From positions 1 through 46,665 of IMG/VR virus record IMGVR_UViG_3300046010_007558: a stretch of 46,665 nucleotides of DNA; one strand, 5' to 3'. A program made the position numbers and the translations under genes. Source of the DNA: a virus. Positions 1 to 46,665 of this stretch are shown here, in pieces (the stretch's first letter is position 1; the number at the start of each line of letters is the position of its first letter). The notes beneath the pieces are model-generated. The model was not told the DNA's origin and did no database searches. It was given only the letters and a program-made list of their open reading frames with translations.

Positions 1-1
1 A

Positions 2-700
2 ATAACTCCAGTAATATCTCACCAAGCAACGCCTTCAAATTTAAATGGAGCAGATTTATTCATAAAATCTGGAAGCTATAGAGATGCTGTAAATTCAGCA
101 GGAACAACTTTAGCAGGGGGAGTTCCAAATAGAGTAAATAATTTTACAAATACAGAAATATCTCAAACAGGTAGTGGTGATAATGAAATGGGTCAACATA
201 AAGTTAATTTTATGTACATTTCAAAAAGAATTCTATTTAATAGACCTTCTTGGATGTTAGATTATCATGTTGACGCAGAATTTTTAAATAGCATAGGGTT
301 AACATATAGAGGATCTGGATTGAATAATCCAAATTCACAAGATTTAGCTGGTTATACAGGAATCTGGGTTGAAAAAGGATTTAATGAGTTTACAATTTAT
401 GTTGGCTTTGTGACAGTAGATCATATGAAAAATACAGGGGTTACACAAGATTTACTTCCTCACAGAAATAGAGACAGCCAAAGATTTGCATCTTTTCTTG
501 TTCCAGTAAGAGATATATTGTATTCTGAACCAACTGCCGTACCAACATGTGGCGCAGGATTTTTAGGAAATGTTAAAGTAGGAAAATGCACATACCCAAC
601 AATTAAATGGAGAATGGTTGGTATATCTCAAAATAGTGCATCATATCACTATGCCAATTTAAATTCATCCAATCCATTAATTTCACTTAACGGAGCATGA
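2..700 (+). CDS. C-terminal part of an unrecognised, probably structural, phage protein (5' truncated by window edge)
   Basis: The frame is open from the first bases of the window to the TGA at 698-700, so the gene starts upstream. The first in-frame ATG is at 188, but nothing marks it as a true start. The visible 232 residues are rich in Asn, Ser, Gly and aromatic residues, without membrane segments or recognised catalytic motifs, which suits a beta-rich virion protein. It is followed after 3 bases by the giant Cys-rich gene, so the two are probably cotranscribed. The only cysteines lie near the C-terminus (around the PTCGAG and GKCTYP stretches). I do not recognise the family; a tail or baseplate protein is an inference from context only. 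Confidence 0.6.
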   Translation: MTPVISHQATPSNLNGADLFIKSGSYRDAVNSAGTTLAGGVPNRVNNFTNTEISQTGSGDNEMGQHKVNFMYISKRILFNRPSWMLDYHVDAEFLNSIGLTYRGSGLNNPNSQDLAGYTGIWVEKGFNEFTIYVGFVTVDHMKNTGVTQDLLPHRNRDSQRFASFLVPVRDILYSEPTAVPTCGAGFLGNVKVGKCTYPTIKWRMVGISQNSASYHYANLNSSNPLISLNGA

Positions 701-703
701 TAA

Positions 704-3700
704 GTGACTGAAACACCATCCTTTGAATGCGGTAAATTTTATCCCGGTCAAGGACCCGGAAACCGTAGAGATAGAGAGCCTCCAGTCACTCCTAAAAGGC
801 ATCCTAGGAGAAGAAGACGGGATGGTGAACCTTGGGGACCTAAGGGACCTATTAGAGATAGACCACCAACTAGATTAATTCTAAGAGTTTGCTGGGTATG
901 TAAAGAGCGTCCTGCAACTGATCCAGAAGGATTTAGTTGTGCAAGGGATGGCACTCCAGTATCAAATGGTCCATGTCGATGTAGATTAATTACAGATAGA
1001 TTTTGTGAAAGAAAAGAAACTTGGGTTCCAGATTTGCCCGGGGCAACTAACTGCCCTGTAAATGAGTTTCAATCGGAACCTGCTTGTGCTTCAGTTTGTA
1101 GAGACGGGGTACAGATTGTTTGTCCAGAACAACCTTGCTTATATTATTTATGTTGTATAAAAGAGGAAAATGAGCAACGGGTTCCTTGCCCACAATATGG
1201 ACCGGGATGTACTTGCCCATTACTTCAATCAGCAAATTGTCAAATATATAATGGTGGCACCGTTGCTATTAATGAACAATGCCCCCCTATAACCTTCGGT
1301 GGATTATGCCCTAATGGAGACAGATTACTAGGTTATTCTTTGAATAGTACTGAAGCCTGTAATGCTCCATGGTGTGCTGATGTCATAGGTCCTCCAATAT
1401 GCCCCGGAGAAACAACTGGGCCTGCGACTCCCGTTCCAATAGGACCCGGACCATCAACTCCCGGCCCCGCAGGACCCGGACCTTCTACTAGAGGCCCTAC
1501 TGATCAAATTTGTCCACCAAGAACTTGTTATCATTGTGTAAATACTGGCAACCCAACAACTGGATGGTTTCCTTGTACACCCCCTAATAATCCATTATGT
1601 AGATGTAGGATAAGGCAAGATAGAGAATGTCGCGTACATTCAATCCAACAAGGTACATTTGATCGTGATTTAGGTAGGTGTGTTTACCCGCCAACTACTG
1701 GACCCGGACCCGGATTCTATGGATGTGAACCTAATGCTTTAGCAACATGCCAAGCATTATGTAGAGATGAAATAGAAGAAGATTGTGGAGATAGGGAACG
1801 AGTTGGTCCTTTAACTCCCGGTCCCGGACCAAGCACACCCGGAGGTCCAACAGGACCCGGACCAGCAACTCCCGGACCCGGGCCAAGTGAAACTGGGGGT
1901 ACTACCACTATAACAAAAACCTGTAGATTTTGTATTCAAACTCCATCCACAGGAACTATTCCCTGCCCTCAATTCGGAGCAGGTTGTAGGTGTGCAATTA
2001 TCTACAATAGAGAATGTAAATTAACGCAGGTAAACAGAAGACCTGATGGAACTTTTCCTGAATGTGCTTCTGTTTTACCAGCAGGTTTAGTTGTAAATTC
2101 TGCACCTTATAGTAATTGCGCTGCCAATGATGGTTCACCATGTGAAAGAAAGTTAGGTGAACCAGTATGTCCTGAAGAACCTAGACCTTTGGGCGAAACT
2201 GGAGGAACTCCAATTCCTCAAGTAAAAACTTATTATGTATGTATAAGAGAAAACGCATCCACAGGAGGGACTATTTTAATTGGGGGCTGCGTAGAGCGCC
2301 GAGCAACTTCAAAACCACCCGGGGCATTTGAAAATTTACAAGCTTGTGAAGCCGTTTGTTCAAGACCTAGAACAACACCAATAGATGGACCCTCAACTAC
2401 TGGAGGACCAGTTCCTTTAGTGCAAAGATATTCTTGTAATACAATCAATGGTAAATGTAGACAATTAACAGTACCACAAAACCAAACTGCTGGGACATAC
2501 GGAAGTTTGGCACAATGTGAATCAGATTGTAGAGCTAGACAAGAAGGTGATACTTTATCCACGGCTGGAGATAGACCTGACCCAATATCAACTTTCTTTA
2601 AATGTAATAAGAGTACTGGAACTTGTGCTGGTATGACTACTACTTTAAGTTTCGCGCAAGCTCAAGGATATTTTACAACTTTAACTGAGTGTCGATTGCG
2701 TTGCCAATCTAATACTGCTGAAGTAGATAGATTATCTAGACAGGTTTTAGGAGGTCTTTCTCAAAGAGAATCAGGGGGTGGAATAATTTCAGACCCTACT
2801 CAAGTTAGAAATTATTTTAAATGTGTAAACAATGCTTGTATATCCACTATTGCAACTCCTACACAAGCTCAAGGACCAGAATATCATTTAACTTTCCAAT
2901 CATGTAGAAATTATTGTAATAATGATGGACCTGTAAATTCAACTTCTGTTGGAGCGGGTATTCAAACAGAGCCTGTAATTTTAGATGATGGTGGGGCAGA
3001 TGATAATGGACCTATTTTTAATGAAAGATTACCAGACGCGGATACTGTCGGTGAAGTTATTTTTACAGGAAATAATAATCCTTCAAATCAAAACCCTGCT
3101 GATATAAATGTTGGAACTAGACCATTCTATGAATTACCAGAAAATGCTGGCGCTGGAGTAGTTAATCTAGACCCCGCAGTTGCAGTTTATGTACCCCCAA
3201 CTACAGACTACAACGAAGCAGTTGTTTATAATTTTAAACTAACTAATTTATTTTCTAACACAATTCACGAATCTATTGCTTATTATTTAGATAAAAATAA
3301 TACATCTGAAGATTGGAGATCTTATTACTCTTCGGATTTAACAATTTATAATATAGAAAAAAGCTTAAAACCAAGTGTAATAAGAATATTTGAAAACATT
3401 ACGGATCAGTTAGGTAATTTAATAGGTAAGGATTATTTCTTAGATGTGATTCGTAGGAAGTTAATTAATGGAACCATAGAAACTTTTGATATTTCTTATT
3501 ATAGAAAGTTAGCTGAGAATCGAACTGCAAAAACAATTGTACCTGAAAAAACTCAAGATCAAGTAGCAAATACTTTAAAAGCTTTTGCATATTTAGAAAA
3601 TAATTTAATTCCTCTAGATGAAACTAAATCAACAGGAAGAACTGCTAAAATAACTCCACTGATAAAAGTTCTAGCAAGTGATTTAGAAAAATCATTAACA

Positions 3701-4981
3701 GTAGAGGTTGATGGTCAACCTAGAAAATATTATATTAATGATGATGATATTGTAATTGGTAGAGCAAATTTAAAAATTTCCGATGGAGATTATATTGAAG
3801 TTGGTCTTGGCGTAAATCAAAGAAGAATTTATTTAGATACAGAAAAGGATCATGCTTATTTAATTCGTGATATAGATAAGATGATTGCTTTAGAATTATT
3901 GAATGGTGATTCTTCTATAATTTTAACAGTATCCTCACCTTACACATCTAACTTAGAATATAATTATTCTTTAAGTGGTGAAAGGGAAAATGTTTATTTC
4001 TTAAAATTAAAAACAGAGACTGTAGAAACAATTAGAACGACTGAATATATTGATACTACAAAAGCCAGATATGATCTTTGCTCCATAAGTACTGAACAAG
4101 ATTTAAGTGCTATTAATGAATATGTAAAATTTAAAGCAAATCATTACATGTTCCCAGTACACCCTGATGATGTTTTTATTGATTATGTAGTGTCATCTGG
4201 TCACATTTATTTACAGCAACAAGATATCCGATTTGACGGACATGCAAGAAAAACAAATAAAAATGTTCCATTACTAGTACGGCAATTACCTTGGTATATT
4301 TTATTATTCCCAACTAATAAGGAAGAGAATAATCCATTTGATATACAATCAGAACTTATTCAATTCCAAACTAACGGAACTAATATTAGAGAATTAATTT
4401 ACGAACTAAGTATTGACAAGAGCGAATATGATGCCAATATTACGACTACAAAATTTGTGGATCTAACGACTACTTACCCTGATCCTAATGTCATAGGTGA
4501 ATATGAGCTAGATGCAAGAAAAGTTATTTTTGATCCAAGTAGCACTTTCTTTAGGTCAGGTTATAAAGATGAAAATAAATCTACAGTTAGACCAAAAACA
4601 CCACTAAGAAAAATTAAAGAAATTATAAGTGAATTAAATTCTAATTATGTTTTAGATAGAGGTTTAACAACCTTCGATGTTTTCTCTAGACTACCTTTTA
4701 CAGACTTTAATAAATTTATATCATCTCCAGCTAATAAGACGATATTTGAAAGAATAAAATCTGGTGCTGTAGATAATATTCAAATATATGAAGTTACTAA
4801 ATACTCTGGGGATGCTTATTTAAATAAAACTGCTTTATTAAAAAGAAGAGCAGCAGCAACTGAAGATTCTTACCCACAGCTTAGATCAATGAATAGTGGT
4901 CAATACATAGAACCGCCAACACAAACTGAGCCTGCTAAGATATTAACTTCAGCAATTAAACAAATAAAACCATTACAATAA
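704..4981 (+). CDS. Giant modular Cys-rich protein with collagen-like linkers; putative virion surface or tail protein
   Basis: 1,425 residues from a GTG start 3 bases after the upstream stop. The N-terminal half is modular. Four type-A cysteine modules (about residues 63-105, 150-180, 275-312, 406-440) share a C-x2-C pair, a Pro-Cys pair, a C-x-C pair and a final Cys. They are joined by Gly-Pro-rich collagen-like stretches near residues 240-268 and 367-398. Four shorter type-B modules (about 510-555, 576-613, 631-670, 703-742) have the pattern Tyr/Phe-x-Cys, Cys, then Leu-x3-Cys-x3-Cys. Residues about 800-1425 form a Cys-poor, Asn/Ile/Tyr-rich region without recognised motifs. Paired cysteines and GPGP linkers suggest a disulfide-stabilised exposed fibre or decoration. 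The neighbouring PAAR-like gene suggests tail or baseplate, but the function is not established. Confidence 0.72.
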   Translation: MTETPSFECGKFYPGQGPGNRRDREPPVTPKRHPRRRRRDGEPWGPKGPIRDRPPTRLILRVCWVCKERPATDPEGFSCARDGTPVSNGPCRCRLITDRFCERKETWVPDLPGATNCPVNEFQSEPACASVCRDGVQIVCPEQPCLYYLCCIKEENEQRVPCPQYGPGCTCPLLQSANCQIYNGGTVAINEQCPPITFGGLCPNGDRLLGYSLNSTEACNAPWCADVIGPPICPGETTGPATPVPIGPGPSTPGPAGPGPSTRGPTDQICPPRTCYHCVNTGNPTTGWFPCTPPNNPLCRCRIRQDRECRVHSIQQGTFDRDLGRCVYPPTTGPGPGFYGCEPNALATCQALCRDEIEEDCGDRERVGPLTPGPGPSTPGGPTGPGPATPGPGPSETGGTTTITKTCRFCIQTPSTGTIPCPQFGAGCRCAIIYNRECKLTQVNRRPDGTFPECASVLPAGLVVNSAPYSNCAANDGSPCERKLGEPVCPEEPRPLGETGGTPIPQVKTYYVCIRENASTGGTILIGGCVERRATSKPPGAFENLQACEAVCSRPRTTPIDGPSTTGGPVPLVQRYSCNTINGKCRQLTVPQNQTAGTYGSLAQCESDCRARQEGDTLSTAGDRPDPISTFFKCNKSTGTCAGMTTTLSFAQAQGYFTTLTECRLRCQSNTAEVDRLSRQVLGGLSQRESGGGIISDPTQVRNYFKCVNNACISTIATPTQAQGPEYHLTFQSCRNYCNNDGPVNSTSVGAGIQTEPVILDDGGADDNGPIFNERLPDADTVGEVIFTGNNNPSNQNPADINVGTRPFYELPENAGAGVVNLDPAVAVYVPPTTDYNEAVVYNFKLTNLFSNTIHESIAYYLDKNNTSEDWRSYYSSDLTIYNIEKSLKPSVIRIFENITDQLGNLIGKDYFLDVIRRKLINGTIETFDISYYRKLAENRTAKTIVPEKTQDQVANTLKAFAYLENNLIPLDETKSTGRTAKITPLIKVLASDLEKSLTVEVDGQPRKYYINDDDIVIGRANLKISDGDYIEVGLGVNQRRIYLDTEKDHAYLIRDIDKMIALELLNGDSSIILTVSSPYTSNLEYNYSLSGERENVYFLKLKTETVETIRTTEYIDTTKARYDLCSISTEQDLSAINEYVKFKANHYMFPVHPDDVFIDYVVSSGHIYLQQQDIRFDGHARKTNKNVPLLVRQLPWYILLFPTNKEENNPFDIQSELIQFQTNGTNIRELIYELSIDKSEYDANITTTKFVDLTTTYPDPNVIGEYELDARKVIFDPSSTFFRSGYKDENKSTVRPKTPLRKIKEIISELNSNYVLDRGLTTFDVFSRLPFTDFNKFISSPANKTIFERIKSGAVDNIQIYEVTKYSGDAYLNKTALLKRRAAATEDSYPQLRSMNSGQYIEPPTQTEPAKILTSAIKQIKPLQ
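1425..1500 (+). repeat. Collagen-like GPGP-coding repeat, first block
   Basis: Short imperfect repeats encode Gly-Pro-Gly-Pro-Ser/Ala-Thr units between type-A Cys modules. The codons repeatedly create CCCGG, the same pattern as in the rest of the window. Confidence 0.7.
1803..1895 (+). repeat. Collagen-like GPGP-coding repeat, second block
   Basis: A second and longer Gly-Pro-rich linker (GPGPSTPGGPTGPGP-type units) lies between the third and fourth type-A Cys modules. The two blocks share near-identical sub-units, so recombination or slippage between them could change module number. Confidence 0.7.
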
Positions 4982-4982
4982 T

Positions 4983-5285
4983 ATGCCTTTTTCTTTAATA
5001 GTCCAAACTGATCGAACTACCTGTGGGGCTGAACAACTGGTACAAAATCAAAATAATGTTTTTATAAGTGAAAAGTTAGTTGTAGTTGAAGGGGATGAAA
5101 CTAAACCTCACCCGACTGCTACTTATCCTGCAATAATTAAAAATCCAAATAATATTAGTAAAGTATTTATTAATAATATTCCTATAGTAGTTGAAGAGGA
5201 TGGATTACCCGAGCATGGGTCTTCACCTCATTCTGAATCAGATAGTTTATATACCAATAACGGGTTAAATGTAAAAGCATACTAA
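4983..5285 (+). CDS. Small PAAR-like protein, candidate tail-spike tip
   Basis: 100 residues, starting 1 base after the preceding stop. Two internal halves look alike: an Asn-Val-Phe-Ile-Ser segment followed by VVVEGDE, and a Lys-Val-Phe-Ile-Asn segment followed by IVVEEDG. PAAR proteins contain the same pseudo-repeat (VFVNGxPVxxxGD), fold into a small cone and cap the spike of contractile tails (T4 gp5.4), with His/Cys residues binding a metal. Here Cys14 and histidines near residues 43, 77 and 82 could serve. The usual PAAR glycine-proline pattern is imperfect, so this is a family-level guess supported by the structural-gene context. It could instead be an unrelated small virion protein. 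Confidence 0.5.
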   Translation: MPFSLIVQTDRTTCGAEQLVQNQNNVFISEKLVVVEGDETKPHPTATYPAIIKNPNNISKVFINNIPIVVEEDGLPEHGSSPHSESDSLYTNNGLNVKAY

Positions 5286-5362
5286 AAAAATAAAAAATTA
5301 TATTATTTTAAAGAAGGATGCTACATAAGTTTAGAGCTTACATTTTTTAATGGAGATAAGCC

Positions 5363-5941
5363 ATGCAACATATTAATTTAAATGATGATTTTCGTAATAA
5401 GCTCCTTGAGTCAGCCGCTTGGGGAAAAATTGGCCTAAATGTAAATGAGGGCAAGGCTGAAAAGGGCCAACAAAGCCTCAAAGAAGCTGTTGATGCTCAA
5501 GGTTACGAGCAAATCCAAGATTCAGAAGAGCAAGAAGTTGTTGAAGAAGGGGAAACTCATGTTTGCCCACTTTGCACTTCCCTCCTACCTGAAGCCATAG
5601 ATGAAGAAAGAGTTCTAGAGCATTTACATATAATAGCTAATGTTTTAGATCGTCTTAGCAGCATCAATGAAAGTGAAGAAGATTTAGAATCAATCATAGC
5701 TGAATGTGTAAACGAAGTTCTTTTGGAATCAGAAGAGATGCTAGATGAGGATTCCGAAGAAGATTCAGACGATGAGATTTCGGATGATGAGTATGATGAA
5801 GAAGAGTCTGATGATGTAGTTGAAGAAGGCGATATGGGTGGATATGGATCCTCTACCCCAGCCGGAAAAAAAGCTAAGATGTCTAAGAAGCCTGCAAAAG
5901 GCAAAATGAAAATGCCTATGAAGGGCAAGAAGTCTTGCTGA
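5363..5941 (+). CDS. Acidic prohead core-like protein with Lys-rich tail
   Basis: 192 residues with a GGAG ribosome site 7 bases before the ATG. The middle (about residues 105-155) is extremely acidic (runs of Asp/Glu/Ser). The last 30 residues are strongly basic, rich in Lys, Gly, Pro and Met, and end in Cys. A CPLC pair near residue 68 followed by an HLH sequence near residue 87 could bind zinc. T4 places small prohead core proteins (gp67, gp68) directly before the prohead protease, and gp67 is also strongly charged. Position and composition therefore suggest a core or scaffold component, but I see no firm sequence match. Confidence 0.6.
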   Translation: MQHINLNDDFRNKLLESAAWGKIGLNVNEGKAEKGQQSLKEAVDAQGYEQIQDSEEQEVVEEGETHVCPLCTSLLPEAIDEERVLEHLHIIANVLDRLSSINESEEDLESIIAECVNEVLLESEEMLDEDSEEDSDDEISDDEYDEEESDDVVEEGDMGGYGSSTPAGKKAKMSKKPAKGKMKMPMKGKKSC

Positions 5942-5974
5942 TTTTTAAGCAGTCAAGTATAAAAAACTTGGCTG

Positions 5975-5982
5975 CTATATAA
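5975..5982 (+). promoter_or_regulatory. Candidate late-type promoter element (CTATATAA)
   Basis: The octamer lies in the gap between the core-like protein and the next gene, about 16 bases before its ATG. It has no clear -35 box. It belongs to a family of CTAT-A/T-rich elements found before many operons of this window. T4 late promoters (TATAAATA, no -35) are the closest known analogue. Confidence 0.4.
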
Positions 5983-5998
5983 ATTTTTAGATTATTCT

Positions 5999-6451
5999 AT
6001 GACTACTTTAAAACAATCTGGATTTAGCATAGGTTCTTTTGCGGAGCAGTTGATAATGAATGAAATGACTACTCCGCAAAAAGCTAAAAAGTTTGTAACT
6101 AAAACTCCTGAAGTTGAAAAGCAACTCGATATTTCTGAAACGGTAGTTCCAGAAGAGTTTATGTCCCAAGTATTAGGAAAAAAAATACAAACAAAAAAAC
6201 CAGATATTAAACCTAAACAAAGCATAGTAGAAAACAAACAACAAGTAAATTTAATAACTGAAGAAAAAGCAGATAAATTAATTACTTTATTAGAAGATGT
6301 TAAACAACTTCTTGAAATGACTACTGGTGGATGTTGTGGATGTTCAATGAGTGGACCTAAAGTAGCAGAGCCATCTGGAAGAAATAAAAAATCTTCAGAT
6401 GCTGTTTTAATTTTTGCTCAAAAATTAAAGAAATTTAAAGGTAAGAAATGA
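5999..6451 (+). CDS. Unrecognised head-region protein with Cys-rich patch
   Basis: 150 residues. The N-terminus contains the helix-like segment SFAEQLIMNE (E22), similar to the (hydrophobic)-x-Glu sites cut by T4-type prohead proteases. The centre is Lys/Gln-rich, a predicted helix follows at about residues 85-107, and then comes a compact GGCCGCS patch (about 109-115) and a basic tail. Its TGA overlaps the ATG of the next gene (ATGA), so the two are translationally coupled. It lies between core protein and protease genes, so a core or internal head protein is likely. No family recognised. Confidence 0.55.
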   Translation: MTTLKQSGFSIGSFAEQLIMNEMTTPQKAKKFVTKTPEVEKQLDISETVVPEEFMSQVLGKKIQTKKPDIKPKQSIVENKQQVNLITEEKADKLITLLEDVKQLLEMTTGGCCGCSMSGPKVAEPSGRNKKSSDAVLIFAQKLKKFKGKK

Positions 6452-6870
6452 ATTTAGTTGAAATTCTAGATGAAATAAAAATGATATTTGAAGCCCGTGG
6501 ATCAGAGGCGGGTAGATCTTATTATACATCTAGGGAAGGTACTAAAAAAGAAAAACACTTACCAACAAAAGCTAGAGTTACTACTTATGGGAGTATAAAA
6601 CAAGCTTTAGACCAAGCTAATTATGGAGACATTTTTAGTACTAAAGCTGCAAATAGATTATATGTAGTATCTAAGGGAAAATGGGGTGCTAAGAGTGGTC
6701 GAGGTAAAATCGCAAAAGGGTTTAGTCCCGGAAGTTCCACACCTGATTCTAGTTTTAATTCAATAAAAAAACATTCTGTACGAACAAAATTAAGATATGG
6801 TGAAGGAAATAAAAAATTAGCTTCTAAATATGGAAGTAGAAGTTTGAAAAAGAAATTCGGAGTAAAATAA
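6448..6870 (+). CDS. Small very basic protein, candidate internal (DNA-associated) head protein
   Basis: 140 residues, rich in Lys, Arg, Gly and Ser; starts at an ATGA overlap with the upstream gene. The first 17 residues form a short amphipathic stretch ending MIFEAR (E15|A16). T4 internal proteins and Alt begin with a capsid-targeting peptide ending FIAEA|, which the prohead protease cuts after Glu. The resemblance, the high charge and the place directly before the protease gene suggest a protein packaged inside the head with DNA. The body (about residues 45-75) has a GDIFSTKAANRLYVVSKGKW stretch that may form a small folded domain. Function is inferred, not shown. Confidence 0.55.
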   Translation: MNLVEILDEIKMIFEARGSEAGRSYYTSREGTKKEKHLPTKARVTTYGSIKQALDQANYGDIFSTKAANRLYVVSKGKWGAKSGRGKIAKGFSPGSSTPDSSFNSIKKHSVRTKLRYGEGNKKLASKYGSRSLKKKFGVK

Positions 6871-6871
6871 T

Positions 6872-8374
6872 ATGCTATTAACTGATGTATTTTTAATTGA
6901 GAGATTACAAATAATAAACGAAGGTTCTGAAGGGAAGACCATGCGCGTTCGTGGGGTATTCCAAAGGGCTGAAGAATCTAATAGCAATGGTAGAATTTAT
7001 CCCCAAAATGTTTTAAATAAACAACTAGATAAACTTCAACCTTTGATTGAAGGCAGAAGACTTTGTGGAGAATTAGACCACCCTACTAATGATACTGTTA
7101 AGTTATCTAATGCATCACACCTAATAACCAAGCTAGAAATGAAGGGTAATGAGGTTATTGGAGAAGCAGAAATTTTAAATACTCCTGCTGGTCTTACTGC
7201 TAGAGCCTTAATTAATGGTGGTGTAAAAATAGGTATATCATCGAGAGGAATGGGGACTTTATCAGAAAACTCAGAAGGTAAGAAGATAGTCAATGAAGAC
7301 TTTAATTTAATTACATTTGATTTGGTTGCTGACCCTTCAACACGAGGAGCCTATCCAGAATTAACTGAATCAAAGAAATCTAAGTTTATAAATGAATCTA
7401 AACAAAAGTTAGAAAAAGAATCTAATTTAGTAAAGATTCTTAAAGCAAGATTTGATGAAGCTTACTCACAATATAATGAAGCAAAACTGATTGGTAAACA
7501 AAAAAACTTAGATGTTGATCGTGATGGTCAAATTGAAGGTTCTGATTTAGCTATGCTAAGAAAGAGAAAAGGTAAAAAATCTATTAAAGGTAAGGGCAAG
7601 AAGCAAGCTAAAACAAATCTAAAAAAGATGCAAAAGTTAGCTTTTTTAAAAAAAAAATTAAGTGAAGAAAATGAGAATATTGATGAAGCTTTTGAAAGCT
7701 TAAAAGGTAGAGTCAAGCGTGCAGGGCAAGCATTTTTTGCAGACCCTCCTGCTGGAGCACCAGCAGCAGCACCAGCAGCCACAGCAGTAGCACCTAAAAA
7801 ACCCGGATTATTTGGTAAAATAGGGCAGAGTCTAGGAGGTATTTATGGTGCAGCTAAAAAAGGTTTTGACGCTGGATATGCAGGAAAACCTATATTTGAT
7901 ACTCCCCGTCCTACCCCAACACCTACCCCAGAAGCACCCCCAACACCTACCCCAGAAGCACCCCCAACACCTAAAGAAACTTTTGACAAGGGTGGAAATC
8001 AAAGAACTTTAGGGGGGGCGTTAGCAACGATTAGAGCCGCTAGAGGAGCCTCTTATAACAGGAAGTTAAAAAATCCAAAAATAAAAGGAGCCTCTAGAGA
8101 TGCTATGGATGCTAAGGCAACCCGAATAGCATCTGGATTAGCAGGAATGGGAAGAGGGTTGTCATCTAGACAGGCAGGATTAGAGGATCAAGGTACAAGA
8201 GATGAATTGGCTGTCATATTGAAGGCAGACCGCGCACGCATGAAAGCCGAAAAAGAAGCTGCAATGAAGGCAAAAATGGAAACTTCATCTAAGGCTTACA
8301 TAGGTATAGGAAAATTAATAGCAGAAAGTGGGGCCTTTAATAACTTAGTTAACCGTCTAAAAAGAAGACTTTAA
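6872..8374 (+). CDS. Prohead (capsid maturation) protease, T4 gp21-like, with long C-terminal extension
   Basis: 500 residues. The first ~175 match the prohead protease fold: FQRAEESNSNGRIYP near the start, GELDHP with probable catalytic His70, and GISSRGMG with probable nucleophile at Ser123/Ser124, followed by DLVADPSTRGAYPE. The family cleaves scaffold and capsid proteins during head maturation. T4 gp21 is only about 210 residues; here about 320 extra residues follow. The extension has an EF-hand/dockerin-like loop DVDRDGQIEGSD at 214-225, a Lys-rich stretch, a Pro-Thr-Glu-Ala repeat near 350 and a final LIAES site (E485) that may be self-cleaved. The extension may act as a fused scaffold segment. 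The gene precedes scaffold and capsid genes as in T4. Confidence 0.88.
   Translation: MLLTDVFLIERLQIINEGSEGKTMRVRGVFQRAEESNSNGRIYPQNVLNKQLDKLQPLIEGRRLCGELDHPTNDTVKLSNASHLITKLEMKGNEVIGEAEILNTPAGLTARALINGGVKIGISSRGMGTLSENSEGKKIVNEDFNLITFDLVADPSTRGAYPELTESKKSKFINESKQKLEKESNLVKILKARFDEAYSQYNEAKLIGKQKNLDVDRDGQIEGSDLAMLRKRKGKKSIKGKGKKQAKTNLKKMQKLAFLKKKLSEENENIDEAFESLKGRVKRAGQAFFADPPAGAPAAAPAATAVAPKKPGLFGKIGQSLGGIYGAAKKGFDAGYAGKPIFDTPRPTPTPTPEAPPTPTPEAPPTPKETFDKGGNQRTLGGALATIRAARGASYNRKLKNPKIKGASRDAMDAKATRIASGLAGMGRGLSSRQAGLEDQGTRDELAVILKADRARMKAEKEAAMKAKMETSSKAYIGIGKLIAESGAFNNLVNRLKRRL
7914..7972 (+). repeat. 24-bp tandem repeat encoding PTPTPEAP units
   Basis: Two full copies and part of a third of a 24-base unit lie inside the protease gene's C-terminal extension. 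They encode a flexible Pro/Thr/Glu/Ala linker. The near-identical DNA copies suggest recent slippage. Confidence 0.8.
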
Positions 8375-8460
8375 AATTTGAAAAGTATTTATTAAACCGG
8401 AGTTAATACTAACTAATACATTTTTTAAAAAAAATTAAAAAATTATAACATAGATAGTAT

Positions 8461-8468
8461 CTATTTAA
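8461..8468 (+). promoter_or_regulatory. Candidate late-type promoter element (CTATTTAA)
   Basis: Lies 17 bases before the scaffold ATG, in the 111-base gap after the protease gene. The gap is otherwise A/T-rich, with a small ATAGAT/ATCTAT inverted repeat just upstream. It resembles the other CTAT elements and would serve the scaffold-capsid transcript. An AGGAG ribosome site follows at 8473-8477. Confidence 0.35.
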
Positions 8469-8485
8469 AGCTAGGAGCATTTTCC

Positions 8486-9124
8486 ATGGATAAAAAGTTA
8501 ACAAATATAGCAGAGATTTTACCTGAAGGATTAGATGAATCCACAGTAGAAAAAATATTTACCCTAGTTGATTCAGTAATAAATGAACAAGTTGAATCTA
8601 AAATTAGTTTATTAGAAGCAAAAGTTAATGCTTTCTTAAGAACAAAAATAGATCAATTAAAGGAACAAGCTATTACTGAGTTAGCAGAAGAAAACGAAGT
8701 TTTCAGAAACGCAAAACTATTTGAATCCGTTAGAACTTTGATGACTCTAGAACTTTCTGAAGAAGATGAAAAGAGCGTTGTTAATGAGATAAAAGAGCAA
8801 TCCTCCGAACTACAAGAGGAAGTTGATGTTCTATCTGAGCAAATTAACAAGCTAGTTCTAGAGAATGAAAAATTACAAAATACAATTAAAGTTCTATCTA
8901 GCAAAGTAAACCTTTCCGAGCAAAAGACGAGAAAGCTTGAAAAGGACAGAATGAGATTGGTTGAAAATGTGAGAAATTTAGAAGCCTCTAGAGATGAAGA
9001 ATTTGTTTCTTCTGAGAAGGCTGTAATTATTTCTGAATCAGAAAAACCAGTCTCTATTAGAGAACAGGTAGGTAACCCGTTCTTATCCCCAGAGGCTATG
9101 AAATTAATGCCTTTTTCTCGTTGA
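8486..9124 (+). CDS. Prohead core scaffolding protein, T4 gp22-like
   Basis: 212 residues, acidic, with almost continuous heptad-rich helix (about residues 35-170), few aromatics and no cysteine, as expected for a coiled-coil assembly scaffold. It sits between the protease and the major capsid protein, the same position as gene 22 in T4, with a clear AGGAG ribosome site. The scaffold is normally assembled inside the prohead and then digested by the protease; several hydrophobic-x-Glu sites are present. The C-terminal end (VGNPFLSPEAMKLMPFSR) is compact and may be the capsid-binding tail. Assigned from position and architecture more than from residue identity. Confidence 0.78.
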   Translation: MDKKLTNIAEILPEGLDESTVEKIFTLVDSVINEQVESKISLLEAKVNAFLRTKIDQLKEQAITELAEENEVFRNAKLFESVRTLMTLELSEEDEKSVVNEIKEQSSELQEEVDVLSEQINKLVLENEKLQNTIKVLSSKVNLSEQKTRKLEKDRMRLVENVRNLEASRDEEFVSSEKAVIISESEKPVSIREQVGNPFLSPEAMKLMPFSR

Positions 9125-9138
9125 TTAGGATTTAAAAA

Positions 9139-10773
9139 ATGGACTCAATGTATATTCATGATGAAAAATTAACGCAGAAGTGGGGGCCTGTACTTGAAGG
9201 CATTAATAACGACTACGACCGTAGAGTAACAGCCCAACTTCTAGAAAATCAAGCTAAAGCTATAGTAGAAGATAAACTTCGTGAAGAAATTTCAACAGGA
9301 GCCACCACAACTGGTCACCTAGGAACCTTCGCTAAGTTTGCTTTCCCACTCGTAAGAAGAGTGTTCCCTGAGCTGATTGCTAAGAACTTCGTGGGCGTTC
9401 AGCCAATGCAAGCTCCAGTCAGCCAAGTATTCTACTTAGGTCACAGCCGTAAGTATGGTACAAATGAAGCTCAGACTGTTTACAGCAAGTTTAACATGAC
9501 CTACCGTGGTTTGACCTCAAACCCAATCGGTTCAGCTTCTGGTACAGATGCTGGTACATTCTATACAGGATCAACTGCTGGAACAGGCACTGGCCTTGAT
9601 GGTGATGTTGCTGTAACTGGTTTCGACCTATCAAATGTGTTACAAACAAACTCACTTTCAGCAATTTATGGTAATGGTGCTCCTTCAGGCACAATGGGCG
9701 GCAAGATTGCTGCATTCCCAAATGCATCCGCAACTTACGGATGGGTAATGAGTGCAGGTGAGCGTCTAAATGGTACAGGTATTCCTGAACTAACCATGCA
9801 CATTGAACAAGAGGCTGTCATTGCTCGTACTCGTAAGATGCGTGCATTGTGGACTCTTGAAGCATCACAAGACCTCAAGGCTTACCACAACCTAGATCTT
9901 GAAAGAGAATTAACTGATCTTCTTTCAAAAGAACTACAGTTGGAAATAGACCGTGAGCTAATCGAAGATTTGCGTATGATTGCTTATGGATTTAACCGTA
10001 ATGATGCAACTTCTGGACTAGGTGGTGTTTCATTACAAAATATGGATAGCAGCTATCTAAACTTTGGTACTTTTGATGGTCTTGCTAACAAAGATACTGG
10101 TGCAACAGGAACTTTTGTTCCCGGACAGTTTACATATGATTTCCCTGTATTGAATGCTACGGCCACAGCTAATCAGTTTGGTGCATTACCAAGCAACAGA
10201 AATGTTTTTGTAGTAGACTTTGGTGCTTTCACTGGCACACTTAATCCCCGTCACCTCGGAGAAGTTTATGCAAACCTCTTGGCAGTAATTAACTTTGCTG
10301 CTCAAGATATCTACAAGACTACAATGCGTGGTCCCGGTAGCTGGTTGCTAACTTCACCTGTTGTTGCATCATTACTTGAGAGTGCTGCTAAGTTGGAAGG
10401 TGGAATTGCTAGAGAAGATGGTCCTACCAATATCACCAATAACTCAATTCAATTTAGAGGCAAGTTCATGGGTCGTTACGATCTCTATGTAGATCCAATG
10501 TTCCCAGATGACGAGATAATGGTTGGTTATAAGGGTTCAAACGCCATGGATGCTGGTTACATCTATGCTCCTTACATCCCACTACAACAGTTGCCAACAG
10601 TAACTGATCCTGATAGCTTCCAACCAAGAAAGGGTATCCTCACCCGTTATGGTAAGGTTGCTATCGAGCCTAACACAAGATTCTACCGTGTAATTAGAAT
10701 CGTAGGCCCCTCACTCAACTTCCTTACTTACCCCTTCGTTGCGGTAACTAAGAAGTGGGGTAATGCTCTCTGA
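9139..10773 (+). CDS. Major capsid protein, T4 gp23-like
   Basis: 544 residues. The N-terminal region has the gp23-family segment TTTGHLGTFAKFAFPLVRRV (about residues 56-75) followed by QPMQAPVSQVFYLGHSR. The centre carries LWTLEASQDLKAYHNLDLER, and the C-terminal half has the family's FMGRYDLYVDPMFPDDEIMVGYKG stretch in overlapping pieces. It builds the icosahedral shell and is cut near the N-terminus by the prohead protease in T4. Codon use differs from neighbours, with many C-ending and CGT codons, as expected of the most highly expressed gene. A strong terminator follows directly, isolating a scaffold-capsid transcript. The ribosome site (TAGGA) is modest. Confidence 0.93.
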   Translation: MDSMYIHDEKLTQKWGPVLEGINNDYDRRVTAQLLENQAKAIVEDKLREEISTGATTTGHLGTFAKFAFPLVRRVFPELIAKNFVGVQPMQAPVSQVFYLGHSRKYGTNEAQTVYSKFNMTYRGLTSNPIGSASGTDAGTFYTGSTAGTGTGLDGDVAVTGFDLSNVLQTNSLSAIYGNGAPSGTMGGKIAAFPNASATYGWVMSAGERLNGTGIPELTMHIEQEAVIARTRKMRALWTLEASQDLKAYHNLDLERELTDLLSKELQLEIDRELIEDLRMIAYGFNRNDATSGLGGVSLQNMDSSYLNFGTFDGLANKDTGATGTFVPGQFTYDFPVLNATATANQFGALPSNRNVFVVDFGAFTGTLNPRHLGEVYANLLAVINFAAQDIYKTTMRGPGSWLLTSPVVASLLESAAKLEGGIAREDGPTNITNNSIQFRGKFMGRYDLYVDPMFPDDEIMVGYKGSNAMDAGYIYAPYIPLQQLPTVTDPDSFQPRKGILTRYGKVAIEPNTRFYRVIRIVGPSLNFLTYPFVAVTKKWGNAL

Positions 10774-10790
10774 TTTAAATAACTAAATTA

Positions 10791-10828
10791 AAAGAGGCAA
10801 GGAAATAAAACTCCTTGCCTCTTTTTTC
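10791..10828 (+). terminator. Rho-independent terminator after the major capsid gene
   Basis: The 13-bp stem AAAGAGGCAAGGA / TCCTTGCCTCTTT with an 8-base loop is followed by a T-run. It ends the capsid transcript 18 bases after the stop codon. Confidence 0.9.
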
Positions 10829-10832
10829 TTAC

Positions 10833-10840
10833 CTATATAT
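10833..10840 (+). promoter_or_regulatory. Candidate late-type promoter element (CTATATAT)
   Basis: Lies just after the capsid terminator and 14 bases before the next start codon, the same terminator-element-gene arrangement seen near 17394 and 45268. Confidence 0.35.
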
Positions 10841-10853
10841 ATTAGGGAGTTTT

Positions 10854-11078
10854 ATGTTTAAATATAGATCTAAATGTAAATGGAATCAATTATTAAGTAT
10901 AAATAATAAAATAGTTGAAATTAGACCGGGAGAATTTTTTGAAGCTTCTCATCAAGTGGATTCACCTTTTATAGAATTAATTTTAGAGCCTAAAATAAAC
11001 ATAGACTTAAAAAAGAAAAGAGTTGTAGAAGATGTCAACACCAGTGATAGCCAAGCCAAAGATATTGGGTTACGGTGA
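10854..11078 (+). CDS. Small unrecognised protein between capsid and neck genes
   Basis: 74 residues. A TTG codon upstream in the same frame lies inside the terminator, so I chose the ATG at 10854, which has a good TAGGGAG site. The sequence contains VEIRPGEFFEASHQ, a Pro-Gly-Glu turn also present in the small protein before the sheath gene (LKPGEGVVVPDH). The two may be distant relatives, with small beta-barrel character. The 3' end overlaps the next gene by 47 bases in another frame. Role unknown; location suggests a head or neck component. Confidence 0.6.
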   Translation: MFKYRSKCKWNQLLSINNKIVEIRPGEFFEASHQVDSPFIELILEPKINIDLKKKRVVEDVNTSDSQAKDIGLR

Positions 11079-11907
11079 TTCTTTTGGAACCTATGGAGGT
11101 AGGTTACTAACAGATACTATAACCAATGGCGAAATAAAAACTGAAGAACTTAATACAGGACTTCTACAAGATGGTGTTGAATTTAATAGATTTGAATTAT
11201 CTATAAGAGATTACATCTTAGCTAGATTAGGGCATCCTGTTGTAAGAGTAGAGTTAAGTTCTTTTCAATTAAAAAGTTCCATAGAAGAATCTATAAATAA
11301 GTTTTCTTACCATGCACCTTTTTGGAACAGGCAGTTTGCAGCATTTGAGGCATCTGCTGGAATAAATCAATACATCCTTCCTCCACACATAGCACATAAT
11401 CTAACTTATGTTGTTCATAGAAAAACATTACTAACACTACAACAAGCAACACATGATTTGGAATTTGATTTTTTTATAAAATATTTCCAAGATAATTTTA
11501 TTTATGGTGATTTTAGAATCGGAGATTTTTATTTGATGCAATCACACTTAGAACTAGCAAAAAAAGTTTTAGGTCAAGAAGGTGCATTTGATTTAATAAA
11601 CGGTAATCTATTGCAAATATATCCTGCTCCAGTAATAAATGGAGAAAAAGTTATTTTAGAGTTTAGAGCAATTGATACAAACACAATACACCCTGCGTAT
11701 AGAAATTGGATACAAAAATATGCATTAGCAATAGCCAAAGGTATACTTGGGGAAATAAGAGGAAAGTATAACTCAATTCCATCTCCCGGTGGAGGAGCTA
11801 ATTTGAATGGTACTGCTTTGTTACAAGCAAGCCAACAAGAAAAACAAACTTTGGAAGAAGAACTTCGTAGCGAATTCGAAGAACCCCCAACATTTACAGT
11901 ATGGTGA
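11032..11907 (+). CDS. Putative neck/head-completion protein, T4 gp13-like
   Basis: 291 residues, starting inside the previous gene. Recognisable segments are IRDYILARLGHPVVRVEL (about residues 57-74), followed by an alpha-helical stretch, a central beta region, and near the C-terminus YALAIAKGILGEIRGKY plus SIPSPGGGANLNG. This combination is typical of connector/neck proteins in T4-superfamily phages that sit between portal and tail. The gene lies between capsid and tail-terminator genes, the expected position. The gp13 assignment is by remembered pattern; other connector proteins remain possible. Confidence 0.52.
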   Translation: MSTPVIAKPKILGYGDSFGTYGGRLLTDTITNGEIKTEELNTGLLQDGVEFNRFELSIRDYILARLGHPVVRVELSSFQLKSSIEESINKFSYHAPFWNRQFAAFEASAGINQYILPPHIAHNLTYVVHRKTLLTLQQATHDLEFDFFIKYFQDNFIYGDFRIGDFYLMQSHLELAKKVLGQEGAFDLINGNLLQIYPAPVINGEKVILEFRAIDTNTIHPAYRNWIQKYALAIAKGILGEIRGKYNSIPSPGGGANLNGTALLQASQQEKQTLEEELRSEFEEPPTFTVW

Positions 11908-11910
11908 TAT

Positions 11911-12450
11911 ATGCCTTTAAAATCAGGATCAAGTAAAAAAGTAGTTAGTAGTAACATCAAAGAGATGATGAAAAAATATAAGAAGAAAGGAACTATTGGT
12001 ACAAGCAAACCTGCAAGCTCTAAGAAAGCTCAGAAGCAAGCTGTAGCAATAGCTTTATCTAAAGCCAGAGAATCAGTTGAGTTAGCAGGGAAGTTGCTAA
12101 ATGAGGAAAATGAAGTAAGTCCATTTTGGAAAGAAGTAAGAAAAGCTGCGATGGGTCCAAAAGGTGAAAAACCAAAACCAAAAGATTTGCCCAGACCAAA
12201 ACCTCCAATAACGAGTCGCTCCCCAAAAGAAGGTGGGCCTGTTTTAGGTCCTAAAGGTCCTTTTGGAAAAAAGAAATCTAGACAAGATTCATCAACAGAA
12301 TATTACGGAACTCAACTAATAGAAAAACTTTGTGCTAAAGGTAAGGCTGCTGCTAAACGCAAGTTTGATGTTTACCCTTCTGCATACGCAAACATGTACG
12401 CTTCAGCAGTTTGCTCGGGGAAGGTTAAACCCGGGGGTAAGAAAAAATGA
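11911..12450 (+). CDS. Basic phage protein with two small conserved domains
   Basis: 179 residues, highly basic. The N-terminal ~55 residues (MKKYKKKGTIG ... KQAVAIALSKARES) match a short Lys-rich domain common in phage and bacterial proteins. The C-terminal ~40 residues (CAKGKAAAKRKFDVYPSAYA) match another small domain widely seen in phage structural regions. I do not recall the Pfam numbers safely. Between them are a LLNEE site (E65), possibly a protease cut point, and a Pro/Lys-rich linker. Cleavage there could release the domains inside the head. Its TGA overlaps the next ATG (ATGA). Confidence 0.62.
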   Translation: MPLKSGSSKKVVSSNIKEMMKKYKKKGTIGTSKPASSKKAQKQAVAIALSKARESVELAGKLLNEENEVSPFWKEVRKAAMGPKGEKPKPKDLPRPKPPITSRSPKEGGPVLGPKGPFGKKKSRQDSSTEYYGTQLIEKLCAKGKAAAKRKFDVYPSAYANMYASAVCSGKVKPGGKKK

Positions 12451-13034
12451 ATATAAATGAAGACTTGAGAAAATGGGTTGCTGAAAAATGGGTTGACATT
12501 GGAGCACCAAAAAAAGGTGGCGGGTTCAAGCCATGCGGAAGGCAAGAGGGGGAGAAGCGTAAAGGGTATCCTAAATGCGTGCCTTTAGCAAAAGCACATT
12601 CCATGTCTAAAGGTCAAAGAAAATCAGCAGTAAAAAGAAAAAGAGCAGCGGGGAATACAGGTCCTAAACCAACAAATGTAGCAACTTTTGCAAAGGGAAA
12701 AAAGAAAATGAATGACTCAATTGAAATATATTCTAACTTTTTTATGCAGTTAATAGAAGGTACACCTGCTTGGCAAAGAAGCGAAGGAAAAAATCCAGAG
12801 GGTGGATTAAATAAAAAAGGAATAGCTTCCTACCGTGCTGCTAATCCGGGATCAAAACTTTCTATGGCTGTGACAACAAAACCTTCAAAATTAAAAAAAG
12901 GTTCTAAGTCTGCCAAGAGAAGGAAATCATTCTGTGCTCGAATGGGTGGAATGAAAAAAAGATTAACTTCTAGTAAAACTGCTAACGATCCTAACAGCAG
13001 AATAAATAAAGCATTAAGAAAGTGGAATTGTTAA
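12447..13034 (+). CDS. Basic phage protein with two conserved Cys-containing domains
   Basis: 195 residues. The first domain (about residues 8-70) has a GGGFKPCGR ... GYPKCVPLAKAHSM pattern. The second (about 107-195) has GKNPEGGLNKKG, then SFCARMGGMKKRLTSSK and a terminal ALRKWNC. Both are recurring small phage domains of unknown function. They are separated by a helix ending QLIEG (E104|G105), again a good prohead-protease-type site, so the product may be a polyprotein yielding two basic peptides. It is translationally coupled to the previous gene, which has the same two-domain plan. DNA-associated internal head proteins are a reasonable guess. Confidence 0.62.
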   Translation: MNINEDLRKWVAEKWVDIGAPKKGGGFKPCGRQEGEKRKGYPKCVPLAKAHSMSKGQRKSAVKRKRAAGNTGPKPTNVATFAKGKKKMNDSIEIYSNFFMQLIEGTPAWQRSEGKNPEGGLNKKGIASYRAANPGSKLSMAVTTKPSKLKKGSKSAKRRKSFCARMGGMKKRLTSSKTANDPNSRINKALRKWNC

Positions 13035-13037
13035 TAA

Positions 13038-13610
13038 ATGACAAATAAAAAAGATAATTTTAAAATTACTACTAAACTCCCAGAACTTCCAGATATAGAC
13101 TCGGAAGAATCGGAGTTAAGTTTATTTGATCAAAACAATCCAGATACCAACTTATTTAATTTAGTAGATGATGAATTAATCAAATTAGGTGGAAGTAAAA
13201 TGCACTTCTACAAGTATAATCAATCAGTTGATTTTGATCCTGTTTATATGGAATCCAGAAATAAACCATTGTCAAAGATTCCAATACTAGTTCACGGCCA
13301 TTACGAACCAGAAGCACTTAATGAAAATTTAACTAATTTTGGTGTAGAATTAAACAGTAATCAAATATTTACTTTTAATAAATCTTATATTGAAAGAAAA
13401 TTAGGTAGATCAGTAATTCCCGGAGATGTAATTAAACCCTTGTTCCAAAATCAAAAGTATCAAATCTTCCAAGTAGTTGAAGATTCTTTTGAGGCTTATG
13501 GAGTTTATCACTTAGTTTGTAATGCTAAATTACTAAGGGATAATACTGAAACAGTTGATACACCTTTAAATAAAATTTCTGATCCATTAGGAGGTTACAG
13601 CCACGAATGA
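13038..13610 (+). CDS. Putative neck/head-closure connector protein
   Basis: 190 residues. After a charged N-terminal tail (1-40), the body contains MHFYKYNQSVDFDPVYMES, a beta-rich middle with FGVELNSNQIFTF, and a GDVIKPLFQNQKYQIFQVVE segment. A GD followed by an aromatic-rich 'Q..y.I..V' strand is typical of small beta-barrel head-closure (stopper) proteins, and T4 gp14 occupies this position. It starts 3 bases after the previous stop and ends in an ATGA overlap with the tail-terminator candidate. The exact family is uncertain. Confidence 0.5.
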   Translation: MTNKKDNFKITTKLPELPDIDSEESELSLFDQNNPDTNLFNLVDDELIKLGGSKMHFYKYNQSVDFDPVYMESRNKPLSKIPILVHGHYEPEALNENLTNFGVELNSNQIFTFNKSYIERKLGRSVIPGDVIKPLFQNQKYQIFQVVEDSFEAYGVYHLVCNAKLLRDNTETVDTPLNKISDPLGGYSHE

Positions 13611-14353
13611 GTACTTCAGGAATTGAAATTATTTTACGCAATGAATCTATACTTGGACAAACTGAGATAGGTTCTTTAAGTAGTAGAAGTGATAGTTATT
13701 TAACTAGAGAATCTTATATTAGAAATGAGATACTAAAAATAACAAAAAAAGAATCGACCATATCAGGAATATACAAAGAATTATTAAGATCTATAATTAA
13801 CTTTTTCTCTGACTTGGTTTGCATCAATGATGAAAATAATATAGTTAATGTTAAATGTATTTATGCAAATCCAGAAAGAGCCATAGCAAAAATACAACAA
13901 GAGAATAATATTATATTACCCATAGTTTCTGTATCGCAAGAAAAATCAGCCTTAGATAGTGCTAGATCTAGGTACAAAACCTTATTAATACATGAAACTA
14001 AGTATGACCCTGTAAAAAATAGAGCGATTCGTATATTAAGTTTAGCCCCAGTTCCAGTAGAAATAACTTACAATGTTAATGTTTGGTGTAAGTATAAATC
14101 AGACTTAGATCAAATAGTAGAACAAATTAGATTAAAATTTAATCCAGATGCTGATTTAAGTATTCCCGGGCATAATTTAGTAAAGGCTTATTTAGGTGAG
14201 GATGGTTCTACTGCTCAAGATTTACAAGCAGAAGATAAAGATGATAGGATAATAAAAAGAAGTTATACAGTAACAGTATCGACATATTTAAATAATCCTA
14301 AGTTTATTTTAACCTCAAATGGAGCTATAGAAAGATTAAATTTAGAATTTTAA
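13607..14353 (+). CDS. Putative tail terminator/sheath stabiliser, T4 gp15-like
   Basis: 248 residues. The centre holds the best landmark: PVPVEITYNVNVWCKYKSDL followed by DQIVEQIRLKFNPDADL (about residues 150-187), a pattern I associate with T4 gp15-family proteins, which cap the tail tube and sheath at the head-proximal end. The N-terminus has a helical segment, and the C-terminus a beta-strand region. Its position directly before the sheath and tube genes supports the call. Start chosen at the ATGA overlap with the upstream gene. Confidence 0.58.
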   Translation: MSTSGIEIILRNESILGQTEIGSLSSRSDSYLTRESYIRNEILKITKKESTISGIYKELLRSIINFFSDLVCINDENNIVNVKCIYANPERAIAKIQQENNIILPIVSVSQEKSALDSARSRYKTLLIHETKYDPVKNRAIRILSLAPVPVEITYNVNVWCKYKSDLDQIVEQIRLKFNPDADLSIPGHNLVKAYLGEDGSTAQDLQAEDKDDRIIKRSYTVTVSTYLNNPKFILTSNGAIERLNLEF

Positions 14354-14407
14354 AAAAATATTTCTAAAAATAATTTGTATTAGAGTACATAATCAGGAGA
14401 GTTAATT

Positions 14408-14584
14408 ATGAAACTAGTAAAAAACACAAGCTTGCAATCATTTACCATATTCTTCTCAACCGAAAAAGGTTGTGATGAAAGATGGTTAAAACCCGGAGAA
14501 GGTGTAGTTGTTCCTGACCATTACATCACCGAACAAGTATTAAATTTAGCAAAAAAAAGAATACTCAAAATAGTTAACGCTTGA
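14408..14584 (+). CDS. Small protein upstream of the tail sheath gene
   Basis: 58 residues (MKLVKNTSLQSF ... KIVNA), with a strong AGGAG site 8 bases before the ATG and a 12-base gap to the sheath gene, so it is very likely translated. It contains a Phe/Thr-rich strand, LKPGEGVVVPDHYIT and a C-terminal helix with Lys/Arg. The Pro-Gly-Glu turn resembles the small protein after the capsid gene. No function recognised; its place suggests a minor tail or neck component. Confidence 0.65.
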   Translation: MKLVKNTSLQSFTIFFSTEKGCDERWLKPGEGVVVPDHYITEQVLNLAKKRILKIVNA

Positions 14585-14596
14585 TAGGAGATAATT

Positions 14597-16726
14597 ATGC
14601 CAAACTTTGTTAGCCCCGGTGTATATGTCATAGAAAAAGATCTTTCAGAGTACACGCCATCTCTGAATAGTTCCGTAGTTGGTGTTGTTGGATTCGCCTC
14701 CAAAGGACCAGTAAACGAAGCTACATTAATAACAAGCCAGAATCAATTAATAGACACTTTCGGTCCTCCAAGTGAAGACATTTATGGACAAGGATTAGAA
14801 GGCTCATTAGAAATACTGGAGACAACAAACTCAATGTATTTCGTTAGAGCAGCAGCAACTTCAGCAGTGGAAGCTTCTGCCGCAGTTACTTTTGGAGCTT
14901 GCCCAGCCGTAATTGTTTCTGGTAATCAATATGGATTAACACAAAATATTTACTTGGATATTCAAGTAAAAAATAATGCTGGTATAGAACAATTTGCTTC
15001 TGCTAAACAATTTAATATACCATCAGGCACTTTAACTGCTGGAGATCCCGGTGCTTGCCAAGCTAGAGCATTAAAGAAAGTAATAGGTGGTTCTTTAGAT
15101 GCGGACCCTGTTGGTGTTTTTGATAACAATTCAGATACTGGATTAGGATTATCTGGAGCTTTAGTTGGGTCTTTTGCAGGATCTGGAGCTTCTTTGAGTG
15201 TTACTTCTTGGACTTCTTCTGCAAGAACGACAGGGGCTGCGGTTCTATTCCCTGTTAGACACTCTACTGGATCAACTAGTTTCGGAGCATCTGGAGCTGG
15301 AGTATCATCCATAACTGTTTATGGTGCAACATTTGATGCGTTGACTGCTAGCGGATTAACTTACTTAGTTGAGACTTTATATCCCGGAGCAGGCTACAAT
15401 GCAGGAACTACTGTTGATGGGGATACTAGCGGAAACTCAATTACCATTAGAGGTTTGGGTGCTGGTAACTTTGCTGTAGATATTAATGAGAATGGTGCTG
15501 TAGCTGAAAACTTTAAAGCATCACTATTTGCAAGTGGAGCATTCCTAGAAGATGTAATTAATACTGGGGCAACTAATGCTACATCTAAGTATATCCAAGG
15601 AAACTTGTATGCTGAAAATGGAGACATTGCAACGGTCACGAAACTCAATAACTTTGCAAGCCAAGTAAGTGGTTTGGTTGGCGCATCTTTTGATAATCTA
15701 AAAGGTACTCAACCCGGAGCATTTACAGGCGCTGCTTGCATAGAGTCTCGCTTCGTAAAAGCAGTAGAAGGTACTTACGATTTAGCTGGTGGTGATAATG
15801 GAATTCCAGAATCAACTGATGGTAAAGCAACAGTTCTCATTGGTGATGCTACCACAGAACCTAAGACTGGACTCTATGCTTTAGATGATGATTTACTAAA
15901 CATCAGCATTGCTTTAATCCCCGGAGTCTATAATCAAAGCGTTCAAAATGCTCTCGTTACATTAGCTGAAACAAGCCAAAACTTCCTTGCGTTGGTTTCT
16001 CCTCCTTATGGAATAGGAACAGTGCAGGATGCCATAGATTGGTCTAATGGTAAATCTTCTAGCACTGCTGGATCAAGAACTGCTGCCATAAATAGTTCTT
16101 ATGCAGCAATCTATTTCCCACATGTGAAAGTGTTCAGCACATTCGATGGTAAGGATCGTTGGTATGATCCAACAATCTTTGCTGCTAGACAAATGGCTTT
16201 CACTGATAGCGTATCAGAAACTTGGTTTGCTCCTGCCGGATTCGTCCGTGGAAGACTTACTAAACCCACTGATGTTGAAGTTAAACTCAACCAAGGTGAT
16301 AGAGATACAATGTATAGTGGCGGAAATGTTATAAACCCTGTTGTCAACTTTGCTCAACAAGGTATAACAATCTTTGGTCAAAGAACAGCCCAAAGAGATC
16401 CTTCAGCCTTGGATAGAGTTAACATCAGAAGAATGATGATTTACATTAGAAAGGTTATCTTGGCTTCAACAAGAAGACTTGTATTCGAACCTAATGATGA
16501 GTTTACTTGGGCAAGAGTTGAAAGCTTACTCAATCCATTCTTCGCTGACATTGCTCAAAGAAGAGGTATTACACAATTCAAAGTTGTTTGCGACTCCACA
16601 ACAAACACTCCAATAAGAATTGATAGAAATGAAATGTGGTGCAAGGTTTTAATTAAACCTACTAAGACTGCTGAAATCGTAGTCTTTGAACTTAACCTTA
16701 CAAATCAATCAGCACAAATAGGTTGA
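14597..16726 (+). CDS. Contractile tail sheath protein, T4 gp18-like
   Basis: 709 residues. It starts MPNFVSPGVYVIEKDLSEYT, the classic sheath N-terminus, followed by GVVGFASKGPVNEATLITS and a FGPPSED loop. The middle (about 100-380) is a Ser/Gly/Thr-rich variable domain exposed on the sheath surface. The C-terminal domain has FAARQMAFTDSVSETWFAPA, FGQRTAQRDPSALDRVNIRR and a final beta strand (VVFELNLTNQSAQIG), the part that interlocks with neighbouring subunits. Length is close to T4 gp18 (659). The tube gene follows after 12 bases. Confidence 0.95.
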   Translation: MPNFVSPGVYVIEKDLSEYTPSLNSSVVGVVGFASKGPVNEATLITSQNQLIDTFGPPSEDIYGQGLEGSLEILETTNSMYFVRAAATSAVEASAAVTFGACPAVIVSGNQYGLTQNIYLDIQVKNNAGIEQFASAKQFNIPSGTLTAGDPGACQARALKKVIGGSLDADPVGVFDNNSDTGLGLSGALVGSFAGSGASLSVTSWTSSARTTGAAVLFPVRHSTGSTSFGASGAGVSSITVYGATFDALTASGLTYLVETLYPGAGYNAGTTVDGDTSGNSITIRGLGAGNFAVDINENGAVAENFKASLFASGAFLEDVINTGATNATSKYIQGNLYAENGDIATVTKLNNFASQVSGLVGASFDNLKGTQPGAFTGAACIESRFVKAVEGTYDLAGGDNGIPESTDGKATVLIGDATTEPKTGLYALDDDLLNISIALIPGVYNQSVQNALVTLAETSQNFLALVSPPYGIGTVQDAIDWSNGKSSSTAGSRTAAINSSYAAIYFPHVKVFSTFDGKDRWYDPTIFAARQMAFTDSVSETWFAPAGFVRGRLTKPTDVEVKLNQGDRDTMYSGGNVINPVVNFAQQGITIFGQRTAQRDPSALDRVNIRRMMIYIRKVILASTRRLVFEPNDEFTWARVESLLNPFFADIAQRRGITQFKVVCDSTTNTPIRIDRNEMWCKVLIKPTKTAEIVVFELNLTNQSAQIG

Positions 16727-16738
16727 TAAGGAGATTAT

Positions 16739-17329
16739 ATGGCAACTTATTCTGACTACCGTGGCGCGATAAATGCAGAAAGCCCAACACCTTTAAAAAT
16801 TTCTACTTCACTTGATGCAATAAGATCATATCAATTTGAAGTAGATTTTAGAAATATTCCTGCTCTAGGAGATTACAAGGAAGGCGATCTACAGATTGGT
16901 GTTAATAAAGTAACTGCTTATGGACCAAAAATAGACATGGTTGAAATCCATAGGGTAAATGATATTGTTAAATATCCCGGAAAGATGAAATTTGAAGGGT
17001 TATCAATTACATTCGATAATCAATTATTAATCCCACAATATGCTCATCTTTGGGAATATATCAAATCAGTCTTTAATCCATTAACTGGACAATACTACAC
17101 TCCAGCGACTGGAGCTAGATCAATTGCTTCAATTAAAACTTCTAAGATAATAGTGCGTCAATTAAGTGGGCAAAATACTCCAATATCTGAAACAACCTTC
17201 TGGGGAGTATTTCCTATGGAGTATGCAATAGCAGAACAAAAATACTCTGAATCAAATACAGTCAATACCATAGATGTTAAGTTCTCCTTTGATACTATGG
17301 ATATAAGAACTATCACAAAGCCTCAGTGA
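16739..17329 (+). CDS. Tail tube protein, T4 gp19-like
   Basis: 196 residues, with an AAGGAG site before the ATG. It directly follows the sheath gene as in T4. Landmarks are IRSYQFEVDFRNIP near residue 28, GVNKVTAYGPKIDMVE, and VFPMEYAIAEQKYSESNTV leading to the last strand. The tube protein stacks as hexameric rings inside the sheath and is the conduit for DNA. Length is slightly above T4 gp19 (163). A perfect inverted-repeat terminator follows, closing the tail operon. Confidence 0.92.
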   Translation: MATYSDYRGAINAESPTPLKISTSLDAIRSYQFEVDFRNIPALGDYKEGDLQIGVNKVTAYGPKIDMVEIHRVNDIVKYPGKMKFEGLSITFDNQLLIPQYAHLWEYIKSVFNPLTGQYYTPATGARSIASIKTSKIIVRQLSGQNTPISETTFWGVFPMEYAIAEQKYSESNTVNTIDVKFSFDTMDIRTITKPQ

Positions 17330-17345
17330 AATAAATAAATATTAA

Positions 17346-17385
17346 AAAAATACCCAATCTAAAATATTTTAGATTGGGTATTTTT
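17346..17385 (+). terminator. Perfect 20-bp inverted repeat, bidirectional terminator
   Basis: The left arm 17346-17365 and right arm 17366-17385 are exact reverse complements (core TACCCAATCTAAAA). A-run and T-run flanks let it work on either strand. It ends the sheath-tube transcript. Confidence 0.92.
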
Positions 17386-17393
17386 CCTTAGAA

Positions 17394-17401
17394 CTATAAT
17401 A
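17394..17401 (+). promoter_or_regulatory. Candidate promoter element (CTATAATA)
   Basis: Part of the 11-mer GAACTATAATA, repeated exactly at 20390-20400. It lies between a terminator and an ATG only 5 bases after the element, so the transcript would be nearly leaderless or start elsewhere. No convincing -35 box. Confidence 0.35.
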
Positions 17402-17405
17402 TAAT

Positions 17406-19877
17406 ATGGATTACTTTAAACAATTACTAAATAGTTTTGATGATCTAAAAAAAAGGAAATTTAAATTAATTTATATCGAAGAGGCTGCTCAAATAAATCC
17501 ACAGTTAAAAGTTAAAGCCGAAGATTATATTAATAGAGCAAAAGCAGCAGCTAGTGCAGAACCTCCAAATAATAAAGTATTAGTGCAAGAAATACCTGAT
17601 TCTTATGTTTGGGTTGCTGTAGAAGGTAAGTCGGCGGGTAAAGTAGTTTTTAATGGATTTCCTGATTTTAGAAAAGGAAAAGGTATACCTGTAGAAGCTG
17701 CGGGTGCCGCAGGAGCTATGAACTTTGCTGAGTTTGCAAATTTATTAGGGGGACAATCACAAGGTTCTGAACAAGAGCAAGCATCACAAGAACAAGCCGC
17801 GCCTACTGAAGCATTGGTACAACAAGAACCTATTGTACCATTAATAAATGTAACACAAAATACCCTCCTTAATGCATTTAAAAAAATACAAAACTTTTGT
17901 AAAGAAAATCCTAATGCCCCAGTTTGTAATATTAAAAAATCAGGATTAGAAACTTCCACAGGAGAAAAATTTACTTCGTCTGCAAATACTGCGATATATG
18001 GAAGATTACAGCGTGCAACAAAAGTAACATTTAATACTGAAATAAATGGTTATGTAAAAGACAAATTAGAGGATGCAAATGTTGATATTGCAGCAGATGC
18101 TTACGATCTGTTAGTGGATACTGCTATAAAAAATAAAGATTCTTCGTGTGAATCTTTCCAATCCTCTATTTTTTATGTGGCTGGAGCAGAACCTCATCTT
18201 TTGCTTAAATCTAGTTCTGGAGAAAATTCCGAGGGGGTTGTTTTAAAAATAGGTCAGTATGAAAAACAACTTATAGAAATGGCAAAGCAAAATTGTAAAA
18301 AAATAAATAGGGTAAAATTAGAAACTATTTATAGCGGAGCAAAAAGCCAAGTAAAAGGTGCTTTGTCTGAGACTACAGTTGATTTTTATTATCTTTTAAA
18401 AAAATATAATTCAACATCAGATTTAAAAGAAAAAAGAAAAATTTCACAATTTGTAGCAGGTTATTTACAAGAAAAAATAGCTACAATAAAAACTATAGCA
18501 GATGAATTAGCATTGGTAGGTGAAGATCCTACTGATGTTGAATCTGCATTTATTAATGAAGTTTTTAAAAATGATTCATTAGTGGTTAATGATTTGGTTC
18601 AAGTGAAAAAATTTATAGCGAGAGAAATGTTATATCAATCAAGAGTAATAAATAGATTTTTTCCAAATGCATCATGTGCATACAATTCTTCTGATCCCGG
18701 TACAGCTAAAACAGGTGATCGTCCAGATAGACAATTTATTTATACTGATAAAAATGCTGCAATGGCAGACTTATCTAAACAGAAAAGAGGAACCCAAAAA
18801 GTTCAAGAAACAACTTTAGGAAATTTAAAACAAGCTGTGCAAGCTAGATGTGCTGGAGCTATGTCTTGTCAAGAACAAAAAGATTTTGAAGCAATGTTAT
18901 CTTCTGGTGGATTGATAGATAAATCAAATAACACTAAATTATATTTAATTTCTTCTGGACTAAAAAGATATAAAGAACTAGATGAAATAACATTAGGATC
19001 AATTGCTAGTTTGGATAGAATGGATCAATTATTTACTCCTAATTATGGAGGAGATAATAGATTAGCAGAAGGATTCTTACAGTTAGTAGATCAAAAAATG
19101 GGGTTAGATCAAACATCTTATGATGCAGTTTTAGAAATACATAATGATTTAAAGACAACAAGAGAAGCTATTGAATCAACAATAACATCTAAGTATAACT
19201 TAACTACAGGAAAAAAACCAGACTTTGCGGATCCAAAACAAGTTTTAGAAAGAGTATCTCAAATATTAAAAGATAGAACATTAGAAACAAACACATCAGC
19301 TAAAGAAATAGTTAAGATGATTAAAAAAGCATCTAAATTAAAAAAAGATGAAACTGGAAAATATATAGATGAAAGTAATTTACTCGGTAGAATAGCAACA
19401 AAAATAAATAAATTTGATTTAATTAACAAATATCAAAAATTACTAACCTCTACTGATGCTAAAAAAAGAAAAGCTTGTGAAGATTATTTAATAAAACAAA
19501 CATTAATTAGCGGTTCTACAATAGATGATAACATGTATCAAACAATTATTGCTGATGATGGGTCTACTTCTGTCATACGGCATAATGAAATTTTTGATTT
19601 ATTATTAGAAGCTAGAAAGGCTGGAAATTTAAAAATTGAAGTAACTGGAACAGGAGCTAAATTTTTATTTGCTGGAATGTACTTGGATTTAAATATTGGA
19701 ACTAATAAAAATAGCATAGGATTAACATCTAAAATAAAGAAACAAGTAATTTCACAACTAAATCAAACACCAGATATAAATTCTATCCCAATGACAGAAA
19801 ATATAGAAAAAGAATTAATGTTATTTAAAGAATTTTTTAAGATACAAAATCAATTATTTAAACTAGTTAATAAATAA
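17406..19877 (+). CDS. Large unrecognised protein, possibly internal virion protein
   Basis: 823 residues. The N-terminal 27 residues form a hydrophobic/basic helix ending LIYIEEA (E26|A27), like a capsid-targeting peptide cut by the prohead protease. Then comes a small beta domain (VLVQEIPDSYVWVAVEGKSA, about 59-78), a Gln/Glu/Ala-rich linker (about 115-145) and a long, mainly helical Lys-rich body (150-823) with scattered Cys. No catalytic motif is recognised. It could be a large protein packaged or ejected with DNA, or a late accessory factor. It has no visible ribosome site. Its 3' end overlaps the convergent nuclease gene by 15 bases. Confidence 0.6.
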   Translation: MDYFKQLLNSFDDLKKRKFKLIYIEEAAQINPQLKVKAEDYINRAKAAASAEPPNNKVLVQEIPDSYVWVAVEGKSAGKVVFNGFPDFRKGKGIPVEAAGAAGAMNFAEFANLLGGQSQGSEQEQASQEQAAPTEALVQQEPIVPLINVTQNTLLNAFKKIQNFCKENPNAPVCNIKKSGLETSTGEKFTSSANTAIYGRLQRATKVTFNTEINGYVKDKLEDANVDIAADAYDLLVDTAIKNKDSSCESFQSSIFYVAGAEPHLLLKSSSGENSEGVVLKIGQYEKQLIEMAKQNCKKINRVKLETIYSGAKSQVKGALSETTVDFYYLLKKYNSTSDLKEKRKISQFVAGYLQEKIATIKTIADELALVGEDPTDVESAFINEVFKNDSLVVNDLVQVKKFIAREMLYQSRVINRFFPNASCAYNSSDPGTAKTGDRPDRQFIYTDKNAAMADLSKQKRGTQKVQETTLGNLKQAVQARCAGAMSCQEQKDFEAMLSSGGLIDKSNNTKLYLISSGLKRYKELDEITLGSIASLDRMDQLFTPNYGGDNRLAEGFLQLVDQKMGLDQTSYDAVLEIHNDLKTTREAIESTITSKYNLTTGKKPDFADPKQVLERVSQILKDRTLETNTSAKEIVKMIKKASKLKKDETGKYIDESNLLGRIATKINKFDLINKYQKLLTSTDAKKRKACEDYLIKQTLISGSTIDDNMYQTIIADDGSTSVIRHNEIFDLLLEARKAGNLKIEVTGTGAKFLFAGMYLDLNIGTNKNSIGLTSKIKKQVISQLNQTPDINSIPMTENIEKELMLFKEFFKIQNQLFKLVNK

Positions 19878-20378
19878 AGAATCATTTAATTCTAGTATTT
19901 GATCAAGTATATTTATTTCATATTCCTCAAACCCTATAGTATTATAGAGTTTGGGGAATATGTTTTTTCTAGAAATAATTATTATTGGTTGCCTATCTTG
20001 CTGAAAAATAATTATAAAATCTTTTTTTGCTCTAACTGAATCTCTTTCAGCTTTCGTTATAAAATCCCACACTTCAGAACTCTTATTAAATAGACTGTAA
20101 ATATTTGCTTTGTTATAGCCTTTTTTACATTCTATAATAAATTTAAAGTTTAATGGAGTTATAAGATCCCCAAACATTTTCATATGATCTGGAAGATTAT
20201 GCATTGTAGCAAATGCCCCAGATCCGGGAGTTCTTGCAAACTCTGTTGTATTAAATTTATTATTTAGCAAAGAACAAACTTTTCTTTCAAAAGAGTTTCC
20301 TTTAGAACGACTATTAAGTCTTTTCTTTTTGGACAATTGCGATTTAAAAACATTAGGATCGAAAGAATCTTGTAACAT
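19863..20378 (-). CDS. PD-(D/E)xK-type nuclease, possibly a Holliday-junction-resolvase-like enzyme
   Basis: 171 residues on the minus strand. The ATG at 20378 has AGAGG 7 bases upstream; a longer frame to 20453 lacks such a site. The order of motifs is that of the restriction-endonuclease fold: SKGNSFERKV (E31), RTPGSGAF, FGDLITP (D71), and IIECKK (E83, K85), followed by a helical segment and the strand FIIIFQQDRQPIIIIS. The 'GSGAF ... GD ... ECK' layout resembles archaeal-type resolvases and phage repair nucleases. It is one of only two minus-strand genes and is transcribed away from the plus-strand neighbour. Confidence 0.68.
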   Translation of the reverse strand: MLQDSFDPNVFKSQLSKKKRLNSRSKGNSFERKVCSLLNNKFNTTEFARTPGSGAFATMHNLPDHMKMFGDLITPLNFKFIIECKKGYNKANIYSLFNKSSEVWDFITKAERDSVRAKKDFIIIFQQDRQPIIIISRKNIFPKLYNTIGFEEYEINILDQILELNDSLFIN

Positions 20379-20392
20379 ATGATACCTCTGAA

Positions 20393-20400
20393 CTATAATA
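20393..20400 (+). promoter_or_regulatory. Candidate promoter element (CTATAATA) in a divergent gap
   Basis: TATAAT at 20394-20399, with TTGTAA at 20370-20375 (18-bp spacing), could form a sigma70-like promoter for the plus-strand gene. The surrounding 11-mer is identical to that at 17391-17401. Confidence 0.45.
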
Positions 20401-20420
20401 GTAGTGTTAGCGACAGTGAA

Positions 20421-20777
20421 ATGTCCACTGATGCAAAAATAAATGAAACCCAAAACTCCAATTTTGATTTTTCAAGATGGAAAATACGGCACCAAAGCCG
20501 AAGAGATGGTAATAACATGAGACTGATTATTAATTTGGACAAGGATCAATCCCTTGCATTCAAAAACTTTTCTAAGATTGTAAAACCTCAAGAAATATCT
20601 GATGATGATTTTTTAAAGACTATCTTCCTTACAGGGGTTGAAACCATGAATGATAAGTTAACTCAGATTATAAAACAATATGCAAAAGATAATAAAGCTG
20701 AGTTAGAAGCCTCTGGAATCTCCGTAATCGAAGGAGATGATGGTGATGTTAAGCTCCAAGAAACTCCAAACGAATGA
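20421..20777 (+). CDS. Unrecognised small protein
   Basis: 118 residues from the ATG at 20421 (MSTDAKINETQ). The frame is open back to 20379, but that start would precede the candidate promoter. A further ATG at 20517 begins the more protein-like part (MRLIINLDKDQSLAF) and has GAAGAGATGG upstream, so the true start may be there. The body has alternating helices and ends acidic (EGDDGDVKLQETPNE). No family recognised. It starts the plus-strand run leading to the thioredoxin-like candidate. Confidence 0.55.
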   Translation: MSTDAKINETQNSNFDFSRWKIRHQSRRDGNNMRLIINLDKDQSLAFKNFSKIVKPQEISDDDFLKTIFLTGVETMNDKLTQIIKQYAKDNKAELEASGISVIEGDDGDVKLQETPNE

Positions 20778-20784
20778 TCTTAGT

Positions 20785-21102
20785 ATGTTTAAGCTAACTT
20801 TTCTGAGTAAGGAAAACGATCTTAATAAAATTCTCAGAAACCAAAAAAAGAACAAGGATACCATAAATCTTTTGTTTATATCACTTTGGGATAAGCATTG
20901 TAATATCCTAGTAGATAAACTAAAAGAAAAGTATAAGGATGACTTAGGTGAAGAGGTATTTGTTATTGACAGCTTTCATATGCCGCATAGCTTTGTAATT
21001 TATGAAGTTGTCAAAACACCTCAATTGGTAGTTGTTGGAAAAGATAAAACTTATTTAGAGAAATACTTACCTAAAATTTATGAATACTTCAATCTTGATT
21101 GA
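20785..21102 (+). CDS. Small protein, possibly thioredoxin-fold-like without CxxC
   Basis: 105 residues from the ATG at 20785; an earlier in-frame ATG lies inside the previous gene. The order beta (INLLFISLW), helix (KHCNILVDKLKEKY), beta (EEVFVIDSF), helix, then KTPQLVVVG with a possible cis-Pro is what a thioredoxin fold would show. The active-site pair is reduced to a single Cys in DKHCNIL. The resemblance is structural only. Its 3' end overlaps the convergent late-sigma gene by 14 bases. Confidence 0.5.
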   Translation: MFKLTFLSKENDLNKILRNQKKNKDTINLLFISLWDKHCNILVDKLKEKYKDDLGEEVFVIDSFHMPHSFVIYEVVKTPQLVVVGKDKTYLEKYLPKIYEYFNLD

Positions 21103-21439
21103 GGGTATCATTTTTAGACTCTAAATAATTTTTAATTTTAGAATCATATCGCTTATTTTTTGTATACAACAGCTTTAAATTATGAACGATTATTGTCGTG
21201 AAATAATTGAAAGCTGTTCCTTTTTTGTTATTAAAATTTGGGAGAGTTTTTAATATTAGAACAAAGCAATCTTGCTTTGCATCATCTTTATCTAGTTTAA
21301 ATTTAAAAGACTCTATTATATTATTAATTAACAGATCAAAATTTGCCATTAACTCATCTTCATATTTTTTAGGATTCTTTTTATAATCTCTAATTAATTT
21401 TTCAAATTCTTTATTATTTATGTAATTCTTTTCGCTCAT
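21089..21439 (-). CDS. Late-transcription sigma factor candidate, T4 gp55-like
   Basis: 116 residues on the minus strand. The segment DDAKQDCFVLILKTLPNFN (52-70) plus GTAFNYFTTIIVHNLKLLY (74-92) and a basic KNKRYDSKIKNY tail resembles sigma region 2, which binds core polymerase and the -10 element. As in T4 gp55, there is no region 4, so recognition of a -35 box is not expected. T4 gp55 directs late promoters having only TATAAATA. The gene is divergent from the polymerase operon, and a TATAAATA (minus strand 21456-21449) lies just upstream of its start. Identification rests on pattern and context. Confidence 0.65.
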   Translation of the reverse strand: MSEKNYINNKEFEKLIRDYKKNPKKYEDELMANFDLLINNIIESFKFKLDKDDAKQDCFVLILKTLPNFNNKKGTAFNYFTTIIVHNLKLLYTKNKRYDSKIKNYLESKNDTLNQD

Positions 21440-21442
21440 AGG

Positions 21443-21456
21443 CTATTATATTTATA
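21443..21456. promoter_or_regulatory. Overlapping divergent promoter candidates between sigma factor and polymerase genes
   Basis: The plus strand carries CTATTATA (within AGGCTATTATA, repeated exactly before the tRNA at 46519-46529). The minus strand carries a perfect T4-type late element TATAAATA at 21456-21449. The gap between the two start codons is only 16 bases. Confidence 0.35.
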
Positions 21457-22478
21457 TGGACCTAGAAAAGCTTTATAAGGGTTTGGAGGTTGCTCCAGAC
21501 AATCCTTTGTGTAGCGGGTGCGTAATTCTCACAAAGACAAAGCCATGCTATGCAGTTCTGGATTATGAACAACAGGACCAGTGTGATGTACTATTCCTCT
21601 CAGATTCATTAAAGTCTAGATTTGGAAAGACTTATGCATTTACTGACTCTGAAGAGGAAATAATCAAGGAAGTTTTTAAACATCCTTTTGCGATGGCAGC
21701 ATCTGTTAAATGCCCATCTGTCAAAGATGGGGATATGAATCCTGCTAGTTTAAATGCATGCCGCAATCATTTAAATGCTACGATAGATAAAATTAAACCA
21801 AAGCTTGTTTTTGCGTGTGGAAATCTAGCTATGAAGATGTTACTTAAAAAGAGTGGCATTACAGATAAGCGTGGGAACTCTTATGATTTTGAGTCCCCTA
21901 ATGGACACAAGTGTGTAGTAGTCCCTGTTTTGCACCCTTATGCAATCATCCAAGAACCTAGACACAAGCCTGTATTTGAGAGTGATATCCTTAATGGATA
22001 TAACAAACATATTCTAGGCAAGGTCAAACAGACTAAGATGGACTATGAATTGATTAAATCTATAAAGGATTTGACCAATTTTGCATACTGGTTGAAGACT
22101 TATCAAAAGCCAATTGCTTTGGATATAGAAACCACGGGTCTAAATTTTCTTAAAGACAAAATCATGACCATTGCAATTGTGACTGATGAGAGATCAGCAG
22201 TCGTACCTATTTATCATAAGGAGTTTGATTGGACCTCTGTAGACGATTACACTGATCACGCAGAAGTATTTGATTTAGTTAGATATGGACTCAATAATAA
22301 TGCTATCAAGGTTTTGCATAATGCTAAATTTGATCTTAAGTTTTTGAATCGTCATGGCGTAACTATCAATAAGGTAGCGGATACTAAAATGATGTCGCAC
22401 ATGGTCAATGAAGAAGGAAAAAACGCACTAAAAGATTTGGTGAAACAGTACTTCCCTGAATACTTGGAGAAACTATAA
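21456..22478 (+). CDS. UDG-like domain plus 3'-5' exonuclease domain of a split family A DNA polymerase
   Basis: 340 residues. Residues 15-185 resemble a family 4-type uracil-DNA glycosylase: C19-x2-C22, C86 and C102 match the four iron-sulfur cysteines, with PKLVFACGNLAMKML and the VVPVLHPYA motif. Residues about 205-340 are a DnaQ-type exonuclease: DIETTG (D223, E225) and NAKFDLKF (D293). The third exonuclease motif and the polymerase domain continue in the next two genes. Family A polymerases with an N-terminal UDG domain occur in some large phages (SPO1). The gene ends in a TAATG overlap with the next frame. No good ribosome site precedes the ATG. Confidence 0.82.
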   Translation: MDLEKLYKGLEVAPDNPLCSGCVILTKTKPCYAVLDYEQQDQCDVLFLSDSLKSRFGKTYAFTDSEEEIIKEVFKHPFAMAASVKCPSVKDGDMNPASLNACRNHLNATIDKIKPKLVFACGNLAMKMLLKKSGITDKRGNSYDFESPNGHKCVVVPVLHPYAIIQEPRHKPVFESDILNGYNKHILGKVKQTKMDYELIKSIKDLTNFAYWLKTYQKPIALDIETTGLNFLKDKIMTIAIVTDERSAVVPIYHKEFDWTSVDDYTDHAEVFDLVRYGLNNNAIKVLHNAKFDLKFLNRHGVTINKVADTKMMSHMVNEEGKNALKDLVKQYFPEYLEKL

Positions 22479-22972
22479 TGCTTGGTATTCAAAACCCAAA
22501 TAAATTTGATTGGGAAAATATTTCATTGTCAGCCTGTGCCAATGGAAATTACTCAGATGCATACTACACTCTTCAAATCTATCATATCTTATATGAAAAA
22601 ATGAAAGAGTTAAATATGGTCAATTTGTTTGATAATATTATTGGTCCTTCAATTAAAGAATTTGCAGAGATTGAAGGAGCAGGCATTTTAGTATCAGAGC
22701 AAAAGCTGTCTGAAGTAGGTAAAGTTTTACGAGATGCAAACATAGAAGCTGAAGATTTTCTCTATTCCTGTAAAGGTGTGCAAAAAACAGATAATCTATC
22801 CTCTAATAATAATCTAATAGAGATTTTGTACACTAGGGAGAATGCTTTAGAACTTTATCCACCGGACAAAACAACTAAAGGGTCTCCCTCTGTTTCAGCC
22901 CCTACACTAAACCTGTTGTTGGAATACATTAATCAGGAGTTAGAATCCCGTGTCAAAGTGGAAAAATCGTGA
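22478..22972 (+). CDS. Middle piece of split DNA polymerase: exonuclease end and thumb region
   Basis: 164 residues, starting in the TAATG overlap. YSDAYYTLQIYHIL (D27) is the third exonuclease motif, with the usual Tyr four residues before Asp replaced by Gly. NLFDNIIGPSIKEFAEIEGA and GILVSEQKL follow, as in the start of a Pol I thumb. The C-terminal GSPSVSAPTLNLLLEYINQ corresponds to the Pol I region just before the TYI segment. The protein would be meaningless alone but fits exactly between the two neighbours. It overlaps the next frame by 23 bases around an A5 run. Confidence 0.78.
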   Translation: MLGIQNPNKFDWENISLSACANGNYSDAYYTLQIYHILYEKMKELNMVNLFDNIIGPSIKEFAEIEGAGILVSEQKLSEVGKVLRDANIEAEDFLYSCKGVQKTDNLSSNNNLIEILYTRENALELYPPDKTTKGSPSVSAPTLNLLLEYINQELESRVKVEKS

Positions 22973-24062
22973 AGAACATAAGGATATTGCCAAATCGGTT
23001 ATATCCAGTAAGAGTGTTGAAGAACTGCGTGATGCAAAGAAGTTCATTGAAGGATTGCTAGAACTTCGTAAGTCTGAAAAGCTAGAGAAGACTTATATCC
23101 AAGGAACAAAAGCTGCCATTGAATACAATGGGATAAATAAAGTTTTTGTTGATTTTAGATTTGATGGAACTGCTACAGGCCGTCTATCTTGTGCAGCCTA
23201 TTCTGCTAAAGAAGATATGGGAGTATCCTTCCATACTCTGCCTAGAGACACCAAGCACAATATTAGATCTATCTTCGTAGCACCTAAGGATTGGGCTTTT
23301 ATAACCGTGGACTACTCAGCCATGGAACTAAGAGTCTTGGCTCACATTGCCAAAGAGAAGATTATGCAAAAGGCATTCTTAGAAGGTGCTGATCTGCATA
23401 CTTATACTGCGGAACTCCTGTTTAATAAAAAGAATATTTCTAAGGAAGAACGGCAGATTGCAAAAACTGTATCATTCTTGATTGTATATGGAGGCGGAGC
23501 CTTCAACCTGTCTGAGACTATGGGAATCCCTTTAAAGAGGGCTGAGAAAATCATTGATAACTACAGAAAGGTTTACCCCGGAATCTTCTCATACATGGAG
23601 TTTGTCAATAGATTTATCCGGGAGAATCATTACGCATATACGATTTTTGGAAGAAGAAGAAATTTACCTGATGTTAGATCAGAAGATCAAACTGTAGTAA
23701 ACAGGGCACTTCGTCAAGGTTTAAATTTTACAATTCAAAGTACTGCATCAGATATTTTATTGTGCGGGTTACTAGGTTGTTGTAGAGAGTTTAGCCAAAA
23801 AGGTTTGCAAGCTAGACCCTGTGCTTCTGTGCATGACAGTTTAGAAGTAATCTGTCCTCCTCACGAGGTCAGAAAAGTATTGGAGATTATCTACGAACAA
23901 TTAGTAAATACGCCTCTAATAAAGAAGGTATTTAATTTGGAATTTTCTGTTCCATTAAAAATTGATGCTGAAGTAGGTAGATCATTTGGTGATGGGAAGG
24001 AAGTCCATTTTAATAATGGTGTACCTGAGAATGTTCCTGAACTTTTAGAGTATATAAAATGA
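22950..24062 (+). CDS. Polymerase domain of split family A DNA polymerase
   Basis: 370 residues from a GTG start inside the previous gene. Motif A is VDYSAMELRVLAH (D121). The O-helix is RQIAKTVSFLIVYGG (R168, K172, F176, Y180), where Phe at the 762-equivalent position normally discriminates against dideoxynucleotides. Motif C is SVHDSLEV (H295, D296). TATGRL near residue 75 and the fingers are complete. It is the replicative polymerase core, but needs the upstream pieces for proofreading. The frame is the same as that of the first piece, so two compensating frame changes separate them. It ends in an ATGA overlap with thyX. Confidence 0.88.
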   Translation: MSKWKNREEHKDIAKSVISSKSVEELRDAKKFIEGLLELRKSEKLEKTYIQGTKAAIEYNGINKVFVDFRFDGTATGRLSCAAYSAKEDMGVSFHTLPRDTKHNIRSIFVAPKDWAFITVDYSAMELRVLAHIAKEKIMQKAFLEGADLHTYTAELLFNKKNISKEERQIAKTVSFLIVYGGGAFNLSETMGIPLKRAEKIIDNYRKVYPGIFSYMEFVNRFIRENHYAYTIFGRRRNLPDVRSEDQTVVNRALRQGLNFTIQSTASDILLCGLLGCCREFSQKGLQARPCASVHDSLEVICPPHEVRKVLEIIYEQLVNTPLIKKVFNLEFSVPLKIDAEVGRSFGDGKEVHFNNGVPENVPELLEYIK

Positions 24063-24739
24063 TAATAGATTGTTTAGATAAAGGCTATGTTCAAAGTATT
24101 TCACAATATGAAAATGGGGATTTACTCGTTGTTAATGCGGCGAGATGTTCATTTGATAAAGAACATGATATTTTTGATGAAGCAAAAGATACTAAACTTA
24201 TACATTATCTTGCACAACACGGGCATCTTTTACCATTTAGACATCCCCACGCAACTTTCAGGATACACTGCCCTATTTTTGTCCTTAGGCAATTAGGTAA
24301 GCATCAAGTAGGTTTTAGTTGGTCGGAAGTTTCTAGACGATATATAAGTACAGAGCCTGAATTTTATTCTCCCAACGAGTGGAGATTAAAAGCTCCTAAT
24401 GTTAAACAAGGTAGTTCTGAGGAAATATCAAATATTAGCGACTTATACAAACAAGATTCAGATTTTGTAAATAAAACAGCTTTACAATTTTATTCTCTTA
24501 TGATAAAAGAGGGTGTTTGTGCTGAACAAGCTAGAATGATACTGCCTCAATCAATGTATACTACTACTGTTGTTACCGGAAGTTTGTTAGGATGGAATCA
24601 TTTATATAAACAAAGAACTGATTCTCATGCTCAAAAAGAAACCCAAGAATATGCCAAAGCCATAGGAAGCATATTAGAGAAGTTTTATCCAGTAAGTTGG
24701 AAAGCTTTATGTGATGAAAAAAACACAGATAATCGGTGA
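24059..24739 (+). CDS. thyX: Flavin-dependent thymidylate synthase (ThyX)
   Basis: 226 residues. ThyX makes dTMP from dUMP using methylene-tetrahydrofolate, NAD(P)H and FAD. Landmarks are NAARCSFDKE, HLLPFRHPHATFRI, the signature RQLGKHQVGFSWSEVSRRY (a known phage variant of the RHRxxSxNExSxRY motif with Lys-His-Gln in the first triplet), YSPNEWR, and ARMILPQSMYTT near the C-terminus. Length fits the family. It overlaps the polymerase by ATGA and the SbcD gene by 26 bases, so dTTP supply is coupled to replication. Confidence 0.92.
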   Translation: MIIDCLDKGYVQSISQYENGDLLVVNAARCSFDKEHDIFDEAKDTKLIHYLAQHGHLLPFRHPHATFRIHCPIFVLRQLGKHQVGFSWSEVSRRYISTEPEFYSPNEWRLKAPNVKQGSSEEISNISDLYKQDSDFVNKTALQFYSLMIKEGVCAEQARMILPQSMYTTTVVTGSLLGWNHLYKQRTDSHAQKETQEYAKAIGSILEKFYPVSWKALCDEKNTDNR

Positions 24740-25703
24740 CATACATCTTGATGATAAATATAATGGATATTTAGATTTTCAAGTTGAATCAATAAAAAAG
24801 ATAATAGATTGTGAAAATTCACAGGATATTATTTTTTTAGGAGATCTTTTTGAAAAAAGATCACCAAGTCCTAGAGTATTATTGGCCTTACAATCAATAT
24901 TAGATTATATTCCTAGAGATAAAAAAGTTTATCTTTTAAGAGGTAATCATTGTTCACAAACAAAAGCTGATGATGGGTTGACAGCACTTTCATTGTTTGA
25001 GTATAAAAGAAATGTTACTGTAATAAAGCATACTAGGTCTATCAATGGCTATACCTTCATCCCTCATTACGAAAATGAAAGAACTATTATCGACGATCTT
25101 GGAAGGGTTCCTGATTCTGATATCGTTTTGGGTCATTTTGGGTATAATGGTTGTCTTAACCCTATGGGGGACCCTGATTTTACTATTTCATTGGATATGT
25201 TTACCAATCCAACTTTTCTGGGACATATTCACCACTTCAAAGAAGCAGGGAATGTAGCTATAGTAGGGACTCCATATACTACATCTTTTCAAGAAGCTAA
25301 TAAAGATAGTTTTTATGCTGTAGTAGATTCAAAAGGAAAGTATAAAATAAAACCAATTAATTTTGGTATTCGTCATTTAATTATGGATTTAAATTCTGTT
25401 GTTGAAAACAAGGAATTCATAGAAAATGATAATTACTTTACTTTGCTTAGAATAATGGTCAATACTTTAGATAAAGATCAAGATAATTTAAGAGAGGTTT
25501 TAGATCATATTAAACCTATGTATGTGGATGTAAAGTATAAACCAGTGGTTGATGAAAATAAACCTCAAAGTAGTTACAATCCAGAACAAATAATAACTAA
25601 AGTTGATGAAGCTTTGATAGAGGATTATATTAATAATACTAACACTACATTAAGTAAGCAAGAATTACTTGATGGCTTAAAAATAATAAATGAAAATCAA
25701 TAG
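24714..25703 (+). CDS. SbcD/Mre11-like nuclease subunit (T4 gp47)
   Basis: 329 residues from the ATG at 24714 (a GTG codon precedes it). Calcineurin-type phosphoesterase motifs are in order: GDIHL (D9, H11), FLGDLFE (D44), RGNHC (N78, H79), VLGHFGY and GHIHHF. These bind two metal ions for exonuclease and endonuclease action on DNA ends. With the next gene it forms the Mre11-Rad50/SbcCD-type complex used for recombination-dependent replication and host DNA breakdown in T4. It overlaps the SbcC gene by 14 bases, as expected for a stoichiometric complex. Confidence 0.92.
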   Translation: MKKTQIIGDIHLDDKYNGYLDFQVESIKKIIDCENSQDIIFLGDLFEKRSPSPRVLLALQSILDYIPRDKKVYLLRGNHCSQTKADDGLTALSLFEYKRNVTVIKHTRSINGYTFIPHYENERTIIDDLGRVPDSDIVLGHFGYNGCLNPMGDPDFTISLDMFTNPTFLGHIHHFKEAGNVAIVGTPYTTSFQEANKDSFYAVVDSKGKYKIKPINFGIRHLIMDLNSVVENKEFIENDNYFTLLRIMVNTLDKDQDNLREVLDHIKPMYVDVKYKPVVDENKPQSSYNPEQIITKVDEALIEDYINNTNTTLSKQELLDGLKIINENQ

Positions 25704-27315
25704 AATAGAAATAAAAAATTTTTACTCGATTAGAGATATCAAAATTAATTTTGATAACCATAGTGGGATAGTTTTAATCGAAGGAAAAAATAAAGACATT
25801 GGTGGCTCAAATGGTTCTGGTAAGAGTTCCATAATCGAGGCTGTTGTCTGGGGTATCTTTGGGAGAACCATCCGTAAATCTACAGAAGAAGCTCTAATCA
25901 ATGTGTATGATAACAAGAATTGCTCCGTTGAGATAACGCTGAACAATAACATGATCATACGCAGGAGTAAAAAACCCACCTTTCTTAAGTTTTTTTTGGG
26001 AGAGGTTGATAAGACTCAAGAAAGTAGTTTAAAAACACAAGAGCTTATCGAATCAGTTTTAAACATAAATTATAAAACATTTTTAGCATCTACTGTTTTT
26101 GGGCAACACAATAATGTAGATTTTATTGATGCCACTCCAGAAGATAAACGATCAATAATAAAAAACTTTTTAAATTTAAATGAAATATTCGATAAAAGAG
26201 ATTCTGTAAAGGATCTTAAATCGAAGTATAATACAGAAATAAAAACACTTGAGGCTTTAATTCAAGATTCTAAAATATCGTTAGAAAAATTAAACAAGCA
26301 AATTGAATCTGTAGAAGTAGGTAAGCAAGAATTTTTTCAGGAAAATAATATAACTGAAGAAAAATTAATTAAACTTAGCCTAGATGAGATCCTAAAAATA
26401 GAAGAGGATATTAAACTTCAAACTGCTATCTTACAAAATATTAATAATAAAGTTTTTACTGAAGAACGAGAATTAGATGATTATTTGAAGAAATTAAAAT
26501 TCTATAAAGAAAATAAACCTAAAACATGTAAAGCTTGTGGAGTTTCATCTAAGCCTAATGTAACAGAAAAAGATATTTTACAGTTAGAAAAAAGTATAGA
26601 GGATGCAAAAGAGAGTTTAGATAGGCAGACAGAGAAAAAAGAAAAAATTGAAACTTACATAGGAGAATTAAAAGAAAAAATACCCATACCTTCCAGTAAG
26701 TATAAACTAATAGCAGAACTAAATGAATTACACTCTAGAAAAGAATATTTACAAATATCTAAATCTGAAATAGAGGAAAAGATTGATTTTTTAAATAATG
26801 ATAAAGCTAAATTATTAAGAAATTTAGAGATAATGAAGTTTTGGGAAAAAGCTTTCTCGGAAACAGGATTAATAAAATACATTATTAGAAATATCCTTAA
26901 CTTTTTTAATGGTAGAATTAACTATTATCTTTCTTATTTATCAAATGGAAAATTCTTTATTAAATTTGACGAAGAATTAAACGAGAAAATCTATACAAAT
27001 CGAAAAGAGTTGTCTTTTATATCCTTATCTGGTGGTGAAAAGCGTAAAATAAGCCTAGCAGTAATGTTAGGATTACAAAGTTTACTCACTAATACTAAAA
27101 GAGATAGCACTAACTTAATGTTTTTGGATGAAGTTGGTGAAAATTTAGATCAGGATGGTTTAGATGGACTCTACATACTACTATCCGAACTAAAGAAAGA
27201 TAAGACTTTATTTATAATAACACATAACAATTATCTAAAATCGTTAATAGATAATTGTAAAGTCTTAACAGTAACAAAACAAAACGGTGTATCGTATCTA
27301 TCAAGGAGATCTTAA
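25690..27315 (+). CDS. SbcC/Rad50-like ATPase subunit (T4 gp46)
   Basis: 541 residues. Walker A is GSNGSGKSS (39-47). The coiled-coil arms flank a zinc hook CKAC (C280, C283). The ABC signature is LSGGEKRK (446-453), Walker B is LMFLDEVGE (D480, E481), and the H-loop is ITHN. It binds DNA ends and controls the nuclease partner through ATP. The arms are short, as in T4 gp46. The TAA overlaps the ATG of the reductase gene (TAATG). Confidence 0.93.
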   Translation: MKINRIEIKNFYSIRDIKINFDNHSGIVLIEGKNKDIGGSNGSGKSSIIEAVVWGIFGRTIRKSTEEALINVYDNKNCSVEITLNNNMIIRRSKKPTFLKFFLGEVDKTQESSLKTQELIESVLNINYKTFLASTVFGQHNNVDFIDATPEDKRSIIKNFLNLNEIFDKRDSVKDLKSKYNTEIKTLEALIQDSKISLEKLNKQIESVEVGKQEFFQENNITEEKLIKLSLDEILKIEEDIKLQTAILQNINNKVFTEERELDDYLKKLKFYKENKPKTCKACGVSSKPNVTEKDILQLEKSIEDAKESLDRQTEKKEKIETYIGELKEKIPIPSSKYKLIAELNELHSRKEYLQISKSEIEEKIDFLNNDKAKLLRNLEIMKFWEKAFSETGLIKYIIRNILNFFNGRINYYLSYLSNGKFFIKFDEELNEKIYTNRKELSFISLSGGEKRKISLAVMLGLQSLLTNTKRDSTNLMFLDEVGENLDQDGLDGLYILLSELKKDKTLFIITHNNYLKSLIDNCKVLTVTKQNGVSYLSRRS

Positions 27316-29216
27316 TGATTACGCAATTAAATAAACTAGGTCAAGAAATTTTCGAAGCTCGCTATGCTTATCCCGGAGAGACTAAGTGGTCTGATAGAGC
27401 AAAAGCAATATCTAAAGTAATCGCTTCTGCTGAAAAAGACGATGAAAAGGAAAGGGTCGAGAGAGCCTTCTATGAAGCTATTGCATCTGGAGACTTCATT
27501 CCCGGAGGTAGAATTATTTACGGCTCAGGTAGAAGCCGTAGACAGAATCTGCTAAACTGTTTTGTCATCATACCAGAGGATAATGTTGATTCAATTGGAA
27601 AAACTGTAATGGATATGTATCGTATATCCTGTGCAGGAGGAGGGGTTGGATTTAATGTTAGTAAAATTAGACCCCGTGGTGATGATATAGGAAATGTTGC
27701 TAATTCTGCCCCCGGAGCAGTTTCCGTCCTACAAATGATCAACGAAGTAGGAAACCATGTTCGTGCAGGAAAGAATCGTAGAACTGCTCTAATGGGTATT
27801 CTGAATGTAACTCATCCAGATATTCTTGAGTTCCTTCATGTTAAATTAGATCAAAAGCAATTAACTAATTTTAATATCTCAGTAGCTATTACTAATAGAT
27901 TCTTAGAAGCTATTGAGTTTAATGAACCTTGGCATTTTACATTTAATAACAAGGAATATCATTGTTATGATGTAATTAGATTTAATACTGACCAGAACAG
28001 AAGAGAAAATATAACTGTTGTTGCTTTAAATGAGCAAGATGCAATTGCTCGTGCAAATAATTTCCATAAGCAACATTGGATGGATCAATTTGAGGTTGTT
28101 GGGAAGCAAGACTTCCGTGCTAGAGATTTATGGAATAAGATTTGGACTAACGCTGTTGAAAGCGGGGATCCGGGTATTTACAATATTGATCTAGCTAATA
28201 GTTATACTAATGTTTCTTACTTCGAAAAGTTGGATTCAACTAATCCATGTGGAGAAATTAGTTTACCTAGTTATGGTAATTGCTGCTTAGGTAATATTAA
28301 CTTAAGCAATATGGTTACTGAAAACGGACAGGATGTAGATTGGAAGCGACTAGCAAAGACAATAAGAACAGGTGTTCGATTCTTGGATAATGTTCTTACT
28401 GTAAATTCATTCCCAACAGAAGAATGCAAGCAAGTAGGGGAGCGTTCTCGTAGAATCGGGTTGGGTGTAACAGGGTTACACTATATGCTAATCAAGCTCG
28501 GTATACGGTATGGATCAGAGAAATGCTTGGAGTTCCTAGAAAGACTATTCTCAACAATCCGTGACGAGGCTTATATGCAATCGGTATATCTAGCCAGAGA
28601 CAAGGCTCCATTCCCTGCATTTGAATCTGGTCTATACTTAAGAGAAGAATTTGCCAAGACACTCCCAGCTAGAATCCGTATGTTAATCAAGAGATATGGT
28701 ATTCGTAATGCTGTAATGCTTACAATACCACCTTGTGGTACAATTTCTATGTTGCATGGTGTATCAAGCGGAATCGAACCTATTTTTGCTGCCATGTATC
28801 ATCGTCGTTGGAGACATGCGAATGTTTGGAAGGAAGAAGTTGTAGTGGACCCCTTGTTCCAAGAGTACTATAACCAAAATAAAAAGTTAGATGTATTCGT
28901 GGGTGCTTACGATGTAACTCCAGAAGAGCATATTAAAGTACAAGCTACAATTCAAAAGTATATTGATTCCTGCATAAGTAAAACAATTAACCTACCAGCA
29001 TCAGCCAAGCCTGAAGATTTTAATCAATCTTCTTTGGAATATGCACAATACTTGAAGGGGTTAACTGTATATCGTGCAGGTTCTAAGGGGCAAGAACCAC
29101 TAGCAGCAATCCCACTCACTACTGAAAATATTGAAAAATACATGAAAACTTCAGTAGAGACTGGCGTAGCTGATGGACAAGCGTGTTCTATGGTTGGAGG
29201 AGGCTGTGGTGCCTGA
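27315..29216 (+). CDS. nrdJ: Ribonucleotide reductase, probably class II (B12-dependent)
   Basis: 633 residues. It reduces ribonucleotides to deoxyribonucleotides. Seen are PGGRIIYGSGR (63-73), LLNCFV (redox Cys82), AGGGVGFN, the radical-site motif NPCGE (N310, C312, E314), CCLGNINLSN, IPPCGTISM and a C-terminal ACSMVGGGCGA that reloads the active site. PGGRI and the absence of any small-subunit gene nearby favour the adenosylcobalamin-dependent class over class I. About residues 205-262 form an insertion (around ITVVALNEQDAIARANN) not typical of the core fold, too short for an intein. It starts by TAATG coupling and ends by TGATG coupling to the next gene. Confidence 0.85.
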   Translation: MITQLNKLGQEIFEARYAYPGETKWSDRAKAISKVIASAEKDDEKERVERAFYEAIASGDFIPGGRIIYGSGRSRRQNLLNCFVIIPEDNVDSIGKTVMDMYRISCAGGGVGFNVSKIRPRGDDIGNVANSAPGAVSVLQMINEVGNHVRAGKNRRTALMGILNVTHPDILEFLHVKLDQKQLTNFNISVAITNRFLEAIEFNEPWHFTFNNKEYHCYDVIRFNTDQNRRENITVVALNEQDAIARANNFHKQHWMDQFEVVGKQDFRARDLWNKIWTNAVESGDPGIYNIDLANSYTNVSYFEKLDSTNPCGEISLPSYGNCCLGNINLSNMVTENGQDVDWKRLAKTIRTGVRFLDNVLTVNSFPTEECKQVGERSRRIGLGVTGLHYMLIKLGIRYGSEKCLEFLERLFSTIRDEAYMQSVYLARDKAPFPAFESGLYLREEFAKTLPARIRMLIKRYGIRNAVMLTIPPCGTISMLHGVSSGIEPIFAAMYHRRWRHANVWKEEVVVDPLFQEYYNQNKKLDVFVGAYDVTPEEHIKVQATIQKYIDSCISKTINLPASAKPEDFNQSSLEYAQYLKGLTVYRAGSKGQEPLAAIPLTTENIEKYMKTSVETGVADGQACSMVGGGCGA

Positions 29217-29686
29217 TGCCTATCTACGAATACAACTGTGAAAATTGTATGATTATTTGGGAGTCAGAAGCTCGTATAGGCAAGGCTCCCAAAAAAATCA
29301 AATGTAAACAGTGCAAAGCTAAATGTGAAAGATATTTCTGTGAAATAAATTTTAGTTTTGGCGATGATGGTTGTGGTGGAGCAGCTAATAAAGGTGCTAT
29401 GGATTTCTACACAGTAAAGCAAAGGTATCGTAAATTTGCTGCAAAGGGATTTGACAAGGATTCAGCTAATAAATTCTTAAAAAGATCCATAGCAGAGTCT
29501 GGGGAAAGACTTTCCCAAAAAGAAGGTAGATATAAACAAGTAAGTTTTAATTGGGAAAAAATGGCTAAAGATGGAGTAATTAAAAAGTTGTCTGATAAGG
29601 AGACTTCAGAAAAAATTGAAAGGTCAAGAAAAATAACCGAGGATATCTCTAATAGACATACTTCTGTAACCAAGAAGAAGAAGTGA
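29216..29686 (+). CDS. FmdB-type zinc-ribbon protein
   Basis: 156 residues from the ATG overlapping the reductase stop (TGATG). The N-terminus MPIYEYNCENC with CxxC pairs at C8/C11 and C30/C33 is the FmdB-like zinc ribbon. The rest is helical and basic, with many Lys, and has no enzymatic motif. The family is common in phage and bacterial genomes with loosely defined regulatory roles. A DNA- or polymerase-binding accessory protein is possible given the replication operon. Ends 1 base before the helicase gene. Confidence 0.75.
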   Translation: MPIYEYNCENCMIIWESEARIGKAPKKIKCKQCKAKCERYFCEINFSFGDDGCGGAANKGAMDFYTVKQRYRKFAAKGFDKDSANKFLKRSIAESGERLSQKEGRYKQVSFNWEKMAKDGVIKKLSDKETSEKIERSRKITEDISNRHTSVTKKKK

Positions 29687-29687
29687 A

Positions 29688-31001
29688 ATGGCATACCAAT
29701 TCAACGAGAACATTCAACGGGCAATACTTTATTTCCTCAAGTCCAACAACGATTTCTATCTACAAATCGTAGGACTTGTAAAACCTCAGTATTTTGAGTT
29801 TCCTAGTCACAGTAAGATTTTTACTGTAGTCCAGTCTTACTATGATAAATATCATACACTACCATCAGATGTATTTATCTTAGAAGATCTTAAGAAAGAT
29901 CTTGGATCTAGAGAACATATCTCAGATTATGAAGATGAGTTAAATTATATTAACTCCTTGGATACTTCAACAATCAATAATTCAGAATATGTTGTTGATT
30001 TGATTGAATCGTTTGCCAAGAAAGAAGCTATGAAAGCTGCTATTGCAGAAAGCATCCTTCTAATCAAGGAGAACAAGGTTGAGCAGGTTGAGGAATTAGT
30101 AAGGAAGGCACTTCTAGTTGGTAAAACAGTAGATATTGGGCAAGATTATTTTACTGATTTTTCTGATCGCTGGACTAGAACTTTTAGTAAGGATAAAACA
30201 TCGGTAAAATTTAGAACTGTATTCCCTTCAATAGATAAATCTTTGGAAGGCGGATTAGGTTCTAAGGAGCTAGCCATGGTTGTTGCACCCCCCGGAGTAG
30301 GCAAGTCTCTTTATCTAGTTAATCAAGGTGTTCAAGCTCTGATTGACGGCCACAATGTGCTCTATATTTCTCTTGAAATGAGTGAAGATAAGATTGCACA
30401 GAGGTTTGATTCAATCATGACTCTAGTCCCCCAAGCTAAGTTGAAAGATCCTAAGCATCAACTAACTGTAAAGGAACGATTGGATAAGTTTCAGACTGTG
30501 TTCAAAGGTAAATTGGTTATTAAAGAATACCCAACTTTGATGGCATCAGTCAATACAATTAGAAGTTTACTTGTTCAACTTAAGAATCATAATGATTTTG
30601 TCCCACAAATTATTATTATTGATTATCTTGAACTATTGCGTTCCACTAGAGATATTCAACATGAGTATCAAGCCCAGCAACGAATTGCAGAAGAACTTCG
30701 TGGTTTAGCCATGGAACAAGATATTTTAATTTGGACTGCGACACAAACTAACCGCCAAGGTAGAATGCGTAGTATTATCACGGATGTCGAGCTTGGAGAT
30801 TCTTATGGTAAAATTCGCCCTTGTGATTTCTCCATGTCTTTAAACCAGACTGAAGAAGAATTTGATAATGGTATGATGAGAGTATATATTATGAAGTCTA
30901 GAAACGGGGTCCCTAGATTTACGGTTCCAGCTAAAGTAGACTATAACATTCTTCGAATGTCAGAGTGTGATGACCCTGTAAGGAGTATAGAAAATGAGTG
31001 A
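29688..31001 (+). CDS. DnaB-family replicative helicase (T4 gp41-like)
   Basis: 437 residues. The N-terminal ~130 residues form the helical DnaB-N-like domain. The RecA-like ATPase has Walker A APPGVGKS (200-207), ISLEMSEDKIAQRFDS as motif H1a, Walker B IIIIDYLEL (D312), and TATQTNRQG plus a DSYGKIRPCDF arginine-finger region near the C-terminus. It unwinds DNA ahead of the polymerase. No loader (gp59-like) or primase is seen in this window. The 3' end overlaps the next gene by 8 bases. Confidence 0.9.
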   Translation: MAYQFNENIQRAILYFLKSNNDFYLQIVGLVKPQYFEFPSHSKIFTVVQSYYDKYHTLPSDVFILEDLKKDLGSREHISDYEDELNYINSLDTSTINNSEYVVDLIESFAKKEAMKAAIAESILLIKENKVEQVEELVRKALLVGKTVDIGQDYFTDFSDRWTRTFSKDKTSVKFRTVFPSIDKSLEGGLGSKELAMVVAPPGVGKSLYLVNQGVQALIDGHNVLYISLEMSEDKIAQRFDSIMTLVPQAKLKDPKHQLTVKERLDKFQTVFKGKLVIKEYPTLMASVNTIRSLLVQLKNHNDFVPQIIIIDYLELLRSTRDIQHEYQAQQRIAEELRGLAMEQDILIWTATQTNRQGRMRSIITDVELGDSYGKIRPCDFSMSLNQTEEEFDNGMMRVYIMKSRNGVPRFTVPAKVDYNILRMSECDDPVRSIENE

Positions 31002-31314
31002 TATTAACCCTAGAGAAATTTTCGTTAGAAGACAAACAAAAAGAAGTAGATTTTCAGTACAAAGATCTGGTATTTGGGGATTTGAAAACTATAATAATTA
31101 TACAATTACAAATGTCATAGATGGTGTTTTTTATTATAAAATACCTTTTAAGTTTGGGGTACTTGATTCTGGACAGTTTAATCCAAATATTTTACAAAAA
31201 ATTGGAGAGGCTGGAGATTATTTAAGTGTTGATCAACTAGGAAACCTAGATATTCTTACAGAAGCTAACTTTTTATTGAAAAATCCTAATTTAAATAAAA
31301 ATAAATCTACTTGA
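30994..31314 (+). CDS. Unrecognised small protein after the helicase
   Basis: 106 residues, starting inside the helicase gene. The N-terminal third is basic (RRQTKRSRFSVQRSG). The middle is beta-like with many aromatics (GFENYNNYTITNVIDGVFYY), and the C-terminus is Asn/Lys-rich. No motif recognised. Translational overlap with the helicase suggests a replication accessory role, which is only contextual. Confidence 0.55.
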   Translation: MSDINPREIFVRRQTKRSRFSVQRSGIWGFENYNNYTITNVIDGVFYYKIPFKFGVLDSGQFNPNILQKIGEAGDYLSVDQLGNLDILTEANFLLKNPNLNKNKST

Positions 31315-31339
31315 CTACTCTTATAAATTCATGACCGTA

Positions 31340-31347
31340 CTATACAA
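31340..31347 (+). promoter_or_regulatory. Candidate promoter element (CTATACAA)
   Basis: Lies in the 42-base gap before the UvsY-like gene, 9 bases before its ATG. A second AT-rich box, TTATAAAT, is at 31321-31328, and TTGACT is at 31311-31316, but spacing to a consensus -10 is poor. Confidence 0.3.
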
Positions 31348-31356
31348 AGCACTACA

Positions 31357-31791
31357 ATGAGCCAAACTTTAGAAAAATCACTAGATAACTTTACTTGGGA
31401 AAACTACCACATTATTTCTGATAATGTGTTGAAGTTTGACGATGTTAGTGTAGACTCTGAACTATCGAAACAAGCGTCCACATACTCGTATTACCATGCG
31501 CTAATGGCACTAGCTAAGAAAAAGCTATCTGATGCCGAAACTGACCATGGTCAGTACATGGCAACGCTCCGTAAGAATGTTCGTATTGAGAATCCCTCTA
31601 AACTAACTGCCAAAGATCTTGATGATGCTGTACTGGCTGACGAAACCAACAAAGAACACCTAAACTTAATCAATGAGCTATCGTTCCGTTACGAGCTATT
31701 GAAGGGTTTGGTTAGGGCACTTGAGCAGAAGAAAGATATGCTGCAACAGGTGTCCGCAAACAAGCGTGAAGAAACTAAACTTTACAAATAA
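31357..31791 (+). CDS. Helical protein, UvsY-like recombination-mediator candidate
   Basis: 144 residues, almost entirely helical and charged. Size (T4 UvsY is 137), composition and position directly before the ssDNA-binding protein fit a UvsY-like mediator that loads the RecA/UvsX recombinase onto gp32-coated DNA. The C-terminal LLKGLVRALEQKKDMLQQVS helix resembles the oligomerisation end of that family. No diagnostic residue pattern is visible, so this is a contextual proposal. Codon use is richer in G/C than in the preceding genes, like the ssDNA-binding gene. Confidence 0.45.
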   Translation: MSQTLEKSLDNFTWENYHIISDNVLKFDDVSVDSELSKQASTYSYYHALMALAKKKLSDAETDHGQYMATLRKNVRIENPSKLTAKDLDDAVLADETNKEHLNLINELSFRYELLKGLVRALEQKKDMLQQVSANKREETKLYK

Positions 31792-31805
31792 CAGGAGAAC
31801 TGAAT

Positions 31806-32555
31806 ATGGGTATTGATCTTAATGCGCTTCGTAAGAAGCACGAAGAACTTATGGGCAAGAACAAGGGTGGAGGAGGAGATGACTTCATCAAGAAGTTTTA
31901 TCAGGTAAAGGATGGATCCAATACCATCCGTATCCTACCATCTAAGACAGAAGAAAAAGAATTCTATGCTGAGACTAAGATCCATAGAATTCCGATGGAA
32001 AATGGGCAAGTAAAGAATGTCCATTGTCGCAAGATCCATAACGAATCTTGCCCGTTGTGTGATCTTTATTACAGTCTTTGGAAGACTGCGAAGAAGGAAG
32101 ATGAAGCTCTGGCACGGCTAATCAAGCCTCGTTCAAGATATTACATGAATATTCTGGATCGAGAGACTAACGATGTTAAGATTCTTTCCATCGGGATGAT
32201 TCTCTTCCAGAAGATTGTTGGGGCCATGATTGATTCAGACTTTGGCGATATCACTGACATTGAGAAGGGTCATGATTTCAAGATTGTTAAGCATATGGAG
32301 GGTCAATGGCCCCGCTATGATCAGTCCCAGCCCCGTCCAAAGTCTTCACCTTTGGGAACAAAGGCTGAAATCGCAAAGGTTATGGATACACTCCACGATA
32401 TCCATGGTCTAGTCAAGTTGGAAGAGTATGATGAGGTTAAGAGAATTGCTGAAACACTTGCCATTGGAGGTAAGTTGACCCCCTCTGAAAAAGATGCTCC
32501 CAACGAAGAATCTGAAGAAGAAGGTGGAGATTATATTTCTAAACTAAGGAGTTGA
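31806..32555 (+). CDS. Single-stranded DNA-binding protein, T4 gp32-like
   Basis: 249 residues with a strong AGGAG site. The N-terminus MGIDLNALRKKHEEL is the basic cooperativity region. The OB-fold core contains IRILPSK, a zinc site HCRKIH...CPLC (H73, C74, H78, C82, C85 available) and aromatic Tyr/Trp residues for stacking. The C-terminus is acidic (EESEEEGGDYIS), the tail that recruits replication partners. It coats ssDNA in replication and recombination. Codons are more G/C-rich than average, suggesting high expression. Confidence 0.9.
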   Translation: MGIDLNALRKKHEELMGKNKGGGGDDFIKKFYQVKDGSNTIRILPSKTEEKEFYAETKIHRIPMENGQVKNVHCRKIHNESCPLCDLYYSLWKTAKKEDEALARLIKPRSRYYMNILDRETNDVKILSIGMILFQKIVGAMIDSDFGDITDIEKGHDFKIVKHMEGQWPRYDQSQPRPKSSPLGTKAEIAKVMDTLHDIHGLVKLEEYDEVKRIAETLAIGGKLTPSEKDAPNEESEEEGGDYISKLRS

Positions 32556-32558
32556 TTA

Positions 32559-33182
32559 ATGAAAAACTTTGTTATTGTTGGCTTGCTTGCTTTTGGGCTG
32601 TTTAGTTGTGCTGGCTTCACTTTTGGAAGTGGGCATACTGAACAACCTGTAGCACCCCTTGTTATTACAGAAACTAGTAATGTCACTGCTGAATCCTTGA
32701 AAAATCAGCAATCAGTAGTGATTCCAATAGAAACTCTAGGCGGTGATGTTGGGGATGCATTAAAGGGCGAGTTTGAACGGCGAGGTACTCAACCTGTTAT
32801 TACTACAAAGGATCATCTAACAAATGCCGCAGGTGCTATGGTGGTTACTTTGGATGCTAATGCAACACAAGAGGTACTTTCACCGAATGTAATTAGTTTA
32901 ATTGCAAATGTTTTTGGGTCAACGATTCCGGGATCAGCACCGTGGATGCAATTGCTGATCGTCATTCTACCCTTCCTATCCAGCCGCTTCCGCAAGCATA
33001 CTGTAACGGCTGTTAGGAGAATTGTCCCCGGAGTTGAAGGTCCGAACCAAGACGGAAAGGTGCCTGATTTTGATGACTTGCGTGAGGCTGTGATTGACTT
33101 GACTAAGGCAGTCACTTTGGCACCTAAGGAATCTCAGGATGTTATCGTTAAGCAAAAAAATCAAGAAATAATGCATGATTGA
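32559..33182 (+). CDS. Phage lipoprotein with an internal membrane segment; unimolecular-spanin-like topology
   Basis: 207 residues with an AAGGAG site. The N-terminus is a lipoprotein signal: Lys, a hydrophobic stretch, then lipobox LFSC with Cys17; Ala at +2 favours outer-membrane sorting. Residues 18-125 would be periplasmic. A hydrophobic segment at about 127-142 (MQLLIVILPFL) is followed by a positively charged tail (SSRFRKH), consistent with inner-membrane insertion and a cytoplasmic C-terminus. An outer-membrane lipid anchor plus inner-membrane segment is the plan of unimolecular spanins, which fuse the two membranes at lysis, although those usually end soon after the membrane segment. 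No sequence homology was recognised. Confidence 0.6.
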   Translation: MKNFVIVGLLAFGLFSCAGFTFGSGHTEQPVAPLVITETSNVTAESLKNQQSVVIPIETLGGDVGDALKGEFERRGTQPVITTKDHLTNAAGAMVVTLDANATQEVLSPNVISLIANVFGSTIPGSAPWMQLLIVILPFLSSRFRKHTVTAVRRIVPGVEGPNQDGKVPDFDDLREAVIDLTKAVTLAPKESQDVIVKQKNQEIMHD

Positions 33183-33200
33183 TTTAAATAACTGACTTTT

Positions 33201-33240
33201 ATAAGAGCAGGGATTTACCCTCCCTGCTCTTATTTTTTTT
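33201..33240 (+). terminator. Rho-independent terminator before the sugar cassette
   Basis: The 13-bp stem ATAAGAGCAGGGA / TCCCTGCTCTTAT with a 7-base loop is followed by T8. The T-run directly touches the ATG of the next gene. Confidence 0.92.
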
Positions 33241-34407
33241 ATGAGTGATAAATTAAAAATATTGGTTTGCCCTGCTAATGAAGGCGGTTGTGCTTATTAC
33301 AGGGCCATAGTTCCATATAAAAAACTTGCTGAATTATATCCTGATAAGGTAGAAGTTAGAATGAACTTTAACCCCTTGGGAGTTGATCCCAGTTCAGGAC
33401 AATGGATACCTAATTGGCCCTTTGAGGATATGAAATGGGCTGATATAGTAATGGTTAGCAACCTGAGTAACTACGGTGGAAACTATACAGCTAGAATCGT
33501 AGGTAAGGCTAAAGAGTTTGGCAAGTTTGTACACTACGATACAGATGATCTATTAACTGATTTGTACAAAGGACATAGATTGTATGGTGTTTATCAAGAG
33601 CGAGGGTTAGGAGAAATAACTAAGTTTATATATCATCACTCAGATTTAGTCTCAGTAACTCAACAAAAGTTTGCTAGTAGAATAAAACCATTCTGTACAA
33701 AATACTTAGCGGTTATAAAGAATTCAATAGATTATAATCTTCCTTGCTGGAATATGCAAAGGGTTCTGTTGAAGAAGAACATTTGCCGTTTTGGTTGGGC
33801 AGGAGGGATTCACCATGAGCAGGATCTCCATGTATTTGCTGGTGTCCCTGCAATGGTTAATCAGCGTGTAGGCCCACAGAATTGCAGATGGGATTTTTAT
33901 GGGCATCCTCCACCAGACACAAAGAAAGACGATTGGCAAGTATCTGTTTGGAAGAATTACAAAGCTAAGTTCCTAGGTAATATGAAGAGGGACACTAATT
34001 TTGGAATTCATTATGCATTACCTACAGATAGATATGGATCATTCTTTACTAATATGGATGTTGCATTAGCACCGTTAGAAATGAATGAGTTTAATGATTC
34101 CAAGTCTGAGATTAAGGTAGCAGAATGTGGAAGATATCAAATTCCTTTGGTAGCTTCTAATGTTGGGTGCTATGATGAATGGATAATAAATGGAGAGACT
34201 GGATACCTAATAGATCATGATGCACCTAAAACTGAATGGGTGCGTATATTGACTAAGATAGCTAAAGAAAGAGATCATCGAGAGGAGATGGGTAGAAGAC
34301 TTTATAAGCTAACAGAAGAAAACTTTGATCTTAACAAAGTTGCTATAAATAGACTTAAGATCTATGAGCAACTATTGAGGAAACCCATACAGGTTCAAGC
34401 AGTATGA
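33241..34407 (+). CDS. GT-B glycosyltransferase (family 4-like)
   Basis: 388 residues. The N-terminal half starts KILVCPANEGGCAYYR with a Rossmann-like order and HYDTDDLLTD. The C-terminal half contains RFGWAGGIHHEQDL, DVALAPLEMNEFNDSKSEIK followed by VAECGRYQIPLVAS (the E-x7-E-type donor-binding region of GT4 enzymes) and ending NGETGYLI. Retaining transfer of a nucleotide-sugar moiety is expected. It opens the glycan cassette. The ATG lies directly after the terminator's T-run, with no ribosome site, so its expression must come from read-through or special initiation. Confidence 0.85.
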   Translation: MSDKLKILVCPANEGGCAYYRAIVPYKKLAELYPDKVEVRMNFNPLGVDPSSGQWIPNWPFEDMKWADIVMVSNLSNYGGNYTARIVGKAKEFGKFVHYDTDDLLTDLYKGHRLYGVYQERGLGEITKFIYHHSDLVSVTQQKFASRIKPFCTKYLAVIKNSIDYNLPCWNMQRVLLKKNICRFGWAGGIHHEQDLHVFAGVPAMVNQRVGPQNCRWDFYGHPPPDTKKDDWQVSVWKNYKAKFLGNMKRDTNFGIHYALPTDRYGSFFTNMDVALAPLEMNEFNDSKSEIKVAECGRYQIPLVASNVGCYDEWIINGETGYLIDHDAPKTEWVRILTKIAKERDHREEMGRRLYKLTEENFDLNKVAINRLKIYEQLLRKPIQVQAV

Positions 34408-34721
34408 AAACTTTTAAACACTCAGGTGATTTGGGGGATATAATTTATTCGTTACCTACCATGAAAGATTTAGGTGGAGGTATACTTTACTTAGATGTTT
34501 TAGGTGGTGCAGACGATGAATATTGCAAATTACAATTAAAGTATCCTTGAGACGGAAAAACTAAATTTAACCAAAAAGGATTTGATTTTTTAGACTATGA
34601 TTATATTGGTGCTCCATGGTTAGAAGTACCAATTAGTGATGATTGTAAAGTTGGAAATGGTGGATTTTCTCTAAGAAGTAAAAAATTATTAGAGGAAACT
34701 TCCTTACTTCATGAGGTTATA
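34404..34721 (+). pseudogene. Decayed chimeric glycan-gene remnant with in-frame TGA
   Basis: The ATG at 34404 (ATGA overlap with the glycosyltransferase) opens 48 codons: MKTFKHSGDLGDIIYSLPTM and a GGGILYLD stretch, the start of a phage sugar-transferase-like protein. A TGA at 34548 interrupts it. The same frame then continues without a start codon through FLDYDYIGAPW and KVGNGGFSLRSKKLLEE, the C-terminal hallmark of another transferase-like family (I believe DUF5672). It runs on in frame into the aminotransferase ATG at 34722. A deletion joining two genes, followed by a nonsense mutation (TGG to TGA would restore KYPWDGKTKF), explains it best. This is the only gene-poor stretch above 300 bases in the window. 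Confidence 0.75.
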
Positions 34722-35867
34722 ATGCAAAAAAATATCCCATTATTTAAAGTTTTTATGTCAGATTCCGCAGCAGCGGAAGTCACCAAAGTTTTGAACTCTG
34801 GCTTCATTGGACAAGGCCCAAAAGTTGAAGAGTTTGAGAAAGAACTGCGTTCTTATTTCAACCACGATTATGTTTTGACACTGAACGCAGGTACTTCTGT
34901 ACTTCATTTAGCATTGCATCTTTTAAAAAAACCGACAGATTCTTGGTCTGGTTTAGAAGATGGTGATGAAGTTCTTGCTACCCCATTAACTTGCACGGCA
35001 TCTAATTGGCCTATACTTGCAAATGGTTTGAAGATTAAATGGGTAGATATTGATCCAAAAACATTAAATATGGATTTGGATGATTTGGCTAGAAAAATAT
35101 CTCCAAAAACAAAAGTAATAATGCTTGTACATTGGGGTGGGTATCCAAATGATTTAGATAAAATAAAGCAGATACAAGAAACCGCAAAAGCTATGTACGG
35201 TTTCAAGCCAGCAGTAATAGAAGATGGGGCACACTCATTTGGTTCAACTTATAAGGGTAAACCAATAGGCACTCATGGTAATCTAACCATATATTCTTTA
35301 CAAGCTATTAAACATATTACTAGCGTAGATGGTGGATTACTATTGAGTCCTCATAGAGAATTACACAAAAGAGCAAAACTAACCAGATGGTATGGAATTG
35401 ATAGAGATTCAGATAGAAAAGATTTTAGATGTGAAGCTGATATTGAGGAATGGGGATTTAAATTTCACATGAATGATGTGTGTGCTGCAATAGGTAAAGA
35501 AAACTTAAAGTATAGTAATAAAATAATTTCTAAGCATAAAGAAAATGCGAAATTTTATGATTCTAATTTGAATAACATTTCTGGATTAAGACTCTTGGAA
35601 AGACAACAAGGGTATGATTCTTCCTTCTGGATTTATAGCATACTTGTAGATAGACGAGATGATTTTTCTAGGTACATGAAGGAAAAGGGTATAATGACAT
35701 CTCAGGTTCATGAAAGAAACGATAAGCATACTTGTGTGCGGCAATATAGATCTCAGTTACCTACCTTAGATCAAACAATAGGTAAACTATCAGCCTTGCC
35801 AGTCGGCTGGTGGGTATCCAACGAAGATACTGAATATGTTGTTGATTGTATTAAAAGAGGTTGGTAA
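34722..35867 (+). CDS. DegT/DnrJ/EryC1-type sugar aminotransferase
   Basis: 381 residues. PLP-dependent transfer of an amino group to a keto-sugar nucleotide. Seen are SGFIGQGPKVEEFEKEL, LNAGTSVLHLAL, PLTCTASNWPIL, VIEDGAHSFG (PLP-binding Asp) and SLQAIKHITSVDGG with Schiff-base Lys197. The C-terminus has the substrate-binding FWIYSILVDRRDDF segment and SALPVGWWV. Length is usual for the family. It would supply an amino-sugar to the neighbouring transferases. The TAA overlaps the next ATG (TAATG). Confidence 0.92.
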   Translation: MQKNIPLFKVFMSDSAAAEVTKVLNSGFIGQGPKVEEFEKELRSYFNHDYVLTLNAGTSVLHLALHLLKKPTDSWSGLEDGDEVLATPLTCTASNWPILANGLKIKWVDIDPKTLNMDLDDLARKISPKTKVIMLVHWGGYPNDLDKIKQIQETAKAMYGFKPAVIEDGAHSFGSTYKGKPIGTHGNLTIYSLQAIKHITSVDGGLLLSPHRELHKRAKLTRWYGIDRDSDRKDFRCEADIEEWGFKFHMNDVCAAIGKENLKYSNKIISKHKENAKFYDSNLNNISGLRLLERQQGYDSSFWIYSILVDRRDDFSRYMKEKGIMTSQVHERNDKHTCVRQYRSQLPTLDQTIGKLSALPVGWWVSNEDTEYVVDCIKRGW

Positions 35868-36595
35868 TGGTGAAGTGTTTAAAAATAATTTCTTGTTTTT
35901 TTGGGAAAAGAAGAAAATTTAATAATAATCCTACAACTCCAGAAGAGTGCCTAAAGTTTTTGAAAGAGTCAATTGAATTAGATATTAATCTAGATTCTGG
36001 AGAGCCTATGGATATTCTATTAATTAACAATAAAAATAACTTTTTAGAAGGAGATTCTTATGTTAATTCTTTAAAAGGGACAAAAACAAAAAATGGAATT
36101 ATTAAAGTAGTAGTTAGAGAAAATGTTGGTGGATCTTTTGGATCTTTTTCTGATGGTTTCGATATGTGTAAACATGATTATGGTTACTTCCTATTCAATG
36201 AAGATGACATACGAATCTTGAAAGAAAATTACTTTTCTCAGTCGATAGAAAAATTAAATACAGACAAACAAATTGGATTTGTTGCTTTTGCTCCAATCCA
36301 TAGGGGCAATCCAATCCATTCTGGTGGAGGATTTGGTATTACATCATCAAAAATTATAACATCTATTTTAGGAGATAGTAAAATAGCATATGAAAAATCG
36401 GTTGATTATTCTGCTCTACAAAGAAATGAAATAGAGTTTACAAATATGTACGATAGGGCTGGTTTAACGATTGTTAATTTAGATCAATATTGTACCTTGG
36501 CAAGTAATTATACTTTACACGCTTCTCAAAATAGACCACCGTATAACACAGAAATTCTTAGTGGGAAACCATTCTTATATAAAGTGGGCTTTTAA
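35867..36595 (+). CDS. GT-A-fold glycosyltransferase-like protein
   Basis: 242 residues from the ATG in a TAATG overlap (an upstream TTG is less likely). The central part reads MDILLINNKNNF, VVVRENVGGSFGSF and YFLFNEDDIRI, where Asn-Glu-Asp-Asp takes the place of the DxD metal/nucleotide-sugar motif. A glycine-rich IHSGGGFGIT follows. The order matches family 2-like transferases, although the usual C-terminal acceptor domain is short. Within the cassette it likely adds one sugar. Confidence 0.68.
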   Translation: MVKCLKIISCFFGKRRKFNNNPTTPEECLKFLKESIELDINLDSGEPMDILLINNKNNFLEGDSYVNSLKGTKTKNGIIKVVVRENVGGSFGSFSDGFDMCKHDYGYFLFNEDDIRILKENYFSQSIEKLNTDKQIGFVAFAPIHRGNPIHSGGGFGITSSKIITSILGDSKIAYEKSVDYSALQRNEIEFTNMYDRAGLTIVNLDQYCTLASNYTLHASQNRPPYNTEILSGKPFLYKVGF

Positions 36596-37245
36596 TGAAT
36601 AACAAGTATATCCCGATATGTGTCAATCCACCAGCAGCCTTGTATGGTGGATCTAATACAGAGCCTTTAGCATCTATGGGAATGTCTTGCTTTTTAGATC
36701 CTATGGGTGATAAATTTTGTGAAGGTGTATCTATCTTAGATTATGGATGCGGAGCAGGTATTTTAGCAAACCATATCAGTAAACAACTTAAAAATTTTAC
36801 TTATTATGGTTTGGAACCTCAAAGTAAGCACGGAGAAGAACGCTTATCTCTAGCTAAACAATATATATCGGATCCTAGATGTAGTTTTGGTTTTATAGAA
36901 CACGAATTAATTACTACATTAAAGAAAAAAATAGATTCGATTATCTTGATATCTGTTTTTACTCATCTGGAAGATCGAGATATAATTAATACTTTAGATT
37001 CTTTATGTAGAGTATTTGATCATAACCCTGAGTGTGATATAATATTTTCTTGTTTTTTAAGTACTGAAAAAAGATTAGTAAATTTTATGCCTCACATATG
37101 GTCAAGATTTTTTGGTGAAAGTTACATACCTATTTCAGTATTAGAAAATTACTGTAAAAATAAAAATTTAAGTTTAACTCATTGTACGAGTTTTTTGGCT
37201 CAAGGAAATTACATGCACGAAATTTTTAGGATTAAAAAATTATGA
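36595..37245 (+). CDS. SAM-dependent methyltransferase
   Basis: 216 residues in TAATG overlap with the previous gene. SAM motif I is ILDYGCGAG (47-55), followed by the acidic YYGLEPQ strand end (motif II) and SIILISVFTHLEDRDI (motif III/IV-like, 'FTHL'). It is class I and small, without DNA-methylase catalytic motifs such as DPPY or PC. The cassette context suggests methylation of a sugar or of a glycan end. Confidence 0.82.
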   Translation: MNNKYIPICVNPPAALYGGSNTEPLASMGMSCFLDPMGDKFCEGVSILDYGCGAGILANHISKQLKNFTYYGLEPQSKHGEERLSLAKQYISDPRCSFGFIEHELITTLKKKIDSIILISVFTHLEDRDIINTLDSLCRVFDHNPECDIIFSCFLSTEKRLVNFMPHIWSRFFGESYIPISVLENYCKNKNLSLTHCTSFLAQGNYMHEIFRIKKL

Positions 37246-37817
37246 TTGGCTGGAACGAATCTATAAAAAAAGAATTAGGTTTTTGCGGGAACAATGTTTT
37301 TATTGGTCACAATGTATTGTTCACTAACCCAAAAGAAGTTTTTTTAGGTGATAATGTTAGAATAGATCCTTTTTCCTTAATTACCACTAAATTAAAAGTA
37401 GGAAACTTTGTACAAATATGTTCTCATACCGTTTTAGGTGGTGGGGCTGCACATCAAATAACATTAGGTGATTGGACCTTTATAGGTTATGGATCTAAAT
37501 TATTTTGTGCTTCCGAAGATTACAGTGGGGAATTCGGACCTGTAAATGAATTTTGGGGAAACAATAAAATATTTAGAGGGGATATCACTATAAATGATTA
37601 TGCTGGGGTAGCATCAGATGTTATGCTTTTCCCGGGGGTTCAAATTCCAGAAGGTTGCACCATAGGTGCTAAAAGTTTTGTACACACTAAAAATAAACTA
37701 GAGCCGTGGTCCATATGGTTAGGTAACCCATTGACTTTCCATAAAGAAAGAAACAAAAGTCAGATTATAAAAAATGCAAAGGATATTAATTTTTACAAGG
37801 AAAGAGCAAAAAAATGA
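37242..37817 (+). CDS. Left-handed beta-helix acyltransferase (hexapeptide repeat)
   Basis: 191 residues. Hexapeptide repeats are visible as NNVFIGHNVLF, FLGDNVRIDP, VGNFVQICSHTVLGGGAAH, LGDWTFIGYG, INDYAGVASDV and PEGCTIGAKSFV. The end PWSIWLGNPLTFHKER is the usual 'G.PAk..r' terminator of O-acetyltransferases. The HQI histidine in GGAAHQ may be catalytic. It would acetylate (or acylate) a sugar hydroxyl or amine. ATGA overlaps at both ends tie it to the cassette. Confidence 0.88.
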   Translation: MIGWNESIKKELGFCGNNVFIGHNVLFTNPKEVFLGDNVRIDPFSLITTKLKVGNFVQICSHTVLGGGAAHQITLGDWTFIGYGSKLFCASEDYSGEFGPVNEFWGNNKIFRGDITINDYAGVASDVMLFPGVQIPEGCTIGAKSFVHTKNKLEPWSIWLGNPLTFHKERNKSQIIKNAKDINFYKERAKK

Positions 37818-38680
37818 AAAATTATAAACATGATTCTTCTTCTATGAATTGGCCTTGGTGTGAGTCGCCCTTTTTTTACGATATTCTAAATGCACAAAAT
37901 TTTTCTAATTCTGAAAAGGAGCTAGTAACTCAATATCATGAAGAGGGTTATTGTATAGTTGATTTAGATCTTTCTCAAACAGATCTATCTAACATGAGAC
38001 AAGAGGTTGATCGTATAAACAATTCCGATGCTGTTAAATTGCAGGATTCTGGGTATCATTATTCCAAGGGTAAGAGGATTTTTGAGGCATGGAAGAGTAG
38101 TGATTTACTAAAAAGTTTGTCTTTAAATAGTAAAATTTTAGACATACTCAATTTACTGTATCAAAGAAAACCTATTCCATTTCAGACAATAACTTTTAAC
38201 TATGGTAGTAATCAGCCTTTGCATAGTGATACAATTCACTTTCATTCCCTACCACATAGATGGTTAGTAGGAGCTTGGGTAGCTTTAGAAGATATGGATG
38301 AAAATAATGGATCTTTAATTTATGTTCCAAAAAGCCACAAGTTACCAGTGTTTGATTTTTATGACTTAAATATTTCAACTCCTAAATTTGGGGAACAGTT
38401 TGATGCCTATTCTGAGTATGAAAATTTCATAGCACAACTAATAGATTCTAAAAAATTAGAAAAAAGAACCTTGAAGTGTAAGGCAGGGTCTGTTTTGATT
38501 TGGGCGGCTAATTTAGTTCATGGTGGTGACATTATACGAGATACAAATAGATCTAGGTACAGTCAAGTAACTCACTATTATTTTGATGGGTGTGATAAGT
38601 ATTACACTCCAATGTTTTCGGACGCATGGAAAGGGTCTTTTTCTGAAAAAAATCTAAAGGAGAAGAATTTTTATGTCTAA
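37814..38680 (+). CDS. Phytanoyl-CoA-dioxygenase-like Fe(II)/2-oxoglutarate oxygenase
   Basis: 288 residues. The double-stranded beta-helix metal triad is LHSDTIHF (H137, D139) and NLVHGGDI (H236), with R248 (NRSRYSQVTHYYF) for 2-oxoglutarate. WVALEDMDENNGSLIYVPKSH is the typical PhyH loop. Such enzymes hydroxylate small molecules, lipids or sugars. In this cassette it could modify a nucleotide-sugar or an attached glycan. ATGA overlap upstream; overlaps the next gene by 8 bases. Confidence 0.88.
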   Translation: MKNYKHDSSSMNWPWCESPFFYDILNAQNFSNSEKELVTQYHEEGYCIVDLDLSQTDLSNMRQEVDRINNSDAVKLQDSGYHYSKGKRIFEAWKSSDLLKSLSLNSKILDILNLLYQRKPIPFQTITFNYGSNQPLHSDTIHFHSLPHRWLVGAWVALEDMDENNGSLIYVPKSHKLPVFDFYDLNISTPKFGEQFDAYSEYENFIAQLIDSKKLEKRTLKCKAGSVLIWAANLVHGGDIIRDTNRSRYSQVTHYYFDGCDKYYTPMFSDAWKGSFSEKNLKEKNFYV

Positions 38681-39353
38681 TTGGGAAAAAGAATATCTAG
38701 CTTATATGGATGAAAGAGATAAAAAGATAAAAACTATTGTCGCTTTTGGAGGCTCTGGAGGTTTAGCGCAAAAAACACTTCCATACTTAAAAAATTACAA
38801 TGTAAAGTATTTGTCATCCAAAGACTGTGATGTAAGAGATTATTCTCAAGTAGAACATCATATAAAAGGCTCTGATGGGTGTATTTATTTTTCTGTTGTA
38901 AACCATGATAACCTAATAGCTAACTTGAATGAGGGGGAGGTAAAACATTCACTTGATGTCAATGTACTTGGTTTCATAAATGTATTAAAAGCAAGTGCAA
39001 ATGAGTACAAAACAAAAGGTTTAGGTAGAGTAATTTACATATCTTCCATATTAAGTAGTAGCCCAATAAAAGGCACAAGCATTTACGCAGCTAGTAAATC
39101 TTTTTGTGAAACTATGGTTAAAGTTTATGCACAGGAAAATGCTAAATTTGGAATAACTTGCAACAGTATTCAATTGGGCTACTTTGATGCTGGCTTAGTA
39201 TACAAGGTTCCAGAACCTGTTATATCGAATGTGAAACAATCAATTCCACTAAAAAGATTTGGAGACTGTATGGAACTAAGTATTCTAATTGAATCTATTT
39301 TAAAAAACGATTATTTATCTGGGGCTAATATCAAATTAGCAGGAGGTCTTTGA
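38673..39353 (+). CDS. Short-chain dehydrogenase/reductase
   Basis: 226 residues. The dinucleotide-binding loop is FGGSGGLAQK (25-34), with an Asp-Val pair (CDVRD) for the cofactor and NVLGFINVL. The active site is SSILSS followed by YAASK (Y138, K142), and the C-terminus is LSGANIKLAGGL, the usual 'TG..i.vdGG'. The first glycine of the classical TGxxxGxG is shifted, but the pattern holds. It probably oxidises or reduces a keto-sugar as part of this cassette. Confidence 0.88.
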   Translation: MSNWEKEYLAYMDERDKKIKTIVAFGGSGGLAQKTLPYLKNYNVKYLSSKDCDVRDYSQVEHHIKGSDGCIYFSVVNHDNLIANLNEGEVKHSLDVNVLGFINVLKASANEYKTKGLGRVIYISSILSSSPIKGTSIYAASKSFCETMVKVYAQENAKFGITCNSIQLGYFDAGLVYKVPEPVISNVKQSIPLKRFGDCMELSILIESILKNDYLSGANIKLAGGL

Positions 39354-39354
39354 T

Positions 39355-40089
39355 ATGTCAAATTTAAAATATTTAATATTACTAGCTTATTACAAAAGAC
39401 CAAAAATAGTTTTAAATGCGTTGGATAGTATAAAAAAATTAAAGTATGAAAACTGGGAATTACACTTTATAGATGATTCTGGTGATTCCTCTTTTAAGGA
39501 CACTTTATTTTCTTTTGGATTGCCGACAGACAAAGTAAGATACTTCCCCATTTTGGACACCGATGAAGTTAAGAAAAAAAATGGGGGATCCAGACACGGG
39601 GAGTTCCTCAATAATTCTATAAAAAATACGGATAGTGATGTGGTTATTATCTTATGTGATGACGATGCTCTGTGTTCTGATTATTTAAATAACTTAAATA
39701 TCTTCTATTCAAATAAAAATAATATGTGGGGATACTGTCATGTCCTATTTTTCGACCCATATGAAGAAAAAATTGAACAAGCTAAACCATACCCTAAAAA
39801 CCCTGAACTTGGTTGGTGTATGCTAAATATACCTAGATGCCCAACTTCACCTGTTAATAGATTAGATGGGTCTCAGATTACATTTAGAATAAGTGCATTA
39901 AAAGAAAAAAACATAACATACCCTTATCCACAAACAACTAATTTGGATCGTGCTATACTCCAACAAATGTATTCCAACTACGGTGAATGTAAGTTTACTT
40001 CCTGTATTGGACAATATAAAGGTTGGTTTACTAAACAGTTAGGTTTCCGAGAAAGAGTTACAAATGATATTTTTACGGATAATCCGTAA
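39355..40089 (+). CDS. Family 2-like GT-A glycosyltransferase
   Basis: 244 residues. LLAYYKRPKIVLNALDSIKK is the typical GT2 start, HFIDDSGDSS follows as the UDP-binding strand, and VVIILCDDDALCSDYL holds the DxD metal motif. The rest resembles the acceptor half, with Trp/Cys-rich segments (GWCMLNIPRCP). It ends the cassette, with only 1 base separating it from the dehydrogenase gene. Inverting transfer from a nucleotide-sugar is expected. Confidence 0.83.
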   Translation: MSNLKYLILLAYYKRPKIVLNALDSIKKLKYENWELHFIDDSGDSSFKDTLFSFGLPTDKVRYFPILDTDEVKKKNGGSRHGEFLNNSIKNTDSDVVIILCDDDALCSDYLNNLNIFYSNKNNMWGYCHVLFFDPYEEKIEQAKPYPKNPELGWCMLNIPRCPTSPVNRLDGSQITFRISALKEKNITYPYPQTTNLDRAILQQMYSNYGECKFTSCIGQYKGWFTKQLGFRERVTNDIFTDNP

Positions 40090-40107
40090 CTTTAGTAATA
40101 CTTAAAT

Positions 40108-40115
40108 CTATATAA
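40108..40115 (+). promoter_or_regulatory. Candidate promoter element (CTATATAA) after the sugar cassette
   Basis: Lies in a 107-base gap between the last glycosyltransferase and mazG. The gap holds no other recognisable signal, apart from AATTATAATTT at about 40144. Confidence 0.35.
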
Positions 40116-40196
40116 TATTGGGACCGTCATAGTTCAACTCCAAATTATAATTTAAATAACTTAGGAAAAACTAAACAGGATGACTCTAATACCAAT

Positions 40197-40517
40197 ATGA
40201 ACTTTAGTCAATACCAACAACAAGCTAAACAATACGCAATTTATAAGGATCGAATCCTATACCCTACACTAGGTCTTGCATCTGAGGCAGGAGAAGTGTG
40301 TGGTAAAGTTAAGAAAGTACTTAGAGATTCACAAGGGTTCTTCTCTCCTGAAGATAAAGAACAGATAAGATCAGAGCTAGGTGATGTACTTTGGTATATT
40401 GCAGCAGTCTGCTCGGATTTGGATCTAGACATGAACACAGTAGCCTCAGACAACATTATAAAACTACAGGATAGAATGAATCGCAATAAGATTAAAGGAT
40501 CTGGAGATAATAGGTGA
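40197..40517 (+). CDS. mazG: MazG-like nucleoside triphosphate pyrophosphohydrolase
   Basis: 106 residues. The all-helical MazG motif is LGLASEAGEVCGKVKK (E30, E33) and then ELGDVLWYIAAVC (E60, D63); these residues bind Mg2+ for hydrolysis of NTPs to NMP and pyrophosphate. Phage versions can act on dNTPs or ppGpp-like targets, or clean the pool. It is a single-domain version. The ribosome site is weak. Confidence 0.9.
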   Translation: MNFSQYQQQAKQYAIYKDRILYPTLGLASEAGEVCGKVKKVLRDSQGFFSPEDKEQIRSELGDVLWYIAAVCSDLDLDMNTVASDNIIKLQDRMNRNKIKGSGDNR

Positions 40518-40521
40518 AATT

Positions 40522-41304
40522 ATGAGAAAATATTTACTAGGTGTAGTTATAGCATTAATGGTGGCAGTCCCTGTTCTAATCTCTCAGGTCAGGAGAGGCC
40601 GGATTGTTGAGGTAACTCCACAGAGCCATCCAGCCACTACGACAAATGGTTTGGATTACGATTTTGTAGAGTTACAAGGAACTCAAGATTGTTGGTTCTA
40701 CTACGGTCAGGATCAAGAGTGTGATCTTAAGTTCCTAAGATTCCCTGCATACACAGGCACTGCTCCATTACGGGAAGTTAGATTGCAGTTGCGGTGGCAT
40801 ATAAGTTGGGCAGGCAAGTATGAGAACTTGCATCCAACCCATTTCTGGAACGATCCCACAAATGAGATTGGCAACCCCGGAACACTAAATCCATTGAACG
40901 GCCTACCTTGGGGATTTAATTGGTATACTTGGGCTTGGGCAACCACAGAGGGTGGTAATATGTTAGCCCTATCACAACTCCCTAGTATAACAATAGATGA
41001 CTGCTTCTACGGATATATTGCTCCTTTTGATGGTACGCTAGACTTCCAAGGAGATAGTGGTGGTATAGATTTTACGGAGTGGAGTGTCTGCTTACAGCCT
41101 AACTATTGGACAGAAGCTGTTTGTATCATACAGCATCCATTCTATCTACAAACTTTTACAGACCCTGATGGTGTAGTCGAGCTAACATTCAAGTCTGGTG
41201 CATTCCCACAGATAGAACATCCTTGGGGCAATTCAGGCATGGCATATGAATTTAATAGTTATTGGGACATATCATTGGATAAGATCCAGTATGTGACATA
41301 CTGA
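40522..41304 (+). CDS. Exported or membrane-anchored beta-rich protein, host-like
   Basis: 260 residues. The N-terminus MRKYLLGVVIALMVAVPVL is a signal peptide or anchor, followed by an Arg-rich RRGR. The rest is rich in Trp, Tyr, Asp and Pro with six Cys, and contains alternating beta segments (FLRFPAYTGTAPLREVRLQL, then WDISLDKIQYVTY at the end). This resembles extracellular beta-sandwich domains of bacterial surface proteins ('choice-of-anchor'-type), but the match is by impression only. Base composition is more G/C-rich than neighbours, hinting at acquisition from a bacterium. Possible roles are lysis, superinfection exclusion or host-surface change; none is shown. Confidence 0.6.
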   Translation: MRKYLLGVVIALMVAVPVLISQVRRGRIVEVTPQSHPATTTNGLDYDFVELQGTQDCWFYYGQDQECDLKFLRFPAYTGTAPLREVRLQLRWHISWAGKYENLHPTHFWNDPTNEIGNPGTLNPLNGLPWGFNWYTWAWATTEGGNMLALSQLPSITIDDCFYGYIAPFDGTLDFQGDSGGIDFTEWSVCLQPNYWTEAVCIIQHPFYLQTFTDPDGVVELTFKSGAFPQIEHPWGNSGMAYEFNSYWDISLDKIQYVTY

Positions 41305-41322
41305 AAAAAAGGTAATTATTGG

Positions 41323-41359
41323 CTCCTACCAACTCTAATAAGTTGGTAGGAGTTTTTTT
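41323..41359 (+). terminator. Rho-independent terminator before the deaminase gene
   Basis: The 12-bp stem CTCCTACCAACT / AGTTGGTAGGAG with a 6-base loop is followed by T7. The T-run touches the next ATG. Confidence 0.93.
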
Positions 41360-41746
41360 ATGGATGATGTCCCGCCGCCGATGCGTGTAGCCAAAAAACA
41401 AGCTTATCAGTCTAGATCTAGATTTAAAATAGGAGCTGCTATTGCTAGAGGCAATAAGATCCTTTCTGCTGCTCATAACATCATGAAGACACATCCTGAG
41501 TTTGGATCAGGTAAATACATGAATCTTCATGCAGAGGGGCACGCCATTTATAAGGCTATTAGAATGGGTTTAGATCTAAACGGTGCTACCATTTACATTT
41601 ACAGAAAAAACAATAATTTGGCAAAGCCTTGTAAGTTTTGCCAAGCTTTAATTAACAAGTACGGAATCACAAATGTGGTTTACAGTGGAGAATTTAATGG
41701 ATCAATCAGTTTTGAAAAAACTAAAAAACGCAGGATTGCTGTCTGA
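41360..41746 (+). CDS. Cytidine/deoxycytidylate deaminase-family protein
   Basis: 128 residues. The zinc site is HAEGHA (H57, E59) and PCKFC (C91, C94), the full HAE...PCxxC set of the deaminase superfamily. SRFKIGAAIARGNKILSAAHN is the usual N-terminal substrate loop. T4 dCMP deaminase feeds dUMP to thymidylate synthase, and here ThyX is present upstream. Whether the substrate is dCMP, cytidine or another base is open. The start may be the ATG at 41381 (residue 8), since the first ATG directly follows the terminator. It overlaps the recombinase gene by 50 bases. Confidence 0.87.
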   Translation: MDDVPPPMRVAKKQAYQSRSRFKIGAAIARGNKILSAAHNIMKTHPEFGSGKYMNLHAEGHAIYKAIRMGLDLNGATIYIYRKNNNLAKPCKFCQALINKYGITNVVYSGEFNGSISFEKTKKRRIAV

Positions 41747-42686
41747 CACAACTACCGACTTAGGGTTTATACCTACTGGTAGTTATGCATTGAATAAAAT
41801 CATATCTGGGGATTATACTAAAGGAGTTCCTGTAGGTATGATAACTCAAATTCATGGGGAAGCATCTACAGCTAAAACTGTATTTGCTACTCACATTTTA
41901 AGAGAGGCGCAAGCATTGAAATACTATACAATGCTTGTCGATAGCGAAAATGCTTATAACCCTAAGTTTGCTGAAAAATTGGGGTTAAATCCAGAAACTT
42001 TAATTTATGCTGCTCCAGAAACTCTTGAAGATTGTTTCAATGTAATTGAAGACACCATAAAATCTATAAGGGAGTCTGATAAGGATACTCCGATAGTCGT
42101 GGTTTATGATAGTATTGCGGTAAGCCCTTCTAAGGCAGAATACGAAGCTGTTGGTTATGAAGCCAATAATATGCAGGGAGCAGTAAGGGCCAAAGCCACA
42201 GGATCCTGCCTAAGGAAGATAAATCCCTTGATGCGTAAGTACAAGGTTGCCTTAGTTATAATTAACCAAATAAGAAATAAAGTAGGTGTAATGTATGGTA
42301 GCCCAGATACAATGGCAGCGGGAGGTAAATCCTTAGAATACTATCTCGGGGTTAATCTAAAGACCATTTCTAATAAGACCTCAGACCTAATTAAGGATGA
42401 CTCAGGCAAGGTTATAGGCATTAAGGGATCTATAAGGAATACGAAAAACAAAGTATCTGTTCCTTTTAAGGAATGCGAGTTTGAATTAATTTACGATGAT
42501 GGGATTAGTCCTTTTACAGGACTTTTACCTTTGCTAGAACAGGATAATTTAGTGCAGAGATCAGGTGCATGGTATACTGTTTCTGGCACAGAAAAGAAGT
42601 TCCAATCTAAAGATTTTATTGAAATGTTAAAAAATAATAAAGAACAAGCATTTCAACACATACGAGAATTAATTAAATTTATTTAA
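41697..42686 (+). CDS. RecA/UvsX-type recombinase
   Basis: 329 residues from the ATG at 41697 with GGAG upstream; a longer frame to 41673 lacks a site. Walker A is GEASTAKT (54-61), a variant of GPESSGKT with Ala for Gly before Lys. VVYDSIAVSP is Walker B, LVIINQIRNK is motif 3, and TMAAGGKSLEYYLGVNL is the L2/DNA-binding region. It forms filaments on ssDNA for recombination-dependent replication, together with the gp32-like, UvsY-like and SbcCD-like proteins here. The N-terminal region is short, as in UvsX-type enzymes. Confidence 0.9.
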   Translation: MDQSVLKKLKNAGLLSDTTTDLGFIPTGSYALNKIISGDYTKGVPVGMITQIHGEASTAKTVFATHILREAQALKYYTMLVDSENAYNPKFAEKLGLNPETLIYAAPETLEDCFNVIEDTIKSIRESDKDTPIVVVYDSIAVSPSKAEYEAVGYEANNMQGAVRAKATGSCLRKINPLMRKYKVALVIINQIRNKVGVMYGSPDTMAAGGKSLEYYLGVNLKTISNKTSDLIKDDSGKVIGIKGSIRNTKNKVSVPFKECEFELIYDDGISPFTGLLPLLEQDNLVQRSGAWYTVSGTEKKFQSKDFIEMLKNNKEQAFQHIRELIKFI

Positions 42687-42704
42687 ATAAAGGGAAGAAC
42701 ACTA

Positions 42705-42712
42705 CTATAATT
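42705..42712 (+). promoter_or_regulatory. Candidate promoter element (CTATAATT)
   Basis: Lies in the 42-base gap after the recombinase, 16 bases before the next ATG; an AAGGG ribosome site follows. No terminator and no -35 box are visible in the gap. Confidence 0.35.
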
Positions 42713-42728
42713 TAAGTAAGGGAACACC

Positions 42729-42995
42729 ATGAGAGAACAAGATTTGTACAAACAATTGGAGTCCCTTATTGATTCTGCTTTTAAGGATCTGTTCAAGGAG
42801 AAAAATATTATGCAAACACCTCAACCTAGTTCAAATACACAAGTTAAGAATACCCAAAATACTCCCTGTAAGTATTCCACAATTAAGGAATATACCGAAG
42901 CAACTGGTAAAAGGTTTAGAATGACCAAGGAACAGTTGCAAAGAGGCATTTCCCGTGAGGAAGCTTTTAGAGAGTTTATTCAATCTGCTGACTGA
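42729..42995 (+). CDS. Unrecognised small protein
   Basis: 88 residues with a good AAGGGA site. The N-terminal helix MREQDLYKQLESLIDSAF and a C-terminal helix (TKEQLQRGISREEAFREF) flank a Gln/Asn/Thr-rich linker. A single Cys lies in TPCKYST. No motif recognised. It is the first gene of a run of small genes leading to the AAA+ unfoldase, with the next start 1 base after its stop. Confidence 0.6.
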   Translation: MREQDLYKQLESLIDSAFKDLFKEKNIMQTPQPSSNTQVKNTQNTPCKYSTIKEYTEATGKRFRMTKEQLQRGISREEAFREFIQSAD

Positions 42996-42996
42996 A

Positions 42997-43194
42997 ATGG
43001 GAAAGACTTTTAGGCGTAACTCAGAAGATAGTTATAAATATGGTGGTAATAAACGCCCTAAGCCTAAACCTCGTCGCCAACCTCCGAGGGTAAAAGGAGA
43101 TAAAGGCTCCTCCTCGGAGGATTGGCGAAATACCTTTCAAGAAGTAGAAAAAGTTTTAAGGGATGATGATGAACGAAAACCAAACGAACAATGA
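42997..43194 (+). CDS. Small very basic protein over a strong RNA hairpin
   Basis: 65 residues from the ATG 1 base after the upstream stop; an in-frame ATG at 42955 lies inside the previous gene. The sequence is Lys/Arg/Pro-rich (KRPKPKPRRQPPRV), then acidic. No family recognised. The centre of the coding sequence is a long G/C-rich inverted repeat (43075-43127), unusual for this genome, so the amino acid sequence may be partly dictated by RNA structure. It overlaps the next gene. Confidence 0.5.
   Translation: MGKTFRRNSEDSYKYGGNKRPKPKPRRQPPRVKGDKGSSSEDWRNTFQEVEKVLRDDDERKPNEQ
43075..43127 (+). other. Long G/C-rich hairpin inside a coding region
   Basis: The left arm 43075-43089 (CGCCAACCTCCGAGG) pairs with 43112-43127 (CCTCGGAGG-A-TTGGCG), interrupted by one bulged A. 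The loop contains a second stem, AGGAG (43095-43099) with CTCCT (43107-43111). No T-run follows, so it is not a simple terminator. Confidence 0.75.
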
Positions 43195-43420
43195 ACCTTT
43201 GGATACCCATTTAATCTTTGAATGGGAGCCTGTAGAATTTTCAATTACCGAAGATGGTATCCCTATGCCATTTTGGCAGTTTAAAGATTTAACTGATTAT
43301 TACTGCACTGTAAAGATGGCAGAATACCTAGATAATATTGAATGGAGGGCTAGTTATGGTTACGACATATATTCCCAAAACACAACACTTCGCCCAGACA
43401 CGAATACAGAAGATAGCTAA
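43169..43420 (+). CDS. Unrecognised small acidic protein
   Basis: 83 residues. Three consecutive ATGs lie at 43163, 43166 and 43169; the AAGGG site at 43158-43162 is best spaced for the third. The product is acidic and rich in Trp, Tyr and Phe (FEWEPVEF, MPFWQFKDLTDYY), with no known motif. It overlaps the preceding gene by 26 bases and the next by 65. Function unknown. Confidence 0.55.
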   Translation: MNENQTNNEPLDTHLIFEWEPVEFSITEDGIPMPFWQFKDLTDYYCTVKMAEYLDNIEWRASYGYDIYSQNTTLRPDTNTEDS

Positions 43421-43691
43421 GAAACTAATTGAGGAAGCCGAAGAGGATAGACAATTAGCTTTAGATGCACACCGTTATTTCAGGGTGCGTGTGGAAGAGA
43501 ATCCAGCAGACAATGTTTCTAAAGCATTAATGGTGGATTGTCTTAAAGTGGCTCAATCTTCAAAACAATATACAGTTAAAGTTATTACTTTGATGAGTAA
43601 ATTGAATGAAGAATCAGCACCAGAAAAAACAAAAGCAAGTGGCTCAATCACATCTGTGTTTTCTGAACTGGACAATATGATAGATGAGTGA
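43356..43691 (+). CDS. Unrecognised helical protein
   Basis: 111 residues from the ATG at 43356, preceded by GGAGGG; the ATG at 43338 is part of that site and less likely. The body is helical and charged (KIAKKLIEEAEEDRQLALDA and later VDCLKVAQSSKQYTVKVI), ending in an acidic LDNMIDE. The general pattern recalls small terminase or adaptor proteins, but nothing diagnostic is present. It overlaps the AAA+ gene by 8 bases, so an adaptor for that unfoldase is worth considering. Confidence 0.55.
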   Translation: MVTTYIPKTQHFAQTRIQKIAKKLIEEAEEDRQLALDAHRYFRVRVEENPADNVSKALMVDCLKVAQSSKQYTVKVITLMSKLNEESAPEKTKASGSITSVFSELDNMIDE

Positions 43692-45186
43692 TTCAAACAC
43701 ATACAAGTTAGTCTGTGAAACAGTGGATCTTGTTCTTCAGGTTAAGGTTCTTTCCTTACAAGAAGAACAAGAACTTTACACTCAAATCAGAGAAAAGATA
43801 TCTAAGATAGAATCTGCTTTTGTATATCACGAATACAAAGAGTTTGTATCTAAGAAACTAATCGTGGACTATGACAAGATCATAGAAGAATATTCGGAAG
43901 GTGAAGATTCCGAATCCTATCAAATGTTGATAGCTAATATGTATTTGGCTGTCACATCAGCATATCCACCGCTATCCTTAGACTTTGTTTGCACAGACCT
44001 CAATACAGAGAAGTTTATGCAAACGACAAATTTTGAGGAGCCAAATCAATTCTTAAAGAATCTTGCTGCTAATCTAAAATTAAAGTTAGCCAAAGAAACA
44101 AAGAAAAAGATTGTCAGACAAGTGAATCCAAACACCCCAAACATTAAAAGTTTGGATGGGTTTACTAAGTTGCAGAAGGATATAAAAGATAAGATTGTAG
44201 GTCAAGACCACGCCGTAGAGGTTTTAATCAAGCATCTAAAGTTGATGTCCGCAGGGTTATCTAACTTCTCCACATTCTTCTTTGTTGGTCCAACTGGAGT
44301 AGGGAAAACAGAACTTTCAAAGATCATAGGAGAAAAGTTTAGTGGTAATTTCTTCAAAATCAATTGTGCAGAATATGCAGGAGCACATGAGTATGCTAAA
44401 CTGATTGGATCACCTCCGGGATATGTTGGGCATACTGATAAGAGCCTTTTGAAGGAAAAGGCTGAGATATCTAATAAATGGGTATTTCTGTTTGATGAAA
44501 TAGAAAAGGCTGATGGTAAGTTTCAAGACTTCCTGCTATCCTTATTGGATGATGGAACCTGTACGGACAATATGGGTAACATATTGGACTTCAGCAAATC
44601 GTTATTTATCTTTACATCAAATCAAGGAGTTTCTGAAATCAAATACAATAGTATTGGATTTGGAAAAAACGAGCCTAGCCGAAAGGCCATAGAAAATACT
44701 ATTTTTGAATCTATTAAAAAGAAGTTTAATCCAGAGTTCATAAATAGAATAGATGATATAATCTTTTTCAATACCTTATCGAAGGAAGATGTGAAGAAGA
44801 TTGTAACTATTAAACTATCTAAATACCCAGTAGAAATAACTGATCAACTTATAGACTATATTATTGATAACTCGTATTCTTATGAGTATGGGGCAAGAAA
44901 TGTAGCAAGATACATAAAAAATAACATAGCAACTATATTAGCTGAAAGTATGCTTCAAACATCTTCCAAAAAGAAGCCAATGTTTAAGGTAAACTTTTTA
45001 GATGGCAGGCCAGTGGTTTTTAACAAAAATGAAGAAAAGCAACAAAAAGAAACAGCAAGTAAAGTACTGGAAATTCATGTCGGGGGAGAGAATAAGATTA
45101 CACCCACGAATGAAGTTGGAGGAAAAACTGTTAGTTCTACAGTGTGCCTTAAAAACAATACAAGGCCGATACCCTTCAATAAATAA
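43684..45186 (+). CDS. Single-domain Clp/Hsp100-type AAA+ unfoldase
   Basis: 500 residues. The first ~165 residues are a helical N-domain without Clp-N repeats. The AAA+ module resembles the second domain of ClpA/ClpB: DKIVGQDHAVEVL, Walker A GPTGVGKT (202-209), pore loop GYVG (246-249), Walker B VFLFDEIEKA (D271, E272), sensor 1 FTSNQG, FNPEFINRID (arginine finger) and sensor 2 YGARN (R405). It unfolds or disassembles proteins with ATP. There is no ClpP-like peptidase nearby and no obvious ClpP-binding loop, so it may act as a chaperone or use a host peptidase. The last ~60 residues are unrelated to the family. Confidence 0.88.
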   Translation: MSDSNTYKLVCETVDLVLQVKVLSLQEEQELYTQIREKISKIESAFVYHEYKEFVSKKLIVDYDKIIEEYSEGEDSESYQMLIANMYLAVTSAYPPLSLDFVCTDLNTEKFMQTTNFEEPNQFLKNLAANLKLKLAKETKKKIVRQVNPNTPNIKSLDGFTKLQKDIKDKIVGQDHAVEVLIKHLKLMSAGLSNFSTFFFVGPTGVGKTELSKIIGEKFSGNFFKINCAEYAGAHEYAKLIGSPPGYVGHTDKSLLKEKAEISNKWVFLFDEIEKADGKFQDFLLSLLDDGTCTDNMGNILDFSKSLFIFTSNQGVSEIKYNSIGFGKNEPSRKAIENTIFESIKKKFNPEFINRIDDIIFFNTLSKEDVKKIVTIKLSKYPVEITDQLIDYIIDNSYSYEYGARNVARYIKNNIATILAESMLQTSSKKKPMFKVNFLDGRPVVFNKNEEKQQKETASKVLEIHVGGENKITPTNEVGGKTVSSTVCLKNNTRPIPFNK

Positions 45187-45226
45187 ATTAAGTTTGGTTG
45201 ATTGGGTTTTGGATAATGTTAAATAA
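45110..45226 (+). CDS. Possible 38-residue overlapping protein (low confidence)
   Basis: From an ATG inside the end of the AAA+ gene, a second frame encodes MKLEEKLLVLQCALKTIQ and ends VDWVLDNVK after the AAA+ stop. It is amphipathic and protein-like, and ends just before a hairpin. No close ribosome site is visible. It could alternatively be the original C-terminus of the unfoldase lost by frameshift. Confidence 0.28.
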   Translation: MKLEEKLLVLQCALKTIQGRYPSINKLSLVDWVLDNVK

Positions 45227-45236
45227 TTTTTTTAAT

Positions 45237-45265
45237 AAGAAGCTCACAAAATTTGTGGGCTTCTT
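45237..45265 (+). terminator. Hairpin, probable terminator after the AAA+ gene
   Basis: The 14-bp stem AAGAAGCTCACAAA / TTTGTGGGCTTCTT has one G-T pair and a 1-base loop. The T-tail is poor (GTCTAT), so efficiency is doubtful. Confidence 0.6.
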
Positions 45266-45267
45266 GT

Positions 45268-45275
45268 CTATATAA
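45268..45275 (+). promoter_or_regulatory. Candidate late-type promoter element (CTATATAA)
   Basis: Follows the hairpin by 2 bases and precedes an ATG by 13 bases, with AGAGGG as ribosome site between. Identical octamers occur at 5975 and 40108. Confidence 0.42.
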
Positions 45276-45288
45276 CTAAGAGGGCTTT

Positions 45289-45381
45289 ATGGGCAAATTA
45301 AAAGTTATAAGACCAACAAAAATACAGACTTTTAGATCAAGAATTAATGCCATAAAAGCTGCTCGCGGAGGAAGAAGATAA
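45289..45381 (+). CDS. 30-residue very basic peptide
   Basis: MGKLKVIRPTKIQTFRSRIN and a C-terminal AARGGRR, with a good AGAGGG site and a TAATG junction to the next small gene. The context (promoter candidate, ribosome site, coupling) supports translation. It is Arg/Lys-rich without acidic residues, so it may bind nucleic acid. No family recognised. Confidence 0.55.
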   Translation: MGKLKVIRPTKIQTFRSRINAIKAARGGRR

Positions 45382-45539
45382 TGGGAACACTTAAAAAATT
45401 TAGAGATGCCGCTTTACAGGAAAAAAAAGTTCCTGTAGAGCCTGTTAAAATAATAGAACCATCCAAAGTAGAGGAAGTAGTACAGGTTAAGGAAGAAATA
45501 AAAATAACTAAGAAAAAAGTTAAAAAGGAAGAAGAGTGA
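45381..45539 (+). CDS. 52-residue charged protein
   Basis: Begins at the TAATG overlap (MGTLKKFRDAALQEKKVPVE) and continues with Val/Glu/Lys-rich alternating residues to a KKEEE end. No motif recognised. The GTGA overlap at its end ties it to the next gene, so the three small genes form one unit. Confidence 0.55.
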   Translation: MGTLKKFRDAALQEKKVPVEPVKIIEPSKVEEVVQVKEEIKITKKKVKKEEE

Positions 45540-46420
45540 TTAAAATGAGAGAAAATTATTACAATAATGAATTGATATCAAATATTTTAGAAGCCAAAGC
45601 TGATAAAATCATGGCTGATAAATTAAGAGGCCAAGGTAAATCTGAAGAAGAAGTTAGAAAAGCAGTAGAATCAGAAAGAAATAAAAGACGCTTTGGAAAG
45701 GATTATGAAGGGGCTACAGAACAAAGAAGAAAATATCCTTTCCGTAGTAAATCACCTTCTCCTGAAACAGCTAAGGAACCTCTAACTGGAAGAGAGAAAG
45801 GTGGTATGAAGCGTAGCCTTAAAAAGAAGCAAGCTGATAGAGGTTCTGGAGGTAGTAAAGTATCTCCAATCCCAGAACCAAAAAGTCAAGACAGACAAGA
45901 TGAAGGTGTAGAGAAAGCTGTAAGATTACGCCACGACGCTGAAAAAAAAGGAATATCACCAGAAAAAAAAGCCAAACTCCTCGCCGCCTCCAAAAAAGAA
46001 TCAGATAAAGTTAGCGCGAGTAGGGAAAGAAGAGAAGAAGTTAATCCCCAAGTTATGCAGCAGGGATTTATAAGAGGAAATGAAGGACGCAGAGCAGCCG
46101 CAGCACGCAGAGCAGCCGCAGCACGAGAAGATTCCTCTAATTTAACATATAATGATGTATTATCAATATTGCTTGAAAGAAATAAAAAAAATAAAGCCGA
46201 AAAAGATGCAGTCATAGCAAAGATAGGTAGAACAGAGGACGCTACGAAACCTAAAACCCCAGAAGAAGAAGAAAATCTAAAGGTTAAAGCTAAGAAAGCA
46301 GCTATGTTTGGAACTGAAGTAAAAGGTCAGCGTCCTGAGGTTGGTGTTCAAGCAGGTACAAAAAGAGGAGTAGAAGCGATTCAAAGAAATCTAGGAAGAA
46401 GAGCACTAAGAAATAGGTAA
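45536..46420 (+). CDS. Highly charged protein, candidate internal head protein
   Basis: 294 residues if the GTG at 45536 is used (AAGGA site 5 bases upstream); the ATG at 45545 is also possible. The N-terminus ends in ISNILEAKAD (E19|A20), like a capsid-targeting peptide with a prohead-protease cut site. The body is Lys/Arg/Glu-rich, without hydrophobic core or cysteines, probably disordered, with an AAARRAAAAR repeat near residue 190 and a LLERNKK segment near 222. A packaged, DNA-associated protein is inferred. It is far from the head genes, like T4 internal protein genes. A terminator follows. Confidence 0.55.
   Translation: MIKMRENYYNNELISNILEAKADKIMADKLRGQGKSEEEVRKAVESERNKRRFGKDYEGATEQRRKYPFRSKSPSPETAKEPLTGREKGGMKRSLKKKQADRGSGGSKVSPIPEPKSQDRQDEGVEKAVRLRHDAEKKGISPEKKAKLLAASKKESDKVSASRERREEVNPQVMQQGFIRGNEGRRAAAARRAAAAREDSSNLTYNDVLSILLERNKKNKAEKDAVIAKIGRTEDATKPKTPEEEENLKVKAKKAAMFGTEVKGQRPEVGVQAGTKRGVEAIQRNLGRRALRNR
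46088..46123 (+). repeat. 18-bp perfect tandem duplication
   Basis: Two exact copies of CGCAGAGCAGCCGCAGCA encode the Ala/Arg repeat of the charged protein. G/C content is much higher than the surroundings. Confidence 0.85.
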
Positions 46421-46444
46421 TCTCAAAATTCTAATTTAGAAGAT

Positions 46445-46490
46445 AAAAGATACCATTTTGTTAACAGCAACAAAATGGTATCTTTTTTTT
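46445..46490 (+). terminator. Strong rho-independent terminator
   Basis: The 18-bp stem AAAAGATACCATTTTGTT / AACAAAATGGTATCTTTT has a 6-base loop and continues into T-rich sequence. It closes the small-gene operon before the tRNA. Confidence 0.93.
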
Positions 46491-46521
46491 ACTATATGTT
46501 TTTAAAAAGGCTAGATCTAGG

Positions 46522-46529
46522 CTATTATA
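46522..46529 (+). promoter_or_regulatory. Candidate promoter element (CTATTATA) before the tRNA
   Basis: The 11-mer AGGCTATTATA (46519-46529) is identical to that before the polymerase genes (21440-21450). It lies 14 bases before the tRNA acceptor stem. Confidence 0.42.
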
Positions 46530-46543
46530 AAAGAGTAGCACAC

Positions 46544-46620
46544 GCGACTGTAGCTCAGTTGGTTAGAGCGTTGTTCTTATAAAGCAAATGTCGGTGGTTC
46601 AAATCCACCCAGTCGCACCA
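46544..46620 (+). tRNA. tRNA-Ile, anticodon UAU, with encoded CCA
   Basis: The acceptor stem GCGACTG (46544-46550) pairs with CAGTCGC (46610-46616), followed by A and CCA. The D arm is GCTC/GAGC, the anticodon stem TTGTT/AGCAA has one G-T pair, and the T arm is GGTGG-TTCAAAT-CCACC. The loop CTTATAA places TAT at 46578-46580 as anticodon, reading AUA. AUA is frequent in this AT-rich genome, so the tRNA likely supplements a host poor in AUA decoding. Encoded CCA is common in phage tRNAs. Confidence 0.95.
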
Positions 46621-46633
46621 ATCAGGTAGGAAG

Positions 46634-46654
46634 AGTCAAACCGTAAGGTTGACT
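46634..46654 (+). other. Hairpin with GUAA tetraloop at the window edge
   Basis: AGTCAA-A-CC (46634-46642) pairs with GGTTGACT (46647-46654), leaving one bulged A and a GTAA loop (GNRA type). It may be part of a further RNA gene or a processing signal after the tRNA; the window ends too soon to tell. Confidence 0.35.
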
Positions 46655-46665
46655 GGCAGAACAAC

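Follow-up and report, generated by a model that had tools for sequence, protein, structure and literature searches.

Gene content of the window and its relatives

The window, i.e. the whole stretch of 46,665 nucleotides of viral DNA analyzed here, encodes a set of proteins characteristic of T4-like myoviruses (a gp23 capsid protein, an S77 prohead protease, a gp32-like protein and a contractile tail sheath), together with a family A polymerase domain, ThyX, ribonucleotide reductase, DnaB, RecA-like proteins and a sugar-gene cassette (Table 1). It is probably a fragment of a T4-like phage genome, since one ORF runs off its left end and the records of its relatives reach 106-130 kb. Megablast searches against named phages returned no match for the first 25 kb of the window, nor for 11.6 kb of its distant relative G045 (130,604 bases); among the protein matches listed, the capsid protein is 28-35% identical and the sheath at most about 38%.

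Table 1. Features of the window discussed in the text
Feature	Position	Strand	Remarks
Tract free of ACGT and CCWGG	1..46665	.	0 ACGT, 0 CCWGG; 74.5 and 46.6 expected in ORFs (codon shuffles)
Major capsid protein gp23 (PF07068)	9139..10773	+	PF07068, 2.8e-80; bait for relatives (55 loci) and for the tree
PDDEXK_15 nuclease, resolvase-like	19863..20384	-	PF24608, 1.9e-24; PHROG 244; archaeal Hjc by Foldseek
Sugar/surface-type gene cassette	34389..40141	+	Unaligned to G004; DegT, hexapeptide transferase, PhyH, short-chain dehydrogenase, glycosyltransferase 2 (Pfam)
Class I SAM methyltransferase (PF13489), within cassette	36595..37245	+	No match to PF00145, PF01555, PF02086

A scan of viral contigs for the capsid protein provided 55 loci (L numbers), and 17 longer records (G numbers) were counted too; many of the relatives are fragments of 4-8 kb, in which only about 5-20 copies of ACGT are expected. 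Two loci with a capsid protein identical to that of the window (L001 and L002) may represent the same virus population. The record G004 is 99.5% identical to the window outside the sugar-gene cassette, and the cassette itself is free of ACGT (4.6 expected) and of CCWGG (4.4 expected).

Absence of ACGT in the window

A preliminary description of this DNA had claimed that ACGT is missing throughout. An exact search confirmed that not a single copy exists in 46,665 bases, against 50.0 expected from an order-2 Markov model (z -9.6, the most extreme value among the 256 tetramers); the trinucleotides ACG and CGT occur 200 and 176 times, respectively. The claim that this is not a general loss of palindromes holds as well, as each of the 15 remaining palindromic tetramers occurs between 10 and 487 times. 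The same description had named codon shuffling as a control that could account for the absence. It does not, because 100 synonymous-codon shuffles of the predicted ORFs gave on average 74.5 copies of ACGT and never fewer than 56.

The site has been lost mostly by silent substitution, with a switch of codon contexts, and the proteins of the window have been spared. The Thr codon ACG is used 46 times in the ORFs and never before T, the Arg codon CGT is used 97 times and never after A, and across codon boundaries NAC|GT is not found at all vs 126 occurrences of NAT|GT. The tetramer ACGA is in excess, with 102 copies vs 64.2 expected. That the lack of ACGT might be an artefact of composition or codon usage in an AT-rich coding genome is hardly conceivable: the GC content of the window is indeed only 35%, but the Markov and codon-shuffle controls refute this explanation, and relatives with a similar GC content keep the site (observed/expected 72/76 in G021, with 34% GC, and 33/42 in G025, with 35% GC).

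Other missing sites and their symmetry

The reported absence of CCWGG was also borne out: the window contains none, vs 49.5 expected from the order-2 model or 46.6 in the codon-shuffled ORFs. The palindromes CTGCAG, ATCGAT, CAGCTG, GGTACC, TGGCCA and TCCGGA are likewise missing. Of the 45 palindromic hexamers expected at least 4 times, the window altogether lacks 11, against 0.07 by chance, although some of the 11 contain ACGT and not all are therefore independent.

Flanking contexts were tabulated for G045, G013 and G006 only, the expectations in the window being small. G045 lacks 30 of the 64 palindromic hexamers (22 of these, 8 with ACGT or CCGG inside, have an expectation of at least 5), vs none in a control sample of 160 kb from a Prochlorococcus assembly. 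When words with ACGT are excluded and an expectation of at least 8 is required, the hexamers missing from G045 comprise 15 of 49 palindromes vs 23 of 1963 other pairs, and 18 of these 23 hold CCGG. The corresponding figures in G006 (ACGT words excluded) are 9 of 46 palindromes vs 10 of 1913 other pairs; 8 of the 10 contain CCWGG, and the remaining two are AGCGCC and GGTCTC, the latter being the BsaI site.

The missing contexts in all three genomes are mostly two-fold symmetric, i.e. they carry a self-complementary flank. In G045, for instance, the TCGA core is lost in aTCGAt (0/30) and cTCGAg (0/16) vs aTCGAg (39/44) and aTCGAa (65/66), the TGCA core in cTGCAg (0/31) vs cTGCAa (94/82), and the GTAC core in gGTACc (0/24) vs gGTACa (48/62). 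Asymmetric exceptions are found both in G045 (cAGCTc 2/55, cCGCGa 2/12) and in G006 (aGCGCc 0/10, aCATGc 10/35), and some palindromes, namely GGATCC, CCTAGG, CCATGG and TTCGAA, remain near expectation in G045. Selection by several dimeric Type II enzymes would produce such symmetric losses. The earlier proposal of two or more restriction specificities acting on this lineage thus appears well supported and too modest, with at least six further sites gone from the window and symmetric contexts lost in the relatives.

Turnover and maintenance among the relatives

The near kin of the window (L001-L007, L051 and L054) contain no ACGT, and the same is true for the longer records G006 (106 kb; 0/129 expected), G045 (0/168) and G020 (0/35). 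The record G028, which is 92% identical to G045, has 21 copies vs 178 expected. Besides G021 and G025, the site is kept in G037 (44/52), G041 (51/52) and G013 (115/172). With thresholds at 0.2 and 0.4 of expectation, ACGT was scored as lost in 22 of the 56 rows (including the window), kept in 32 and intermediate in 1, with 1 further row in which the expectation is too low. A capsid tree calculated for 51 of the 56 rows, following the removal of 5 capsid fragments shorter than 300 aa, implies at least 6 changes of state for ACGT, 4 for CCWGG and 5 for CCGG. The relatives differ in which sites are gone, and a score of motifs is involved, including SAGCTS, CWCGWG and GWCGWC, degenerate palindromes for which we know of no enzyme.

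The depletion of ACGT is kept up by current selection. The window and G006 are 77% identical over 37 kb aligned and differ by 8,114 substitutions, which would be expected to create 39.3 new copies of ACGT in G006 and 38.6 in the reverse direction, and none exists in either. Other palindromic tetramers were gained mostly at half to all of the expected rate, the lowest values in this pair being those for CGCG (0 vs 9.8) and GCGC (4 vs 14.4). In the comparison of G045 with G028, the former again has no gains of ACGT (82.0 expected) and the latter has 11 (80.7 expected); 3 of the 21 copies of G028 sit in a stretch absent from G045. Gains of GATC (101 vs 97.9) and TATA (92 vs 184.4) in G028 are within the usual range, and those of CCGG, itself purged, are few (3 vs 46.5). 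G028 thus looks partly released from the ACGT pressure. Such changes could be timed in this clade, where sites were lost several times independently and G028 shows what looks like a partial relaxation.

These comparisons bear on the possibility that ACGT was eroded by mutation bias, i.e. by host methylation of the site followed by deamination of the methylated C, with no selection. The site does contain CpG, and the excess of ACGA would agree with such a process, but fresh copies should then continue to appear, and none of the approximately 39 expected each way is seen. Moreover, CCWGG and palindromes without CpG (CTGCAG, GGTACC, TGGCCA) are absent too, and deamination alone gives no reason for the symmetry of flanks in the relatives. 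We consider this explanation highly improbable.

Candidate causes encoded by the phage

The preliminary description had raised the alternative that the phage itself acts on ACGT. One form of this would be a nuclease of its own, specific to ACGT and used to degrade host DNA, whose site the phage avoids in itself. The window encodes a PDDEXK-family nuclease (Table 1), the absence of ACGT is absolute, and many of the phage genes have no family assigned to them, all of which would be compatible with this idea. The distribution of the nuclease argues against it. Among 50 of the 55 loci surveyed (L013, L022, L028, L039 and L053 were left out), PDDEXK_15 was detected in 19 records, of which 6 are ACGT-free (G004, G005, G006, G020, G023 and G045), one is ACGT-poor (G028), and 12 bear the site (G012, G013, G018, G021, G022, G025, G029, G030, G032, G034, G037 and G048). 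Most of the 31 records without PDDEXK_15 end before its place, as judged from coordinates; the ACGT-bearing G039 seems to reach it and gave no match. The proteins of G045, with no ACGT, and G028, with 21, agree in all but 3 of their 175 positions.

The family itself points to another function. The gene belongs to PHROG 244, annotated as "RusA-like Holliday junction resolvase", and in a Foldseek search with the predicted model (mean pLDDT 78) archaeal Hjc resolvases occupy ranks 1-12 (E 8e-4 to 1e-2, TM-scores 0.3-0.5); restriction enzymes begin to appear at rank 20, with DpnI (E 0.086). No match was found for the protein among solved structures by sequence. It is also difficult to see how one nuclease could account for a score of motifs, which vary among the relatives. 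We therefore reject this protein, which is resolvase-like and common to ACGT-free and ACGT-bearing relatives, as the cause of the loss, and regard a phage-encoded ACGT nuclease in general as very unlikely.

Searches for DNA methyltransferases gave no match to PF00145 (C5) or PF01555 (N6/N4) in 40 records, i.e. the window and 39 of the 55 loci, or to PF02086 in 22 records, i.e. the window and 21 others, all counts referring to records that are fragments; in 14 control genomes, the three families were found in 10, 11 and 4, respectively. The methyltransferase of the sugar-gene cassette lies in a stretch that is unaligned in G004, which is equally free of ACGT. The suggestion of a phage acting on ACGT thus finds no backing in the records searched: three DNA-methyltransferase families are without match, and the sole PDDEXK nuclease found is resolvase-like and shared with relatives that keep ACGT.

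A comparison of gene content between 9 ACGT-free or ACGT-poor and 9 ACGT-bearing records revealed no gene that tracks the loss, with the reservation that the fragments cover different regions, which confounds the comparison; the gene clusters present in several free and in none of the bearing records belong for the most part to regions represented in only a few bearing records. A short ORF behind the capsid gene (10815-11078) at first appeared to be such a gene, being present in 9/9 free or poor records vs 2/9 bearing ones, but a looser search found it in 4/9 of the latter (G013, G019, G037 and G048), and the copies in G045 and G028 do not differ, so that the ORF does not follow the ACGT state. 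Inspection by eye of the genes that differ between G045 and G028 disclosed no methyltransferase or known anti-restriction gene. A 113-aa ORF of G028 looks thermonuclease-like, also by eye only.

Proposed restriction by the hosts

We propose that avoidance of Type II restriction in the hosts very probably explains the loss of ACGT. The hosts, now or recently, would possess a Type II restriction-modification system with a specificity of the MaeII/HpyCH4IV kind, by which ACGT is cut unless it is methylated. Provided that the phage DNA is unmodified, any new ACGT would expose it to cutting and would be removed by selection, mostly through silent substitution. ACGT would be one among the sites purged together (CCWGG, CTGCAG, ATCGAT, CAGCTG, GGTACC and others), and lineages that meet hosts with different enzymes would come to lack different sets of sites. 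Some findings fit this proposal less well: a few asymmetric contexts that are also short, the degenerate palindromes for which we know of no enzyme, the shortfall in gains of other tetramers relative to the simple model, the low expectations in the many short relatives, and the Prochlorococcus clue discussed below. Of the two readings offered in the preliminary description, that of several restriction specificities is well supported and that of the phage itself acting on ACGT is not.

Another ACGT-directed host process (a non-restriction defence, a CRISPR motif, or a transcription or packaging signal) might also make the site costly. Dimeric Type II enzymes account better for the complete disappearance of numerous unrelated symmetric sites, in sets that differ from lineage to lineage, and the chance of such a process appears slim. 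If restriction is indeed responsible, the absent sites are a fingerprint of the restriction systems met, and genomes of uncultured phages could be read for the enzyme sets of their hosts.

One potential host was considered. As judged by the match range, G045 apparently corresponds to a contig of the Prochlorococcus single-cell assembly AG-409-P03. This assembly encodes a SinI-type (GGWCC) endonuclease (PF09570, 3.2e-40) adjoining a C5 methyltransferase, and in 160 kb sampled GGWCC is depleted (51/162) and ACGT is not (253/249). The AG-409-P03 cell does not explain the avoidance in G045, because the phage retains GGWCC (115/125), the expected site of the cell's own enzyme, and ACGT is at expectation in the sampled DNA. 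We therefore rejected the cell as the selecting host; the presence of G045 in the assembly may reflect contamination, adsorption or a recent host. The cyanophage marker psbA (PF00124) was not found in any of 18 records. A caution for host assignment follows, namely that a phage contig in a single-cell assembly need not avoid the expected site of that cell's enzyme.

Possible limits set by the genetic code

A Pro-Gly pair always forces the sequence CCNGG; thus, as long as Pro-Gly is kept, loss of CCWGG and loss of CCGG would exclude each other. In the ORFs of the window, all 46 Pro-Gly pairs use CCC or CCG, though 81% of the Pro codons are CCA or CCT. In G045 (135/135), G048 (87/87) and G013 (85/85), all without or nearly without CCGG, the pairs use CCA or CCT. 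CCWGG is lost in 16 of the 56 rows, CCGG in 16, and both in none. Fisher's test gives 0.002 for this exclusion, on rows that are not independent; the tree provides only 4 independent pairs, for which a sign test is not significant. A firm rule is also contradicted by Staphylococcus phage K, which has neither GGNCC (0/26) nor GCNGC (0/17) in 47 kb and has thus shed forced sites, presumably by changes in its proteins.

We tentatively put forward a broader reading, which we hold to be possible rather than probable: the clade would keep a readable record of the restriction enzymes of its hosts, the genetic code would limit the sets of sites that can be purged (CCWGG or CCGG, not both), and the loss of SAGCTS across the clade would hint at a specificity that the hosts have in common and that has yet to be described. 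If this is true, a host with both CCWGG and CCGG specificities could not be evaded by silent changes.

Comparison with known systems

The case adds a new example to an evasion strategy that is already known and does not represent a different kind of system. A survey of prokaryotic viruses (PMC6286503) reports that roughly one viral genome in ten has rid itself fully or nearly fully of Type II sites, and it links such losses to orthodox Type II systems and mainly to non-temperate DNA phages. The present case resembles those in being a dsDNA phage with complete elimination of palindromic sites; it differs in that the string "ACGT" does not occur in the main text of the survey and in that turnover is traced here within one uncultured T4-like clade. 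A search for literature joining phage, restriction site avoidance and ACGT found none, which carries little weight.

Individual phages were compared over one 46.7-kb stretch each. Phage K is also a large dsDNA phage that has lost a 4-bp site (GATC 0/100 in the 46.7 kb counted), and the loss of GATC, an avoidance of Sau3A, has been described for its whole genome (PMC6532042). Unlike in the present case, both host and enzyme are known there; here ACGT and CCWGG are lost, and the relatives vary in the sites lost. Microcystis phage Mel-JY01 (GATC 0/89, CTAG 0/40) and Pelagibacter phage HTVC008M (TCGA 0/35) share T4-like structural genes and the elimination of several palindromes with the window, but the motifs are others and the sheath is only about 36-38% identical over part of its length. 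Among palindromic hexamers with an expectation of at least 4, the number absent is 16/47 in Mel-JY01, 12/42 in HTVC008M, 11/45 in the window, 4/39 in P-SSM2, 3/33 in phage K, 1/44 in T4, 0/44 in LIS04 and 0/46 in SP-15; the loss in the window is high, yet not extreme among these phages.

Site depletion and codon choice in the clade

SAGCTS (S = C or G) is a degenerate palindrome widely lost in the clade; it covers both CAGCTG and GAGCTC as well as the CAGCTC/GAGCTG pair. It is almost missing from most long records, including the 106-kb near relative G006, the distant 130.6-kb relative G045, and G013, G034 and G048; three copies remain in the window, where 26 are expected, and depletion is weaker in G020 (8 observed/26 expected) and G037 (3/21). 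Where SAGCTS is nearly gone, WAGCTW and WAGCTS (W = A or T) occur at about the expected frequency.

Comparison of the window ORFs with G045, G048 and G013 reveals that Pro-Gly pairs switch codons in an all-or-none manner: CCWGG-free genomes encode them with CCC or CCG only, genomes devoid or nearly devoid of CCGG with CCA or CCT only, and the related record G021, which retains both sites, uses all four Pro codons.

The non-palindromic site GGTCTC/GAGACC, that of BsaI/Eco31I, is absent from G006 (0/21) and likewise from the related record G007 (0/10); the window has 2/8.

Sites in Prochlorococcus and phage K

The Prochlorococcus AG-409-P03 single-cell genome (L134, L135) contains a SinI-like restriction system. 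Its own DNA is depleted in GGWCC, a site not avoided by the T4-like phage contig within the same assembly.

The 47-kb Staphylococcus phage K stretch (L148) lacks GGNCC (0/26; N = any base) and GCNGC (0/17). Gly-Pro pairs force the former and Ala-Ala pairs the latter, and therefore phage K seems to have given up both dipeptides within this stretch.

Gene content of the window

Features of the window
Feature	Position	Remark
Sugar-gene cassette	34389-40141	Unaligned in G004
Family A polymerase domain and upstream ORF with exonuclease and uracil-glycosylase-superfamily domains	21456-22478 and 22950-24062
1425-aa ORF	704-4981	Pro-, Gly- and Cys-rich

The related record G004, elsewhere 99.5% identical to the window, carries ~6.2 kb of other sequence in place of the sugar-gene cassette; judging from the alignment, a surface-modification block has apparently been exchanged. 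The family A polymerase domain has its own separate ORF, upstream of which a single ORF combines a 3'-5' exonuclease domain with a uracil-glycosylase-superfamily domain. The 1425-aa ORF had no match in PHROG and contains collagen-like and cysteine-rich stretches.
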